From NCBI GenBank assembly GCA_950295325.1, contig OX485803.1, forward strand, positions 71,997,554-72,061,553: DNA of 64,000 nucleotides, in the 5' to 3' direction. Position 1 is the stretch's first letter. Each line of letters begins with the position of its first letter. Under the pieces are notes generated by a model, which ran no database searches, was not told the DNA's origin, and saw only the letters and a program-made list of their open reading frames with translations. Made by a program: the position numbers and the translations under genes. This document shows positions 1 to 64,000 of the stretch, one piece after another. This DNA comes from Polytrichum commune (lineage: Eukaryota; Streptophyta; Polytrichopsida; Polytrichales; Polytrichaceae).

Positions 1-40
1 TTGAAATGTAGGCTCTCAGTCTCGTATGTGAAGTGGCCCT

Positions 41-420
41 AAATATGATACCTAGTGTACACATGGTATTCAATGTCACTATGGTAACTTTTCGGACGAC
101 ATTGCTTATGAACAAGTTTACAAATACTGTCATGGATGATGGATGAGTTCATCCACTGGCCAAACCCCCTACCTTCTCTTGTCCACAACTTGTGATGTAA
201 ATATTGTCATGGATGATTGAAATTTGGATGAAAAAATCACTTGGTAAGTGACAGTAATTGCAACACTGTAAATCTACAATCTCCCCAACAAAATTTACAA
301 GGAATGACAAATAATGTTGGGTTAACATTTAGTGTTGGTAACACTATACGGTGGTTTACAATTAGTATTGAGCAAGGCAATTAGAATTGGTGACACTAAA
401 TATCATGTTTAGTGCAATCA
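41..420 (+). mobile_element. MITE, family A, copy 1
   Basis: Non-coding AT-rich element of about 380 bp. It shares its whole length with 1557-1925 and, inverted, with 2172-2558. Shared landmarks in order are the outer TAAATATGATA end, a GTCATGGATGATTGAAATTT block, a GTAAGTGACA block and a GGGTTAACATTTAGTGTTGG block. The ends are inverted repeats around TAAATATGATATTTAGTG. This copy has the most degenerate outer ends. It has no coding capacity, so it must have been moved by a transposase encoded elsewhere. Confidence 0.6.
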
Positions 421-1556
421 TTGAGAATAGTAGGCGTTTACTGTAGATTGGTCTGCTTTGAGCATAGTATTAAATTTATGCTGATTAATTCATTCTCTAT
501 TCTTGCAGCATAGGTTTTTAGTCTCCGGGAACGTGGGCAGCAACTCATGAGGTTCAAGTAGCTATCAAATTGATTACGCATATCATGGAATCACGACGGA
601 AATAGTATGTGTGTCTTCAATGGTAACTTAAACCATGGAGCGGCGGGGGGGGGGGGGGGCTTCAATATCTCCTTCTAGAAATTAGGTTAGGGTGAGTTTC
701 CATGCACGCCACTCGCCCACTAGAGTAGAGGTGTCCATAACAAATCACGTTAAGAGATTTTTATGCCAGATCTGGAGAAGTATAAGGCGGTGCATACATC
801 TCCCAATTGGGGAGATAGAAATCTTGAGGACTGCAAATTTTTTCATAAATTTTTATTTCTCGTATTGATTTTTTTGTGAATCTTTGAAGCTGAAAGTTGA
901 TTTAAATGTATTACCAATGTCTAGAGCCTACCATAACAACTCATTCCTCGTCACTTTAGCACTCAAAACCAAGCAATGTGTCATAGCAATATTTTGGTTC
1001 TAGCCAATGTTCAGGGAGATTTTTGGACATAATCAGTCAAAATTATAGTGTTTCCAAGTTCAACCGGTTACATGTTGTGATCGTTCATATTTTCTTTATT
1101 GATTTGTAGTATGTTCTCCATATTCCTCTAAAATGATGGGTAATTTTCTCAAAGTCTTGAACTTCAACTGGTTCGTATGTAACTAGCGATCAATTCTCCT
1201 TGTTCGTTGGTTCCAGCCTCATCAAAAGTCAATCCCAACCTTATCAAAATTATGGAACTCATAGATTGCCAATGTGGTGGTCATCGAGAATAGTCGGCTC
1301 TATTATAGATTCCAAATAGTAATGGGTCGGAGGTGTTCTCATGTAGTTAAGCTCAAGCCACCATCCAATCACATTTTGGTGGTCCACTAGGCTTCCATTT
1401 CCGCTAAAGAATCTTTAACCTACAAGTGTTGGTCACCAAAGGATTAAGATCGCTTGAAGACTCAAGAGAACCAATGTTGGTCTAGAACTTCATCTTTGAT
1501 AACTAGGAGGAGGAGGTTAGTAGGTGGGATTATATTTGAGAAGCCATGAGTAGCTA
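421..1556. other. Spacer between two MITEs, no gene seen
   Basis: No coding-like frame. It contains a G homopolymer near 644-658. A short diverged duplication links about 415-450 with about 1270-1310 (both contain GAGAATAGT, GGC and TAGATT words), so part of the spacer may have been duplicated along with the MITE. Confidence 0.4.
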
Positions 1557-1925
1557 CACTAAATATGATATTTAGTGTCATATGGTATTTTATGTCACTG
1601 TGGTAACTTTTGGATGACACTTCTTACGAATAAGTGAACAATATTGTCATGGATGACGGTGATTTCGCTCATTGGCCAAAACCCTACTTTCTCTTGTCAA
1701 CAACTTGTCATGAAATATTATCACAGATGATTGAAATTTGGATGAAAAATCACTTGGTAAGTGACATTAATTGCAACACTGTAAATCTATAATCCCCCAA
1801 AAAAATTACAAGGAATGACAAATAATGTTGGGTTAACATTTAGTGTTGGTGACACTACACCACGGTTTACAATTAGTATTGAGCAAGATAATTAGGATTG
1901 ATGAAACTAGATATCATATTTAATG
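1557..1925 (+). mobile_element. MITE, family A, copy 2
   Basis: Same family and orientation as 41-420. It starts CACTAAATATGATATTTAG and ends in an inverted, slightly diverged version of the same word (CATATTTAATG). Internal blocks line up with copy 1 in the same order. No open reading frame. The terminal CACTA word alone does not prove a CACTA superfamily origin. Confidence 0.65.
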
Positions 1926-2171
1926 CAATTGCCACATGCAAACCCTACCCCACCATATTACATTTGGGTAAGTTTGTCCTTATTCACACTAGAATTTGGT
2001 GGGCGAGCGGCCTACATGGAACCTCACCCTTACACTTGGGTGCCTGAGCCCCCGTTGCACTGGATAGTGTGGTTCTTGCTTCAGCTTTTGAGAAATTATT
2101 ATTCTTGAGGTCTTGCCACATGGCAGCCTTATATTGCTTGAGAGCCAATCCAATCCCACTTGGAAGTAGTA

Positions 2172-2558
2172 CACTAAATATGTATTTATGTATTTAGTGT
2201 CAGCAATTCTATTTGTGTTGCTCGATACCAATCGTAAATCGTTGATGTAGTGTCACCAACACTAAATGCAAAACCAACAATATTTGTCATTTCTTTGTAA
2301 TAAATTTTCAATACTCTAGATTTACAGTGTCACTTATTAGGTGGTTTTTCATCCATATTTTAATCTCCATGACAATATATTCGTTATAAAAAAAATCGTA
2401 TGCAAAATATACCAGCTTTGTTTCAATAATTGGCATAGATTTTATCCAAAATTTCAATCATCCATGACAACACTTATAAACTTATTTATAAGAAGTGTCA
2501 TTAACAAATTACCACAATGACATAAAATACAATATGACACTAAGTACAATATTTAGTG
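2172..2558 (-). mobile_element. MITE, family A, copy 3 (inverted)
   Basis: Reverse-complement copy of the elements at 41-420 and 1557-1925. The outer ends read CACTAAATATG and TATTTAGTG and are flanked on both sides by TA (2170-2171 and 2559-2560). This fits a 2-bp TA target duplication, as in Tc1/mariner-type MITEs. Internal blocks occur in reversed order. No coding capacity. Confidence 0.65.
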
Positions 2559-5500
2559 TAGGTTGGCATCCAAGTAAGAAGAACCGTGAAGTGATCTAAG
2601 GGTTGCTTGATGATGTGGCCAAAGGTCGAGAGGCCGTCGATTTCCACCAATCATACTGCAAGAAACCAAGAATTCGGCTTCTCGACCCTTCGCACTAGAG
2701 GCCAAAGTCCAAAGGCCGTTGGTCTCCAAAATGCCTACATGCCAATACTTTTTGACCAAGGCAACGGACTCTCGAAGGGAGTTTGGGTCGGACAGGAATG
2801 GAAACCCAAACTATGATCGAGATCTGTCAATTTATTTTCATAATTTATTTTAAAAAAATGACAAGATCTTGGGCGTTAGATTGAAGAGGTTGTTTTGGGC
2901 AAGGAATAAAGTGGGAAGCTAGACAAAAGGTATGGGTTTGGATTTTGGATTTGGCGTTTGGAGGCTTCATACTATGGCCGTCCAAGTCGAGAGACCGTGG
3001 GAGTTCATGGCCAAAGGTTTGGACTTTGAACTTGGCCTTTGGAGGCTTCACATTGTGCCCGCCCAAAGGCTCCAAGTCCTATATTGTATTGACTAGTTTC
3101 AGCCCATCTCTTTGGGCTCTCAACAAAATTTGGCCATTCAATCCCGCAACCTCTTGACTTGGACGGCCATGGTGTTAAGCGGCCCTAAGAAAACATCAAG
3201 GGGTACATGCATTCAACTCCCTCAACCATCCTCTTTTGAAGTTGGTATGTTGACACCTCACATAGTACGTTGCTCATCAAATGCACTTTATTCTAGACAC
3301 CAAGACCAACCACTTGAGTCAATGAGGGGGGGTTGTTGCAATGTTGACAATGCAAACCCAACCCTTAGGTCCCGGAACCTTCACATTGATGAGTCATGAC
3401 CCATCCACTTTCAAACCTATTATGGTCAACTTTGTAACCATCTCCTTGTAACTTTACAAGAAAGCGCATTCCCAACTAAATTAGCTACATTGTAAGGTAC
3501 ACCGGGGGGGGGGGAGGGGTGCAATTAGGTTACCCCACGCTAATTTATCGACATGCCACACTATTTTGAATAGTCATCGCCCCGGTACTAAAGTACCTTT
3601 TGTATTATGGTGGCTTCTACAAGAATGAATAAACAAAGCTCCGAGTTTTTGTAATTTGATTTCAACCCAATGTAATGTGCACAGGCGAAGAAGCAACCTA
3701 TTTGCAAAGGCAACCTCTTTGCAGAGACAACTTAATTGCACACGTCAGTGTAGACAATAAACTCTTATTTTCACGACACTCATATTTGGGTGGTATATGG
3801 TTTGGTGTGTGGCTCCAAAAATGGAAACCTAAATAAACATGTGTTTAAAAGAGATACAATCGGTTTATGGTTTTGAACACAAATTGATTATATTGAAGGG
3901 CCCATCAAATTGGCTATTGACGTGGACTAATGATATGCACTATTGTGGTTGTACTTTCTTTTCCAAGCAGATGATTTGTCAATTTCTTCCCAATATTAAT
4001 AAAATCCTCTTGTATTTTAAGGGGCGCTTGGATGAGGCTTCATGGTGCAGGAACAAAGGGACCAATTTGAAGCATATTGAACCCTTGAACCATACCCTCC
4101 CTTGGACCCTACCTTCCAAAATGGGTTTCCAAAACTTGAGCTTTCCTTTGAGCTTCATTTCTTGGTTCGGACCATTTGTACTTTTAACCAGTCATGGCAC
4201 AAAGGTGTGTATCACTACTATCCTCATGATTAGGCCCTAAACGCCGTTAGTCCAATTTACATATGTTGGCCATCTGCTCCACTTTGTTGGACCTTCCTCC
4301 TTGAACCCCATCTGAAGCGCCCTTTATAAGTGCGTTCACATAAAATTATTGAGATATAGTATTTTTGTCCCTTAAGTTATTGAAATTGGATTGGATATCA
4401 ATGCTAGAGCCAAGGGTCAAGGAGCATGATGTAATAGAGAGAACACGACAAAAAGGTGTTATTTGCACATAACACTTGCAAATAAGAGGAATGAAAACTA
4501 CAACTTTATGTTGCAAAAGTGCTTAGATCTCCCCCTCAGTTAAAGCTTTGAAGTTGCTAAATCTAGCTTGAAAGGATAACCACAAGGAGTGACATGTTGA
4601 AACGAGATCCACAAGCACCAAATCCAGTAGAAACATGCAAGGCACATAGCACAAAGGAAATCCAACAAACCCAATAACACTTCAACACCACACACTCAGA
4701 AAGTATCACCTGGGTTGCCCGCATCCACCAAAAATACAACAATATCCATCATCAGTGACACCAATAACGCCAACTACTCACACACCAAAGATACCAACTA
4801 ATCTTGCCTTCGTTATAAAGCATGGATGCATAAAATACATAATTGGTTACATGCTTAATTGCTTCATTAAAATTATTGCCCAATGTCACATGCCACATTA
4901 GGCCCAACCACTACAAATCCACTAACCTACTTGTCATATTTGTAAACACAAACACGCAAGTAAAACTCCCAACCACAATGAAAACCCACAAAACACACCC
5001 CATTACACAATACCAAGATCCACAAAAGCGGCTCACACCAACACGACATCCACTTGCAAACAACAACCTCCAACCATAGTAGCCAACTAGGTATGATCTC
5101 TAAACCCACACAACAATGTTTTAAATTGCATTAACCCACATAGAACACATGCTAATATATATATATATATATAAACATGCTAGAATGTTTGGTAAATAAC
5201 CAATAAATCTAGGCAACAAAAACCAACCAAACCCTCACTGACATAATCAAATAAAAGTTTAAATAAAACAATAAGCAACAAACCCAAAACATACATGAGT
5301 GGTCCATCTACAACCCGACACGATCACATGGGACATCCACTCCACTTAGAACCACCAACACCAACCCAACCATACAAAAAACTCATTGAAAATCTTGCCA
5401 CACACATCATATGCATTCACCACATAAGCCACAAACCCCCATTCCCATACTTCCATATACATCTCAAACACACTCTAATGATCCAACTCAACATACAAAC

Positions 5501-6789
5501 TGCATACACCAACAACCCAAAAATCACACCACCCCTATACAAAAGTTAGCTCAAATGACAACTAACAAAAACCCATACACCAATCACAATTGAAGATCCC
5601 AACATAAAACCACTAACCACACCATGCCCCCAATACAAGACACACAAACACAACAAATTCATGGAAAACAACTACTACACAAACAAATCTTTCATGAAGG
5701 TAATCACTCACAAGCCTTGTAGTTGTTTTAGCCATTGGGGAGGTAGAGCAACTGGGCGAGTGGTTGTACAACACAAGAAAAAAAGTTGTTGTAGCCAAGG
5801 CAAGCCATCACACAAGCTGCAAAATGCTGTAAAATGCAGCTTGCATTTTAAACCAATGCAATAAGCACACTACACTTGTTGTAATGTATAATTTTACGAT
5901 TGCAATTATTTATTTATTTAATTTTAATGTTATGGACTACATTGTCGAAGGGCCGCCCAGCATGTGGAAGCCCAAGACTTGTAATTCACGCTGGCCCAAA
6001 GTGACTCTCCTCCTTACTGAGTGTGCATTTTCAAATGGGACTGCCTCATTTATTTGTTGCTAGCCTGCATGCAGACATCAGGTTGAAAAGTGCCAGGAAG
6101 GAAATAAGTTTCATATTAAAGCAAGAAAAGGAGGTGCTTAGGTGGCATGGAATTGACAGGGCAACACACTATAGAAGTTAGACCACTCCTTGGCTGCCAC
6201 TTGGCGGCTTACTGCCAAAGTGTTTGTAAAGCACCCGTTTAGCTTAACAGACCATCCACACATTGACACACCCACCCAAATTAGCAAGACGAGTCACTTA
6301 AAATATCACTTCAGATATTAAAATAGGAGAGTAAGAAACATATATAAACCAATATCAGCCCACAACAAATGTCGTGGCATGTTATCAAGACAGAAAAGAA
6401 AGAAAAACAAACGTCGGGCAATCCGCCCATTGGCCCTTCGCTAAAGCAGAGTCCTTGCTCAAGAGGGCATGTTATCAATCAAGTATGAATCAATTATTGT
6501 ATGCATAATGTTATTCAATAACTAAGGCGGTGCACCCCTCGTGTTGGGAATTGTTCAAGAACTATATCCCACTCATGTTGGGTCACCCTTGTAAAATGAA
6601 TGGTATTTAGCACAAGGTATTATTCACTTTGCAAGTGTGAATAATGAGGTGGGTTAATGTCACCGGAGCAATAAATTCATGCTTTAACTTTTAAAAAATT
6701 GGCTAGCCTCTGCCAACCTGCCAATCTCCATACTATCGGGTCACCATAGTATCATATTATGAGTCCGGTGTCAAAGCCAAGAATATTAT
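2559..6789. other. Low-complexity, repeat-rich non-coding stretch
   Basis: Short GGCC-rich repeats (words such as TTTGGAGGCTTCA and GAGAGRCCGT) recur between about 2620 and 3080. A G-rich run sits near 3504. An AC-rich segment covers about 4600-5650, with an (AT)n microsatellite at about 5155-5173. Several 60-130 codon frames open here, but none shows a recognisable motif. I see no supportable gene. Confidence 0.4.
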
Positions 6790-7382
6790 CCTCATATCCC
6801 ATGGCGGCAAGAAGTTTGGCACTAGCCAACCCCTTTTAGAAATGAATCATGTATTCTTTTGATCGTTGTTCTTTGCCTTGTAGCATAAACACGTAGTGTG
6901 GCCCAGTTTGCTACAATCCTAGCACGTCTTTGCACCAAGATGGATTGCCCGCTATGCCTTGATGCAACACCATTGCGGCATCATCACCTTCAAGTTCATT
7001 CTCCTTCTCCTACAACATCTCGTGCATCAAACGTGCCATCGCGTACAATAATCTCTTGGTTAAGTACGCACCCGTTTAAATACACATCCTGGTTAAGTGC
7101 GCAATTTTTTTGGACAAAAATCAGAGTTCCTTGCAACTCTTATGTGTGCAAGTTGGTTGTCCGCCAAATTAAGTGCAATGATGGCCATTGCATTCTTCAC
7201 ATGTTTTTTGATATTTTTTCCTTCACTTTGGGATCAACGTTGAATGGTGGAATACCCTCGGATTCGTCCACAATGCCCCAAAGGTCCACAGAAGCCAACC
7301 CCATCTCCAATTTGAATAATTGATATTCTTTCCATTGAACTTGTCAATGGTTCCAACATTGTCACTCTCAAGTGATGATATC
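6790..7382 (-). pseudogene. Ty1/copia gag fragment, left copy
   Basis: Degenerate Ty1/copia gag region read on the minus strand. It follows directly inside the LTR at 7383-11436 and parallels the gag start of the plus-strand copy at 13571. Shared sequence includes the CATTGACAAGTT block, the DNQLAHI stretch, the GGCACATTTGATGCACGAGAT block (interrupted here) and a zinc-knuckle-like GNPSWCKD region. Frames are repeatedly broken and part of gag is deleted. Upstream toward 6500 the similarity fades. In the family, gag forms the capsid-like particle; nothing functional can remain here. Confidence 0.6.
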
Positions 7383-7399
7383 TTACATTCAAAACTTAG

Positions 7400-8790
7400 G
7401 GATATACTCTCTACTAACTCAAATTAGCCTTTCTTAAGGTTTTATGTGCACTCAATGGCTTCACAAACCTCAATCAAGCCATCTTATGTTAAAAGAACCC
7501 CTTGTACCTCAATCCGCTCAAGTAAGATCTTATGGTTCTTAACCCACCCAAGTTGTATCCTTTTGCATTCAAATAATGCATTATACCCTTCATCCACTCA
7601 AGTCAAATCCTTTTGAATTTAACTGAGCCCTTTTGGTTTCAAATGTGTTTTTCTACCCTCGACCCACTCAAATAAAATCCTCTTTAAATCAAATGTGCCT
7701 ATGCATCCTCAAATCAAGTAGTATTCAACAAAAATGTGCCTATATAGTCTCAAATTACTCATTCAAATTCTCTTCAACTTGAATGTACATATGCACCCTT
7801 AAACTGCTCCTATTAAGTCATTTTCAACTCAAATGTGCATTTGCACACTCAAGTCACTCAAATGATGCCTTTCTCAACTCAATTTTACTTTTGCACCCTC
7901 AAACCACTCAAATCAGGGCCTTCTCAATTCAAATATGCCTTTGCATCCTCAAATTACTCAAATGACACCCTTTTCAACTAAAATTTGCTTTTCAACCTCA
8001 AATCACTCCAATCAAGCCTTTCCCAACTCAAATATGCTTTAGCACCTTCAAATCACTCAAAGAAAACCTTCTTTAACTTTGAATTGCATTTCCAACCTTA
8101 AACCACTCAAATTAGGCCTATCTCAACTCATATGTATTTTTGCACATGCAAATCACATGAATAAATGATTTTCCAACTCAAATACCCTTAATGCTCTCAC
8201 ATATGCATAATTGCATTCAACAATCTCAAATCACATCCTCTATAGCTTAAATGACCTTAGTGCCCTCAAATGTGCACAACTTGCAACGAACACCTTCAAA
8301 TAAGGTCCCCTTAAATTCATATGACCTTAATATCCTCAAATGTGTGCAACTTGCACTCGTCACCCTCAAATTATGTCCTCGTCAACTCAAATAACCTCAT
8401 TATGCTCAAATGCGCAAAAATTGCACTCAACACCCTAAAATCGGGTCTTCATCAACTCAAATAACCTCAATACACTCAAGTGTACAAAACTTGCACTCAA
8501 CACCCTCAAATCACTCGAATCATATCCTCTTCAACTCAAACGACCTTCAATACACTCAAAGATGCACAACTACATTCAACCAACTTAGATCACCACTCAA
8601 ATGCATCAAATAGAAACCCTCAAATCGACACTTACAACCTTGAAATGTGCACTGGTACACCTCCAAGGTTCCAATATCCAAAACTCTGAGCCTCCATGTA
8701 CCAACCAATGCCCCAAATGTGCTCCAATGCACCTCCAACACAAAGCACCCGAAAGGCTCCTCCAAACACTAAAACCTCTTAAGATCCACT
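7400..8790. repeat. Minisatellite inside copia LTR
   Basis: Diverged tandem array with a unit of roughly 55-70 bp. The core words are CTCAAATCACTCAAATCA, CAACTCAAATGTGC and TTTGCACCCTCAAA. The same words appear reverse-complemented at about 13090-13540 in the other LTR copy. No coding sense on either strand. Confidence 0.6.
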
Positions 8791-8793
8791 CCC

Positions 8794-8796
8794 TAA
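8794..8796. repeat. TAA target duplication, left
   Basis: TAA next to the left terminal inverted repeat of the Harbinger element; it matches TAA at 11155-11157. A 3-bp TWA-type target duplication is the hallmark of PIF/Harbinger. Confidence 0.75.
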
Positions 8797-9002
8797 GAGC
8801 ATCTTCAATCAGGCGCAAGAAACGCCGCAAGTCCGTTGGGTCTCTTGCGGCGCGCCTCCCAACGGCTCCTACCGGGCTCCAACGCGTACACGGCACCGGC
8901 TGTACAAGACCTGGCCCCGCCAAACAACCTCCTGGGGCCGGCAAGTACGCACTCTCGCTTGTGCCCGCTACCTCACACCGTTCGTCGAGTCAACCTGCCA
9001 CG

Positions 9003-10181
9003 ATGGCGACGACCACCGCATCCAAGGCGAAAAAAGGGAAGAACTTTTCGTAGGAGGAGGAGCGCCAACTTTGTCGATCTTTCCTTCACGTCTCGCAGGA
9101 CCCGATTGCAAGCAACGGTCAGCGTGCGGGTGCGTTTTGGGATAGGATTGCGCGACACTATCAAGAGCACAAGCCGCAGGGGAGGGAGGACATGCCAGCG
9201 AGGAGTTTGGAAACCAAATGGGGGGCGATAAAACACAATGTTGCGAAATTTGTTGCCGTGCATTCGCAGGTGTTGAATTTGAAGGAGAGTGGGACATCGC
9301 TAGAGGACGTTTTGCAACGAGCGTTGGAGCTCTATCGTGTCAAGCACCCTAAGCAACAGGGCTTCCTCTACATCCATTGCTGGACAATCCTCAAGGACAT
9401 CCCGCGGTGGTTTGATTCTGCTGTCGAGGTGCGAGTGCGACAGGCGATGAAGACTCCACCGCCGCAGCCGTTGAAGAAGAGTCGTTTGAGCTCGGAGGGA
9501 GCAGATGCGTCCGAGCCAACCGCATTCGATGACGACGGAGAGGAGTGCGTCGAGGTGGATGCCGCCCCAGCCTCTCGGCGGCCGCAGCGTCCGACAGGGA
9601 ACAAGGCAGCCAAGGAAGAACTCAACCGGGTGCGGGTGAAGGAGAGCACGTTGCGTGCACAGGCGAAAACCACTGCGGAGATGGCAGCTACCAATGCCGA
9701 GAAAGTTGTTGTCATGCGGGATCAAGCCGCCCTGCAACTTTTTTCAATTCCTGATGATTCAGCCATGAGCGACATGGCCAGAGAATACTTGTAGTTGCGA
9801 CGCGAGGAGGAGCTGACCAAGGTGAAGCGGCGAATTCAGCAGACGAAGGCGGATTTTGAATGCGGGCTTCCTGGTGTTGTGGAGCCGCCTGCACAACCTT
9901 GTGCAGTGCCGCCTGTGGGCTCCCTTGATGGTGCAGCTGGTGCGGGAGGCGCTTCAACGCGCTTGAGCTCGGAGGGAGCAGGCAAGTCGACAGCAATGTC
10001 GACAAGAGAATCCTTTGAGGTTGCTCAGTTTTTGGTGCAGGCGTCGGATTTCGTCGGCGGAGCTGAGGACAGTAGAGAAGAATTCAAGGATGCGGGAGTG
10101 CACGGCCTCGGCATTCACCGTCCTCCCATTCGTTTCCGTTTTTTCCTTAGAATTTTCAGAATGTGTGGGGATCGTCCGTAG
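9003..10181 (+). pseudogene. Harbinger accessory SANT/Myb-like protein, two stops
   Basis: Accessory protein of PIF/Harbinger elements, which in characterised members binds DNA and helps the transposase reach the nucleus. The start at 9003 (MATTTASKAKKGK) is chosen because the frame then runs into a typical SANT/trihelix region: EEERQLCRSFLHVSQDPI, then GAFWDRIARHY, then SLETKWGAIKHNVAKF. Further on come HCWTILKDIPRWFD, as in plant NAM-associated or 'GST T3-like' proteins, an acidic stretch, and a charged LRREEELTKVKRRIQ helix near the C terminus. Two in-frame TAG codons (9051-9053 and 9792-9794) interrupt the frame, so it is probably inactive. The tail after about 10100 is not recognisable. 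Confidence 0.7.
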
Positions 10182-10442
10182 GCTTGGGCGTCGGGTTAGG
10201 TTTGAGAGATGGGTGTGATTCTAGTTATGCTCCGACGAGCCCCAGCCTGGACAATTTCCATGGCAGTGGCCATTGATTTGAAATAAAATTTTAGTTTCAG
10301 TATCAGGTTTGAATCGAATCTGTTTTCTGTTTCGATTTCAGTTTCAATTCGGATGTGTGCTTCTCTGGGTTATCTGGTGGTGGGGGTTACAGATTGAATG
10401 ATTTGAGATTGAATGGTTTCAGATTGACTGGTTTAGGGTTCA

Positions 10443-10883
10443 TCAATACTCATCGGTTGCATCAACTGCAACACCATACGCTAGCATCCTAATTGCTGTT
10501 GTGCACTTCTGAAGAGAAGACAGTCCTAGTCTCCCCAAGCCATCACGTTTTTGGACAAAGTAGGAATCAAAAGCAGTTACAGAGTCTACAATCCTCAGAA
10601 ACAATTCCTTGCGCATCCTGAACCGACGGCGAAACTTGACATTGTCGAAAACAGGAGTAGAAGCAAAGTAATCTCGGACCAAGTGTTCATGCCACAATTC
10701 TCTGTCTCTGTGCACAAACGCCCTCCCCATGCAGCTCCCTCTTCTTGGCCTCTGCCTCATCTCTTCATCATATTCACTTGAATCTTGGTGGATTGCTGCA
10801 AGAAAATGCTCCTGCACCTCGTCATCGGAATCATCGAGAGCCTGTTGAATAGCACCTGCAAGTTCAGCCCGCCATTGCTCCAT
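10443..10883 (-). pseudogene. PIF/Harbinger transposase, N-terminal part only
   Basis: The 146-residue product matches the start of plant HARBI1/ALP1-like transposases. An acidic leader (DDSDDEVQEHFL) is followed by RDRELWHEHLVRDYF, KFRRRFRMRKELFLRIVD, and RLGLSSLQKCTTAIRMLAYG, then DATDEY and a stop. Family members continue for another 200 residues or more carrying the DDE triad, all missing here. The sequence after the stop is an unrelated low-complexity filler, so internal deletion is more likely than a point mutation. The start at 10883 is the first Met before the conserved acidic leader. Confidence 0.8.
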
Positions 10884-11154
10884 CTTCGAACTCCGGAGCA
10901 GATTAATATTGCGTTCACGGCGCCGTCGAACTCCCTGGAGCAGAGAGAGAAGAAGGTCGGAGAGGAGGGGGTCCTCATTGAAACCGCCACCGTGGCCATC
11001 CCGCTGTTTGACGTGGCAGATTTAGGGTTGCAGATAAAGAGCCTGCGTTGGCTCCACAGGCGCGGAACGGGGGACGCTGTCGCAGGGAGTTCACATTGCA
11101 GCCGTGAAATCTAGGATGCCTGACCCATTTGCCGTGCCTGGATTGAAGATGCTC

Positions 11155-11157
11155 TAA
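11155..11157. repeat. TAA target duplication, right
   Basis: TAA directly after the right terminal inverted repeat (…GATTGAAGATGCTC), paired with 8794-8796. Confidence 0.75.
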
Positions 11158-11436
11158 CAAACTAGCAATCAAGTCTCTAACTCTAGGTCTTATGTGTGTG
11201 GGCCCACAACCTATTGAAGCACAATAGAACTAGAGATCAAATTGCACAAGCAAATATGCATACACAAAGATATATGAATAATGCTTGGAGTGAGATGATC
11301 ACCCTTACCCCTTCCATTACCCTTTATTGCATTTTCCCTCCTTAGGTTATGCAATGCATATGGGAAATCTCAACTCCCACTTTCCCACAAACCATATGGG
11401 TTTATTCAAACCTTGTTCACTTTTAATCCTCTAACA

Positions 11437-12812
11437 AATACTATCCTATGATTGCAAGCAATCTAATGCTCTACCTCTAACATGATGAAGCTACATATAG
11501 ATGACATTATATATTTCAATCGAATATAGACATATCATCCTCAAATAGTCAAATAGTCAATTTCATTTGAATTTTATGATTGTTTAGGATAACTATAATA
11601 ATTTCATGCATGAAAAAACAACAAACTATTTGGTGTGTGTATATTAGGTGATGTTTAAAGTAGTGGTCATTAGAGTTCAATTGCTTTGCATGTTACTAAC
11701 TCACATATTTTATTATGTTTGTTTGCAAATTATGATATGCAACTATATATTACTTTAAAAATACACATAAATGACTTAGGACATTCAACATAGGCATATA
11801 TTATGTAAAAATCTAAATGTCTAAGGAATACAAGGTTGAGGTGGCGCTTACCATGTGCTCAAGTCAACCTAGGACTTCAACATATGTGCCGAAAAACAAA
11901 AAAATTATGGGCACAATTTTCGGGCAACTAATTTTTTTTCATGGGCACCAATGCAAATTTCACCATGTTCATCTTGGCCAAAAAATGTTCCCTACATGAA
12001 AAGATTGCAGGCAATGTCATGAAAATATATTTCGTGGTCATAAAATACACTATAACCATGGACAAGTGAGTTGTGTTTCATGAACTTGCTCACAAAATAC
12101 CATAAAATTGGCTCTAGGAAATACCACAAAGTAGGGTCATATATACCATAATTAAACAACACCATTTGTGGTATTTAGCGCCACTTACTATTCGGAGTTA
12201 TGCATTATTACTACCTTTTGCTAAGGATGTAAGTTTCTACCAAGTAAAGTTGTTTATGTTGTATACTATCCATACAACCTATTTTATCTTTGTTGATGAA
12301 AAAACTCTCTAATGAGAAGCCTTTCATAACTCTAAATAATATGTGACACTATATACCATGAATGCACTAGTAGAAGACTATGCCAAATGACTGCATATTT
12401 GTTTTTTTGGGTTTAGCGACAGAAATTTTAGGAATTTGGGGGTGTGAAATATATGGTTGTAAAGGTCTTTAATATACTATCTTAGTTATTAATACGATAA
12501 ATGTGATGGAAGCCACCTCTAGAAAACTTGCATTTTGGTTGAGGTTTGAAGGCATGATTACATGACTGAATTTGGGGACTCTCTTATTCCATGAAAGTGG
12601 CGCTGACCGTTAACTTGACCATTGGAGCATAAAGTTCATTGGTTATGGTGGCTTTAGGGGGTTTTCATGTCCGTCACTAATCCATTAGATTTTAGATAAT
12701 AATGGGTTAGATGTATTTTAATGAAGATTACAAAAACAATCAACCAACCACATTTTAGTTACTCATTGTTGAAGTTAAGGCATTATGTTGCTTGTAGTCC
12801 TAGAATTGTGAT
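11437..12812. other. Spacer between the two inverted copia LTRs
   Basis: About 1.4 kb of AT-rich sequence between two oppositely oriented LTR starts. No coding frame is convincing. It contains the CACTA-like fragment listed at 12366-12705. It may represent the original host DNA between two independent insertions, or the loop of an inverted duplication. Confidence 0.4.
12366..12705 (+). mobile_element. CACTA-like repeat fragment, copy 1
   Basis: Begins CACTAGTAGAAGACTATGCC and shares blocks with the longer copy starting at 21469: AATGACTGCATATTTG, then TTTAGCGA, and near the end GCTGACC…CCATTGGAG.ATAAAG. One internal block (ATTTTAGGAATTTGGGGG) is inverted relative to 21595-21640, so the copies are rearranged. 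The CACTAGTAGAAA start is typical of CACTA/EnSpm ends, but no matching opposite end was found. Confidence 0.45.
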
Positions 12813-13569
12813 TGTTAGAGGTAGAAAAATAAATAAGGTTTGAATAAACCCATATGGTTTGTGGGAAGTGGAAGTTGAGATATCCCATATGCGTTGTATG
12901 AACCAAGGAGGAAAAATGCATTAAAGAGCAACATAAGGTGTGGAGGCGATCATCTCACTCCAAGCATTGTTCATATGCCCTTGTGTATGTGTATTTGCTT
13001 GTACGATTTGATCTTTAGTTTTATTGTGCTTCAATAGGTTATAAGCCCACTCACACGAGTTCTAGAGTTAGAGATTGATTGGTAGTTGAGTGTTTTTAGT
13101 GTTTGAAGGAGCCTTTGGGATGCTTTGCGTTGGAGGTGTATTGGTGCACGTTTGGCGCATCAGTTGATGCTTGGAGGTTTTGGAGCATTGTAAGTGTACA
13201 AATGCACATTTGGAAGTTATAAGTGTTGATTTGAGTGTTGTAATTTCAATGCAATTGAGTAGTGATTTGAGTTGGTTGAGAGTAAAAATGCACATTTGAG
13301 TTGAAGAGGACTTAATTTTGAGTGGTTTGAGGGTGTAAATATAAATTTTAGTTGTAAAGGGCATTAATTTGAGTGGTTTGAGTATGCAAGTACATATTAG
13401 AGTTGAAGAGGGTTTGATTTCAAGGTTTAAATATACATTTGAGAACAAAATGCCTAATTTGATTGGATTGAAGTGCAAGGGCACATTTGAGAGCAAATCT
13501 CTCATTTGAGTGGATTGAGGTGCAAACCATTGAATGATTAGAGATTATATCCCCAATCTTTGATTGTAA
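12813..13569 (+). repeat. Copia 5' LTR, right copy
   Basis: Begins TGTTAGAGG and runs to just before the primer-binding site at 13572. It is the inverted counterpart of 7383-11436. The region 12940-13085 matches 11160-11300, and 13100-13140 matches 8720-8790, which places the Harbinger junction between them. It contains the minisatellite in reverse-complement orientation with fewer units, giving a length of about 757 bp. Confidence 0.65.
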
Positions 13570-13570
13570 A

Positions 13571-15340
13571 ATGGTATCACTTGAGGGTGAGGGTACTAGA
13601 GTCATTGACAAGTTGAATGAGAGAAATTTAATCTTTGGAAGTTGAAATTGGATATGAGGTTGATTTTTGTGGATCTTCAGGGCATAATGAACAAATCCAA
13701 GGGAGCTCATTTTCCAACTTTAATTTCAAAGCAAAGAAAAAAACACCAATGGTAAAAGTAATGTTCATCATTGTACTTTACTTAGAGGACAATCAACTTG
13801 CGCACATCAAAAGTTGTAAAGAACTAGTGGAAGCATGAAAATTTCTTTGCAATATTTATGAGATGAAAAACTTGTCCAATATTTTTAACGTTCATTCCAA
13901 GTTTTTTATGTGCAAGATACAAGAAGGTGATTACTTGTTGGACCACATCAACAAGAACAAGACATTTGCGAATTGGCTTGTTTGCTTGTACCCGTGACAA
14001 ATGAAGATATTGTTATGACTTTGCTTGACAGTTTGTCACCATCGTCCGAACACTTTATCATTATTTTGAAATTGATGATGAGAAGGAGATGCCTAGGAAG
14101 TATGTAACGGCACATTTGATGCACGAGATATCCAAAAGGAAAAAGAAAGAATCTCAATGTGATGGTGTTGTAATGATGTTGAGTAAAAACAAAAGGGGCA
14201 ATCCATCTTTATGCAAAGACATCAAGATGTGCTTCTATTATTGCAAACATGACCACATTGTACTTTTTTTGTTACAAGACAAAGAATAAGGATAGAGATA
14301 ATGCAAATAACACCAAGAAGATCATGATCATGTATTTGCAACAAATTATGAAACTCATTCGTGTAAGTAGATCATAGATTTGGGTGAAAAAAGTACATGA
14401 CTTCTTATAGGATTGCATGTGACATATATGAGATAATTGTTCTATTTAATATTCAATTGGATGATGATAGTGATGTGAAAGCTATCAAAATGGAATATAT
14501 TGTTAAAATGGTGCTAGTGAAAGGCCAAACCAAAAAGATTTGTATCAAAGATGTCCTTCATGTGCCCAAGTTGCAAGTAAATTTACTCTTGTTGAATAAC
14601 TTTTTTGTCGAACGGATTGAAAGTACAAGTCAATTTAAATGACTACATTGTGAGAGCTCCCGATGACAATGTTGTTGCAATAGTGCTATGTGAAGGCAAT
14701 TTGTACCAAGTTAACTTCATTAAGGTTCATATAGCGGATGCAGCCAATTTGATACAATTATGAAAGAAAGAGGGTGCATTCGAACTTTGACATCGTTAGT
14801 TTGGACATTTGAATTGAAGAATGTTTATGCACTTCAAAGCATGATGAATGACATGAACCTTAGTAAAAAAAAAAAAAAAAAAAAGCGATCTCATATTGAT
14901 CTATGAAGTATGCATTGATGGTAAAAAACATAAAACAACATTTTCCAATGATGAGTGGAGGCGAGTAAGTAAGCCTTTGGAGATTGTGCATTTGAACATT
15001 TATGACCCTATGAGGATGATATCTAGAACATACTCAAACAAGATATTTTGTTAACTTCATCAACAATTTTTCGAGGAAGGTATCGGTGAACATGTTGAAG
15101 TCTAAAGAAGAGTACTTGTAGAAGTTTGAGGCCCTTATAGAAACAAATTCTAAGGCATTTTGGTTTGATAATAGCAGTGAGTTCATTTCAGAGAATTTTG
15201 GCATTTCTTGCAGGAATATGATATTGAAGCAAAAATATGTACCTTGTATAAGCCTCAACAAAATGGAGTGCTGGAGTGTGCAAATTGCTCCATCGTAGAG
15301 ATAGCAAGGAACATGCTCCATTTTCAAAAGCTCGTAATCG
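13571..15340 (+). pseudogene. Ty1/copia gag-protease-integrase remnant
   Basis: Decayed polyprotein of a Ty1/copia element, read across many stops and shifts. In order: the gag start (VIDKLN, then WKLKLDMRLIFVDLQGIM); a UBN2-type gag region near 13790-14060 (LEDNQLAHIKSCKELVEA, LLDHINKNKTFANWL, EDIVMTLLDSL); a zinc-knuckle-like CFYYCKHDHI near 14230; a protease/pre-integrase region near 14400-14620 (MTSYR, DDSDVKAIKMEYIVKMVLVK, IKDVLHVPKLQVNLL); and an integrase core near 15170-15330 (FDNSSEFISENF, TLYKPQQNGVLECANCSIVE, IARNMLHF). No reverse transcriptase, RNase H or 3' LTR follows, so the copy is truncated. An A-run of about 19 interrupts it near 14868. Confidence 0.8.
13572..13583 (+). other. 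Primer-binding site (initiator Met tRNA type)
   Basis: TGGTATCACTTG lies directly after the LTR. The first eight bases match the TGGTATCAGAGC complement of initiator tRNA-Met used by most plant Ty1/copia elements. The rest has drifted, or belongs to the overlapping gag start (ATG at 13571). Confidence 0.6.
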
Positions 15341-15414
15341 GTGTGCAATAAGAGCCTTGCCATCCATTGTACATGGCGAAGGTGGCATAGGGGTTTAGCA
15401 CTCAACTTCGGCAC

Positions 15415-18400
15415 TTGAACAAGGCATTAACCAGGCATTGCGGGGCTTCAACCAAGAATTTCGGCACTAAACATCGGCACTCTAAATTCAACTTCGGTGG
15501 TTAGCTTCGGCCCTCTTTGACTCTCCACTGGGAAACTTCGGTATGTATTTGTGGAATTCCGCATATGTGAGAAGGTTTAGGAATTCATCGTGAGAAGCTT
15601 TAGTTGACAGAAGGATCAATACGAACCGAATGTTGCCGATATGACTTTGATTCAAATTTCTTAAATGCATTCGGGATGCTGCAGTGCCCATACCTTCTGT
15701 AAATATCTTGACAAACTGCTTGTGTAAGATCGGAAACTTGGGCAGAAACAAGGCAGGGGAATCACTTTGTTCATGTTTGAGATTTTTGAGGAGAGCGTTG
15801 CTTCTCTTCTGTGCTACAGTGGACATCACATTCAACTGCACTTGTCATGTGAAGATGAACTGCCCCGAATGTGTGACTTTTATCTTGACTAGCCGTTTAA
15901 TCACAGTCCTCGCATATCGTGTGAAATTGAGCCAGTTATGACATCTTTCTGAGTTTCAGGTTAACTAAAAAATTCAGTGACTGAGGTTGCTCAGGTCATT
16001 GTGGCACTTGGTTCTGGTAATTTTGGCCAAGAACCATTTTAAGAGGTGTTATTGCTGTGCTTGTATTTGTTTTGGGTCTCCGAGGATGAACTTCGCTCTC
16101 CATTCTTGAGCTCCATTTCTTCGCACGTCTAATTGCACCAAGAAAGCTAACAGAAACTCTGCTCCCCTAAAACATCCCTCATCTTTTAAGTTACAGTTAT
16201 ATTTTTGTGTGGCCAGTTATCGAGAGAAGAAACAGATGGGGCCACATAAAATTGATGCAGCCTGTGGCAATTCTAAGTTCTTGCCGTGATGAAACTGTGC
16301 TTTCAACTTTGCCTTGGAGACCAACCAGAGCTGGGTACTGTAGTTTCTCTTATCAGTTGGAGTTCATTAGTTAACACTGGTATAACTTGGATTGAATGCT
16401 ACAGACCTGCTTCTTGAAGTTGAATATTGAAACGACGAGGTTAGGTAATCCAAGAAATCCTTCGGGTATAATCTGGACATGCCAATCCTGACGCGGTATA
16501 TCCTGATTCATGTATCCTCACTGTGCATCTTGTTTGCAGATTTTTTGACTTCTTGACCATCGTAGACAAAAACTTGTGCCTGTTAAGGATTTTTGTTTCC
16601 TGTCAACAGTGAGGAATTGCTTTTCTCTTTTACCCCTCATCTTGCTTTCTGTGCGAGACAATCAAACAGCACGTCTCTTGTCATGTCTGAAATGTGATAG
16701 TCGCGCTCCACATTTGGTAGGGACTAGTTCAAAACAACAAAAAATCTGTTGATTCTAGCAAGCTCAATTGGCTTGTAGAAACTCAACACCAGGTCTGATG
16801 ATGTTTGCTTTTCTTCTTCTCTCTGAATGGACATTGAGGTTGCCATAGCTGGATTTGTCTTTCTGGTTTGTGCTGTCTGATTTGTCTGCTTCTCTCTTCT
16901 GTCGACATTTGTGGAATTCTGTAGATGTTTGGGTTGGTTTAGGACTTCTGAGTGGCAGTAGTATGGTGAAACATTATCTCATATGCATGTTCAGACCCTG
17001 GTATATTGCTTCACTTATTGATTGAGTGCTCGAGCCGGTACAAAACTTGAAACTTGGCAGTTGCTGATTCTCATGCCCAAGTTGATGTTCCTAAGAGTAA
17101 TGTTCATTCTCACCAACTGGAATTTCTGTCTCCACGTGTTTTACGAGTAATGATGATGTCTGCATGTAGTTTGCTCATGTTTCTAATCATGCTTCGTAGT
17201 GCAGGTGAGGAATTTGTGGTGGGGCTAACTCCATCGGCATTTAACAGATAATGATTCTTCGTCGAAACTAATTAGCGTGACTCCCTCTGTAGCATGACTC
17301 TACTTTAGCAATTGTACTTTGCAACCTTGTATATGGAAAGTTGTGAGGTCTGTCGATGAAGCAGTTGCTCCGTTTTTGGAGTATGACTTCCTTTTCATGT
17401 GCAAAGACATTGATACCGACAACTCTTATCATTGACAATCCAATTGTTGTCGAAGATGGCATTTCAAAGGGCTTGTACACCGGATGAGTTTAGGGGCTTC
17501 ATTTGTTAGTGATTTTTAATGATGAAGCATTTGAGTATTTCTTTGGGACCTACCCCACCATTGCGTTGTTCTATGTAGCACTTTGCTCCGATCTTGAATT
17601 GCGGATGGGTGCAAGCATGGTAAAGTGGACCAAAAAAATGCTTCAACATACTAAAACCATCATTTTTTTGGTCAAAGGCCTAAAAGTAGTAGCATAGCGT
17701 TGTTTGAATTGGATTTCTTTTCATGATGACCTTTGTTTTTATGTTGAATACTCAAATGTAGAAGATCAAGTTGAGATCTTCAATACTTATCATTAAAAGT
17801 GATGCTCAAAAGCAAATAATTGAGTTTGGTTTTGGACGTAGATTTCATGACCTTAACTATTTTGAAGTTGGATTTAAAAAATATATATTATTATTGTTAT
17901 TTTTGGTTTGTATTCCTTGAATTCATTATCTACTTGAGGGTATCATCAAAAAACTATGGAAAATCATCAACTAAATGTAATTTTATCGTACTTTTAAACA
18001 AATTTTAAACAGTCACTTGTTTAATATCACCTACTTGCACACCACTTGTATCATCTTCTAAAATATGTAGACTTTTCTTGGATTTTTTTATCATCAGAAC
18101 TTTCTTGGTTTTGTAGATTAGTATGTTTTTAAGATGTCTATGATTTTGTTCTTCACAAAATTCAAAGTTAATGTATAGTTTTGAATCACTTTCACTGAAC
18201 ACTAGGCATGGATCCCGAGTTGTCCACTCTACCATGCTTGCACATCCATGATTTACAATGAAGGTGCAAAGGGTGGCGCATGTTAAGATTCGTCTTTGAA
18301 GATGATGCAATAAAGCTTATTTAGGATTGCAAATGTTGTAATTTGCTTATGCAATAACGTTGTCCATGGGCCAAAATATTATTACACGCATCCTCGTCCT

Positions 18401-18900
18401 ATAATTGTGAATCATGGAAATTGTCATTTGAAGTTGTTATGTTTCACAATCATGATTGTGCTTATAAATTGTTGGAGTTCATCTGATACAAAATTATTTA
18501 TTTTTGCTTTCTTCCAAGGGTACTCCATGCGTGGGGCTAAATTGTATTACAATTAGTCAATTGCTTATGGGAGAGTATTGTAACGACAACATAGAACTTG
18601 CCTAATGAGGACGCACATGTTGTTCGGTTGTATGTGCAAACTAAGGATGACCGAGTCGTGAATGGCATTGGCGAATTCGACGATAACGATTGTCAAAGTT
18701 ATTCGAACAAATAGTGTGAATGAAGATCATGATTTTGAAATTATGGGTACCTCTCATGAGAAAGATGTGGCGGCCAATCCGGAGACATAAGCATTCAAGA
18801 AGGCCAAGAGAGCCAAAGGCTTTTTGGGTTGTGCTTTCAACTATCATTTTGAAAAATAGTCCTATGGTCGATTGAACGCCGCGCAACTCGTTCCCAAGTC
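15415..18900. other. Long stretch without a recognisable gene
   Basis: Base composition is more even than in neighbouring repeats and no tandem arrays are seen. A short diverged duplication links about 15541-15590 with about 16903-16950 (TTTGTGGAATTC … GGTTTAGGA.TTC). A 65-codon frame at 17054-17251 has a hydrophobic stretch (SACSLLMFLIML), and a 64-codon frame at 17503-17697 looks coding-like. I recognise neither family. Captured host exons or an unlisted TE are possible. Confidence 0.3.
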
Positions 18901-18911
18901 TGTGGCCTCTC

Positions 18912-19148
18912 GTGTATAAAGATTATCTACTCAAACTTTCAAAATGCTCTTTTACTCAAGATACTTCAAAAGAAAAACTTTGTGATTCAATGAATGAAAT
19001 CAAGACTAGAAAGTCAAATGATGACAACTCCGAGAAAGCATACTTCCAAGATGATGAGTTGCTCAAACGGTTTCGAACGACCAATCGCCATGCCACCGGG
19101 AACATTATGAAAAAGAGACAAAACATTATTGGTAGATGCTTTAGGAGG
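18912..19148 (+). pseudogene. Unassigned coding-like fragment cut by a solo LTR
   Basis: An open frame of 79 codons runs up to the LTR insertion point at 19148. It is lysine- and asparagine-rich (TSKEKLCDSMNEIKTRKSND, RFRTTNRHATGNIMKKRQN). On the other side of the LTR, 20321-20543 also has a Pro/Ser/Thr-rich coding-like frame. I do not recognise the family and cannot say whether both sides belonged to one gene. Confidence 0.3.
19144..19148. repeat. GGAGG target duplication, left of LTR A
   Basis: GGAGG immediately before the LTR end TATGAGCCC; identical to 20316-20320. Confidence 0.8.
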
Positions 19149-20315
19149 TATGAGCCCAAAATGAGTGCTCATATTTGTTTTATGTTTAGGATCTATTTAG
19201 AATTGCAATTGGAGTGTTATTGAAACAATCAAAAGTATAAAAAGAGTGAGGCTTGGTGTGGATTTATGTTTAGGCCTTAAGCCTATCTTGTGTAGTCAAT
19301 TAGAGGTTTAGTGGAATTAGGGAGTGTTTTGATTAGAGGAGTAGTGTTTGATGAGGCAAGAGGAAGAGCCTTTGATTTAATTGTTTGAATTAGAGCGTGT
19401 TCTTGTTGGTTTAGGGGGTGAGGAGTTAGTGAGTAGGATAAGGTCTTACTAAGTAGGAAAAGGTTAGAGAGTTCGTGGTTGTGGGGTGCCCTCCCTCCCT
19501 CCTTCCTTCCTCTTCTCTTCATTCTCTCCTCTCCCTCTCCTCTTACTCTCGCTCTCCTCTAGAACTTCTTGAGCTCTTAGGACTAGGAAAAAAGGTGTGA
19601 ATTAGGTGAGGATGTGTTAGAGAATTAGTGAAGTTAATTAGTGGAATTAGTTAGGGCTTAGTGTGATTAGCTAGTAAAGTGTGAATTAGCTCAAGGGTGC
19701 TGGTTCGGCAGCTAGTTAGTGTTGGTTCTACAGCTAAGCAACTGGGACTACTGTATTTGGAGCTGAAGCTAAGCAGCGGGGCTACGGTATTTGGGGCTGA
19801 ATGTAAGCAGCTGGGACTACGGTATTTGGGGCTAAATGTAAGCAGCTGGGACTACGGTATTTGGGACTGAATGTAAGCAGCTAGGCCTACTGTATTAGGG
19901 GTTGAATGTAAGCAAATGTCTAAGGCATTGAGACTACAATGGTATGAAGGGAGGAGGAGCCTAAGAGTGGGATATTAGATTATGTTGTAGTTAGTTAATA
20001 GGGATATCACCTAATGCTAATTAGGTAATTAGCCATTAGCAAGTTAGTTAACCACAAGGCATTATAAGGTGATATTAGGGGTTGGACTTGTAGTTGAGTT
20101 GTTTGGATTGTAATCAAGCACGTTAAGGGTGCCATGATAGGGAAGAGTGTTTCTTAACACTTGTAATCTTGTTATGGAATAAATTGGGTGTACGGATTGA
20201 TGAGAAATGTGGTGAGTTTTCACGAAGTTGGTAAGAGGGAGTTATGTGAAACGAATGTGATATCCATTCCCACACCCGGACTAGGACGCTTAAGGGTGTG
20301 TGGTTTGGCCTCACA
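19149..20315 (-). mobile_element. Solo LTR, family B, copy A
   Basis: A 1167-bp element on the minus strand. Read in its own orientation it starts TGTGAGGCCAAACCACACAC, has CGTCCTAGTCCGGG about 30 bases in, and ends TTTTGGGCTCATA. Perfect 5-bp target duplications (GGAGG) flank it. No internal polyprotein is present, so this is a solo LTR left by LTR-LTR recombination. The same family occurs at 34943-36639 and 60736-62517. Confidence 0.8.
19735..19915. repeat. 40-bp tandem repeat inside solo LTR A
   Basis: About five units of a 40-bp repeat with the core GGGACTACGGTATTTGGGGC followed by TGAATGTAAGCAGCT. Neither of the other two LTR copies shows this array, so it arose or expanded in this copy. 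Confidence 0.7.
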
Positions 20316-20320
20316 GGAGG
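20316..20320. repeat. GGAGG target duplication, right of LTR A
   Basis: Matches 19144-19148. Confidence 0.8.
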
Positions 20321-20889
20321 TCACCACCTTATTCTTCCACCCTCATTGTTGCATCAATACCCGTGGCATCCCGACACTCCATCAACACCCGCTACACCTA
20401 CAATCACGACTCCGTCAATGGAATTGGCTCCATGTAGGGTTACACAATCCATCGAGCGACCTCCAACCAATAGTAAGATGTTTCTTAATCAAAGCAAGGT
20501 CATGTATATGTTGTGTCGCCAAGGTGTTGGAATCCAATACTAAAAAACAACTTATTGTTTGCAAGGCTTGCGACCATTAAGATGGCCAATTTGAAAATAA
20601 AGGTTTAGGAATGAACAAGTACCTGGTTACATGGAAGTAATGCTCTTATTGTATGTAATCAATATTAATGTTCAGTGTGATAAAATGAATGTTATAATGA
20701 TTAAGTAGAATCGATGAATTTGTACCGTAGTCGGGTGAACACTCACAGAAGATAGAATGATCAACACAAGTGCACACAAATTTTAAAAATTCCAAAAGAA
20801 GCTAAAGAAAGTCAATTTTCTTGTGAAATTGGACATCCAACTCAAGAAATTTGATTATAATTCATCACAAAAAAACTAATAATCACCAG

Positions 20890-21468
20890 CCCAACCATGG
20901 TTTTGAGGAAGATATAATGGTCACCCACAACTTGGTGCCTAAAATTCATCTTTAGCCGGTGAAAAAAATTAGTTAGTAATGCACATGTTCAAAAGAGGTG
21001 GTTGTATTTGGGTGGCATCAAAATGGTACACAAGACATTTCCACTTTCATTTAAGACTGTCAATTTCCCACTCAATTTGCATGTGATAACCCGCATGTAT
21101 TTTGTTGTAGATTGTAATCGCTAAGTCATGTGCATCTGGAGGTTGCTCATGTGTGTCAAGTCTTCTTATTATGAACATAGACTCCCCCAAATATCCAGGA
21201 TTACTGAGAAGATACTCAAAGTACTTATTAAAATGAATGAAATGTTGACACCAATTATTTAAGAGTTGAGAATGGCGTAAAATAATAACTTTCTGGTATG
21301 ATATGGAAAACCCCAAATTGACATGTAAAAAAAGGCCTTCGTATGAAACCGTGTTGTTCATGCAATTTTTTTTTTTCCGGCCGTTGAACTACTTGTCATG
21401 GTCTGGGTTCATATATGGACATCAAACTCTCACCAATGTGTCATCGATGCGTCTGATGCACCCACTAG
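20890..21468 (-). pseudogene. PIF/Harbinger transposase C-terminal half, broken
   Basis: Minus-strand DDE_Tnp_4-type nuclease domain of a HARBI1-like transposase. From the upstream side: GCIRRIDDTLVRV (first catalytic Asp region), FNGRKK, MNNTVSYEGLFLHVNLGF, SYQKVIILRHSQL, then NPGYLGESMFIIRR. Families normally have GDPGYLG here, so the second Asp is replaced by Asn. Then comes YNKIHAGYHMQIEWEIDSLK and a C-terminal TNFFHRLKMNF. Stops follow RV and DK, and a frameshift lies near 20965. It is truncated at 21468, exactly where a CACTA-type end begins, so the N-terminal half is missing. Confidence 0.8.
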
Positions 21469-22300
21469 TAGAAAACTATGCCTAAAAAATATTGCAGTCA
21501 AAATCGGTTGCAATTTCTTTGACTAGCATGATTTGCAATTGCTAAATGACTGCAAATTTGTTTTTTTTGGTTTAGCGATTGAAATACCTTTCCAATGGTA
21601 TATTGCACAACCCCAAATTCCTAAAATTTTAGTTATAGGCACACATATTATTATGCTTCATGAATATGACAAAGTTGCACAATCATTGTTCAGAATTAAA
21701 TTTGGATGGACAACTGAACACTATACGTTCCTCATTTGTTGGTTGTGCATGATAGTGAATACTCACACAAGCACACAAAACTCATCAAATTTTTTAACAA
21801 CGTGTGTTTGGTGGCCCTCATGCTAGCATGAAGATCGCAAATGCCAATGTTTGGATTCACACCTATTTGACCGTTTTCCTCCAATTCGTTGGGGTTGAAA
21901 AACTTATGTGTTGATACACACATTCATCACCATGAAAGTAATTTGAACTTCAAAAATTTAATTCCGCCAATTCTCCATCATCAATATCATCAATATCATC
22001 GCCGTCAACACCTATACCGAAATCTATCCTAACTCTTCTACAAGTAACCCCTAGATTAAATTGTACACAAGAAACGTTATGTGTGAATACATATCTGAAT
22101 TGAAATCCAGTGATTTTTAGACCATATAAATGAATTTCTTTCAAACCTCATGGTTGAAGCCTTTGTTCTCTTATTTACAAAGTTGTTCAGGAGATGTCGT
22201 TCGACCGCTGACCTCTACTAGTTAGCCATTGGAGAATAAAGCCATTCCAATCTCATTTAAACATATGTTGTTTTGGTGTCCATTGTTAGATTCTCATCTA
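21469..22300 (+). mobile_element. CACTA-like element or fragment, copy 2
   Basis: Begins CACTAGTAGAAAACTATGCC, abutting the broken Harbinger transposase, and shares blocks with 12366-12705. A 70-bp part is organised as repeated TTGCAATTG / GCAGTC words. No transposase frame was found. The right boundary is not clear: CTACTAGT occurs at 22211 but without the final G or a duplicated target, so the end given is approximate. Confidence 0.4.
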
Positions 22301-22980
22301 ATCAAACACCACTCAAATACATGTGTGCAAATGATTGATATCTTCAATTTAGCCATGTTTACCTTGTTCAACCTTCATATGAGGCCATGTTTACACTAGT
22401 GATCAGAGTCTGGGGAGTTCTGTAGAGAAAATGGATAATTTCCTAGCTTCTAGGAGGTGGCTCGGATTTTTCAAATTTACCCAGAAGTGGGCCTAGAGAG
22501 TGAAAATTTTATTGGTTGATATCCCCCATATCCTAGTGTATTTAGGCAATTAGCCGACAGTTCTTTTTTCATTTATCCACTTCCTAAATGTCTAAAACAT
22601 GGGCGGTTTTATATTTTGGTGGTGGATGTTTATTCCCTCCCCATTTTTTTCCCTTTAAGTTTCATTGTCATTCATTTCATCTTTTTTTTCAAGTGTTCAG
22701 GGTTAAAGAATGTTGGCATTCACTCTTTAATTTATTTTTCTAAATAATATTCTTAGCAGGAGTTGAACTTGGCAAAGCCCCTACCATCTTAGGGCCAAGG
22801 GTGTAGCCTTCAAAAAATACAAGATCCACAAAGGGTCCAAGTATTTTCCGGAGGTTGGTTAGTATTGAAAGTCATGAAATATGCTAACCATTGCCATTAG
22901 GATCAGTTGCACCAAACAAACAAGATACATCACTCACATTCAGTATATTAGGAGAATTCAAATAAGAAGAGGGATTAGCA
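22301..22980. other. Spacer, nothing recognised
   Basis: AT-rich sequence with no coding-like frame, no tandem array and no terminal repeats that I could see. Confidence 0.3.
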
Positions 22981-22983
22981 TAC

Positions 22984-23672
22984 AAAAACGGTATTTATTA
23001 TCATTCTTCCAAAGTTGGACAACATCATTGACAATGTCATGTATCCCCTCATTTGGCCTTTCCAAGGCAATTCACAGCACTGCCTTGAGATTCTTATTGC
23101 CCAACATATTTCTAACTTTAGTCTTGATCAAATTCTTCACACTAAAAGCACGCTCACACATTATTGAAGGAACACATTGCACATGAGCTAACTCTGCAAG
23201 AATGAGGAGGTTGGGGTACCGTGCTTGCAAAGCATGATTACAAGCTATCATGCCCCACAAATCCATGAAATTCTTATCCCCCCATTCTGTAGTGCACTGA
23301 AGTTTAAAGGCTAAAAATTCACGCTTACATGTTGCTTGATCCACAAGAAGAGAGAGTTAAAAACTTCCATATGAGTAGTCTACCCCATAATGGCCCAACA
23401 AAATATTCAATTAAGAGATACACCAGTTTTGTAAGCCCACTTGCCCTGAAGGCATAATAGTCGGGTTCAAAATCTTAAAGCAAGAAATCAAGTCATCGTT
23501 AGTAAAGCGTGCATCAAGGGCATAACAAACAATCTATGCAAAAAAAATTTGGAACATCAATGCCTCCTCCAAGTCCATGCCAAACCTAGACCGTATCATC
23601 TAGAAGATGTGAAACATGGATACCCTCACCATAGATTGCAACCTCTTCAAGTATTCACCATTAGGACCTTAA
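22984..23672 (-). pseudogene. hAT transposase-like (ZNF862-type) C-terminal pseudogene
   Basis: One minus-strand frame carries a coherent protein interrupted by several stops. It reads GPNGEYLKRLQSMVRV, RSRFGMDLEEALMFQIF, ALDARFTNDDLISCFKILNP, FKLQCTTEWGDKNFMDLW, ARYPNLLILAELAHVQCVPS, then MCERAFSVKNLIKTKVRNML and ERPNEGIHDIVNDVVQLW. The P-S/T-x-x-x-ERxFS…IKTxxRNxLxxxxLxAV pattern is the C-terminal dimerisation region of hAT transposases and the domesticated ZNF862-like proteins. The frame itself is conserved and only stops accumulated, which points to gradual decay after losing function. The N-terminal BED finger and catalytic part were not found. Confidence 0.75.
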
Positions 23673-23679
23673 TCGAGCA

Positions 23680-25060
23680 AAATATGATAAACAATGGATT
23701 CATTAAAGACATCAACATTCAAATTATAAGAATCGACAATAAACATTATACAAATTTGAGCTATCTTAGTACGTACAATATTGTTCATAGGTGTAATATC
23801 CATAAACTTTAGCCAAAATTCTTGTGATATCATGGCCAACGAGTGAAATATATTAGCCAAAATGATAAGATGTAAATATACTTGAATTGATCTAATTTTT
23901 CCAAAATAAACTTTGCAAAAAATGATTCACTTTCATCAACCTCTTGGAAACAAATAAGGATAGATTTTTGTGAATCACAAAGATAGTGATTGTCTGCCAC
24001 CTATACAACCAACGGATTTTGTGATAGCTACCTTAGATTATTTGCCCTTCACTTCAAGACTCTGTTGTTCTTCCTCCAGCAAGAACCACGCCCTCTAACT
24101 TTGCGTACACGTGAAATACCTCATCAAAAACATATATTTAAAATCTTACATCAAGATTTTACTTTAGTCATGTGTAACCCAAAAAAAACCAAGTCCCAAA
24201 ATTTGTCCTTTCCATAAATGTAGTATAAAAATACAATTATTGCCTCCAATATTTCTCCACACATTTCTAAGTCACGTCAACATCCTCAAACTTCCTAGTG
24301 CTTAGAAACACTAAAAAAAACTCTCACATTTTGAAGAACCTTTTAACTCACTAAGATCCAAGACCCCGAATGTTTACAAAAAGAAGGAAATGACTAAACA
24401 CCCTAACTTTCCTTCTTTTAATGTTCTTCCCTTGGACCCTTTTGGGCAATAGGAAGTCTTTGAGGTTAGGACACAAAGGTACCCTTGGCGGCTAAGGTCC
24501 AGCCACCGCTTAGCCCTAATCCATCTTTAAATTAATTTTATTCCACCCAGTCATCAACTAATCACTACTAGTACATAAAGAGACTCAACCGGCTCATATA
24601 ATTTGCTAAGTTTCAACCCCTAACCAACATATATTACGACACCGATGTGGCAGGCCCAAATAAACATATGGTGTTCATTTGAAGAGAATGCTCTATAAAT
24701 GCACTCACCTTGAAAGTTTTTAATCCCTAATTGGCGTAAATTGAACGGCCTCTCTTCTCTTTGCAGATTTTGCAAATGAGTTTGTCATTCGAGGCAAATA
24801 AATGCAATCATTGAAATTGATTCATCCATAACTTTTTCCATAGAATTTGGGCTAATTCCGCTTGGGAAGGGGCCACTTGATCTGGACCTGGGCCGTCAGC
24901 TAATCTCATGTTGTCACATGTAGAAGATAGGAAATTTAAATAATACACTTCACTAGATCTACCAAAGTAAGAGTTTTGGATCATATTCTATATTTTTGCC
25001 ATTGCAAGAACCTAATGCAATGAATACATCCCAATGACTTGCTTAAACTTGTGCTGATGA
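23680..25060. other. Non-coding spacer
   Basis: AT-rich with short lysine- and isoleucine-rich frames that show no motif. It may hold further decayed parts of the hAT pseudogene upstream on the minus strand, but I could not support any. Confidence 0.3.
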
Positions 25061-25069
25061 ACTTTTATT

Positions 25070-25796
25070 TTTCCCGTCTCAAGCCAATGACTGACAATTT
25101 TCCTTTGAGTGTGAAGCTCATATGACGATAAGTTAGGAGAGGGAGCATGGAAGACATTATTACGAGGACTTCTAAACATTTGAAGTAAATGTGCTTGCAC
25201 AAATGTCAAACTCCAGTGAACGGGGAGTTTGTGCAAGTGACTCTAATTGTTCCCTTTATGTTACTCTTGGAACTGCAAGCACACTTTAAGACTGTTAGCT
25301 TTAAAATTTTGCCTATGATTGTGAGGCTGACAAAATTGATAGAGTCACCTTCGTGAAGTTAAAGCTGCTTGGATTGAAGTTGGTGGATGCTAGGAGAGGG
25401 AGCAGAGCATAGATTATTAAGAGGACTTCCAAAGCTTTGAAAGTAAATGTACTCTCATAGATACAATGCTCCCGTGACTGGGAGTCTACACAGAAGACTC
25501 TGTAGTTAATCCTTTTGGTTTGCTCTTGCGATTATGTATTCAAGTACTCTTGATTGGTGGATGAAGACGTGGATTTCAAAACTTAAACAATTAATTTCCA
25601 TAAAAATGTGGAAAATCTATATTGATAACCTAGAGCGTGGACAACCAAGTAAGCTCATCTAATGACAAGTAGGTGAAGTTGTTGCTACTTGAATTGAGGT
25701 TCGTGGATATGAGGAGAGGGAGCAAGGAAGAGTTTATTACTTATGAGGACAACAAGAGACTTTGTAGTTGATCTGTTGGAACCACACATTGCTACT
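25070..25796. repeat. Diverged tandem repeat, three units of about 260-300 bp
   Basis: The block GGAGAGGGAGCA.GGAAGA…TTATTA..GAGGAC recurs at about 25137, 25393 and 25703. In the first two units it is followed by AAGTAAATGT and CTCC.GTGA.CGGGAGT. The third unit is shortened and ends where the hAT-like element at 25805 inserted. No coding function is evident. Confidence 0.55.
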
Positions 25797-25804
25797 AAAT
25801 TAGA
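25797..25804. repeat. 8-bp target duplication AAATTAGA, left
   Basis: Identical to 26659-26666. An 8-bp duplication is diagnostic of hAT transposition. Confidence 0.8.
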
Positions 25805-26658
25805 CAGGGTTGTCTATCGCGACGTCCTGCCACTGTCATGACGTCATGACGTGTCATGTCGGGGCGGACCCCTCCGTCACGACATAATAGGGTCCATGTA
25901 GGGTCATACTAGGGGGAAGCTAGTAGGGTGGGTAAAATACTTACCTTCTTGCCAAGGTGGCATCCAATGTGGCAGAAAAATCCGACGTGGATGTGCATAT
26001 TTCCCTTGCCAGGTAAATCATTTTGCCTTTGTGTTTATCATTCTGTTAAAATCAAAGTAGTAAAATATGACAAATGAGGGTGTGGGGGGGAGGGGAACGG
26101 AGCGGACGGGGATGGGAACGGGGGCGGGAACGGATGCGGACGGGGGGAACGCCGGATGGAGGGCCGGATGGGGTACGGATGGGGGCCGGATTGGGGGGGG
26201 ACCAGGTTCGGATTAGGGGGGACCGGGTTCGGATGGGGGGGGGGGGCGGGTTCGGATTAGGGGGAGCCCGGTTTGGATGGGGGGGGGACCGGGTTCGGAT
26301 GGGTGGGGGTGGGGGGGGGGGTCGGGTTCGGATGGGGGGGGGGGGGGGCGGATGGAGGTCGGATGGGGGGGCGGATGGGGGAGGGGAACGTAGGGAGCGG
26401 GGGGAACGGGGGGGGGGGGACGGGCGCTAGTAATTTTTTTCCCACTTTACCTCTACTTTGCTGACATGGCACCATACGTGGACATCGTAAATCCTACGTG
26501 TCCTGATTGGGGTAATGTAATTACACAAAAAAATACGGTAAAATTCAAGTTCGTCAGGATAAAGACGGCATCCGGCATAATGTCGTGACAGATACGTGTC
26601 GTGACGCCACGACATTATGTCGGGATTAGCCTCCGTCATGACACAATAGACAACCCTG
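25805..26658 (+). mobile_element. Non-autonomous hAT-like element, copy 1
   Basis: An 854-bp element with ends CAGGGTTGTCTAT (left) and its inverted copy (right), perfect 8-bp target duplications, and no transposase. Subterminal regions are rich in GTCGTGACG / CGTCATGACG words. The core (26066-26438) is a G-rich minisatellite. A second copy with the same right half lies at about 39836-40617. Transposition would require a hAT transposase in trans. Confidence 0.85.
26066..26438. repeat. G-rich minisatellite in hAT-like element
   Basis: Variants of GGGAACGGGGGCGGAC and GGGTTCGGATGGGGGG with runs of 5-10 G. The long open frames it gives on both strands (Gly/Arg-rich or Pro-rich) are composition artefacts, not genes. 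G-quadruplex formation is plausible from the G runs. Confidence 0.75.
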
Positions 26659-26666
26659 AAATTAGA
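26659..26666. repeat. 8-bp target duplication AAATTAGA, right
   Basis: Matches 25797-25804. Confidence 0.8.
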
Positions 26667-27309
26667 TGAAGAGTTGGATTTCAAAAAATGGACAATTGAG
26701 ACAATGGGCGATAAAACATCTCGGGCATTACAAAATAGCAATGCCCGAAGAGGCAAGCAAAAAAAAATGAAATATAAACAATTGAAATGTGGGGTTTAGG
26801 CCAGCACCGCGATGAGGCGATCAGCTCAAAGCAGAGCAAGGAGTAGAAGATTGGCAATGACTCCAACCAAGAGTCCAGAAATCCAGTAGTCCAACTTCAG
26901 CACTCACATAGACTCAAACAAACTCAGTCACTCAACGATTTAGCGATTCAAGATTTCAAGCACTCGAAATGCAAGTTGCGGTGGTTGTACCGCTGCGCGA
27001 GTCTACCAATTTGCTCCACCCTAAACCACAAGCTAGCAAGGCAACGGTAACTCCAAGTCTCCAACTATGCATAGTATTTTTTTTAAATTGAAAAATATAT
27101 GTATGGCCAGCTGCTGTCATGAAAAATGCCTTTCAATCGGTAATTTGTTGTGGATACTCCTAGGGCAATTTGCCTAAATGCCGACATTTTTTTTCTTCTA
27201 ATCGGCCCATTTCCGAAAACCTTTATCTTTCTTATGGAACCCCTTCCTAAACATTTCTATTTCATTTGGAAATTCTCAAAATCAACCATCCAGCTTGTAA
27301 CTAACTCCC
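26667..27309. other. Spacer, nothing recognised
   Basis: Continuation of the third tandem unit's flank, then AT-rich sequence without a coding frame. Confidence 0.3.
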
Positions 27310-27830
27310 GGCACTCCCCATTTATTGCTAGTGATCAAGGATCATGACCATTGCTTTCTATATTCTCTCACGGATTGAGAATTAAGTCGCGGTCCTATTT
27401 TGTTTACCCAGGGTCACCAAAAATAAGAGTGACCATGTTACATAATGGATGAGAAAGTGACATGGAATATTACATGTACAAAAATGAACAACAGTTAATG
27501 GTCACCCAAATTTTGCGGCAAGAGAACCCAAATAAGTTGTCCTGGCCTAAAATGAAGGTGAACATGTCATAAATTATATTTGCAAGAAAGGATATAATTT
27601 TAGCAGATTTTCCTTGTAGCTTAATTGTAATGGTAATAAATAAAAGCTACTTTCATGTTTAAGTCCCCTTTACCCAATGTCCCATGACCAAGGCTTTTAA
27701 TGAATCATTTTAGATTTGTTATGGTTATGGCTTTATACCACTACCATGACCATGAGAAATCCTAAATCATTTAATCTCACAACCCTTGGTCATATGTGTA
27801 AAATGGCCACAAGGTTCATGTACAATTTAG
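27310..27830 (+). repeat. Dispersed repeat D, copy 1
   Basis: Shares an ordered series of blocks with 50440-51245 and 52950-53510. The blocks are a CATGACCATTGCTTTCTA-type start, TTCTCTCA…GATTGAGAA, AGTGACATGGAAT, GAACCCAAATAAGTT, ACCATGACCATGAGAAATCC and CTCACAACCCTTGGTCAT. All three copies have the same orientation. No coding capacity; family unknown. Confidence 0.55.
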
Positions 27831-28640
27831 AAGTAAAAAGGTTGCACTTCTTATAATGAATAAGAAGGAGGCTTGCAATGAAGGGGAAGGTTACATAACA
27901 AGGAAGTGGAAGGTATCACATAAAAATAAGTAAGGGGATTGGTATAAACAAAAAGGCGGGCACATGGAGAGGGGTAAAGTTTCATGACACCTACCATGGA
28001 GGAGGTTGAAAACGCATAGAACCATTGTACGACATGGGGATCTCTTTTCCAAGTCAATTTGATCCCTAAATTTGGAGGTAAAGACCATGGTTTAGTCTAT
28101 GGGGAACCCAATTGGAATGAACTAAGAATAAACTCGGGAAGGGTTTTTTTTTTTGCCACGCCCCCTAGTGGGTGTCTGAACCGAATCTCCTTAAGAGGTG
28201 GTGAAATGCATCATGGGAAGATGAATGGGAGTTTATTGGGGTATTAATGTAATATAGGCATTGAATAAATGAAATTACCTCCTTGAAGTGGGGTCATGTC
28301 CAGTAGAGCTCAAGATTTGTCACCTTCCCACCTTAAAGAAACATCTCGAACTTCTTTGAAACATGTGTTGCGTTATGTTTTTGGTGATTCCTCCATAATT
28401 TATGGTGATCTTGAGCTCTTTATATTTTCTTCTCAATATCCTTAGGTTTACATTTCATGCATAAATTGAAGTGGAAGAATGAAGACATACTAAGTGTTGT
28501 TGAGAAGAACAACTAACGATTTGGGTGTGCTTGTGTTGTTAGGAAGGGAAATTAGCCAACATAAAGTTTATTGCCAAGAGTGGGAAAAGATTTGGGGACT
28601 GTGTATTTAGATTTGAAAGGGGCTCATGCAATGACATTAT
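27831..28640. other. Spacer before the first MULE copy
   Basis: No gene supported. Short frames on both strands lack motifs. Confidence 0.3.
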
Positions 28641-28877
28641 GGCATGAGGGGTGAGCAAAAATTCATGAGCAACAAGCAAAAATTCACGAGCGGTGAAGTG
28701 AAAATCTATAACTTATGTGACCTAAAACAGTGGATTTCAGGGAAATAAACGAATTTTTGGACTTATTACCACCGTTTTGAGATGACGTGGTGACAATAAC
28801 TACTCTAAGCAAAGCAATTAAGATTGGTTGATGTGTGGATTATACTAGTGCATGTAAAATGAAAAGGCAAAAATAAA

Positions 28878-29262
28878 TGAGAAGGATTTACGCACACCTA
28901 CGTAGTAAAGTCTTCTCTATATCCACCTACAGATTATTTCCTACTTTATCACTAGCTCATTTCATGATAGCACCAGGCAATGCAACCAACCGGATTCAAA
29001 CCTGGGTTGGTGCAGACCTTCTATTAGTCTCTTATAGTGTTCGCATCCATAGGTTGATGTCTCAAACTTTTTGTTGCCATCTATATATTGACTATTTAGG
29101 ATTGTTTTCCTCCACTCGACGCCATGTTGTCTAATTATCTAATTATGTTAACAATGTTAGTTAACTAAAATTAGTCTGATTCCTAATAGCTAACTTTAAT
29201 TTTTAATGGACCGTGACCCTTAATTCAAACTGCGAGCTGTATGGGTGGCTCATAGATAACAA
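28878..29262 (-). repeat. tRNA-derived SINE-like repeat, copy 1
   Basis: Shares its length with 47398-47694 in the same orientation. On the minus strand it contains a degenerate RNA polymerase III B box at 28992-29002 (GGTTTGAATCC), embedded in CAACC…GGTTGG. It ends in a shared TTAATTCAA…GAGC…TGGCTCA segment. An A box is not clear. No protein is encoded. Confidence 0.5.
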
Positions 29263-29735
29263 ATGTGAATAATGTTTTTTGAAATACTTATATGTCTTAC
29301 TTAGAGTATATCAAATTAAAATAAATTGTTCCAACAACGTACAAAATATGTAAAGAAAATAAATTAGTTCAACAAAGTTTACAATTACAAATGTTCAAAA
29401 TGAGGATGATATAATTTCAAAAATTTAGGAAATAAATGGAATGGATAATAAGTTCACAACATAATACCATCCACATTTACATGAATCTCACAACATTTTA
29501 TTTTTGAATGAAATGTTGATTAAACCACTAGGTAACTATCTTGGAGATAAAACGATCAATTCCAAAGTCCCCAAAAAATATACTATGGACATAAAATACA
29601 GTTAGCAATTCCGTTAAGAAAGAGACGTTTTATCTTGTTGAAGCTAAGAGATGTAGCATGAATGAAATGGTTTTCATTGAGTTGCATGCCACAAACAATA
29701 CAGTAAACATAGTACAAATGCTTTCAACTATAATA
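29263..29735. other. 3' flank of transposase remnant
   Basis: AT-rich, no coding frame. Lies between the SINE-like repeat and the 3' end of the minus-strand transposase. Confidence 0.3.
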
Positions 29736-31778
29736 TTATCCGCAATTCTTGAATTTGATTATCATCTGCTGAAAATCGATATAGGAACATTCTGGAAAAG
29801 ACCCTATGCTCACCTTGTACTCTTTGGCCTCACTCCTGTGCTTAGACACCAAGTCAATGACCGCTCCAATTCCAGGGCTAGGAATAAGAATGACATTAGA
29901 AATTTCAACATCAACAAGAGTAGAAGATTCCCACCTACTCAATTGCGCAACAAAGATATCTCGCCTTAAATTGCAATGAGTGGTTTTGCCATTTTTATAA
30001 AGGAGGTATTTCAAAGGATCAACTTGTTCGGAAATGTTTTGAATTTGTACAGCAATGACCTCATTATTGCCATAAAAAAGTTCTTGTGCCATATGTTGCC
30101 TCTGTTGGAACTAGAAGCCAGTTTCTTCAAGCGTTATAATCTCATGAGCGGTAAGGTTGGTTCTTTTTTGAACCGGCCAAACATGAGGAACATCAATACA
30201 AGATTTGACCCACTTGCGTCAAGTACCTTTGACATACCTTGCAATATTGTTAGGGCAGAAGGAAACGAACTGCTCGATATCTTGGTTTTTGCTCCGCATA
30301 TGTAAAATTCTAAAATATGTAGGGGCAAGAATTGACAATAATATCTTATGAGTGCATTTTTGCCCAGTCCTAGCCTACACCGTAAAACAACTCTTCTTTC
30401 CCACAAATGGCACTCGACGAATATGCCATTGTTAAACATCGCAGTCACTTTCCTGAACTACAATGACATGATGGACTGGCTCTGCAACATTGGATGTTTG
30501 GTTCCCAATAGATAATGGAAGAACATCAACTTTAAGATCATGCTCTACAAATGCTAAAGAAGAGTCATGCAACTTTGTCTTCAAAGCCTTTGCAGGAGTT
30601 TTTGGGTAAGAAAAATTGATCTTATCGAAACGATGTGAATCATCATCCACGCTTGGTTCTATATGAAGGCGTCGCTTGGCAGAGCCAAATACTTCTTCAC
30701 CAATATATTGTGGGATGTTAACTAGAAAGTCATTTGAACCCGGAAGTTTTTCCATAGCCTTGAAAATAGAAGATAGATTTCATTTTTGTTGGCAATTCGC
30801 AGACAAAGTTCTTCCTTTGTAAGACTAGTGCCAGACGTTTTGCTAGTAAAAAATGCGTTATATCTGGTATATTAAATGAATGCGCGTGAAAAATCATCAA
30901 CAGTTGCTTCATAAATATTGTCCCTTTGTTTTCATGATTGTTTGGTCCAAGAGCCGTGAATTGTTTCGGACAAATTACATAATGGCATCTCTGCCTTCTC
31001 CTCATCTGAAATATCCTATTAAAAAATAGATGTACAATTAGGCAGTATTCATATTGCAGGAATACCATAAGCGTGGACACCAACAAGACAATGTGCAAAG
31101 AGATATAAATACTTACAAGATGCATATAGCCTCCCCATTGATGATAGCAAAAACCCTAAACCCTAAGCCTACACCGTTAAATCCATGCCATAAGTAGGCT
31201 TGAACATCATGAATTTCCGATATCATATCACAAAGAACAATAGTCATCACTTTGCAATAATGAGAGTCATATACATGGCATGCAAAGGTCGTGTAACGCT
31301 TGACACGTTTTACGTGGTCAAACATGACCCATGCATCTTGTAAATCACCACTTGGCTGCATTCTTCGAACCAAGACAACCCTTGAGCCAAGGCCAACCTC
31401 TGACATTTTGAAAACAAACACTTTGTCTCTCTTCTTTCTTTGGCCTGGAAATCTGTTCACCTGCACAAATAGCCAACGAGTTGTTTCCCGCAATTTGCAT
31501 ACACTATCAATGACACCATTCCTACCCATTCGCTTGAATTTGCAAACATTATGGCGTAGTGTAGGATTTGTGAAACTCTCAAACTTGTACATCACTTCTT
31601 GCATCTCAATATCAGATATAAGCAATGGTTTTTCTCCATCGTTGCTAATGAGTTGGTCCCTTAAGAACTCAATGCTTGTTGATATAGCAATTGATGACGG
31701 CGATGCTTTGGGTATTGTGAGCCCAATATTGTGTGATCCCCCCGAGACAACAATATTCTCATTTGAATCAATAATCAT
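29736..31778 (-). pseudogene. MULE transposase, copy 1, catalytic core deleted
   Basis: Homologue of the transposase at 43305-47188. The N-terminal exon (31778-31117) aligns through VNRFPGQRKKRDKVFVFKM, GDLQDAWVMFDHVKR and the first catalytic region VLCDMISE, then jumps straight to the exon end (WGGYMHL in another frame). This removes the second Asp, the C…H motif and the region of the Glu. The intron 31016-31116 (GTAAGT…TAG) sits at the same place as in copy 2. The following exon starts DISDEEKAEMPLCNLSETI and continues through FGSAKRRLHIEPSVDDDSHR. The C terminus near 29736-29880 keeps PSPGIGAVIDLVSKH, but the SWIM finger is degenerate (ECSYIDF instead of HCTCPDL). Many frameshifts; inactive. 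Confidence 0.8.
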
Positions 31779-31899
31779 CAGATATTGATTATTTTTTTAC
31801 ATTGTCTCAATGGACAATATTCACATCGGATTTTATTGGTGGACCTCTTGAAGGTGTGACCAAACAACGCAAAAATGTAAAGTATATTTTTAATTTATA
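31779..31899. promoter_or_regulatory. Divergent promoter region, copy 1 (inferred)
   Basis: Short AT-rich interval between the divergently arranged transposase and methyltransferase-like genes. No defined box stands out; inferred from position only. Confidence 0.25.
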
Positions 31900-34800
31900 T
31901 TGAACATTTTAAATAATATTTCTATTAATGTATTTTTTCAATTTTCTAATACGAATATGATTTTTATGCAAAGTGAAAAAAACGTTATTCATGAAGGATT
32001 GTGGACACCACCACCTACATTGGAAAATCCAACTGAACATGAAGAAAAATCCATCAAGTATACAAAAATGAAACTCTTGGAGCGAAAACAAAAAATCAAT
32101 TCAACATTAAGTGATATATGTGTCGTATAATATCATGTGCCTATCTCTTTATGTCGAATGATTGACATGGAGGTGGTAAAGTCTGCTTTGGACGATGATG
32201 TAGTAATTTTATCGCATTCTTTTTCTCAATGATTATAATCCAGGAACAACTCATTTTATGTCTCAGTTGATCATAAAGAGGGATACACAATTGATGTCAA
32301 TATAATCATAGTGAATGTTAGGGATGAAATATGAAAGAAAAAAATGAAGAATTTGAATCGTATTTGACAGATCATGATTTGGATGCTTTCAAAAATTAAA
32401 TGTTCCATATATGGTATGAAATTCATTGTTTTAAAGCGTGGTATAATACCAAAGAGATAAAAGCGAGTGGTGTTGAATATCATGTAAGCCTTAAATCGAT
32501 AATTATTGATGGAAGAAAGGCAAATCACTCTATTATCACATCTCTTTGCAATGATATCAACATGTAAGTATTTATTTTATTTTATTTTATTTTGAAATGT
32601 TGAAGACCAACAAAAAAAAATGTTGTTAAACCCTTCTTCATTCATACACTCTTCAAAGTGGCAAAATATGGAAGTCAACCACTTGAATGGTGGGAATGAA
32701 TGATTAATCCAAAGCAAATGGCTTTGTGCAAAAAGAGCAAATCAACATCCAAAAAGTGGTATAATATCACATGAGAGGTTTTGGTCGAACATATTTACAA
32801 TATACTTTTTGGTGATTCTTTGAATTTTTGACTATGTTATTTCATATTTTTAGATGAATTTTATTATTCTATACTCATCAATAATTTATATTGTACAGAG
32901 CGAAATTGAGGACGAGATTGTAAAGCAACTGAAAACTATATCAATTTGAAAGATGCAGATTACATCGGATTGCAGTGTCACCATCGATCAAAACCAAAAA
33001 ACGGTCAACATTGGTTAAAATTGTAGTCATCGCTAACCCCAAAAAAATGTACAAAGTTTTATTAGTGAAATTAAAAAAACACTATGACAAAAACGAAGAC
33101 AATGTGCACATGACCCTTGATCGCCTCCATCGTCTTTGTCAATCTCAAGTTGACTCCACAGAGAAAACAAAATGGCTAAAGTTGTGGAATGTTGATGATG
33201 ACACAAAACATGCTACATTTTTTCCTTCAGAACTTGGCGGAAATGGCGCATTGGATCCATGGCTGAGGAGAAAAAACATTTTGGTGGCAAGTATTTATAT
33301 TTGAAATTTATTATTTGATATGTGATGTGTTTATGTACTATAAATGTTTTTTATATTAAGTGTTTTTTCTTTATATTATAAAGCTCAAACAAGATGCACA
33401 AAAAAAAATCAACTACTATATCAATCATGATAATATAACAGAACGATTGGGGATGGATAATATGACTCCGGATATTCCGGATGTTGTCTCATATATTACA
33501 ACATGGGAGAAAAATTTGAAGACATGGCATTTTTAGTGGAAATACCCACTAAGGTGAATGCAAAGACTGTGTGGAGGAACAACATATGGAAAGACCAACC
33601 AGGTTCTACTGCAATCATGTGTCATATAATTTATTGCTACATTAAATTCATCTTGATTGCAACTGGAAAACTTCAAGGTCGTCCATCATGGTAGTCTTCT
33701 CGGACATTTGCTGAAGGAATATTTTGGAACGCTGAACAAAGAAAATGGCCATCAACACATTGTGAAGGGGGGGATGGTATCTGGACCTTTCCAATGGTTC
33801 TTTACCAGAAGAAGAATTTTTTTTGTTTTAATATTGCAATGCAAGAGTTGAGGAACAAAGAAGTGTTGGTATTAATGTGGGTGAAATGCCAACACTTCAA
33901 CAAAACAACCATCGGAGTCCTTCAATCCACATATTCAATTGAGGAAAAAAATAAAATAATCCATGAGGATAATGACGAATAAGATATTGTTGCAGATCCA
34001 AAGCCACCAACTGGCCGAATGTCATCAAGATCTCAAATTGCAACTGTGCCAAAACCGGGAAAAAATCTTAATTTTATTCCTAAGGTAGGCTTTGTCAAAG
34101 GTGATTGGTACAATTGTCATGTTTTTTTATGAAAAACACAAAAAATCTAGTAATTTCAAAAAGTTAATGTCATGGATGAAAGATGTTTCTTTGGGAAAAA
34201 TAAACAATGTCAATAGAATTGTTGCTAAAGCATGTGTGGATTTGATTATCGTTGAGATTCTAGATGGAATGCCAATCCACGGTATTAACGAAGGCCAAAT
34301 TATTCCTTCTTGGATGTAATTGAAGACAAATGAGTGGTGGGAGACGTTGTTTGATTTTTTTGGAATCAATACTCTCAGACAATGGTTGCACGCTTATCAT
34401 GCGCAATGCAAAGATGACAAGACTCCAAGAAAAAATTATGAGTTATGCACTAGGGACCAGAGATTGTCCAACAAATTTTTTTTTAAGGGAGCATGTCAAA
34501 TCATTCACGATCGTGAACTCTTTACCACAAGATGCTCCTAATGGTGTACAAACTATTATTTCCAACATTCTTCTCTTGAAGAAACCATCTAGTTCATTTG
34601 CCCTTTCAGACGTTGCTAGCTACATTGATCCATTTGTGGACATCAAACAATTGGATGTTTTGTTCAATCAAATAACGAACACAAACATGTGTTTGAAACA
34701 ATGTAGACAACCTTGGAGGGGAGCTAAAGAAAAAAAATCCTTTGTGTCATGTAACAACTCATTGAAGCATGCTCTCCATTACATGGTCATGTATTGGATT

Positions 34801-34937
34801 TGATAGTGGGTACAGGTGCAAGTTTTCATGCTGCAAAAGAAAGTGAAAGACACATTTTTGATTTTGAAGCAGATGAAGAAATACACATGGGGTTATTGGA
34901 TGCTTCATTTCAAAGTTTGAATGTTGAAGCACCCAAT

Positions 34938-34942
34938 GTATC
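34938..34942. repeat. GTATC target duplication, left of LTR B
   Basis: Identical to 36640-36644. Confidence 0.8.
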
Positions 34943-36244
34943 TGTCAGCCCCAAACCCACACCCTTGAGCGTCCTAGTCCCGGTATAGGAATGAGGTCGA
35001 CATGTCTCAATAGATCCTTACTTAGCCTCCGATCTCCACATTTCACCCACAACATAATTGAACTATTCTCTTTATTTCAAGACACGAGGTACTCAGTATT
35101 TAGAAATACTCTCACACCTTGTGGCAACACCAAGACACACTTCTCAACTAAATCCAATCCACACCTAAGCTTCCAACCCAACCTACTCTACTCTCCAATG
35201 CAACCCAAGCCTAATGCCAATTAAGCCCTATCACCCTTAATTAGCTTGCCCTAGTATGAGTTGTCTTCCCAATGTCACCCTCAGCCACCCCACACTATTG
35301 AGTCACTTAACTAACCTACACTACATTATAAAGGCATTAAGGTTACCCAAATCACACATTTGGTTTGCCCTTGTCCATGAATCATTATGCCTCCTCATCC
35401 ACCTAATACCCAGCTAATGTTTTACTTAGCCCTACAACCCAGGTCACTAATCCCTGGACCAGTGAGAACTTGACTCCCCTTCGGCATGAGTCCAGCTCCA
35501 GCTCCGCTAGACAGAGCTTCCTCCCCTGTTTCACAAACCCAACAGATGCCTACAGTCTTAGCTGGATCTCCCGTGGTTAACCCAACCTGGTGGCGGTTGT
35601 GACTTAAACCCAAAAAACGACCTTCCTCTTACCAATCTCTGCTGAACGGAACGTTTCTCTACAGATTTCGACCAGTGAGCTACTCCGAGCTTGGCCAATT
35701 CGAATCTCCTGTCGATGTAAATATCCAGCAACCACATTCGATGAAGGACCGCGGTTCAGATTCGTAATTAGCCTCGAAGCTGGTTACACATTTCTCCTAT
35801 CCACTCCCCCTCGCCTGAATCTCGTAGTCTACTGCCATATTCTTGCATCCTCGAACTTCATTCATTGCCTGATCCAATTACCCACCTCTGGTTTGGCTTG
35901 TATCGCTGCATGAGGTTCCAGTGGTAATCACACATGATTCCCTTCTGCGTTGTCAATCCCTACTTCGCCCTCGGGCTACCTGCTCACTGGCGAATTCAAC
36001 CAGCTCAACCTTAACTTCTGTGTTGGACAGTCCACCCTCTTCCTAAACCATCCCGAATTCCCTGTTTGCTCCCGTTTTACGACCTCCCGACCTCTTCCCA
36101 CATTGGCACAGAGGCCCAAAAGTCCTTACCCAAGATGCGCACTTTGAGCTGTACCCATACTTCCCACTCCTGGGGTCTGGGCCAACCACCGAATTCCCAA
36201 CCAGCGCATCTCTACCACCTTCAGCCGCCCCCTGTGGCCGCAAG

Positions 36245-36281
<37 letters not shown>

Positions 36282-36639
36282 TTCCAACCGCCTCCACATC
36301 CAGTCCAGGGGCCCGGAAAAGGTTAGGGTCCACAGTGGCACACCCCTCAAATGGCCAGTGGCCTCGCCGTTAATGGCCATGAGTCTCGTCCAACCCTTGA
36401 ACCCTAGCTTGAGGCTTTAAAGCTCAATTCCCACATTTTCACTAACTAATCCCCACTTACTTGCTAATACACTCTCTAAGCCCAAACAACTCTACTTTTA
36501 ATATAAAATTCAACTTCACAAGAAACTAACTAACTATTCACTCTTTTTATGTTTTAGAGTTTTCATAACAAAACCGAATCCTAATTTTAATGACTTCTAA
36601 GATCTAAGACACATATGAGCATATGATTTTGGGCTCATA
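34943..36639 (+). mobile_element. Solo LTR, family B, copy B
   Basis: A 1697-bp LTR starting TGTCAGCCCCAAACCCACAC and ending TTTTGGGCTCATA, with perfect 5-bp target duplications. The middle is GC-richer and includes a (GA)n microsatellite at about 36246-36279. It is inserted in the coding part of the methyltransferase-like pseudogene. No internal region, so solo. Confidence 0.85.
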
Positions 36640-36644
36640 GTATC
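36640..36644. repeat. GTATC target duplication, right of LTR B
   Basis: Matches 34938-34942; the interrupted reading frame continues from here. Confidence 0.8.
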
Positions 36645-37018
36645 TCAAGCACCCTTAGAACCTTCTTCAAGTATTGGTCCAAATTTTGAGGATGTAGCTC
36701 CAAAGCAAGGGCGCAAATTTGTGGCCATCAATTTATCCGAGTAAGTTTTCAAGCTAATTACAAATTTCATACAATAAATTTGTATATGTTAATTTATTTT
36801 TCAATATATTACTTTATATTGTATTAACTTTGTTTTTTTTTTGCATGATTAGCATTGGATTGAAAGATTGGTTTGCAAAAGTGCCAACACCTCCAAATTT
36901 TGGTGCTAACCTACCAACATATGCAAAGTTAATGGCACAACATATGGCCCAATAACAGGAAGTTTCACTAGAGACATCAAGCCAATCATCGGATCTTCAT
37001 CCTAGACGATTAGCATAA

Positions 37019-37825
37019 ATGTTCATGGACATAGAGGCCCATAAAGAGTAAAACTTCACATATATATTGGATCTTCTAGTTTATTGTGAAGATGGAAAAT
37101 ATTAATTAGTTGAAGATGTATTTTGAGAATTCTCCAATGTCAAGTTTTCAATTGGATTGTAATAATTAAAATCAATATACATCTAATGTTTTGACTCTTC
37201 AATGTTTGTTTTTGTTCATGCATTATTCAATTTTCCACAAAATATGTATAAATGTAATACCATAGTCATGAACATGTACCTATAATTTGGTTTGGTTGTG
37301 ACGAAATTGTTTGTGGTATTTTCTACAAGTTCCATATTATGCACCCACTACATTTGAGTGCGCACATGAATGCACCCATGCACCCATGCACCCATTCATT
37401 GCACTCCAAATAGTTGGCCTCTTTTGGCTCCTAAACGTGGTTGTGCTCGTGTTGGCGTTTAGCCTAAAGGTCATGCTCGTATTATTTCTCGCTCATGTTT
37501 TGTCTGCTGATCTTACTTGTGTTCTTTCTTGTGTCCTTGCTTGTTTTCTTCTAACGGTAGCCCTTTACTCTCAATTAGTTTCAACCCTAAACCTATGCTA
37601 TTTCTCAAAGTACCCAAACTATCATTTTTTCCACAAATATTTCATTTGGGAATATTGTGATGTCAGCCCTAATTTGTATGACATCATCTCGTCTTTGTAA
37701 ATTTTTATTTATTTAAATTTATAGTAACACAAAAATAGGCCCTTGCCACATGGTTATTGAAATTTCGAAGAAATAAAGTTTTACTTTTGATGACTAAAAA
37801 TTGAACTCACTGCTCATATCATAGC
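37019..37825. other. Interval between the two MULE copies
   Basis: A 129-codon frame at 37311-37700 is rich in Leu, Val and Phe with no motif and sits in low-complexity DNA; I do not call it a gene. CTCGT…CGCTCATG words near 37455-37485 could be the far terminal repeat of copy 1. Confidence 0.3.
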
Positions 37826-37834
37826 ATGCATGGG
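37826..37834. repeat. 9-bp target duplication, left (ATGCATGGG)
   Basis: Matches 48096-48104 (ATGCCTGGG) at 8 of 9 positions. A 9-11 bp duplication is typical of Mutator-like elements. Confidence 0.6.
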
Positions 37835-37930
37835 GGGGAGTGCTATCTTATGAACGGTGAGCAATGAGCGGTGAGCGATGAGCGGTGAGCGATGAGCGGT
37901 AACTTATGAGCAGTGAGGAAGATGAAAATT
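37835..37930 (+). repeat. Left terminal inverted repeat, MULE copy 2
   Basis: After GCTATCTTATGA it carries about seven tandem 6-10 base words of the type (A/G)TGAGCGGTGAGCGATGAGC, then AACTTATGAGCAGTGAGG. It matches the reverse complement of 47995-48095. Repeated short words inside terminal repeats are candidate transposase binding sites. Confidence 0.7.
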
Positions 37931-38594
37931 TTGGTAATAGGGCCACCAATATCCTATAACCGTGGAATTGTGGCCTTAAAAATGATGATTTTAGGGTTTA
38001 GTAATAAGAGGGTTGAGAAGGATAAACAACATGAAGTCCAAAAATTTATTCATCAGTAGTAGCACTAGACATGAAACTATCTTTTGCCTCATCATCTATA
38101 TATATTCGAGCACCTTTGCATTGCGAATTGATTTTGGAACTATAGCAAGATTCTTCATTTGGATCCGAATCTTCGAGATTCAACATTGCAATTGCAACAT
38201 TCTCGGCATATGATGGGAGACGCGGGCTACGGCTTGGACTTCGTAGGAATTGTCTATGTGCCTAAAACGGGAGACATGTCCTCTTTCCAATCGTATTCCT
38301 GAAATCAAATCGATGAAACATGTAAATAATGTGAAGAAATAAAAATGAACCAATGAATTGAATGAAACGAATGAATTGAATAAAAATTTATTGTATTAAA
38401 ACTTACTCACACTCAAATTCAAGCATCTCCTCATCCGAGAGGTCATCATCTTCTTTTGTGAGATCTTGTATATTCTCCTTAGATGACCCCTCTTTCAAAA
38501 CGTTTTCCAAAAGCGGTTTCAATATGTGCTCAAACATGTCATTATCACCCTCAAATGCAAGAAGATGTCTGCCACATGCGCGTGTTGCTAGGAT

Positions 38595-38621
38595 AGAAGC
38601 TCCAGTGGAACATGTTAAATC
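38595..38621 (-). other. SAM-binding motif I, methyltransferase-like gene
   Basis: Encodes DLTCSTGAS, which corresponds to DPFxGSGTT in amino-methyltransferases; copy 1 has DLIVGTGAS at about 34794-34820. About ten residues later comes GRHLLAFEGD, matching the acidic end of the second strand (GRxxIGxExD) that binds the ribose of SAM. Confidence 0.55.
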
Positions 38622-38865
38622 AACAACGCGTCCATTCGATGGTGTAAACAATTCAATAAGATCTTGAAAAAAAACGCGGCGATTTTTGATATGGCCCCCT
38701 CCAAGGTCTTCCCGATTTTTTAAGAAGCATGTTTTTTTCATCCACAAAATTGAAAAGCAAGTTTTTGCTTTTCAATCCAGTGCCAAAAAAAGTGGAGTTT
38801 GGTTGTCTCGTGGATTTTGTGGTAGTAAAATCCCTTACCAAGACATGAGCCATAAATGCCGGAGT

Positions 38866-38957
38866 CTACAAAAACATGTAAATTGTGTTAAAACTATATA
38901 CAATGCAAATAACACCAAAATAATTAAATAAAAACAATTGTGATGTGTTATACTTAC
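38866..38957 (-). other. Intron in methyltransferase-like gene
   Basis: GTAAGT donor at 38957 and TTTTTGTAG acceptor at 38866 on the minus strand; phase 0. It joins SPTYT to TPAFMAH. 92 bases long. Confidence 0.65.
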
Positions 38958-39302
38958 GGTGTAGGTTGGAGACTCCGGATCCTTGAACACCATGTACGAA
39001 TTGAGGCAAATAAAAGTCCTAAGAACTTTCATGTTGCCGTTGTGTAAGGTTGAATTCAAAACCTTCTTGGTTTGCATATCGATAGCAGAAAATACTATGA
39101 GGATGTCATCATCAGACAAGATGGACTTGCACAAGGACATTGTTGCAACCATCCAGTTCTTGACATATATATTCCAAAGAGGAATTTCAGCAGGTCTATT
39201 GGAGAGGTTGAAGTCAAGACCGTCGGGAAATTGGAGAAAAACCAAGTCAACGGCAAAGGGAGTCGGACTTCCCATGACATGAAATTCGCGATTGTCATTG
39301 AA

Positions 39303-39396
39303 CTGAAATACCACAACATATCACAATATAAGACACAAAATAAAACCCAAATGAAAGTAAGAATATTAGAGAAAATACCAAAACAATAATACTTAC
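39303..39396 (-). other. Intron in methyltransferase-like gene
   Basis: GTAAGT donor at 39396 and TTTCAG acceptor at 39303 on the minus strand; phase 0. It joins REFIEN to FNDNREF. 94 bases long. Confidence 0.7.
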
Positions 39397-39835
39397 GTTT
39401 TCAATAAATTCCCGCCATTGGATCCACTCATGAGGGCCTACATCCACTCCTTCAGACTTATTCTTGACAGCAGTAGATCGAGCAAACGAGAGCGTGAGAA
39501 AGTTCTTCAGTATGAATAACTCTTTTCTCAAAATATCCGTTGGCGCACGATGAATAGCGTCATATTGCTGGAGTAATGAAATTCCAATACATCGCACCCA
39601 GACTTTGAACTTTCGCCTCCAAGTGGATTCTTATCCAAATCATTGGAAAGAACAAACAATTCTTCATGTTGTGAAATTTCCGATTGACCTTGTATTTTGG
39701 TTTCAGGAACATGTTTCCTCTTACGACATTTTGTCTCTTTTGGTTCGGGCTCTCTAAGTTTAAGCTGCACAATTTGTGCTTGCAAAATTGCAGTATCACG
39801 AGGATCCACATTTTTAGCATCATTTATCTGACGGA

Positions 39836-40617
39836 TTGTCTTATCACGGGGGCGGGAACGGGGGGGGGGGGGGGGAACGAAGCGGACGGGGTTGGGAACG
39901 GGGGTGGACGGGGGGGGAACGGGGGGGGGGGGGAACGAAGCGGACGGGGTTGGGAACGGGGGTGGACGGGGGGGGAACGGGGGGGGGGGGAACGAAGCGG
40001 ACGGGGTTGGGAACGGGGGCGGACGGGGGGAACGGGAGCGGACGGGGGGGGGGGAACGGGGGCGGACGGGGGGGAACGGGGTTGGGAACGGAGTGGACGG
40101 GGTTGGGAACGGGGGCGGACGGGGTCGGGAACGGGGGGGAACGGGAGCGGACGGAAGGGGGGGGGGAATTTTTTTTAAAAAAAAATTGGGGCGGACGGGG
40201 GGTAACGGGGCGTACGGGGTTGGGAACGGAGCGGACGGGGTCGGGAACGGAGCGGACGGGGTCGGGAACGGGAGCGGTCGGAGGGGGGGGAAATTTTTTT
40301 TTTAAAAAATGGGGCGGACGGGGGGGAACGGGGCGTACGGGGTTGGGAACGGAGCGGACGGGGTCGGGAACAGGGGCGGACGGGCTCTAGTAAATTTTTC
40401 CCCACTTTACCTTTACTTTGCTGACATGTCATCACACGTGGACATTGTAAATCATACGTGTCCAAATTGGGTTAATGTAATTACACAAAAAAATCGGTAA
40501 AATTCAAGTTCGTCAGGATAAAGACAGCATCGGGCATAATGTCGTGACGGATACGTGTCGTGACGGCATGACATTATGCCGGGATTACCCTCCGTCACGA
40601 CACAATAGACAACCCTG
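39836..40617 (+). mobile_element. Non-autonomous hAT-like element, copy 2
   Basis: Right half (40395-40617) is nearly identical to 26440-26658 and ends in AATAGACAACCCTG. The core is a larger G-rich minisatellite (39845-40385). The left end is degenerate (ACGGATTGTCTTATCACG near 39830) and no 8-bp duplication is visible, so it is truncated or rearranged. It lies within the minus-strand methyltransferase-like gene. Confidence 0.75.
39845..40385. repeat. G-rich minisatellite, hAT-like copy 2
   Basis: Higher-order units: GGGAACGAAGCGGACGGGGT followed by TGGGAACGGGGGTGGACG is repeated three times from about 39870, and two longer units each begin with a T/A-rich break (near 40168 and 40295). The Gly/Arg-rich frames across it are artefacts of composition. 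Confidence 0.75.
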
Positions 40618-40990
40618 TCTACACACAAAAATATTGTAAGTCAAATATTCCATGACAATTTGACAAATTCGTTCTCTCCAAATGTCGTTCTCTCCAAATC
40701 CATTGATTGGTCCTAAAACAAATGAAATAAGTTTCATAAATATTTCAAAACCAGTAGCAACACATTAGCAATAACATTACAAAAACAACAGCAATAGCAA
40801 CAACAATAACAACAGAATACCACGAACACAGAGAAGAATGACAAAAATTATTCTAGACACTGCCATTTGCACCTTTACATACTGTACGATTAGGGTGGCC
40901 GCTCACCCCAACACTACAAGGGCAGACCCTGTGCGTTAACACACAGGGTCTGTGTATCCAACTACAGGTCTACCGAAGTTGGGCGCGAGG

Positions 40991-41173
40991 TTTGGGTCGA
41001 ACGACCCAAACTGTCCACACGGTTTCGATCGAGCGACCCAAACCGCCTACAACCAGTTTGGGTCGAACGACCCAAACTTTCTCCGCGTGATTTGGGTCGA
41101 GCGACCCAAACCACGTTCACAGTTTGGGTCGTTCGACCCAAACCATGCTCACAGTTTGGGTCGAACAACCCAA
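40991..41173. repeat. Hairpin array 1 (TTTGGGTCGaaCGACCCAAA)
   Basis: Six 20-base hairpin units starting at 40991, 41023, 41057, 41091, 41123 and 41154, period 31-34. Each has 9-base arms and a 2-base loop (AA, AG or TT). One unit is degenerate on its left arm. Spacers of 11-14 bases vary in sequence. Confidence 0.8.
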
Positions 41174-41387
41174 ACTGTCCGCAATTTACGCCTGATTATG
41201 CGCAATTACCCAGTCATCACGAAAGTGCAAACAAACCTTGTACTGCACCTGTAGCTGAGAGAGCTTGCAGCGACGAACTCAGGTCCGACAGATGAGAGAA
41301 AAAAGACTGAATACTTTGGGGGTGTGGCAATTTATACTACTCGTCCCTGCAGCCATATTTAGCGTGGCTCTTCGTAGCCCCGCATAG

Positions 41388-41457
41388 CCACTAGAAAGTT
41401 GCCAGCGTAGACCCTGTGAGTTAACGCATAGGGTCTGCGCTGGCAACTTTCTAGTGG
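41388..41457. repeat. 70-bp near-perfect palindrome
   Basis: Two 35-base arms meet at GTTAAC (41420-41425). The outer arm is CCACTAGAAAGTTGCCAGCG and the inner arm contains the AGACCCTGTG.GTTAAC word shared with the arrays nearby. Only three arm positions mismatch. It could extrude a cruciform or, if transcribed, give a long hairpin RNA. Confidence 0.8.
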
Positions 41458-41963
41458 CCACTGTGCGTTAGCGCATAAGGCCTGTGCGTACGGACAGGGT
41501 CTACTTGCATTTGCAGTTTGGAATTGGTAGATTTGCCAAAACTTGTAAAATCTGGAAAAAATGCTAATGGGGTCCAAAATATATATATATATATATATAT
41601 GCTATATTATCTAAATCTCCGTAGTTACAAATTCTTCTCATATTTTTTTTGGGTTTGAAATCATTTTCTTTTCTCATTCTTCTATCTATTTCCTTGTTTT
41701 GGGCCACCTCGTACATTTTGGGTTTCAGGGCAAAAAACAAATTATGCTATTTTGTGTCATTTTCTAGCTCCTATAACGTATTGCATGAATACTTGAGTAG
41801 ACATACTTCTCATTTCTTGCATTCTAACCCCGTTTTCAATAGTTTTTTTGCTCCTAACCTCTGAACATCGATTTAAATTCATACAATAGATATTTGTTTT
41901 ACTTTTAGGCTCTCCTAGTCGTTTTACCTCCCAACTTTTGGCCTTCCTAAATTGCTCTTACAA

Positions 41964-42314
41964 ACCCTGTGCGTTAACGCATAGGGTTTTACCTCCCAAC
42001 TTTGGCCTTCCTAAATTGCGCTTACAAACCTTGTGCGTTAACGCACAGGATCTCTCTTCCCAACTTTTTGCCTCCTAAGTTGCTCTTACAAACCCTGTGC
42101 GTTAACGCACAGGGTTTCTCCTCCCAACTTTTTGCCTCCTAAGTTGCGCTTACAAACCCAAACCCTGTGCGTTAACGCACAGGGTTTTAGCTCCCAACTT
42201 TTGGCCTCCCTAAATTGCTCTTATAAACCCTGTGCGTTAACATATAGGGTTTTACCTCCCAACTTCTCGCCTCCTAAGTTGTTCTTATAAACCCTGTGCG
42301 TTCTCCTTCTGACT
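41964..42314. repeat. GTTAAC-centred palindrome array
   Basis: Palindromes with the core CTGTGCGTTAACGCACAG occur at 41964, 42028, 42092, 42162 and 42227, with a half unit at 42291. Period 64-70 bases. The spacer is also repeated (CTCCCAACTTTTTGCCTCC, then TAAATTGC or TAAGTTG and CTTACAAA). Four of the five full units keep both arms or differ by one or two bases. Confidence 0.8.
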
Positions 42315-42782
42315 CCTAGCCTTCCTAAATTTCTGTTATATACCATGTGTTGCTGTGCATTAACGTATAGGGTTTTATCCTCTCCAATTTATAACTTCTA
42401 TAAATTGCTACTACATGACATGTGAATGAACGTACAAGGTTCTCCATTCTAACTTACAACTTATGCACTATCAAATTATGTGAAGGTTGAACTGACTTAC
42501 CTTTTTGTTTGTCGTCTTTTTTGAACCCGTCTTCAATTCGGACTCTGATATACGATCGTCTACATCTTCTTTGCTCTTTGCACCTTCATCATCCTCCATC
42601 GCATCAAAATCCAGTGTCTTCACAGTTTCTTCTACCGTACTCAACAAGTTTCTTTTCCCTTTCTTATTTGCATTCTTCTTTCCCACACTCAGTTTGAACC
42701 TTTTTTTCTCGGAAGTGAAATCCAAAGCTTTCCTACGTCTTCTTTTCGGCCTCACGGGTGTTCTCTCTACATCGTCCACCAT

Positions 42783-43304
42783 CGTTGGTGTCTATGATAT
42801 GTTTTATATCAGGTACTATCATTTATTCTTCCAATGTATCTATATCACAAAATCCGGCGTATATTACGATCACATGTTGTAATTGGCGTTCAATGAACGA
42901 GATATTTCGACGCGTTTGTCATTATGTGTTTATTTTTGTTATATCCGCCAAAATTTTCTTACACCTACTATGTTCTATTCATAATGATCAATAATTTATT
43001 TTTCCAACCAATTTTAATTCTTTCTACATCTACGTCAGTCCACACATATATTTTTTAAATTTCTACCAATACTTTTAGTTTTTGACGCCATTTTGTGTAT
43101 ATCCTACTCGTAAATATTCTATGACTATTATTGTGTTATGTCCACTTCTGTATTATTAGATGCTATGTATCACACGCTTTCATCTCCATCCATTATTGTA
43201 TCACACGTTTTCATTTCCATTCATTTCCTCACACAACTCTATACAAAAGCAATATTCACCCCATATTTTTGTGATGTGTTGTTCATATGTTCTTTTGATT
43301 TTCT
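42783..43304. promoter_or_regulatory. Divergent intergenic region, MULE copy 2
   Basis: About 520 bases between the methyltransferase-like start codon (42782, minus) and the transposase start (43305, plus). AT-rich with no coding frame. A shared bidirectional promoter is inferred from the arrangement, which is the same in copy 1; no specific box is claimed. Confidence 0.35.
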
Positions 43305-46300
43305 ATGGCTACCATTAGAACTCATGGATCTTTTGTTCCCTTCATCTTGCCACTCCAAGATGATGGTCATGTGAGTGTTTCAGAGGAGTTACTTAGTTTG
43401 AGATTCAACCTCCAGATAGGAACCATGTATTTTGAGCATGAGATGTACTCTGCAGATGGAGAGGTGTACGAAACGATTTTGGTTCCAAAAAATAGAACTG
43501 ATGTTGGTTTTATGTGGATCTTAGGACCTGGTTCATTTAGGATGATAGAACTTTCTGAGTCTCAGATGCAAGCTTCAACTGTCATTTTGACAAACGAATC
43601 CGGTACATCCACAGTTCAAATTCCCTCTATCGCACATGTTAAGGTGGAACCCCTTGATGATAGTGTGCTTGTGCTATCAGATTCAGAATATGACATTTGT
43701 GCATTTGTTCATCTTTCAAACACATCGCCATTTCCATTTAGAAGTGTTCATTCTACTCCTTCCCAACTTCCTATACATGTAGCCAAATTCCCTTGCGGTC
43801 TTATGTATAAGAAGGTGGTTCCCCAAATCTCACCTTCTCAACGTCCTCCACTACACCCTTTACCTTCATCTACAGGGTTCACTATGGTTGATGCCTTGAA
43901 GCTGACAAAGTCAAGAAAAAGATCAAAGTCCGATCTTGCATCCATTGATTTTGACAGTATAGATGTTCGTGAAGTCAAGTACTTACCATCTTCTTTTAAT
44001 GGTGATGTTTTGTTTCTCTTGCCTCCTGTGGCACTCAAAGCTCCAAGTACGTATGGTCGCTCAATGGACGGCATGGACAAGATGTGCGACGGTCACCCTT
44101 GGTGCACTACCAAACCACGAATATCCAAAATGACTTTGGACTGTCATTCCGGCGCTCTACTTGTGTTGGTCATCTCCAATGTCATAATGACTACTGTGAT
44201 TATATAAATCGCAATGGGGGCCTCTGGAACAACACTGAATGGGCCGGTTCAACTCCTATCTCATTTGCTGTGGGTGTTGTTCCCCCTATTAAGTCCACTG
44301 TCGAGTGTAAGGTATGTCGTTCCACACCTGTGTGCATTGCTTTGTGTAATGCTCGAATCATATACATCCACTCCACATCCGTTGGAATGTCTAGGGCTTG
44401 CATTCATTTTGGTGTACATGATCACCCTGTGGCCAATGGCACATGCCGTGAATCATTGGACATGGCATACCAATGCGTTGCAAATGAAGTATTGAAAACA
44501 CCCACAGCAAAAAATTCAGCCATAATTATGGCGGCGAGCAAACAATTCTTGGCCGATTACCTTCTCAAATCTCCCGCAAATGACGAAGGTCATCACTTGG
44601 TTGGTTCATCCCTAGAGGTCGTTACGGACAAATTCAACACTCTTGCATCTCCAAATTGTCGTAACTTTGTATCTGGATCAAAGCGTTTTTTGCGTAGTGG
44701 AATGGGAACTATGGATAGTATTATGGCGCTTAAAGACCACTCTGCTTTCAAATTCGTCCATGGTAGTCGGTTCCCAGGGCAGTCAAAGGACAAAGTGTTT
44801 ATTTTTAAGATGTTTGTAGACCTTCTAGGTAGTGGTGTGGAGCTTGTGAAGAAGATGCAAGTCGGTGGGGATATGGAGAATTCATGGATTATGTTTGACC
44901 ATGTCAAATGTTTGAAGGACTGGACGACCATGGTTTGCCATGTGTACCACAGTCGATACTATAAAGTGTTGATTATTGCATGTTGTGACATGCAATCTGA
45001 AGATGGTGCAGCACAAATTCTCTTTTGGAAAAATTTGAATGCTGTCATGGCAGAAAATGGTGTACCAAACGTAAACTTCAAAGGGTTTATGGCTGATAGT
45101 GCTCAAGCTAATTGGAATGCGGTGAGGGCGATTTACGGGGATGGTGATCCAAGTCTACCCATGGTTGCACGTGAGTGTACATGTCTTTTCCATTGGTCCG
45201 CAAGCTTGGATAAGGTAACCCAAAAGTATATCAAACCATCCTTGCAATTTCAACACAAACAAATATGCAAGGATTACAAAGACGCGAAAACAATGGACGA
45301 CGCTGAGACCAAGTACCATGTGATTCGTTCTTGGTGGTTATCATCTGGAGCTACCTCCGAAGAAGGCATCCTTGGCCTTTCAGAGTGGTTGGGATTTTGG
45401 CACTTTCGTTACAGACAATGGGGTGGCCATATGCTACTTGTAAGTACATATCAAACTTCATTACTCAATGTAATATATCTTATGTTTTTCTTATCTTTGT
45501 TTTTCTGTGTTGTTCATAGGATATGACAATAGAAGAGCGTGCGGGAATGCCAACATGCAACCTTGCAGAGACTGTACACAACAAACAACAAATAGTTTGG
45601 GTCGTTCGACCCAAATCTTGTATGCAGTTTGGGTCGTTTGACCCAAACCTTGTAGGCAGTTTGGGTTATTCGACTCAAACGTGGCAGCTATTTTGGGTCG
45701 AACGACCCAAACCTAGATATATAATCTATCTTATGTTTGTCTTATACTTGTATTTGTATGTTGTTCATATGCTAATTGTAAGTACATATCAAACTTCATT
45801 ATTCACTGTCATTCACTATCTTGCCACTGATATATAATATATCTTATGTTTTTTTTATTCTTGTATTTGTGTGTTGTTCATAGGATATGACAATAGAAGA
45901 GCGTGTAGCAATGCCAACATGCAACCTTGCAGAGACTGTATACAACAAATGGCTCCAACAGTCCGGCAACAAGATGACTTGTTTATATGAAGCTACAGTG
46001 GACGACATGATCCGTGCCTTCATGCAAATTGCAAATTACCGGACATGGTTGAAAGGGGGGTCTGATGGTAAAGGTCCTGATTCGGCATCCTTGAAACTCA
46101 AAGCGGCTGCCAGGTGTGGAGATCCAAAAATGTTGGCCGATGCCATAAAGTCTTATCCAGGGGTAGAAGACGTCAACACTAGAGATTGTGCATTGGAAGG
46201 GTCAGAGCTCTTTGGTTCCACCAAACGCAAACTCAACCTACCACCGGGTGCTGATTGTGACTCTCATCGACCCGACAAAGTGAACTATTCCATTCCTCGT

Positions 46301-47188
46301 CCCAACACCCGAGGAACTCGTCAACGCATAGAAGAATCGTTGAGTTCTGCAATTCGTGGTGTGGCTCATACTACATCCGTGTTAGAGACAAATTGTCTTG
46401 CTTCCAAGTGGCACATTGCAAGATTACCACCCAACTCAGCCAAACGATGTTGGGCACTGCAGGCCATCACAGGGCTCAGAAAGGAATTTCGCTCTCCCAA
46501 CAATGTGGAGTATGAATTTTGGTTTTGCCCTGACGACATCAAACGTTGTGTGAGTGGCAGTAAGAAGAAATATGTGTTGGACTGGCCTTTAGTACCCAAC
46601 ACGTGGTCGGTAAAGATAGGTACCAATCTATCGCGAGAGGAGGTTTTGGCACTTGAAGATGCTGGATTTCAACTACAGCAGAGGGAGGCATTGTCTCCTC
46701 GTCGTAGGCTTTCAACAATCGCAACTCTCCCCATCCCTCGCTCGCATTTTTCTATGCCACCAAACCCGGACGCCCACCCTACATTCAGGTTTGGGAAGAC
46801 AGTGCGTCGTAATCCAACAGCACCGCTAGCGGATCACAAAAACAAATGGGAGAGCGCCGGACTCATGGAGGGTTACTATGTGGTTGGGGTCACTGCCATT
46901 CCATATCCGGGCTTTGGAGTGATAATCAACATTGTCTCCAAGCATGATATCACATATCATGTCACAATTGGCGACATCCCGCATTGCACATGCCCGGATT
47001 TAACAAAATTGTCCTCTCATGCATTGGGAAAGAAAGGAAAATGGGTGTATTGTAAACATCTTTATTATGTGTTTAGATTTTTGTGCAAAGTGGATTACGA
47101 GAGTGACAAGTTCATTCATGCACCTACATATACCTATAACGAGGTCATGCGACTACTTGAACTTGCTGGTATTGTAGAGTGTGAGTAG
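43305..47188 (+). CDS. MULE transposase with SWIM zinc finger, one frameshift
   Basis: Transposase of about 1,150 residues in two exons, with one frameshift near 44110. N-terminal part: an N-domain rich in Ser/Pro. Then a zinc-binding segment spans the frameshift (DGHPWC, CVGHLQCHNDYCDY) and continues VCRSTPVCIALC and RACIHFGVHDHPVANGTCRE, possibly of WRKY-GCM1 type. Catalytic region near 44930-45190: HSRYYKVLIIACCDMQSED (first Asp), NFKGFMADSAQANWNAV (second Asp), RECTCLFHW (C..H). The Glu is probably in the EEGILGLSEW region. The intron 45440-45883 (GTAAGT…TAG) contains a duplicated exon start. The second exon (45884-47188) carries FGSTKRKLNLPPGADCD, PYPGFGVIINIVSKH and a C-terminal SWIM finger (HCTCPDL … WVYCKHLYYVF). 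Start at 43305 is the first Met of the long frame. It is the best preserved gene in the window. Confidence 0.75.
45440..45883 (+). other. Transposase intron with duplicated exon start
   Basis: Donor GTAAGT at 45440; the functional acceptor is inferred at 45883. An earlier acceptor at 45519 is followed by a copy of the exon start (DMTIEERAGMPTCNLAETV), then four hairpin repeats, then a second copy of the intron start (TTGTAAGTACATATCAAACT at about 45776). The original intron was probably about 80 bases, like the 101-base intron at 31016-31116. Confidence 0.65.
45596..45711. repeat. Hairpin array 2 (same unit as array 1)
   Basis: Four TTTGGGTCG..CGACCCAAA hairpins at 45596, 45628, 45660 and 45692, with an exact 32-base period. 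The third has two arm substitutions. Same unit as 40991-41173 but about 4.4 kb away, in the other gene's intron. Confidence 0.8.
46980..47100 (+). other. SWIM zinc finger coding segment
   Basis: Encodes IPHCTCPDL, 21 residues, then WVYCKHLYYVFRFLC: a CxCx(n)CxH pattern. SWIM fingers sit at the C terminus of plant MULE and FAR1/FHY3-related proteins and contribute to DNA or protein binding. Confidence 0.75.
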
Positions 47189-47397
47189 TATTGCAAATGG
47201 TCTATTAAGTACCATATATTTGAATGTCAAAATATGACATGTTTTGGTTTGGATTTTTATAATAAAAATCAGCAATGGGCTGGAAGTATTTCAAATGATT
47301 CAGTAACTTCATTTCTATTTAGACTACGACCCAACCGTGAGCGGTTTGATTGATTGACATGGATAAATAATAACAATTTTCTTTAAATAAAAAATAA

Positions 47398-47694
47398 TTG
47401 AGAAGATTCTACGCACATCCGCGTAGTAACGTCTTCTTGGTATCCGCCTATAGATTATTCATGCTTTATCACTAGCTCAATTTGGGATAGCACCAGTCAA
47501 TGTAACCAACCGGATTCGAACCCGGGTTGATACAGACCTAATATCAGTCTCTTACACAACTCGCATCCACAGGCGGATGTCTCAAAACCTAGTAGTTACC
47601 TACATATTGACTATTTCTAATATCTAATTTCCTTTCATTTGTAGATTCTGGGCCTTAATTCAACCCGTGAGCAGTTTGAATGGCTCACAATTAT
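47398..47694 (-). repeat. tRNA-derived SINE-like repeat, copy 2
   Basis: Better preserved copy of 28878-29262. On the minus strand the B box is exact (GGTTCGAATCC, complement of 47512-47522). The shared outer blocks are AGAAGATTCTACGCACATCC, TTTATCACTAGCTCA, CCGCCTATAGATTATT and TTAATTCAACCCGTGAGC. A clear A box and a poly(A) tail were not seen. Confidence 0.55.
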
Positions 47695-47860
47695 GGCACC
47701 TACATGTACGTATAATGAGGTTATGCACCTACTTGAATTTGCTGGTGTTGTGGAATGTGAGTAGTTGTGCAAGTATTGGTTGTAACTACATGTATAAGGA
47801 TGTCAATAAATGACATGTATTGGTTTGGATTATTATAATAAAAATCAGCAATGAATTGAA
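47695..47860 (+). repeat. Duplicated transposase 3' end
   Basis: Diverged copy of 47125-47285: the last 24 codons (APTYTYNEVMRLLELAGIVE in the original), the stop and about 90 bases of 3' flank. It follows the SINE-like repeat. A short GTGAGCRGTTTGA segment also occurs on both sides of the SINE-like repeat (47337 and 47667), so duplication and insertion are linked. Confidence 0.65.
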
Positions 47861-47994
47861 AGTGTTTTAAATGATCCATGGAAATAGGGCCCTTTCACTT
47901 GTGCTTCATTTAAAATATTGGCAATTTACAATTGAAAATATGCAATTAATTTGTCAAAATTTTGGTTGTGTATCCTAAACCCGTGTGTCTTTAC

Positions 47995-48095
47995 TAAATT
48001 TGGAATCATTGCTCATATGTTACTGCTCATTGCTCATGTGATACTGCTCACCGCTCACCGCTCACTGCTCATCGCTCATAAGATAGCTTCCCTCC
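47995..48095 (-). repeat. Right terminal inverted repeat, MULE copy 2
   Basis: Reverse complement reads GGAGGGAAGCTATCTTATGA followed by GCGATGAGCAGTGAGCGGTG words. It pairs with 37835-37930. Confidence 0.7.
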
Positions 48096-48104
48096 ATGCC
48101 TGGG
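48096..48104. repeat. 9-bp target duplication, right (ATGCCTGGG)
   Basis: 8 of 9 bases match 37826-37834. Confidence 0.6.
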
Positions 48105-50439
48105 GGCTCATGTAGGGTATCAATGTATTGCCAAGTGTTTGGCAAATGGCTTTGTCTCTTTGAAGCAAGTACATGCCTTGAAGTAAAGATAATGTTCATC
48201 ATTAAAACGGGCTCATGTGTTGGTTTTGGGTCATTTACTCAATAACACTTTGAATTTCTACAACTTTTGTTTGAAAACTCACAAAACATATGCTTGATGT
48301 GTTAGAATCCCAAGTATTATACTAATAAAATTCATCTAAATTTTTCAAAACCAATAATAATATATTTCACCAACTTTTAAAAAGGACAATTTTAGAACAA
48401 TCTACCATATGCGGGTTTGATCAAGTGTGAAGTATTTCACAAGCTGGCTCTCTCTCTTACCCTCCTCTTTCTATCTCTAATAATAGAAAAGACTAACCTC
48501 AAATTAGTTGGTGGGATTCAAATTTGCACGTTTGAGAAATTGCTAAGCTATGGGGATTTAGGAGATTGGGAAAGCCTTTGATCATGGCCCAATCGTGGAT
48601 GACGACCTAATGGGGATCACACCCTAATATGGGTTTCACCTACCCCTAAGTAACTCTATTTTACACAACAATATTTTACAATGTCATCTGTTTTAAGCGG
48701 ACTCAAATGTGAGGTTTCATAGCAAGTATTGATCCACAAGCGTTGCAAATGAGCAAACGTACAAAGCCAAATCGTGAAATGTTCCCAGCTACCTCAAGAA
48801 CACGAAATTATTGAAGGTGTAACCCGAGTAAGCAAAGGTTGGTTCAATCCATGGCAAATTACTTTTCAAATTTTGCTAAAGAATCACATAGACCCTTCAC
48901 CCCAACTACGATGATTGTTGAGCCTATAATGCATTGTCCAATCTCTTTCAAACACTTGCATTTTATTATTACAAATATCTATTTTTGTAGCCTCACCAAA
49001 GCATAATAACAACAAAAATATCAGTGCTTCGTTTGCACCAACTTGAATGGGAGCCCATTTTGCCTTACCTTGATCATGTTTTGCCAAGCTTCAATGTAAG
49101 GTTGCTTTGTTCCTTTCGAAAGTGTTGAGTAAGGGTTGTCTGCCTTAGACACCACGACCCTTTGGCCCTTGGATTCAACTAGGGATTCATGGGTGTCCAT
49201 GTAAACTCATCCACTTGTGATGGTGAAAACATAGTGGATTTTATTACAATATCCCAATGGCTATTCTAGATGGTTTGACTCCAAAATCATAATAAAAAAC
49301 CCCAAATAAGTATCGAGGTATCATTCTAAAATGAATAAACTCCTAACCTTGTAGGGGACTTGTTTTTACTCAAGCCCCTTTCATCCATGATGGATGAGTT
49401 TACATAGACAACACGAACCTCTCACCCTTGGATTCTAGATCATACAAAGAGTCAGTACAACAAGTCGATCTCGCATAACATGTTAATTAACTTACTTGAG
49501 GATAGGAGCATCTTAAACTAAGAAGTTAAAATTCCAGGTAGAAAAAAGAGACCAGGTTTATTGCAAACCCCCCCCCCTCCCAATACTGAAATGAATACAA
49601 AACTTTAAAATCAAAATTGTGTTATCGCCCAAAACCATTAGGGAGACTGATGTTCATGTGATGAACATTCTCACAATCTATATGTACTTATTATGCAAGA
49701 TTTTGAGGGTGTTGCATTCGAACGTGCACAATCTTTCCCACACGTGGAGAAGGGCCTCAATTGCACTTGAAGAATTGGTGAAGTTTAGAATAGGGACATG
49801 ATGAGTTCATTTTCAGTACCATCCGGCCCGTTTCCTTTGAAGTGGGACACACTGTACATTGACAAGGCCACAGCACCTAAGTTACACAAGAGAGAGCCCC
49901 TTTTCCAACTTTGAAATTACAAACTCCATTTCAGAACTATAAGGGCCAGTGACGCGTTTACATTTCACTCTTTGTGGTAAATAGTGTGGGCCACACTATA
50001 AAAGAGGAAACCAACACCACAAACATCGGGGGATATTACTGTGGAAACTCATTGCATTCCGACCCACAATATGTAACATTGGGGGTCTACATTGTAGGTT
50101 GTAATGTTTCTCTTGGATGAGAAATAATGTGCATTTGAGAGACCCTTGTTACATGTTCATATACAAGATTCAAATATTTAGTTTATTTTCCAAAAACGAT
50201 CTCAACATAAATGATCAATTTCTCAAAATTTCCTTGTTAATTGCTACTTGTTTGCAAATATGGGTGTTTTACAAAAAAAAATTGTAGTTTCCAGTGAAGC
50301 CGCTTGGGTAGGATGGGTATGTGGAGAAATTGATGCAAGAAATCTCCCTCAATTGTAAAGTTCCATACTATTTCTAATGCACGATGGTGTATGATGTGGG
50401 CCACACTATAAGTTTGCCCACAAGATTCATCATAAACAC
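48105..50439. other. Spacer, nothing recognised
   Basis: AT-rich. A GATGGATGAGTTTACATAGACAAC word near 49388 recurs near 53638 and 56347, so small dispersed repeats are present. A C-run sits near 49569. No coding frame is supported. Confidence 0.3.
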
Positions 50440-51245
50440 TGTAGTGACCGTAGACCATGACCATTGCTTTCTAAATTTTCTCGTTGTTTGAGAAGTGAGT
50501 GGTGGTCCTAGTTCACTTTACATGAGGTCATAAAATTTATGATTAATCGTGTCATAAAATTGGATAGTGACATGGAATTCTACGTGTCCATAAATAACTA
50601 GTGTTTGCTCGGGGGGTTCACTGGCGAAAATTGTAGAACAACGTGCGATAAAAAATAGGGTCCAATATATTCATTGTAGATAAATTTTGTAAAAAATGTA
50701 CATGTAAAATAGGGGATTTTAAAATAGTGAAACATGTTCACATGTAAAATACCATCACATATAATATTTTCAGGCTTTTTACATGTAAAATACCATCACC
50801 TTATAATCTTTTCTACAAGGTAAATAAACCCCCCAATAAATAGGTCCCGAATGCACGTGTATGCAAAATATGAGGGAGTGAACCCCCCGAGAGTGTTTGA
50901 TGGCAACCAATATTTTGCAATGAGACAACCCAAATAGGTATTTTCAACCAAAAACAAAAAAACAAAAAAGGTCACACACCCAAAAATCCGTATTTAAACA
51001 ACATCCACTAATTTGAGATTTTAAGAAAATTGGGTTTATTTAAATTTGGTTTCCATTTAAAATTTTATGTCATAGTCTAAGTATGCTTTACACTATGCCA
51101 TGTGACCAAAGGTCGTGAGGATAAATGATCTAGGATTTTTCCTAATCGTGGCTTTGGACCATTGACCATGAGAAATCCTAAATTATTTTCCCTACAACCC
51201 TTGGTCATGTGTGAAAAAATGGCCCTTAGCGTTATGTGTAAATCA
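50440..51245 (+). repeat. Dispersed repeat D, copy 2
   Basis: Same block order as 27310-27830, with an extra internal segment (about 50600-50900) that has its own short repeats (ACATGTAAAATACCATCAC twice). The last blocks (GACCATGAGAAATCCTAAAT, ACAACCCTTGGTCATGTG) are well conserved. Confidence 0.55.
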
Positions 51246-52949
51246 AATTCTAGTTGATTGTGCAATGCACTTCTCTTTTGGACATGTACACCCAATCAAC
51301 AACATGAAGATGGCACCTACACCTATTTACACATGCCAAAATGTTGTTTTGTCACTAAAACATAATACCTAACCATCTTATGGTAGATAAGAAGATGAGC
51401 ATATTTAGAGATGAAGGATACGCTTTGTTCGGGTCCTTCTTTATTCTAATTGAACCCATGCATATGTACACAAAGCCATATCCAATGTCCATAAACATGC
51501 CCATAATTCATGGATGTCACCATGTTTTTGACTTGTTTTGAATGGATGAAAATAAATGTAACATCATTGAATGCTTTTCTTTTGGGCTAACATATAAATC
51601 GTGTCAAGATCAACTCCATCATTTCTAACAAATCATTATATGGATTTAAGACAAAGTCTATGGACCTAAAATTTGAGCGCAAAAAGAGTATGGCTTTATG
51701 GTCTTCTAGGGATTGTAAGCAAGTGTAGAATTCAATTGTGATCCCACATTGTTACAAGTTACGTGGTCTTTGGCATGGTCATGGTAAGTCATTCAAGAAG
51801 CATTGTATCCCATGAAAACTCTAGGGCATAATCAGTGAGTTTCACAAACAAATGTCCTTATAGGACCACAATCGACTTTGGGGTATTTTACCTTAAATAT
51901 CACAATATATTGAATTTTAACATTAAAAGAAACTTTAAATAATCTAATTTCTTGGTCCAATTTCAAAGGCTAATCCAATGGGACAATCAACACATATATT
52001 GGATTGCTCTTTATTGCCCAGGGAGTGCACTGTTCAAGTACAATATTTATACACGTGGGTGCACAAAAGGGGGTTTATTTAAAACAAGCATGTACAAAAT
52101 GTACGTACAAGAGACATATTGCTATTAAGCAAGAAGTAGATATACATGAGGCTATAGAAAAATATATGTAAAGTACACATTTATGCGTTTACGCGTTCAA
52201 GTCAAACCTGGACCAAGAATCATGTGTTTTTTCATCCACTAAGTAACGACTTTATAACTAAAAATCCATGATTTGATATTATACATATAATAGGGCCATA
52301 TTTTTGCATTTCCAAACATTTGTACACATGTTATATGCAATTTCTGTATTTGTTTTTGGACCCTTGTGTACGTATGGAAATGTATTTTGAAGCAATGAGA
52401 TTTGTAAGTATATTGCTTGATTTTAGCAAAAATAAAATGTATACAGGGGTATTTTAATAAGGGGCATGCACGCACGTGATGCTTGGTTTTAATGAATAGT
52501 GTACTCCCTGAGCTTTATTGTCAACTGCATGTTAGGACTACATTGGTCCTATGTATTTCACTAGTTTGGACCCATATTGTCCCGCCTTGTTGTATACTTG
52601 CAAATAAAATAATGTCATATGCCATCCTAAACCATCTACTCAACATTGTTGCCATCGATAGCCAATCATTTTGGAATTTTGAAACAGAGAAATGCGTTAG
52701 TGCCCACATACCCTCACTCTCAATTGCCAAAATGTATATATGCATAATTTAATGCCATAGCTTAAATTGATTTCTAAACTTACAAGTGCTTCACATGTGT
52801 TAGTTCAAGCTCTATATAGCAATTTGACATTACCAATTAATGTGTGTCAAGCCAACAACTCTACAAATCAAGTATTTTCAAGCCATGAATTTGTGTTCTC
52901 TACATAAACTCATCCATCAGAAAGGTGAAATTGCAACGAGATCGTCCTT
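51246..52949. other. Spacer, nothing recognised
   Basis: AT-rich. Frames of 70-90 codons on both strands lack any motif and overlap each other. No array or terminal repeats were seen. Confidence 0.3.
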
Positions 52950-53510
52950 TGGGGCATGTTTACTCTAGTGATGAATAACCATGAACACTGCTTTTTAAGT
53001 TCTCTCATTGGATGAGAAATGAGTGGCGATCCCGACTCCCACCTTGTATTACACAAGGTCACCAAAACAAAGAGTAGCTATGCCAAAAAAAATACAAGAA
53101 AGTGACAGGGAAGTGACATGGAAGTGACATGGAATCCTACATAAGCATAAATGGATAATGTTTGGTGATGACCCAAATTATATTGTGGCACGAGAACCCA
53201 AATAAGTTCTCTCAACTAAAAATGAAGGTGACTGTGTTTTGAAAACCTTATCTTTGATAACTTCTATTCCAAAAATTATTATTTATAGCATACCCTTAGA
53301 TCTCATGAAATATTTATATTTTGTTTCCATTAAAAACACTACGCCCCAATCTAAGTTTGCTATGTATTGTGACCAAAGCTTCCAAAAACAATGTAGATTT
53401 ATCTTGATCATGGTCTTTGGACTCTTGACCATGACCACAATAATTCTTGAATCAAATTTTCTCACAACCCTTGGTAATGTGTTTAAAATGGCCCTTAGTA
53501 GGGAATGACT
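52950..53510 (+). repeat. Dispersed repeat D, copy 3
   Basis: Same order and orientation as copies 1 and 2; shares GAGAACCCAAATAAGTT with copy 1 and CTTTGGAC..TTGACCATGA with copy 2. Confidence 0.55.
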
Positions 53511-55360
53511 AGTTTTAGACGGCACGACTCCAAAAATGACATCACATACTTTAAATTAGCCTAGTGGAATCCACTTGAAATGAATTGACCCTCAACCTTA
53601 CAAGGGGTTTAATTTTTTAACGCAACCTCGTCATCTACAATGGATGAATTTATATAGACACCACAAAGTCTAAGCTAGGTTTACTATAGTTAGGAATCAA
53701 GCCTAAAGGCCAAGGTGGAAGTATTTTTTTAAAATCTTGGTAGCCACCTTTGCCCAACAATACCAACATACACGTTTACATTACAATCCTCCAATTTTAA
53801 ACACATGGACGTCTAAAAATTTGTATGAACAATCCTAACTCTATAAAGCTTCCATATGCTTCAATCCACTTCCATCCGTATGGTCAAATCTACCATAAAG
53901 CATTTCGAATTTCTTTAACGAGGCTATGGATTGAATTGAACCATTTGAGATGACTTTGGAGCAATTTTGATTGGGTTAAGTACCCAAACTTACCGAAATG
54001 TTTGAAATAAGGTAGAAGCACCTCAAGCCAAAACAACCCTCAAAATCAACACCTTCAAAATCTTGCATAACAATTATATGTTGATTTCGAGAATGTTCAC
54101 CATGGGAACATCATACCCCCTAATGGCTTTGGGTGCCAACATAGTTTTCAAATCAAACATTTATATTTATCTTAGAATTGGAGGAGGAGAAAAAAAAAAC
54201 TATAATACACATGGTGTCTCTTTCCCTATCTAGGAATTTTATTTCCCCCCTGGTTAATGCGGTTGCCACATGTATGCCTCATGTATGACAACCACCAAGA
54301 CAACACCATCCTGCCATGGATACTAAGCTACACATGCAACACTCACGATGTGAATGCCTCGCAAAACTAAGACCGGATATCGTTTACGTACAAGGCATTG
54401 CATAGGAACAAAATGGTCCACTAATACCTACACTAGACCTAACCATCCAAATCATTGAATTCACCTTTACGCATGATAGATTCCTTGACCAAGCCATACA
54501 AACAAAAGAAGACAAATACAACCCATTAATAAACACAATAAGAGCACAAGGCTGGAATATTAGACCCCTCATAGTTATCACCACAGGAGTAAGGGGAGCC
54601 ATTCACAAGAGAAGCATAGAACTCCTTGAGAACCTACATATCCCCAAATCACCAATAAAACAAAACAATGAAAACCATCCACCAAATAGCCATCAAATAT
54701 CTCACATACCAAGTACTTAATAAGAGAAATCTCAACAATAAACAAGAACCATAATATCAAAATAATGTATATATAAGAGCCCACCCAGTGCAAGGTAGGC
54801 AGGAAACCCCATCTTATACCAAGAGGATTCTTAAGTAAAGTAGGGCCAACATGCTCAAATTCACGTTGGATTGCCCGACATTGTTTTTTCTTTTCTTTTT
54901 GGTCTCTTTTCTTTTGCCAAATTCCTTCCTTCACTTCTAGGTTTGCAGTGTGTCCTATCTTAGATGCAATGTAGGTACTTTACTTCCAAACCACTTCTTA
55001 CATAACTACTTGAGTTTGTGGCACTGAGGTTGCTCAAGTGTCCATTCCAGTTCCACTACAGACGAGCAAATCGCAAGGTCCGGTGTCCAGTCAAACAGGT
55101 CGGGTGTCCACTCACACAGAGCAACCGCTCATGAGTGCCCAGCCTAGCCCTTCCTTACTTTCCCCCTCCCAAAACACATGCAAGCAAGTCTTCATGGCAG
55201 TTATTAGGTACTTACACTTACCCCTCTTACTCCCTCGACAATCCGGTAGGGATTGTAGTACGTACTTAATTACCGAAAGGTAAAGCTTAATGATGCTCAC
55301 GAAGGAGACCACATACTTGGTGGCACTTGCAAGTGCAAATGACTTGATGATTATATGTAC
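53511..55360. other. Spacer, nothing recognised
   Basis: Several short frames overlap on both strands, none with a family motif. No supported gene. Confidence 0.3.
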
Positions 55361-55364
55361 TAGA

Positions 55365-55795
55365 GGAGAACTTGTCCATTACAACCATCCGTTGTGACTC
55401 ATGATGGGAAAGTGCACAAAGAAAATCATTTTGGTTGTCTCCTGGAGGGTTTTGTTTGTCTATTGTCCAAAAACTGCAATAAAAAACCTCCGGTTGACGA
55501 TCAAAAGGATTTTCTTAAGTGTATGTTGTTGCCATGAGTTGCAATGGATGGTCGTAGTGGACAAGTTTTCTTCTTAGTGATTACAACCATCCGTTGCAAA
55601 TTGTCCAGTGTGTTCACAACGAGTAAATTGTCTAGATGAATTAGTTTGGTTGGCGACCAAAGGTTTTTGGTTTGCCATTTGTCTAGATATTGTAATCAAA
55701 AACCTCCACTTGACAACCGTATTTACTTATTTATGGAGTCTCTCACTGTGAGTTGCAATGGGTTGGTTGTCATGGACAAGTATTTTGTGAGTGTA
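55365..55795. repeat. Two-unit tandem repeat of about 213 bp with inverted ends
   Basis: Units 55365-55580 and 55580-55795 share TTACAACCATCCGTTG, TTTTGGTTG, CAAAAACCTCC and GAGTTGCAATGG. Each unit starts with CAACCATCC and ends with GGATGGTCG or GGTTGGTTG, so each could fold back. Non-coding. Confidence 0.5.
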
Positions 55796-58740
55796 AATTT
55801 GTCATTGGAATATGGTATTACTTGAATGGTGAATGTTTACAACACATACGGAGGGGTAGGGCAAATTGGGGGAGGGAAGGGTGGAAATATTGATTATTAA
55901 TTTAGAGCGTTGAGGTTGCTATTTTAAAGATTAACCCCGGATTGGGATTAAAGACTTTGCATTCATCAAGTGAGCTTCAATTGGGATGAATCAATAACCA
56001 ACCCATAGAGGGCATGTCTTCATTATTATATGTTTGGTAGGTGTTAGGAAACCAAATCACAATATCTGTAGTTATGGAGTTCAAACTTAATATGTTCAAA
56101 GTGCAACAATACACTAATCTGACAACATTTACTGAGCAACTTAGGTTTTGTGGTGCGTATGTAAAATCATTCATCCTGGATGTAAAGGGGTTAGAGTAAA
56201 AACAAACCCATGTAAGGTTGAGGGTTGATCTATCCCAACTGCACCCCACCAAGTATTTTAGGGTTTTTGATGTCATTTTTGGAGTTGATTTTTCTTAAAG
56301 AGAAATGTGTAGACTCTAGAATAGTTCAATGTGTGTTCACCTCCTAAATGGATGAGTTTACATAGACAACATGAATCCCTGGCCTTATGGAGATACTCTT
56401 CAATAAAACAAGAGAGATAAGCATGTTACCACATGCACAATGCTACCTACACCTAGATGAATGACAACATAATTTTCTGGTTCATTGAATCATCTATTCT
56501 AGATAGACATGTGTATAAATAGATTAAATGTGCAAATCTATTGTTATCCTCCCTATAAGTAGGAGATTATCTACTTGTGGCCATTTCAAGGATGAACACT
56601 CAATATTATAAGTACCTTTATCGAGCATTCAACTATACCCCATAGTTTTTATATAATTTATTTCTTTCATTCATATCCGTCACTTATACATTACCACTAC
56701 CCCTCCCTCCCACCCCCCCCCTTAACACACAACTTAGCCATGTGTCAATCATCAAGAGCATAGCCAAAATTTAATGGCTCAATCTAGACTATCCTTGGAA
56801 TCCAATGCCTCCATCATAGCCCACACTCTAACCCTTGGATCCACCCACGATCATCGCATATGAGCCCAATTTAGAAGAATATCCCAACCTTAAAAAATAC
56901 CAAGCCCTTAACACCATCTAATAATTCCATATTGGATTGCTTTTGATGGTATCATATGCTATTTACATGAGTTCTTTTTTCCATTTTCCCCATTCTCCAT
57001 ATTTCTCCATATTTTGTAGTTTTTAGCCTACTTGAATCAAGCCCATGCTATCATTGATGTTGTGTAGTTTCTACACACACCTTGGTGACCCTTCATGGGT
57101 ACTTGCTTTGGAAATATTGGAAAAAAATGTTCAAGACGACATTGGGTTCAAGATGACTAGTAACTACAAGTAGACCCCACAAAAAGTTGGAATTTGGAGC
57201 CCAGATGTATTTGTGCAAAACCTTAATGGAGTTACACCTATCTTGATGCTTGGAGGGCTAGGTTCTCTTCCATAATCTATCATGTTTGTTGCAGTCATAC
57301 CCCCACTTCATCAAGTATCCACCCCTTCTATGGTGCCCATCATTGCAACCAACAATGATGTCTCTTGCCTATGCTCCGCTATGCTCACCAGATGTGCCCA
57401 CCTCAAGACAACCAGTTGTGCCTTCACGAGCCACATATCCCCTCTTTCTCTCTCTCCTCTACCCCTCACCCATCCCTTGCCTCTTCCTCACCTCTTGCTC
57501 ATCTCTAAACCTTTCACTCAACCAATTCTCATACCTTATGACATTAACTTGATTTGTCCATCTTGAACCCCAAAAATATTTAGTGGAAGTATGTTGGTGA
57601 ACAAAACTACTTAATTGTGCAAGATTGGGTAATTTGTTATCCCTTTGAAATTGGGAGTCACATTTGAGGACATTTAGACCATTCAACCCTAAATGCCAAA
57701 ATGATTTCTCGCTATAATAAGTTCTATTGTGAATAAATCTTGTGTATCTACCAAATTGTTGCAGATTTCATTTAGAATTTGTTAGCGTAGTTTTATATGT
57801 CAATGTTAAAAAAAAGGATAATACTAATTCATATTATTCTTTCAGAAGCAATTACCAATGACTTAAATATTGTTGTGGGCATAAGATAACTAGTTACGAT
57901 ACTATCCAACTTCTCTACAAATCCATGTACTTTTCACCCTTTGAAAAAATTCAAAGCAAGTGTAATAAAATGCAAGGATCTTAGCATTGTGTAAATCACA
58001 ATAGCATAATGTAAATCACGGTGTTCAACAAATGTCAAAATTTGACATTCTTGTAGGATTTATTTTCTTGTGATCATTGACTTGACCATACAAAGATAGG
58101 ACAACTTCCATGGAAGTCCCACAACTATGATGGTACATATCCTAGAAGTTTCTTATAGGATGATATTAGGGCATCTATTCATCCATCGACCACTTTAAGA
58201 CCTCATTCTCATTAACTTTGGGTATTCGGATTGAGAACCTGTTTGGGCTCATGCCCTCACGAGCTACTTACATGTGAAAGGCCACTCATATTGTGCATTG
58301 CGTATTTATGTTGACTAGGGAGAGAAGGTGCCAATTGATAAGGCTTACGTGAAAGAAAATTGATTGACCATTGGGGTTTGGCAAGTGCACATTGCTTGGA
58401 CTAAGAGCTCGTATGTCAATGCCCCTCCTCCATGGTCAAGTTTTCCTTTCAAAGTTGCACTTAGATCAAAAATCTAACAAATAAACAATGGTTGACTGTA
58501 CTATTGTGGAATGAACTCTATCATTGCCATTACAAGGTTATAATCATGTTTCAATGAATAGAAGAGGTTGAATAGAGTTATTCGTAAAGGATGGCAGATG
58601 AAACAATGGTTTAGTCCCAAACCTTGAGATTATGAGAATTGACAGAAAGTCACTCAAGTTTTTTTTTAATGCTTATGTAATCATACATAAAGAATGGTGT
58701 CGGGTTATTAGAATTGATTTTCTAGCTTGTTCTACGGTCT
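55796..58740. other. Spacer, nothing recognised
   Basis: AT-rich with a C-run near 56710 and a CT-rich tract at about 57435-57490. The frames over the CT tract are Pro/Leu/Ser-rich artefacts. No gene supported. Confidence 0.3.
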
Positions 58741-58747
58741 AATCTTG

Positions 58748-58800
58748 AGAATATGACACCTCAATTATACGACACATTTCATGTTGACCAAAATTTTTAG
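58748..58800. repeat. Direct repeat left of pogo-like pseudogene
   Basis: Contains ATATGACACCTCAATTATAC and GACACATTTCATGTTGACCA, and matches 60648-60700 in the same orientation with several substitutions. It may be a subterminal repeat of the element that carried the transposase. Confidence 0.35.
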
Positions 58801-59240
58801 TGTTAATTTACCCTAATATTACGACTACAACGCTCATCATGCGACATTCTTTTAGGTCCAATTTATCATATAATAGAGGTAATTAATGCATGCATGTGAT
58901 GGGATCCACACTAAAGATTTTCCTTGGGATCAAGAATACATGGTGAATGTATCAATGGGTTGACTTAACCCAAGTTCAGTATTTTGAAACTTGGTTTTAA
59001 AACAAACGTTGCAATTTTTGAGTCTTTGGGTTTGGGTGGAGGTTGAAGGGTTGAGGGATTGCTAGAATTGTAGAATATAATCATGTATTTGTGGATTTCT
59101 CTTCTTGATTCAAAATTTGTCCTCAAACCTAAATCTTACATCCCTCTGGATTGGAAATTTTAATCCTCACCGACTTATACTCCTAGATTTGCCCATGCTA
59201 CTCCTCCACTTCTTGGCTCCATAGGTGTTGGTAGTTTTCA

Positions 59241-60493
59241 GTGGTGGATGCTTTCCATTTCAGTTATATTTTCAACAATTTTGGTGTTGATGACCATGTC
59301 TGCACATTAAACAACTTGCGCACAAATTTGGTAAGCATTGACCTCCTCCGCATTGGTTATGATAATGAAAGATGTTTACAATATGGACAAGAATGGTTTA
59401 TTTTATCGTGCCCAACCAAACAAGACACTATCGCAAGGAATGTTCATGGGCGCAAAATTTAGAAGGATTGTCTCACTTTTGGTCTTGTTGTAAACACAAC
59501 ATGCCCTTACAAGTTGAAACCTATGATTATTTACAAATCTCTACGCCCAAGATGCTTGGAAAGGTGGTTACCAACATATTATGTGTGGTGGTTTGCAAAC
59601 CAAATGGCATGGATGACATTGGATGTATTTAAGAGTTGGATGATGGGCCTTAATGTACATTTCAAATCTGAAATGCAGAATGTACTTTTAATAAGGGACA
59701 ATTATGCTACTCATTGGCTCAAGTATGTTGATAGGCATGAACCATTTGGTTTTTCAACCTTGCAGTTCAAAAATATTACTATTGCTCTCTTACCACCTAA
59801 TGTTACAAATGTGGTACAACCTTTGGATCAAGGAACAACCGCTCCATTCAATTCAATAAAGAAGAAGCTTTGGGAATGAGTTCTCTCGCAATTTGATTCT
59901 TCTACTACTCATTAGGACTTGAGGAAAATAGTGCTTAATGTAAGGCATCTTATTATGTGGTGCTCTCAAGTGTGGAGAGAGATAAATTCCTAAATCATAC
60001 AAAACAACTTGAGGAGGTTCAAGATTGTACTTGTAAATTGGAGTGCCAATTTTGCCATGGACGATGAACGTGAGAAATCAAGAATGAAAGAAGCAACAAA
60101 TGATTTGGCAAGTCTCATTTCCTTTTTGAATCTTGGAAGTGAAGAAATGCCTATTGTAAATATGTGCAATTGGCTGGAGAGATTGGTGGATTTGCCATGG
60201 GGTGGAGAAATCCATTTGGATTCATATTTGAATGAAGAGCCAATGGAAGGGAATGATGTGGATGACCAACCAACGCCAAGCTTCCTCAAGCCCATGGGCA
60301 TGCCCAATTACTATCAAATTCTATAGTGGAGCAATCTTTGGAGTTTTTAGTTGTAAATGTGATGAACATGCAATCCTTTATGAATAAATTGAACAAGATG
60401 CCAATTTCCAACATCAACAAGCATCATCAAAAGACAATAGATTCTTACTTTCGTAGTGTGTTATATGGTGAAGACATCATCATGAGATTTTAG
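59241..60493 (+). pseudogene. Pogo/Tigger-like transposase (DDE_1), broken
   Basis: Plus-strand remnant of a Tc1/mariner-superfamily pogo-type transposase. Near 59350-59490 one frame reads VYNMDKNGLFYRAQPNKTL (families have N.DETGLFYR, first Asp). A frameshift near 59500 leads to KPMIIYKSLRPRC, WFANQMAWMTLDVFKSW, then NVLLIRDNYATHWLKYV (second Asp) and ITIALLPPNVTNVVQPLDQG (third acidic position). Stops at 59877, about 59914 and about 59991 follow, then DLASLISFLNLGSEEMPIVN and an acidic linker. The final frame (60340-60493) ends in HHQKTIDSYFRSVL, which fits a PCNA-binding (PIP) box. The N-terminal helix-turn-helix and CENP-B domain were not found. Confidence 0.8.
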
Positions 60494-60647
60494 TGTATTT
60501 TAAACTCCATATCGTGTGATAGTGTGGACATGTTTCTTTAGTTAAAGTGTTCTTTGATACTTATGTAGCTTTATTTTGCATTGAAAGAGGCCATTTTCTT
60601 GAGAAACCTTGATAGTACGACACTTGAGGCCAAGATGTCATATTATG

Positions 60648-60700
60648 CAGAATATGACATCCAAATAATACGACACTTTCTTGCATGACCAAACGTGTCA
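60648..60700. repeat. Direct repeat right of pogo-like pseudogene
   Basis: Counterpart of 58748-58800 (ATATGACATCCAAATAATAC, GACACTTTCTTGCATGACCA). Confidence 0.35.
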
Positions 60701-60730
60701 TATTAAAGGGGGAGAACGGTACTAGGATGG

Positions 60731-60735
60731 GTGGG
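60731..60735. repeat. GTGGG target duplication, left of LTR C
   Basis: Identical to 62518-62522. Confidence 0.8.
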
Positions 60736-62517
60736 TGTCAACCACAAACCCCCACCCTTATGCGTCGTAGTCCGGGTGAGAGCCTATGGCTCACATTCGC
60801 TTGTATGTTCCCCTTTAGTTTTTAGAAACACCAATCCCAATCCTCCATCCAATTTAACACGAAACGCGCATAACTTTTATTCTCAACAGGAAACAAGGTC
60901 ATCAGTATTTATAAATATTGGGATGCCCCAACCACACTGTCTCACCCACACACCATCAAATCCAATACTAACACTTAAGCCTAACACTCACTATGCTGGC
61001 TCACTGCATCAACCTAGTTTACCTTGACCCATGGTTCTTTGAGCACAGAGAAGTCCACCTAGTTGGTATCTCCCTTGATACCACTTCCTCATAAACCCCT
61101 CTTAATTAGTTACCCCCCTAAGTATCACCCACATTTCCCTATTCCTAACAACCTGCCCTTAAACTAATCATGGCCCCCCTCCTTCGCTCTGTCTCACTTC
61201 TGCACCATCCTTCCCTGGACCGGTAAACCCCCTAGCCCACAGTGAGCTGGGCCGGTCTCCCTCACACCTCAGAACTCCAGGGGTAGCCGCCTGTTGGCCT
61301 CGTTCAATCCACAGTCCAAAAAACCGAGATCTCAGAGTACCCACGGAGCTCCTGGAGCGACCTCTGCCGCCAGCTTGTTCCCTGGAGGGTCAGTCGTTTA
61401 GCCGAATCTCATCCCAAGCTCTCATTACCTGATGCCGCCTCACCCAGGCACCGCCCTTAATCTTCAGATCACGTAGGTGAATTCAGGCTAACCCACCACC
61501 CGAAAATCTACATTCCCTCGTGGGATTACCTGGTGGCTGTCGCTAGAAAGTGGCGCTGAATCATCTTAGTCTCTCTCCTGTTCTGCCGAAACAGGAATCA
61601 CTCTCTGATTCTTTTTGTTCTTCTCCTCCACTTGTTTGGTTGAGGCGGTCTGTCTGAGAATTCCGAGGTCTTACAATGTGGCTTCAGGTCACCCCTCCCC
61701 TCTAAATTCCGGCCCAGTGTGTGCTGCCCATTCGCTCCTCATTCAGTTGCAGTCCCTTGGGAATGAGCCACACCCAGACGCAAGCCTGACTGCCCTCTTT
61801 CACTGCCAAAATCTCCTACCCGGCAGCGGCGCCTTCCGCCTCCCTCCTTAGCATCCTCCCTACTCCCCACCATGTTTATGTAACCATTCCCCGCAATCGT
61901 CCCAGGGTGGGTCACAAGGCATCTCCAAGCACCTAGCTCCTCTGCTCGAGCTCCTAGCTCCCCTCTCGGCATTCAGGTGGCCCCCGCACAGATCCAATCA
62001 CCGAGCTACTGCCCAGGAGCCTCCCCCTTCGGCAGCGTCCCCCCTGCACGTCAGTACCCGAGAGAGAGAGAGAATTGAGAGCGTCCTCCCACAACAGGGA
62101 ACCCATTCCGAGGTTCCGGAAATTGAGCAGTTACCTAATCCGTTGGGGAGCCCCCCCCCCCCCCCCTTGAATGAACAACAACTTAGCCTAAAACCGGTTG
62201 GTGCTTGCACACTCTCAACCACTTGTAGACCCGAAACAAACACCAAATCATGGCCTAAGGCCTTACCCTCTATTAATGCTAACTGAATCTTGACTTAATT
62301 AATTATCTAACTCCCTTGATTCTACGACTAACTTCCAATTCCATTCTTCTAAGTAAAAGTCCAAGACTACTCTTATATCCTCCCCTAGATCAAATGCACT
62401 CCCTACACCAAGATGTCACTCTTTTTATGTTTTTGTTTGCTTTGACCACATCAAAGCCTAAGTTCTAATGTACTTCTTGAGTCTAAGTACGCATGTGGGC
62501 ACCAGTTTGGGCTCACA
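60736..62517 (+). mobile_element. Solo LTR, family B, copy C
   Basis: A 1782-bp LTR starting TGTCAACCACAAACCCCCAC and ending AGTTTGGGCTCACA, with perfect 5-bp target duplications. Homologous with 19149-20315 and 34943-36639. The middle is GC-rich, with (GA)n near 62060-62074 and a C-run near 62151-62166. Frames inside are short and without retroelement motifs. Confidence 0.85.
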
Positions 62518-62522
62518 GTGGG
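62518..62522. repeat. GTGGG target duplication, right of LTR C
   Basis: Matches 60731-60735. Confidence 0.8.
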
Positions 62523-64000
62523 CCAAGCTAGCCTTGCATAGACCAATCCGGGATATAAGACAACATGCCCCATGTGCATACCTTATTCTAGATCCTAAAA
62601 TTCTCTCAAAGTTTAAGAGGTGAAAAGAAAAAGACCCAAAACTTTCACCCAATTTCCGAAATGGGCTCTTATACACGATGAGTTAACAAGCTCTTAATAG
62701 AAAGTCTTCTCAAAGAAGGATCAAACCCATGGTTTCATCCCTCTTTGAAGGACTTTATGGATAACTCTAATATCATGGATATTTCCAAAAAGTTGGGGGC
62801 TTGAATGAATGGAAATCTATGCAAAAAGATAACCACTATTTTGCCAACACTAGTATGAGCGGAGGGTCTTAGGTTCAAAGGATACCGCTTTACCTAGTTA
62901 GGAGGTGGATACTTTCTTATGGCCATAACACAAAATCCTAAACACAAATTGAATCCCTTGAACTACTGACCTTTGATAAATATAGTATAATCTCAAAGTT
63001 ATTATTTTATTATTATTTTATTTTGGGGGGGAGGGGGCACAAGTTGAGTTATTAACATGGTCATTATTCCGGTCATTCCAATTTGTCTCATTGAACAATC
63101 TATTAGCCCTCTGATAAAATATTCTTGTGCATGTTCTAGATGTTAGTGGTGAAACCAAAACTTTATTAAACATTTGGTCTTGAAACTTGGGAACAAGTTT
63201 GCTCTTTGAAAGACCACTTTCAGTGTATATTTTTGACAAAAAAATTGCAAGTTTTTGACATTTGATATGCAAAACTTGCACAAAAATAAATTGCACATCA
63301 ATTGACATGCACGGTTTAGATTCTGACATGTAGTGTGACTTGTGAAGAAAAATACCACACGTCAATTAACACTTTAGAAATTGAAATGACACGTACTACT
63401 AGGCATGTGACATTGAGGTGATATTTAAGAAGAAAATGTAGATGTCAATTGATATTCATTTTCATTTTTGAAATCGTCACGTGACACTTTGAATTTGAAG
63501 TTGAATGTCAAATGAAATATGTCAAACATACACATTGGCCACTTTGGTTGACGTCCCAACATGTGTGTAGTTGAGCATAAATTTATCACTTGACAACCCA
63601 ATGCAATTAAAATGAAAACCTAAATAGTGTGCATCCTATAGTTGAATGCCTACCACATTTACTTTTTGAAATATATAGAAGTGACTATGATGTCATATAA
63701 TTCTCAAGTCTCAACCTTGCTTGAGAAACCCGTTTTGGGTTCACATATGAGCTCACGGTTATGATCAAAGATGAACTCTCTCTCTCTCTCTCTCTCTCCC
63801 TCCATTAGAACATTTGATTGTAAGCTCTTACATTAATATACCTAGCAATTGTATTCTTTATAAATAAGACGATTATATATTCAGGAGATCCTAAATATAC
63901 ATACATGGAAAGTGGTCATACTTACCATGATGGAAATATAATAAGGATGTAGATGAATGGAACAAGATAACCATAGTTACAAACGTGACCCATGTCTCTA
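62523..64000. other. Terminal spacer with (TC)n microsatellite
   Basis: AT-rich with no supported gene. A (TC)n microsatellite lies at about 63777-63799. A 115-codon minus-strand frame at 63018-63365 has no motif and overlaps another frame of similar length. Confidence 0.35.

Follow-up and report, generated by a model that had tools for sequence, protein, structure and literature searches.

RESULTS

Two Mutator-like elements with the same gene pair

We analyzed a window of 64,000 nucleotides from Polytrichum commune (assembly GCA_950295325.1, contig OX485803.1, positions 71,997,554 to 72,061,553). It holds two Mutator-like elements (MULEs) in opposite orientation, both with the same head-to-head pair of genes, a transposase and a partner gene. 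In copy 1 the transposase is on the minus strand and the partner on the plus strand. In copy 2, which extends from approximately 37835 to 48095, the partner is on the minus strand and the transposase on the plus strand, and the two diverge across a gap of approximately 0.5 kb. Neither copy is intact, and copy 1 is badly decayed. The features, in window coordinates, are as follows.

Copy 1
28653..28693, plus strand: probable left end, three GAGC units in 7-bp phase; likeness to the copy 2 ends marginal
29598..31721, minus strand: transposase remnant located by tblastn, with many stops
34165..34930, plus strand: partner remnant with VDLIIVEILDG (motif IV position, weak), PWRGAKEK, and LDLIVGTGAS

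Copy 2
37826..37834, no strand: left target site duplication (ATGCATGGG), matching 48096-48104 at 8 of 9 positions
37835..37916, plus strand: left terminal inverted repeat (TIR), GAGC units in 7-bp phase (7 of 7 in phase)
38403..38865, minus strand: last large exon of the partner, with PWRGPYQKSP (motif X segment) and VDLTCSTGAS...AFEGD (motif I and the following acid); splice sites placed by eye
38958..39302, minus strand: partner exon with VDLVFLQFPDG at the motif IV position (from the N-half hhalign alignment to YhdJ), DPPY missing; splice sites placed by eye
39397..39842, minus strand: upstream exon of the partner, its 5' part (found in relatives P0002 and P0005) replaced by a G-rich repeat
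42501..42782, minus strand: possible first exon of the partner, very basic (RPKRRRRK...KKNANKKGKR), assigned by position and by a donor site seen by eye only
43305..45439, plus strand: transposase exon 1 with the DDE-like core, matching relative P0048; frameshift near 44110
45884..47188, plus strand: transposase exon 2, C-terminal, with a SWIM-like CTC...CKH; same exon order in contig L053, 2118-3548
48006..48095, minus strand: right TIR, pairing with the left TIR
48096..48104, no strand: right target site duplication (ATGCCTGGG), pairing with 37826..37834

We located the genes of copy 1 by tblastn, using the joined copy 2 genes as queries. The transposase was found on the minus strand from 31721 to 29598 (43% identity over 189 columns, E = 2e-34; 29% over 390 columns, E = 2e-54). 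For the partner, two plus-strand segments matched, 34642-34734 (42% identity) and 34758-34898 (40%), with a summed E of 3e-9. An earlier reading made from the sequence alone had proposed that both copies carry the same divergent pair and that the two, already diverged, lie in opposite orientation; both claims hold. Scans of the window with Rfam (at gathering scores) and for tRNAs gave no matches.

Element ends

Copy 2 has both TIRs and a target site duplication of approximately 9 bp, as expected of a MULE. The TIRs are approximately 80 bp long, are made of 7-bp-phased GAGC units, and align at 79% over 99 columns (37825-37916 to 48102-48006), with a score of 95 against a maximum of 31 in 1,000 shuffles. 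The exact frame of the duplication is ambiguous by 1 to 2 bp because of a G run.

Copy 1 retains only a TIR trace. Elsewhere on the plus strand of the window, three GAGC units in 7-bp phase occur only at the left end of copy 2. The left end of copy 1 scored 28 against the right end of copy 2, a value equaled in 2 of 1,000 shuffles, with background pieces of the window reaching 27. For a right-end candidate just ahead of copy 2, the score was equaled in 5 to 9 of 1,000 shuffles. The two ends of copy 1 resembled each other at chance level (413 of 1,000 shuffles reached their score) and gave no demonstrable TIR pair; the target site duplication was seen at copy 2 only.

A transposase family hardly seen by profile libraries

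The copy 2 transposase matches P0048 in two frames, at 76% over 43344-44114 and at 84% over 44111-45523. The start of its second exon also occurs at 45520-45592, in a partial duplication (45428-45585/45766-45949, 79%). The copy 1 transposase lacks approximately 120 residues of the catalytic core (tblastn jumps from query residue 582 to 702); over 31721-31170 it matches another relative, P0111, at 67% and P0048 at 46%. We found 213 database relatives with a query that had approximately 25 residues in the wrong frame ahead of the frameshift near 44110. Across 59 aligned relatives, D515 was conserved in 57, D581 in 58, C610 and H613 in all 59, and an acid at position 651 in 54. These columns make up a DDE core with a C..H following the second D, which we take to be the MULE pattern.

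The Pfam MULE and Transposase_mut profiles did not match the copy 2 transposase pieces or the consensus. PF00872 touched 2 of the 59 relatives (best value, 0.034), at a level where unrelated families reached 0.011. The sequence-only reading had placed a C-terminal SWIM finger in both copies. The CxC..CxH pattern is indeed visible in copy 2, as in L053, but it has decayed in copy 1, and the SWIM profile PF04434 gave an E of 0.16, below its cutoff. A PDB profile search with the transposase returned nothing meaningful, and no relatives of either gene were confirmed in viral contigs, where the transposase query likewise included the approximately 25 wrong-frame residues. In prokaryote genomes, one contig among 68 candidate stretches carried a transposase relative. 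This contig, L053 (4.1 kb, in a cyanobacterial bin), encodes a two-exon transposase with both exons open and stops at the gene start, before the place of the partner. The transposase points to a large family, one that present profile libraries barely recognize.

Age of the pairing

We placed both copies in a midpoint-rooted transposase tree of 62 rows (59 selected long relatives out of 120 listed and 213 found, plus copy 1, copy 2, and L053; 193 of 230 columns). The deepest split of the tree separated copy 1 from copy 2, with a support of 100/99, copy 1 being a long branch. The gene pairing therefore looks older than this split, barring an exchange of the partner or two separate captures. Together with the tblastn matches, the split supports the earlier claim that the pairing predates either insertion and is no chance neighborhood.

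That the two genes are unrelated neighbors, or that one is a spurious frame, is extremely improbable. The motifs are short, there are frameshifts, and no Pfam match rises above the cutoff; against this stand the tblastn matches, the shuffle-tested profile comparisons described below, relatives with open frames, and the same head-to-head arrangement in both copies. On the tblastn results for both genes and the transposase split, we rejected a chance neighbor.

Structure and relatives of the partner gene

The last large exon of the copy 2 partner has one internal frameshift; in some relatives, P0007 and P0008 among them, it is unbroken. Farther upstream, residues 1 to 12 of P0002 are found, identical, at 40653-40618, on the far side of the G-rich repeat. 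The motifs likened earlier to a SAM-binding site, LDLIVGTGAS in copy 1 and VDLTCSTGAS in copy 2, both read as quoted. The PWRG said to be shared is present in both copies, but in copy 2 it lies in a different frame from VDLTCSTGAS. Relatives with open frames rule out frameshifted nonsense as a reading of the partner, and one relative is annotated by its source as a "DNA modification methylase."

MULEs commonly capture genes, according to the available text of PMC6446971, and the partner might be such a capture, a fragment of a host gene carried as a functionless passenger as in Pack-MULEs. Both copies in the window are broken, motif I varies among relatives, only 6 of the 42 listed relatives of the last exon extend from MAHVLV through to its end, and the relatives listed all belong to the copy 2 type, which leaves the partner known from the copy 1 and copy 2 lineages. 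Yet two copies parted by a deep transposase split have this gene at the same position and in the same orientation, and a PW-type motif and motif I share one frame in 20 of the 42 relatives among the matches listed (a reading at the protein level only). We consider a passenger unlikely.

Remote kinship with beta-class methyltransferases

Family searches with single sequences gave weak matches at most. PF01555 reached 18.6 bits on the partner, under its gathering cutoff of 26.7, and matched 3 of 29 partner relatives (best E, 0.019). Profile-profile comparison with hhalign gave a stronger signal. The partner profile (32 rows, mostly close relatives; Neff, 1.45) aligned to 37 beta-class enzymes over 171 columns with a score of 43.1 (P = 1.2e-5), compared with a maximum of 23.1 in 100 column shuffles. 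The halves also scored above their shuffles (C half, 37.1 versus a maximum of 29.0; N half, 25.5 versus 21.3; 100 shuffles each), so that homology to the beta-class amino-methyltransferases (PF01555 type) extends over both. The C piece of copy 1 alone scored 38.7 (P = 3.4e-6; maximum of 20.0 in 100 shuffles). Its N piece scored 12.4 against methyltransferases (P = 0.31) and a weak 22.2 against the partner profile (P = 0.0085).

In the profile alignment, PWRG falls in the motif X segment and the SAM-like motif corresponds to motif I. Across the two aligned halves the motifs come in the order IV, X, I, as in the permuted beta class; the whole-length local alignment begins after motif IV, and only the N-half and global runs align that motif. 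The partner is remotely methyltransferase-like, convincingly so only by profile-profile comparison. The earlier description of an amino-methyltransferase-like gene holds at that level but falls short of the PF01555 cutoff.

The partner could instead descend from another class I methyltransferase with similar motifs, outside the beta amino-methyltransferase line. As a single sequence, the beta-class enzyme YhdJ scored 15.6 against the partner profile (P = 0.22), below the ordinary class I methyltransferase PrmA (19.8; P = 0.053), and the beta-class label therefore rests on the profile. The weak NCBIfam matches of the 29 relatives are also spread, over a daptide enzyme (10 members; best value, 0.0017), CmoA (4), PRK13699 (3; a DNA methyltransferase), RlmD (2), CpaM (1), and Erm46 (1), and 3 of the 9 families matched are not methyltransferases. 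On the other side, the weak Pfam matches point to N6_N4_Mtase, and the only PDB match of the joined domain is to M.DpnA; a separate profile run listed exportin-1 first and DpnA second. The order of motifs likewise argues for the beta class, since motif I follows the motif IV position, the motif X segment directly precedes motif I, and the alignment of the N half takes in motif IV. We regard an origin outside the beta class as rather unlikely.

Loss of the catalytic motif

In the N-half alignment, VDLIFADPPYN of YhdJ pairs with VDLVFLQFPDG of copy 2, and P0004 reads IDLVFLQFPDG at the same position. In place of the catalytic (D/N/S)PP(Y/F/W), copy 2 and P0004 thus have QFPD. Copy 1 has VDLIIVEILDG, with EILD weakly aligned (its placement by tblastn has an E of only 2.6). 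Both copies have the glycine of motif I; among 38 relatives showing the motif, 20 keep it and 18 have another residue in its place. The replacements may reflect decay, or SAM may not be bound.

A working methyltransferase is unlikely because the usual catalytic motif is missing, and the motif IV alignment rules it out as the default reading. The suggestion that the partner marks element DNA is thus not upheld: motif IV is absent from copy 2, from P0004, and, with less certainty, from copy 1, and the motif I glycine is often lost. An enzyme with an altered motif IV ([QE]xxDG for DPPY) could still act on element DNA, producing 4mC or 6mA there, or on some other substrate; such a modification might label the element as self or weaken silencing by the host. 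The motif X segment and motif I are recognizable, and the two copies, although deeply separated, have similar replacement residues (QFPDG and EILDG). There are also precedents: the available text of PMC8885841 describes bdelloid rotifers that apply a captured bacterial N4 enzyme to transposons, and that of PMC5890265 describes Dam-like enzymes in DIRS retrotransposons and 5mC enzymes in other retroelements. In the rotifer enzyme, however, activity is lost when SPPY is mutated to APPA (PMC8885841, available text). With the tetrapeptide missing in copy 2 and P0004, copy 1 weakly aligned there, and the odds lowered further by the 18 of 38 relatives that lack the glycine of motif I, we judge an active enzyme very unlikely. 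The partner is probably an old transposon helper rather than a working methyltransferase.

DISCUSSION

We give roughly even weight for and against a two-gene Mutator-like lineage whose partner is a beta-class-derived, catalytically dead DNA-binding helper. The first gene would encode a cut-and-paste transposase, with a DDE-type core and a SWIM-like finger, acting on ends of 7-bp-phased GAGC repeats and leaving a 9-bp duplication. The second gene, divergent from it, would have a beta-class DNA amino-methyltransferase as its ancestor; in its product the motif X segment can still be recognized and a good part of motif I remains, but the catalytic motif IV is gone. We infer from these sequence features that this protein is inactive as an enzyme and binds DNA as a helper. 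It might serve as a transposition cofactor at the element's own repeats or as an anti-silencing factor, a role like that of MURB, MutB, or VANC in other MULEs. A broader scheme, decidedly unlikely in our estimate, is that of an ancient MULE clade, probably of land plants, in which a methyltransferase-derived gene was fixed before the deepest split, has kept the altered motif IV ([QE]xxDG), and still uses SAM, as an active DNA modifier or as a SAM-sensing, DNA-binding anti-silencer.

The SET domain is a histone methyltransferase domain of another fold. MULEs with a second open reading frame (ORF) include MuDR (mudrB), Mutyl (mutB), MULE-Solanaceae_1, MULE-Co, and MULE-Phytophthora_1 (SET), according to the available text of PMC6446971. 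Like copy 2, they have a transposase, TIRs of tens to hundreds of base pairs, a duplication of approximately 9 bp, and sometimes a second or antisense ORF; their transposase often has a SWIM finger (PMC6446971, same text), where copy 2 shows a SWIM-like pattern. They differ in that the second ORF here is methyltransferase-derived and the Pfam MULE models barely match the transposase. The word "methyltransferase" is absent from the main text of PMC6446971, where one MULE clade is listed with SET. The earlier statement that no described MULE lineage with such a fixed partner is known is consistent with the literature listings and texts searched, although SET-domain genes are listed for that one clade.

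The Arabidopsis VANDAL elements (VANA, VANB, and VANC) are also multigene MULEs. Their VANC protein recognizes a short motif tandemly repeated in the element's own DNA and causes methylation loss (PMC5735166, available text); the ends of copy 2 likewise consist of a short unit repeated in phase. By analogy, we would guess that the partner binds the GAGC arrays. VANC differs in carrying DUF1985/DUF287 (PMC5735166, same text), which a Pfam search did not find in the partner pieces.

Other mobile elements carry DNA-methyltransferase-related genes of their own. DIRS retrotransposons have Dam-like genes, Symbiodinium and Klebsormidium elements have Dnmt genes, and DNA transposons with DNMT are mentioned for marine viruses (PMC5890265, available text). 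Those of DIRS, Symbiodinium, and Klebsormidium are retrotransposons, whereas ours is a cut-and-paste element with a domain lacking motif IV. Beta-class enzymes such as Escherichia coli YhdJ and M.DpnA (PF01555) share with the partner the motif order, the motif X segment, and motif I; in the partner, DPPY is replaced, the similarity is remote, and the gene bears introns and lies inside a transposon. The bdelloid rotifer N4CMT is also a eukaryotic protein from a bacterial amino-methyltransferase and acts on transposons, but it is a host gene with SPPY and a chromodomain and is not transposon borne (PMC8885841, available text).

DNA methylation is the means by which many hosts silence transposons. 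A methyltransferase-like protein encoded by a transposon is therefore an obvious candidate for interfering with that silencing or hiding from it. If the pairing is general, a methyltransferase-derived protein would join the short list of MULE helpers (MURB, MutB, and VANB/VANC), and a cut-and-paste transposon would have recruited the fold of a bacterial-type DNA methyltransferase, seemingly without the chemistry that goes with it.

Results

The window is transposon-rich eukaryotic DNA, as its spliced genes attest, presumably of a plant, with a G+C content of 33-51% in 2-kb steps. Between 28.6 and 48.1 kb it holds one kind of element in two diverged copies, each with a transposase gene and a partner gene. 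Both pairs were located, and the divergent arrangement and mutual inversion claimed in the sequence-only reading hold:

43305-47188, plus strand: copy 2 transposase gene
42782-38403, minus strand: copy 2 partner gene
within 31721-29598, minus strand: copy 1 transposase
within 34165-34930, plus strand: copy 1 partner

The two genes of copy 2 start about 0.5 kb apart and are transcribed divergently; the copy 1 pair has the reverse orientation. Both copies are broken. The copy 2 transposase has a frame change near 44110, where the database relative P0048 is continuous, and the beginning of its second exon is duplicated. In the copy 2 partner, the reading frame shifts between PWRGPYQKSP and VDLTCSTGAS, and a G-rich repeat stands in place of part of one exon. 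In copy 1, stops are numerous, some 120 catalytic-core residues are missing and the partner is fragmented. By eye, foreign DNA that includes a GA-rich run seems to break up this partner at 34945-36640, and the partner may pick up again near 36650.

The inverted repeats that end copy 2 measure about 80-90 bp (79% identity over 99 columns; alignment score of 95, against a maximum of 31 in 1000 shuffles), and the 9-bp duplication that flanks them has a single mismatch. Both repeats are made up of GAGC units, all in 7-bp phase (7/7 within 60 bp on either side). The only further in-phase clusters in the window lie at 28653 (3/3), near the proposed start of copy 1, and at 61960 on the minus strand (3/4). 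A right end of copy 1 was looked for, and none was established.

Searching 5.8 billion proteins with the catalytic exon gave 213 relatives at E <= 0.01, with identities of 40-88% among the 120 matches listed. In an alignment of 59 long relatives, the D residues of FDHVK, CDMQSED and MADSAQANW are kept in 57, 59 and 58 sequences, the C..H of ERTCLFHW in all 59, and downstream acids (D or E) at positions 649 and 651 in 55 and 54. We take this pattern to resemble the MULE core. No Pfam MULE model matched copy 2, and PF00872 was touched by 2 of the 59 relatives (best E of 0.034; stray families reach 0.011). On the core pattern, the 9-bp duplication and the repeats, we file the transposase as a MULE lineage. 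The C-terminal SWIM finger proposed for it stands as a CxC...CxH pattern in the second exon of copy 2, but the SWIM profile match falls below the cut-off (E = 0.16).

A two-exon transposase gene of this family, with the copy 2 layout and both exons open, lies on CADCWO010000080.1, a 4.1-kb contig in a cyanobacterial bin. Because the gene is spliced, the contig is almost certainly eukaryotic contamination. Elsewhere in the window, open reading frames at 9054-9794 (plus strand), 10443-11021 (minus strand) and 59463-59879 resemble, respectively, a Myb/SANT-type protein, the N terminus of a PIF/Harbinger-type transposase and a pogo/jerky-type transposase in its DDE part.

Single-sequence searches with the partner gave hints only, several toward methyltransferases. 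PF01555 (N6_N4_Mtase) matched the joined copy 2 partner at 18.6 bits (E = 0.0019) and one copy 1 piece at E = 0.17. In the PDB, M.DpnA was the sole match of the joined partner (E = 0.94) and second (0.31) to exportin-1 (0.18) with the partner profile. Counting the related CmoA, six of nine weakly matching NCBIfam families are methyltransferases (best, 0.0017), and one partner relative is labelled a DNA modification methylase by its source.

We then compared a partner profile (32 rows) with a beta-class profile of 37 enzymes, built from YhdJ of Escherichia coli together with viral-contig relatives, using 100 column shuffles as the null. The whole partner scored 43.1 (P = 1.2e-5; probability, 81%; shuffle maximum, 23.1), its C half 37.1 (29.0) and its N half 25.5 (21.3); the reversed profile scored 13.1, and the controls DusB, Fis and the transposase profile 16.6, 11.3 and 13.9. 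As a single sequence, the copy 1 C piece scored 38.7 (P = 3.4e-6; shuffle maximum, 20.0), and the N piece was not significant (12.4; P = 0.31). Among single-sequence controls PrmA (19.8) exceeded YhdJ (15.6), so one sequence is insufficient and the beta-class label hinges on the profile. The suggested methyltransferase similarity is borne out, as a remote kinship, by profile scores above all shuffles; the family searches with single sequences gave weak matches.

The partner segment PWRGPY(K/Q)KSPRFFQDLI matches KHPTQKS of M.DpnA, presumably motif X. It is followed immediately by VVDLTCSTGAS (motif I) and then by LLAFEGD, with the acid after motif I. In the N half, VDLVFLQFPDG aligns on VDLIFADPPYN of YhdJ, so that the catalytic DPPY is QFPD in the copy 2 partner. 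This place lies inside the global alignment and upstream of the start of the whole-length local alignment. P0004, a separate copy, reads as copy 2 does; copy 1 has VDLIIVEILDG (weak match; E = 2.6). Motif I is readable in 38 of 42 listed last-exon relatives, its glycine kept in 20 and lost in 18. A rotifer enzyme has SPPY at the catalytic site corresponding to QFPD of copy 2, and SPPY is reported to be required for its activity (PMC8885841). Because motif IV is replaced in copy 2 and P0004, the motif I glycine is often lost and the rotifer enzyme needs SPPY, we think that the partner is no longer a methyltransferase, and it may or may not bind SAM. The earlier suggestion that it could mark element DNA is thus not supported.

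Repeats of other kinds lie within and around the copies. One, at 28869-29097 and 47390-47616 (80% identical), lies downstream of the transposase in each copy. It is on the same strand in both though the elements are inverted, so these are probably two separate insertions. By eye, its minus strand shows a tRNA-like box, GGTTCGAATCC. The repeat is a possible SINE, and ARAGORN found no tRNA in it. A G-rich repeat of the GGGGAACGG...GCGGAC type forms arrays 13 kb apart at 39846-40617, where the array replaces part of the copy 2 partner exon, and at 26084-26658 (73% alike over 39979-40617). The large intron of the copy 2 partner contains tandemly repeated units built around CCCTGTGCGTTAACGCACAGGG, a palindrome, as well as runs of palindromes like TTTGGGTCGNNCGACCCAAA (41921-42390 and 40919-41458); such runs recur within the transposase at 45588-45715.

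Discussion

In a tree of 62 transposases, including both copies, copy 2 clusters with P0048 and P0049 and copy 1 with P0111 (support 100/100). The two clades, of 24 and 38 rows, are split by a branch supported at 100/99. The copy 1 core is 67% identical to P0111 and 43% to copy 2. The partner sits head to head with the transposase at the corresponding place in both copies, so descent from a common ancestor that already had it is the most parsimonious reading, in agreement with the proposal that the pairing predates either insertion. A partner swapped between elements, or captured twice, is possible. The 42 last-exon and 6 longer-query partner relatives are all of the copy 2 type, with none in a third lineage.

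MULE second genes on record include mudrB, mutB, vanB and vanC (PMC6446971), and retrotransposons carrying DNA methyltransferases are already known (PMC5890265). No MULE with a methyltransferase gene appeared among the titles and abstract openings listed from a literature poor in subscription journals, and the word "methyltransferase" is absent from the main texts of a MULE survey (PMC6446971) and a plant gene-capture review (PMC13317346). Within that scope, the results fit the view that no such MULE has been described.

VANC is reported to bind a short motif, tandem repeats of which have accumulated in the elements that encode VANC, and to cause methylation loss (PMC5735166); the ends of copy 2 here carry a short phased repeat. 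By this analogy, three features fit a putative DNA-binding helper of the VANC sort: a methyltransferase fold that lacks its catalytic motif, a first exon that is possibly part of the gene and is basic, and phased-repeat ends.
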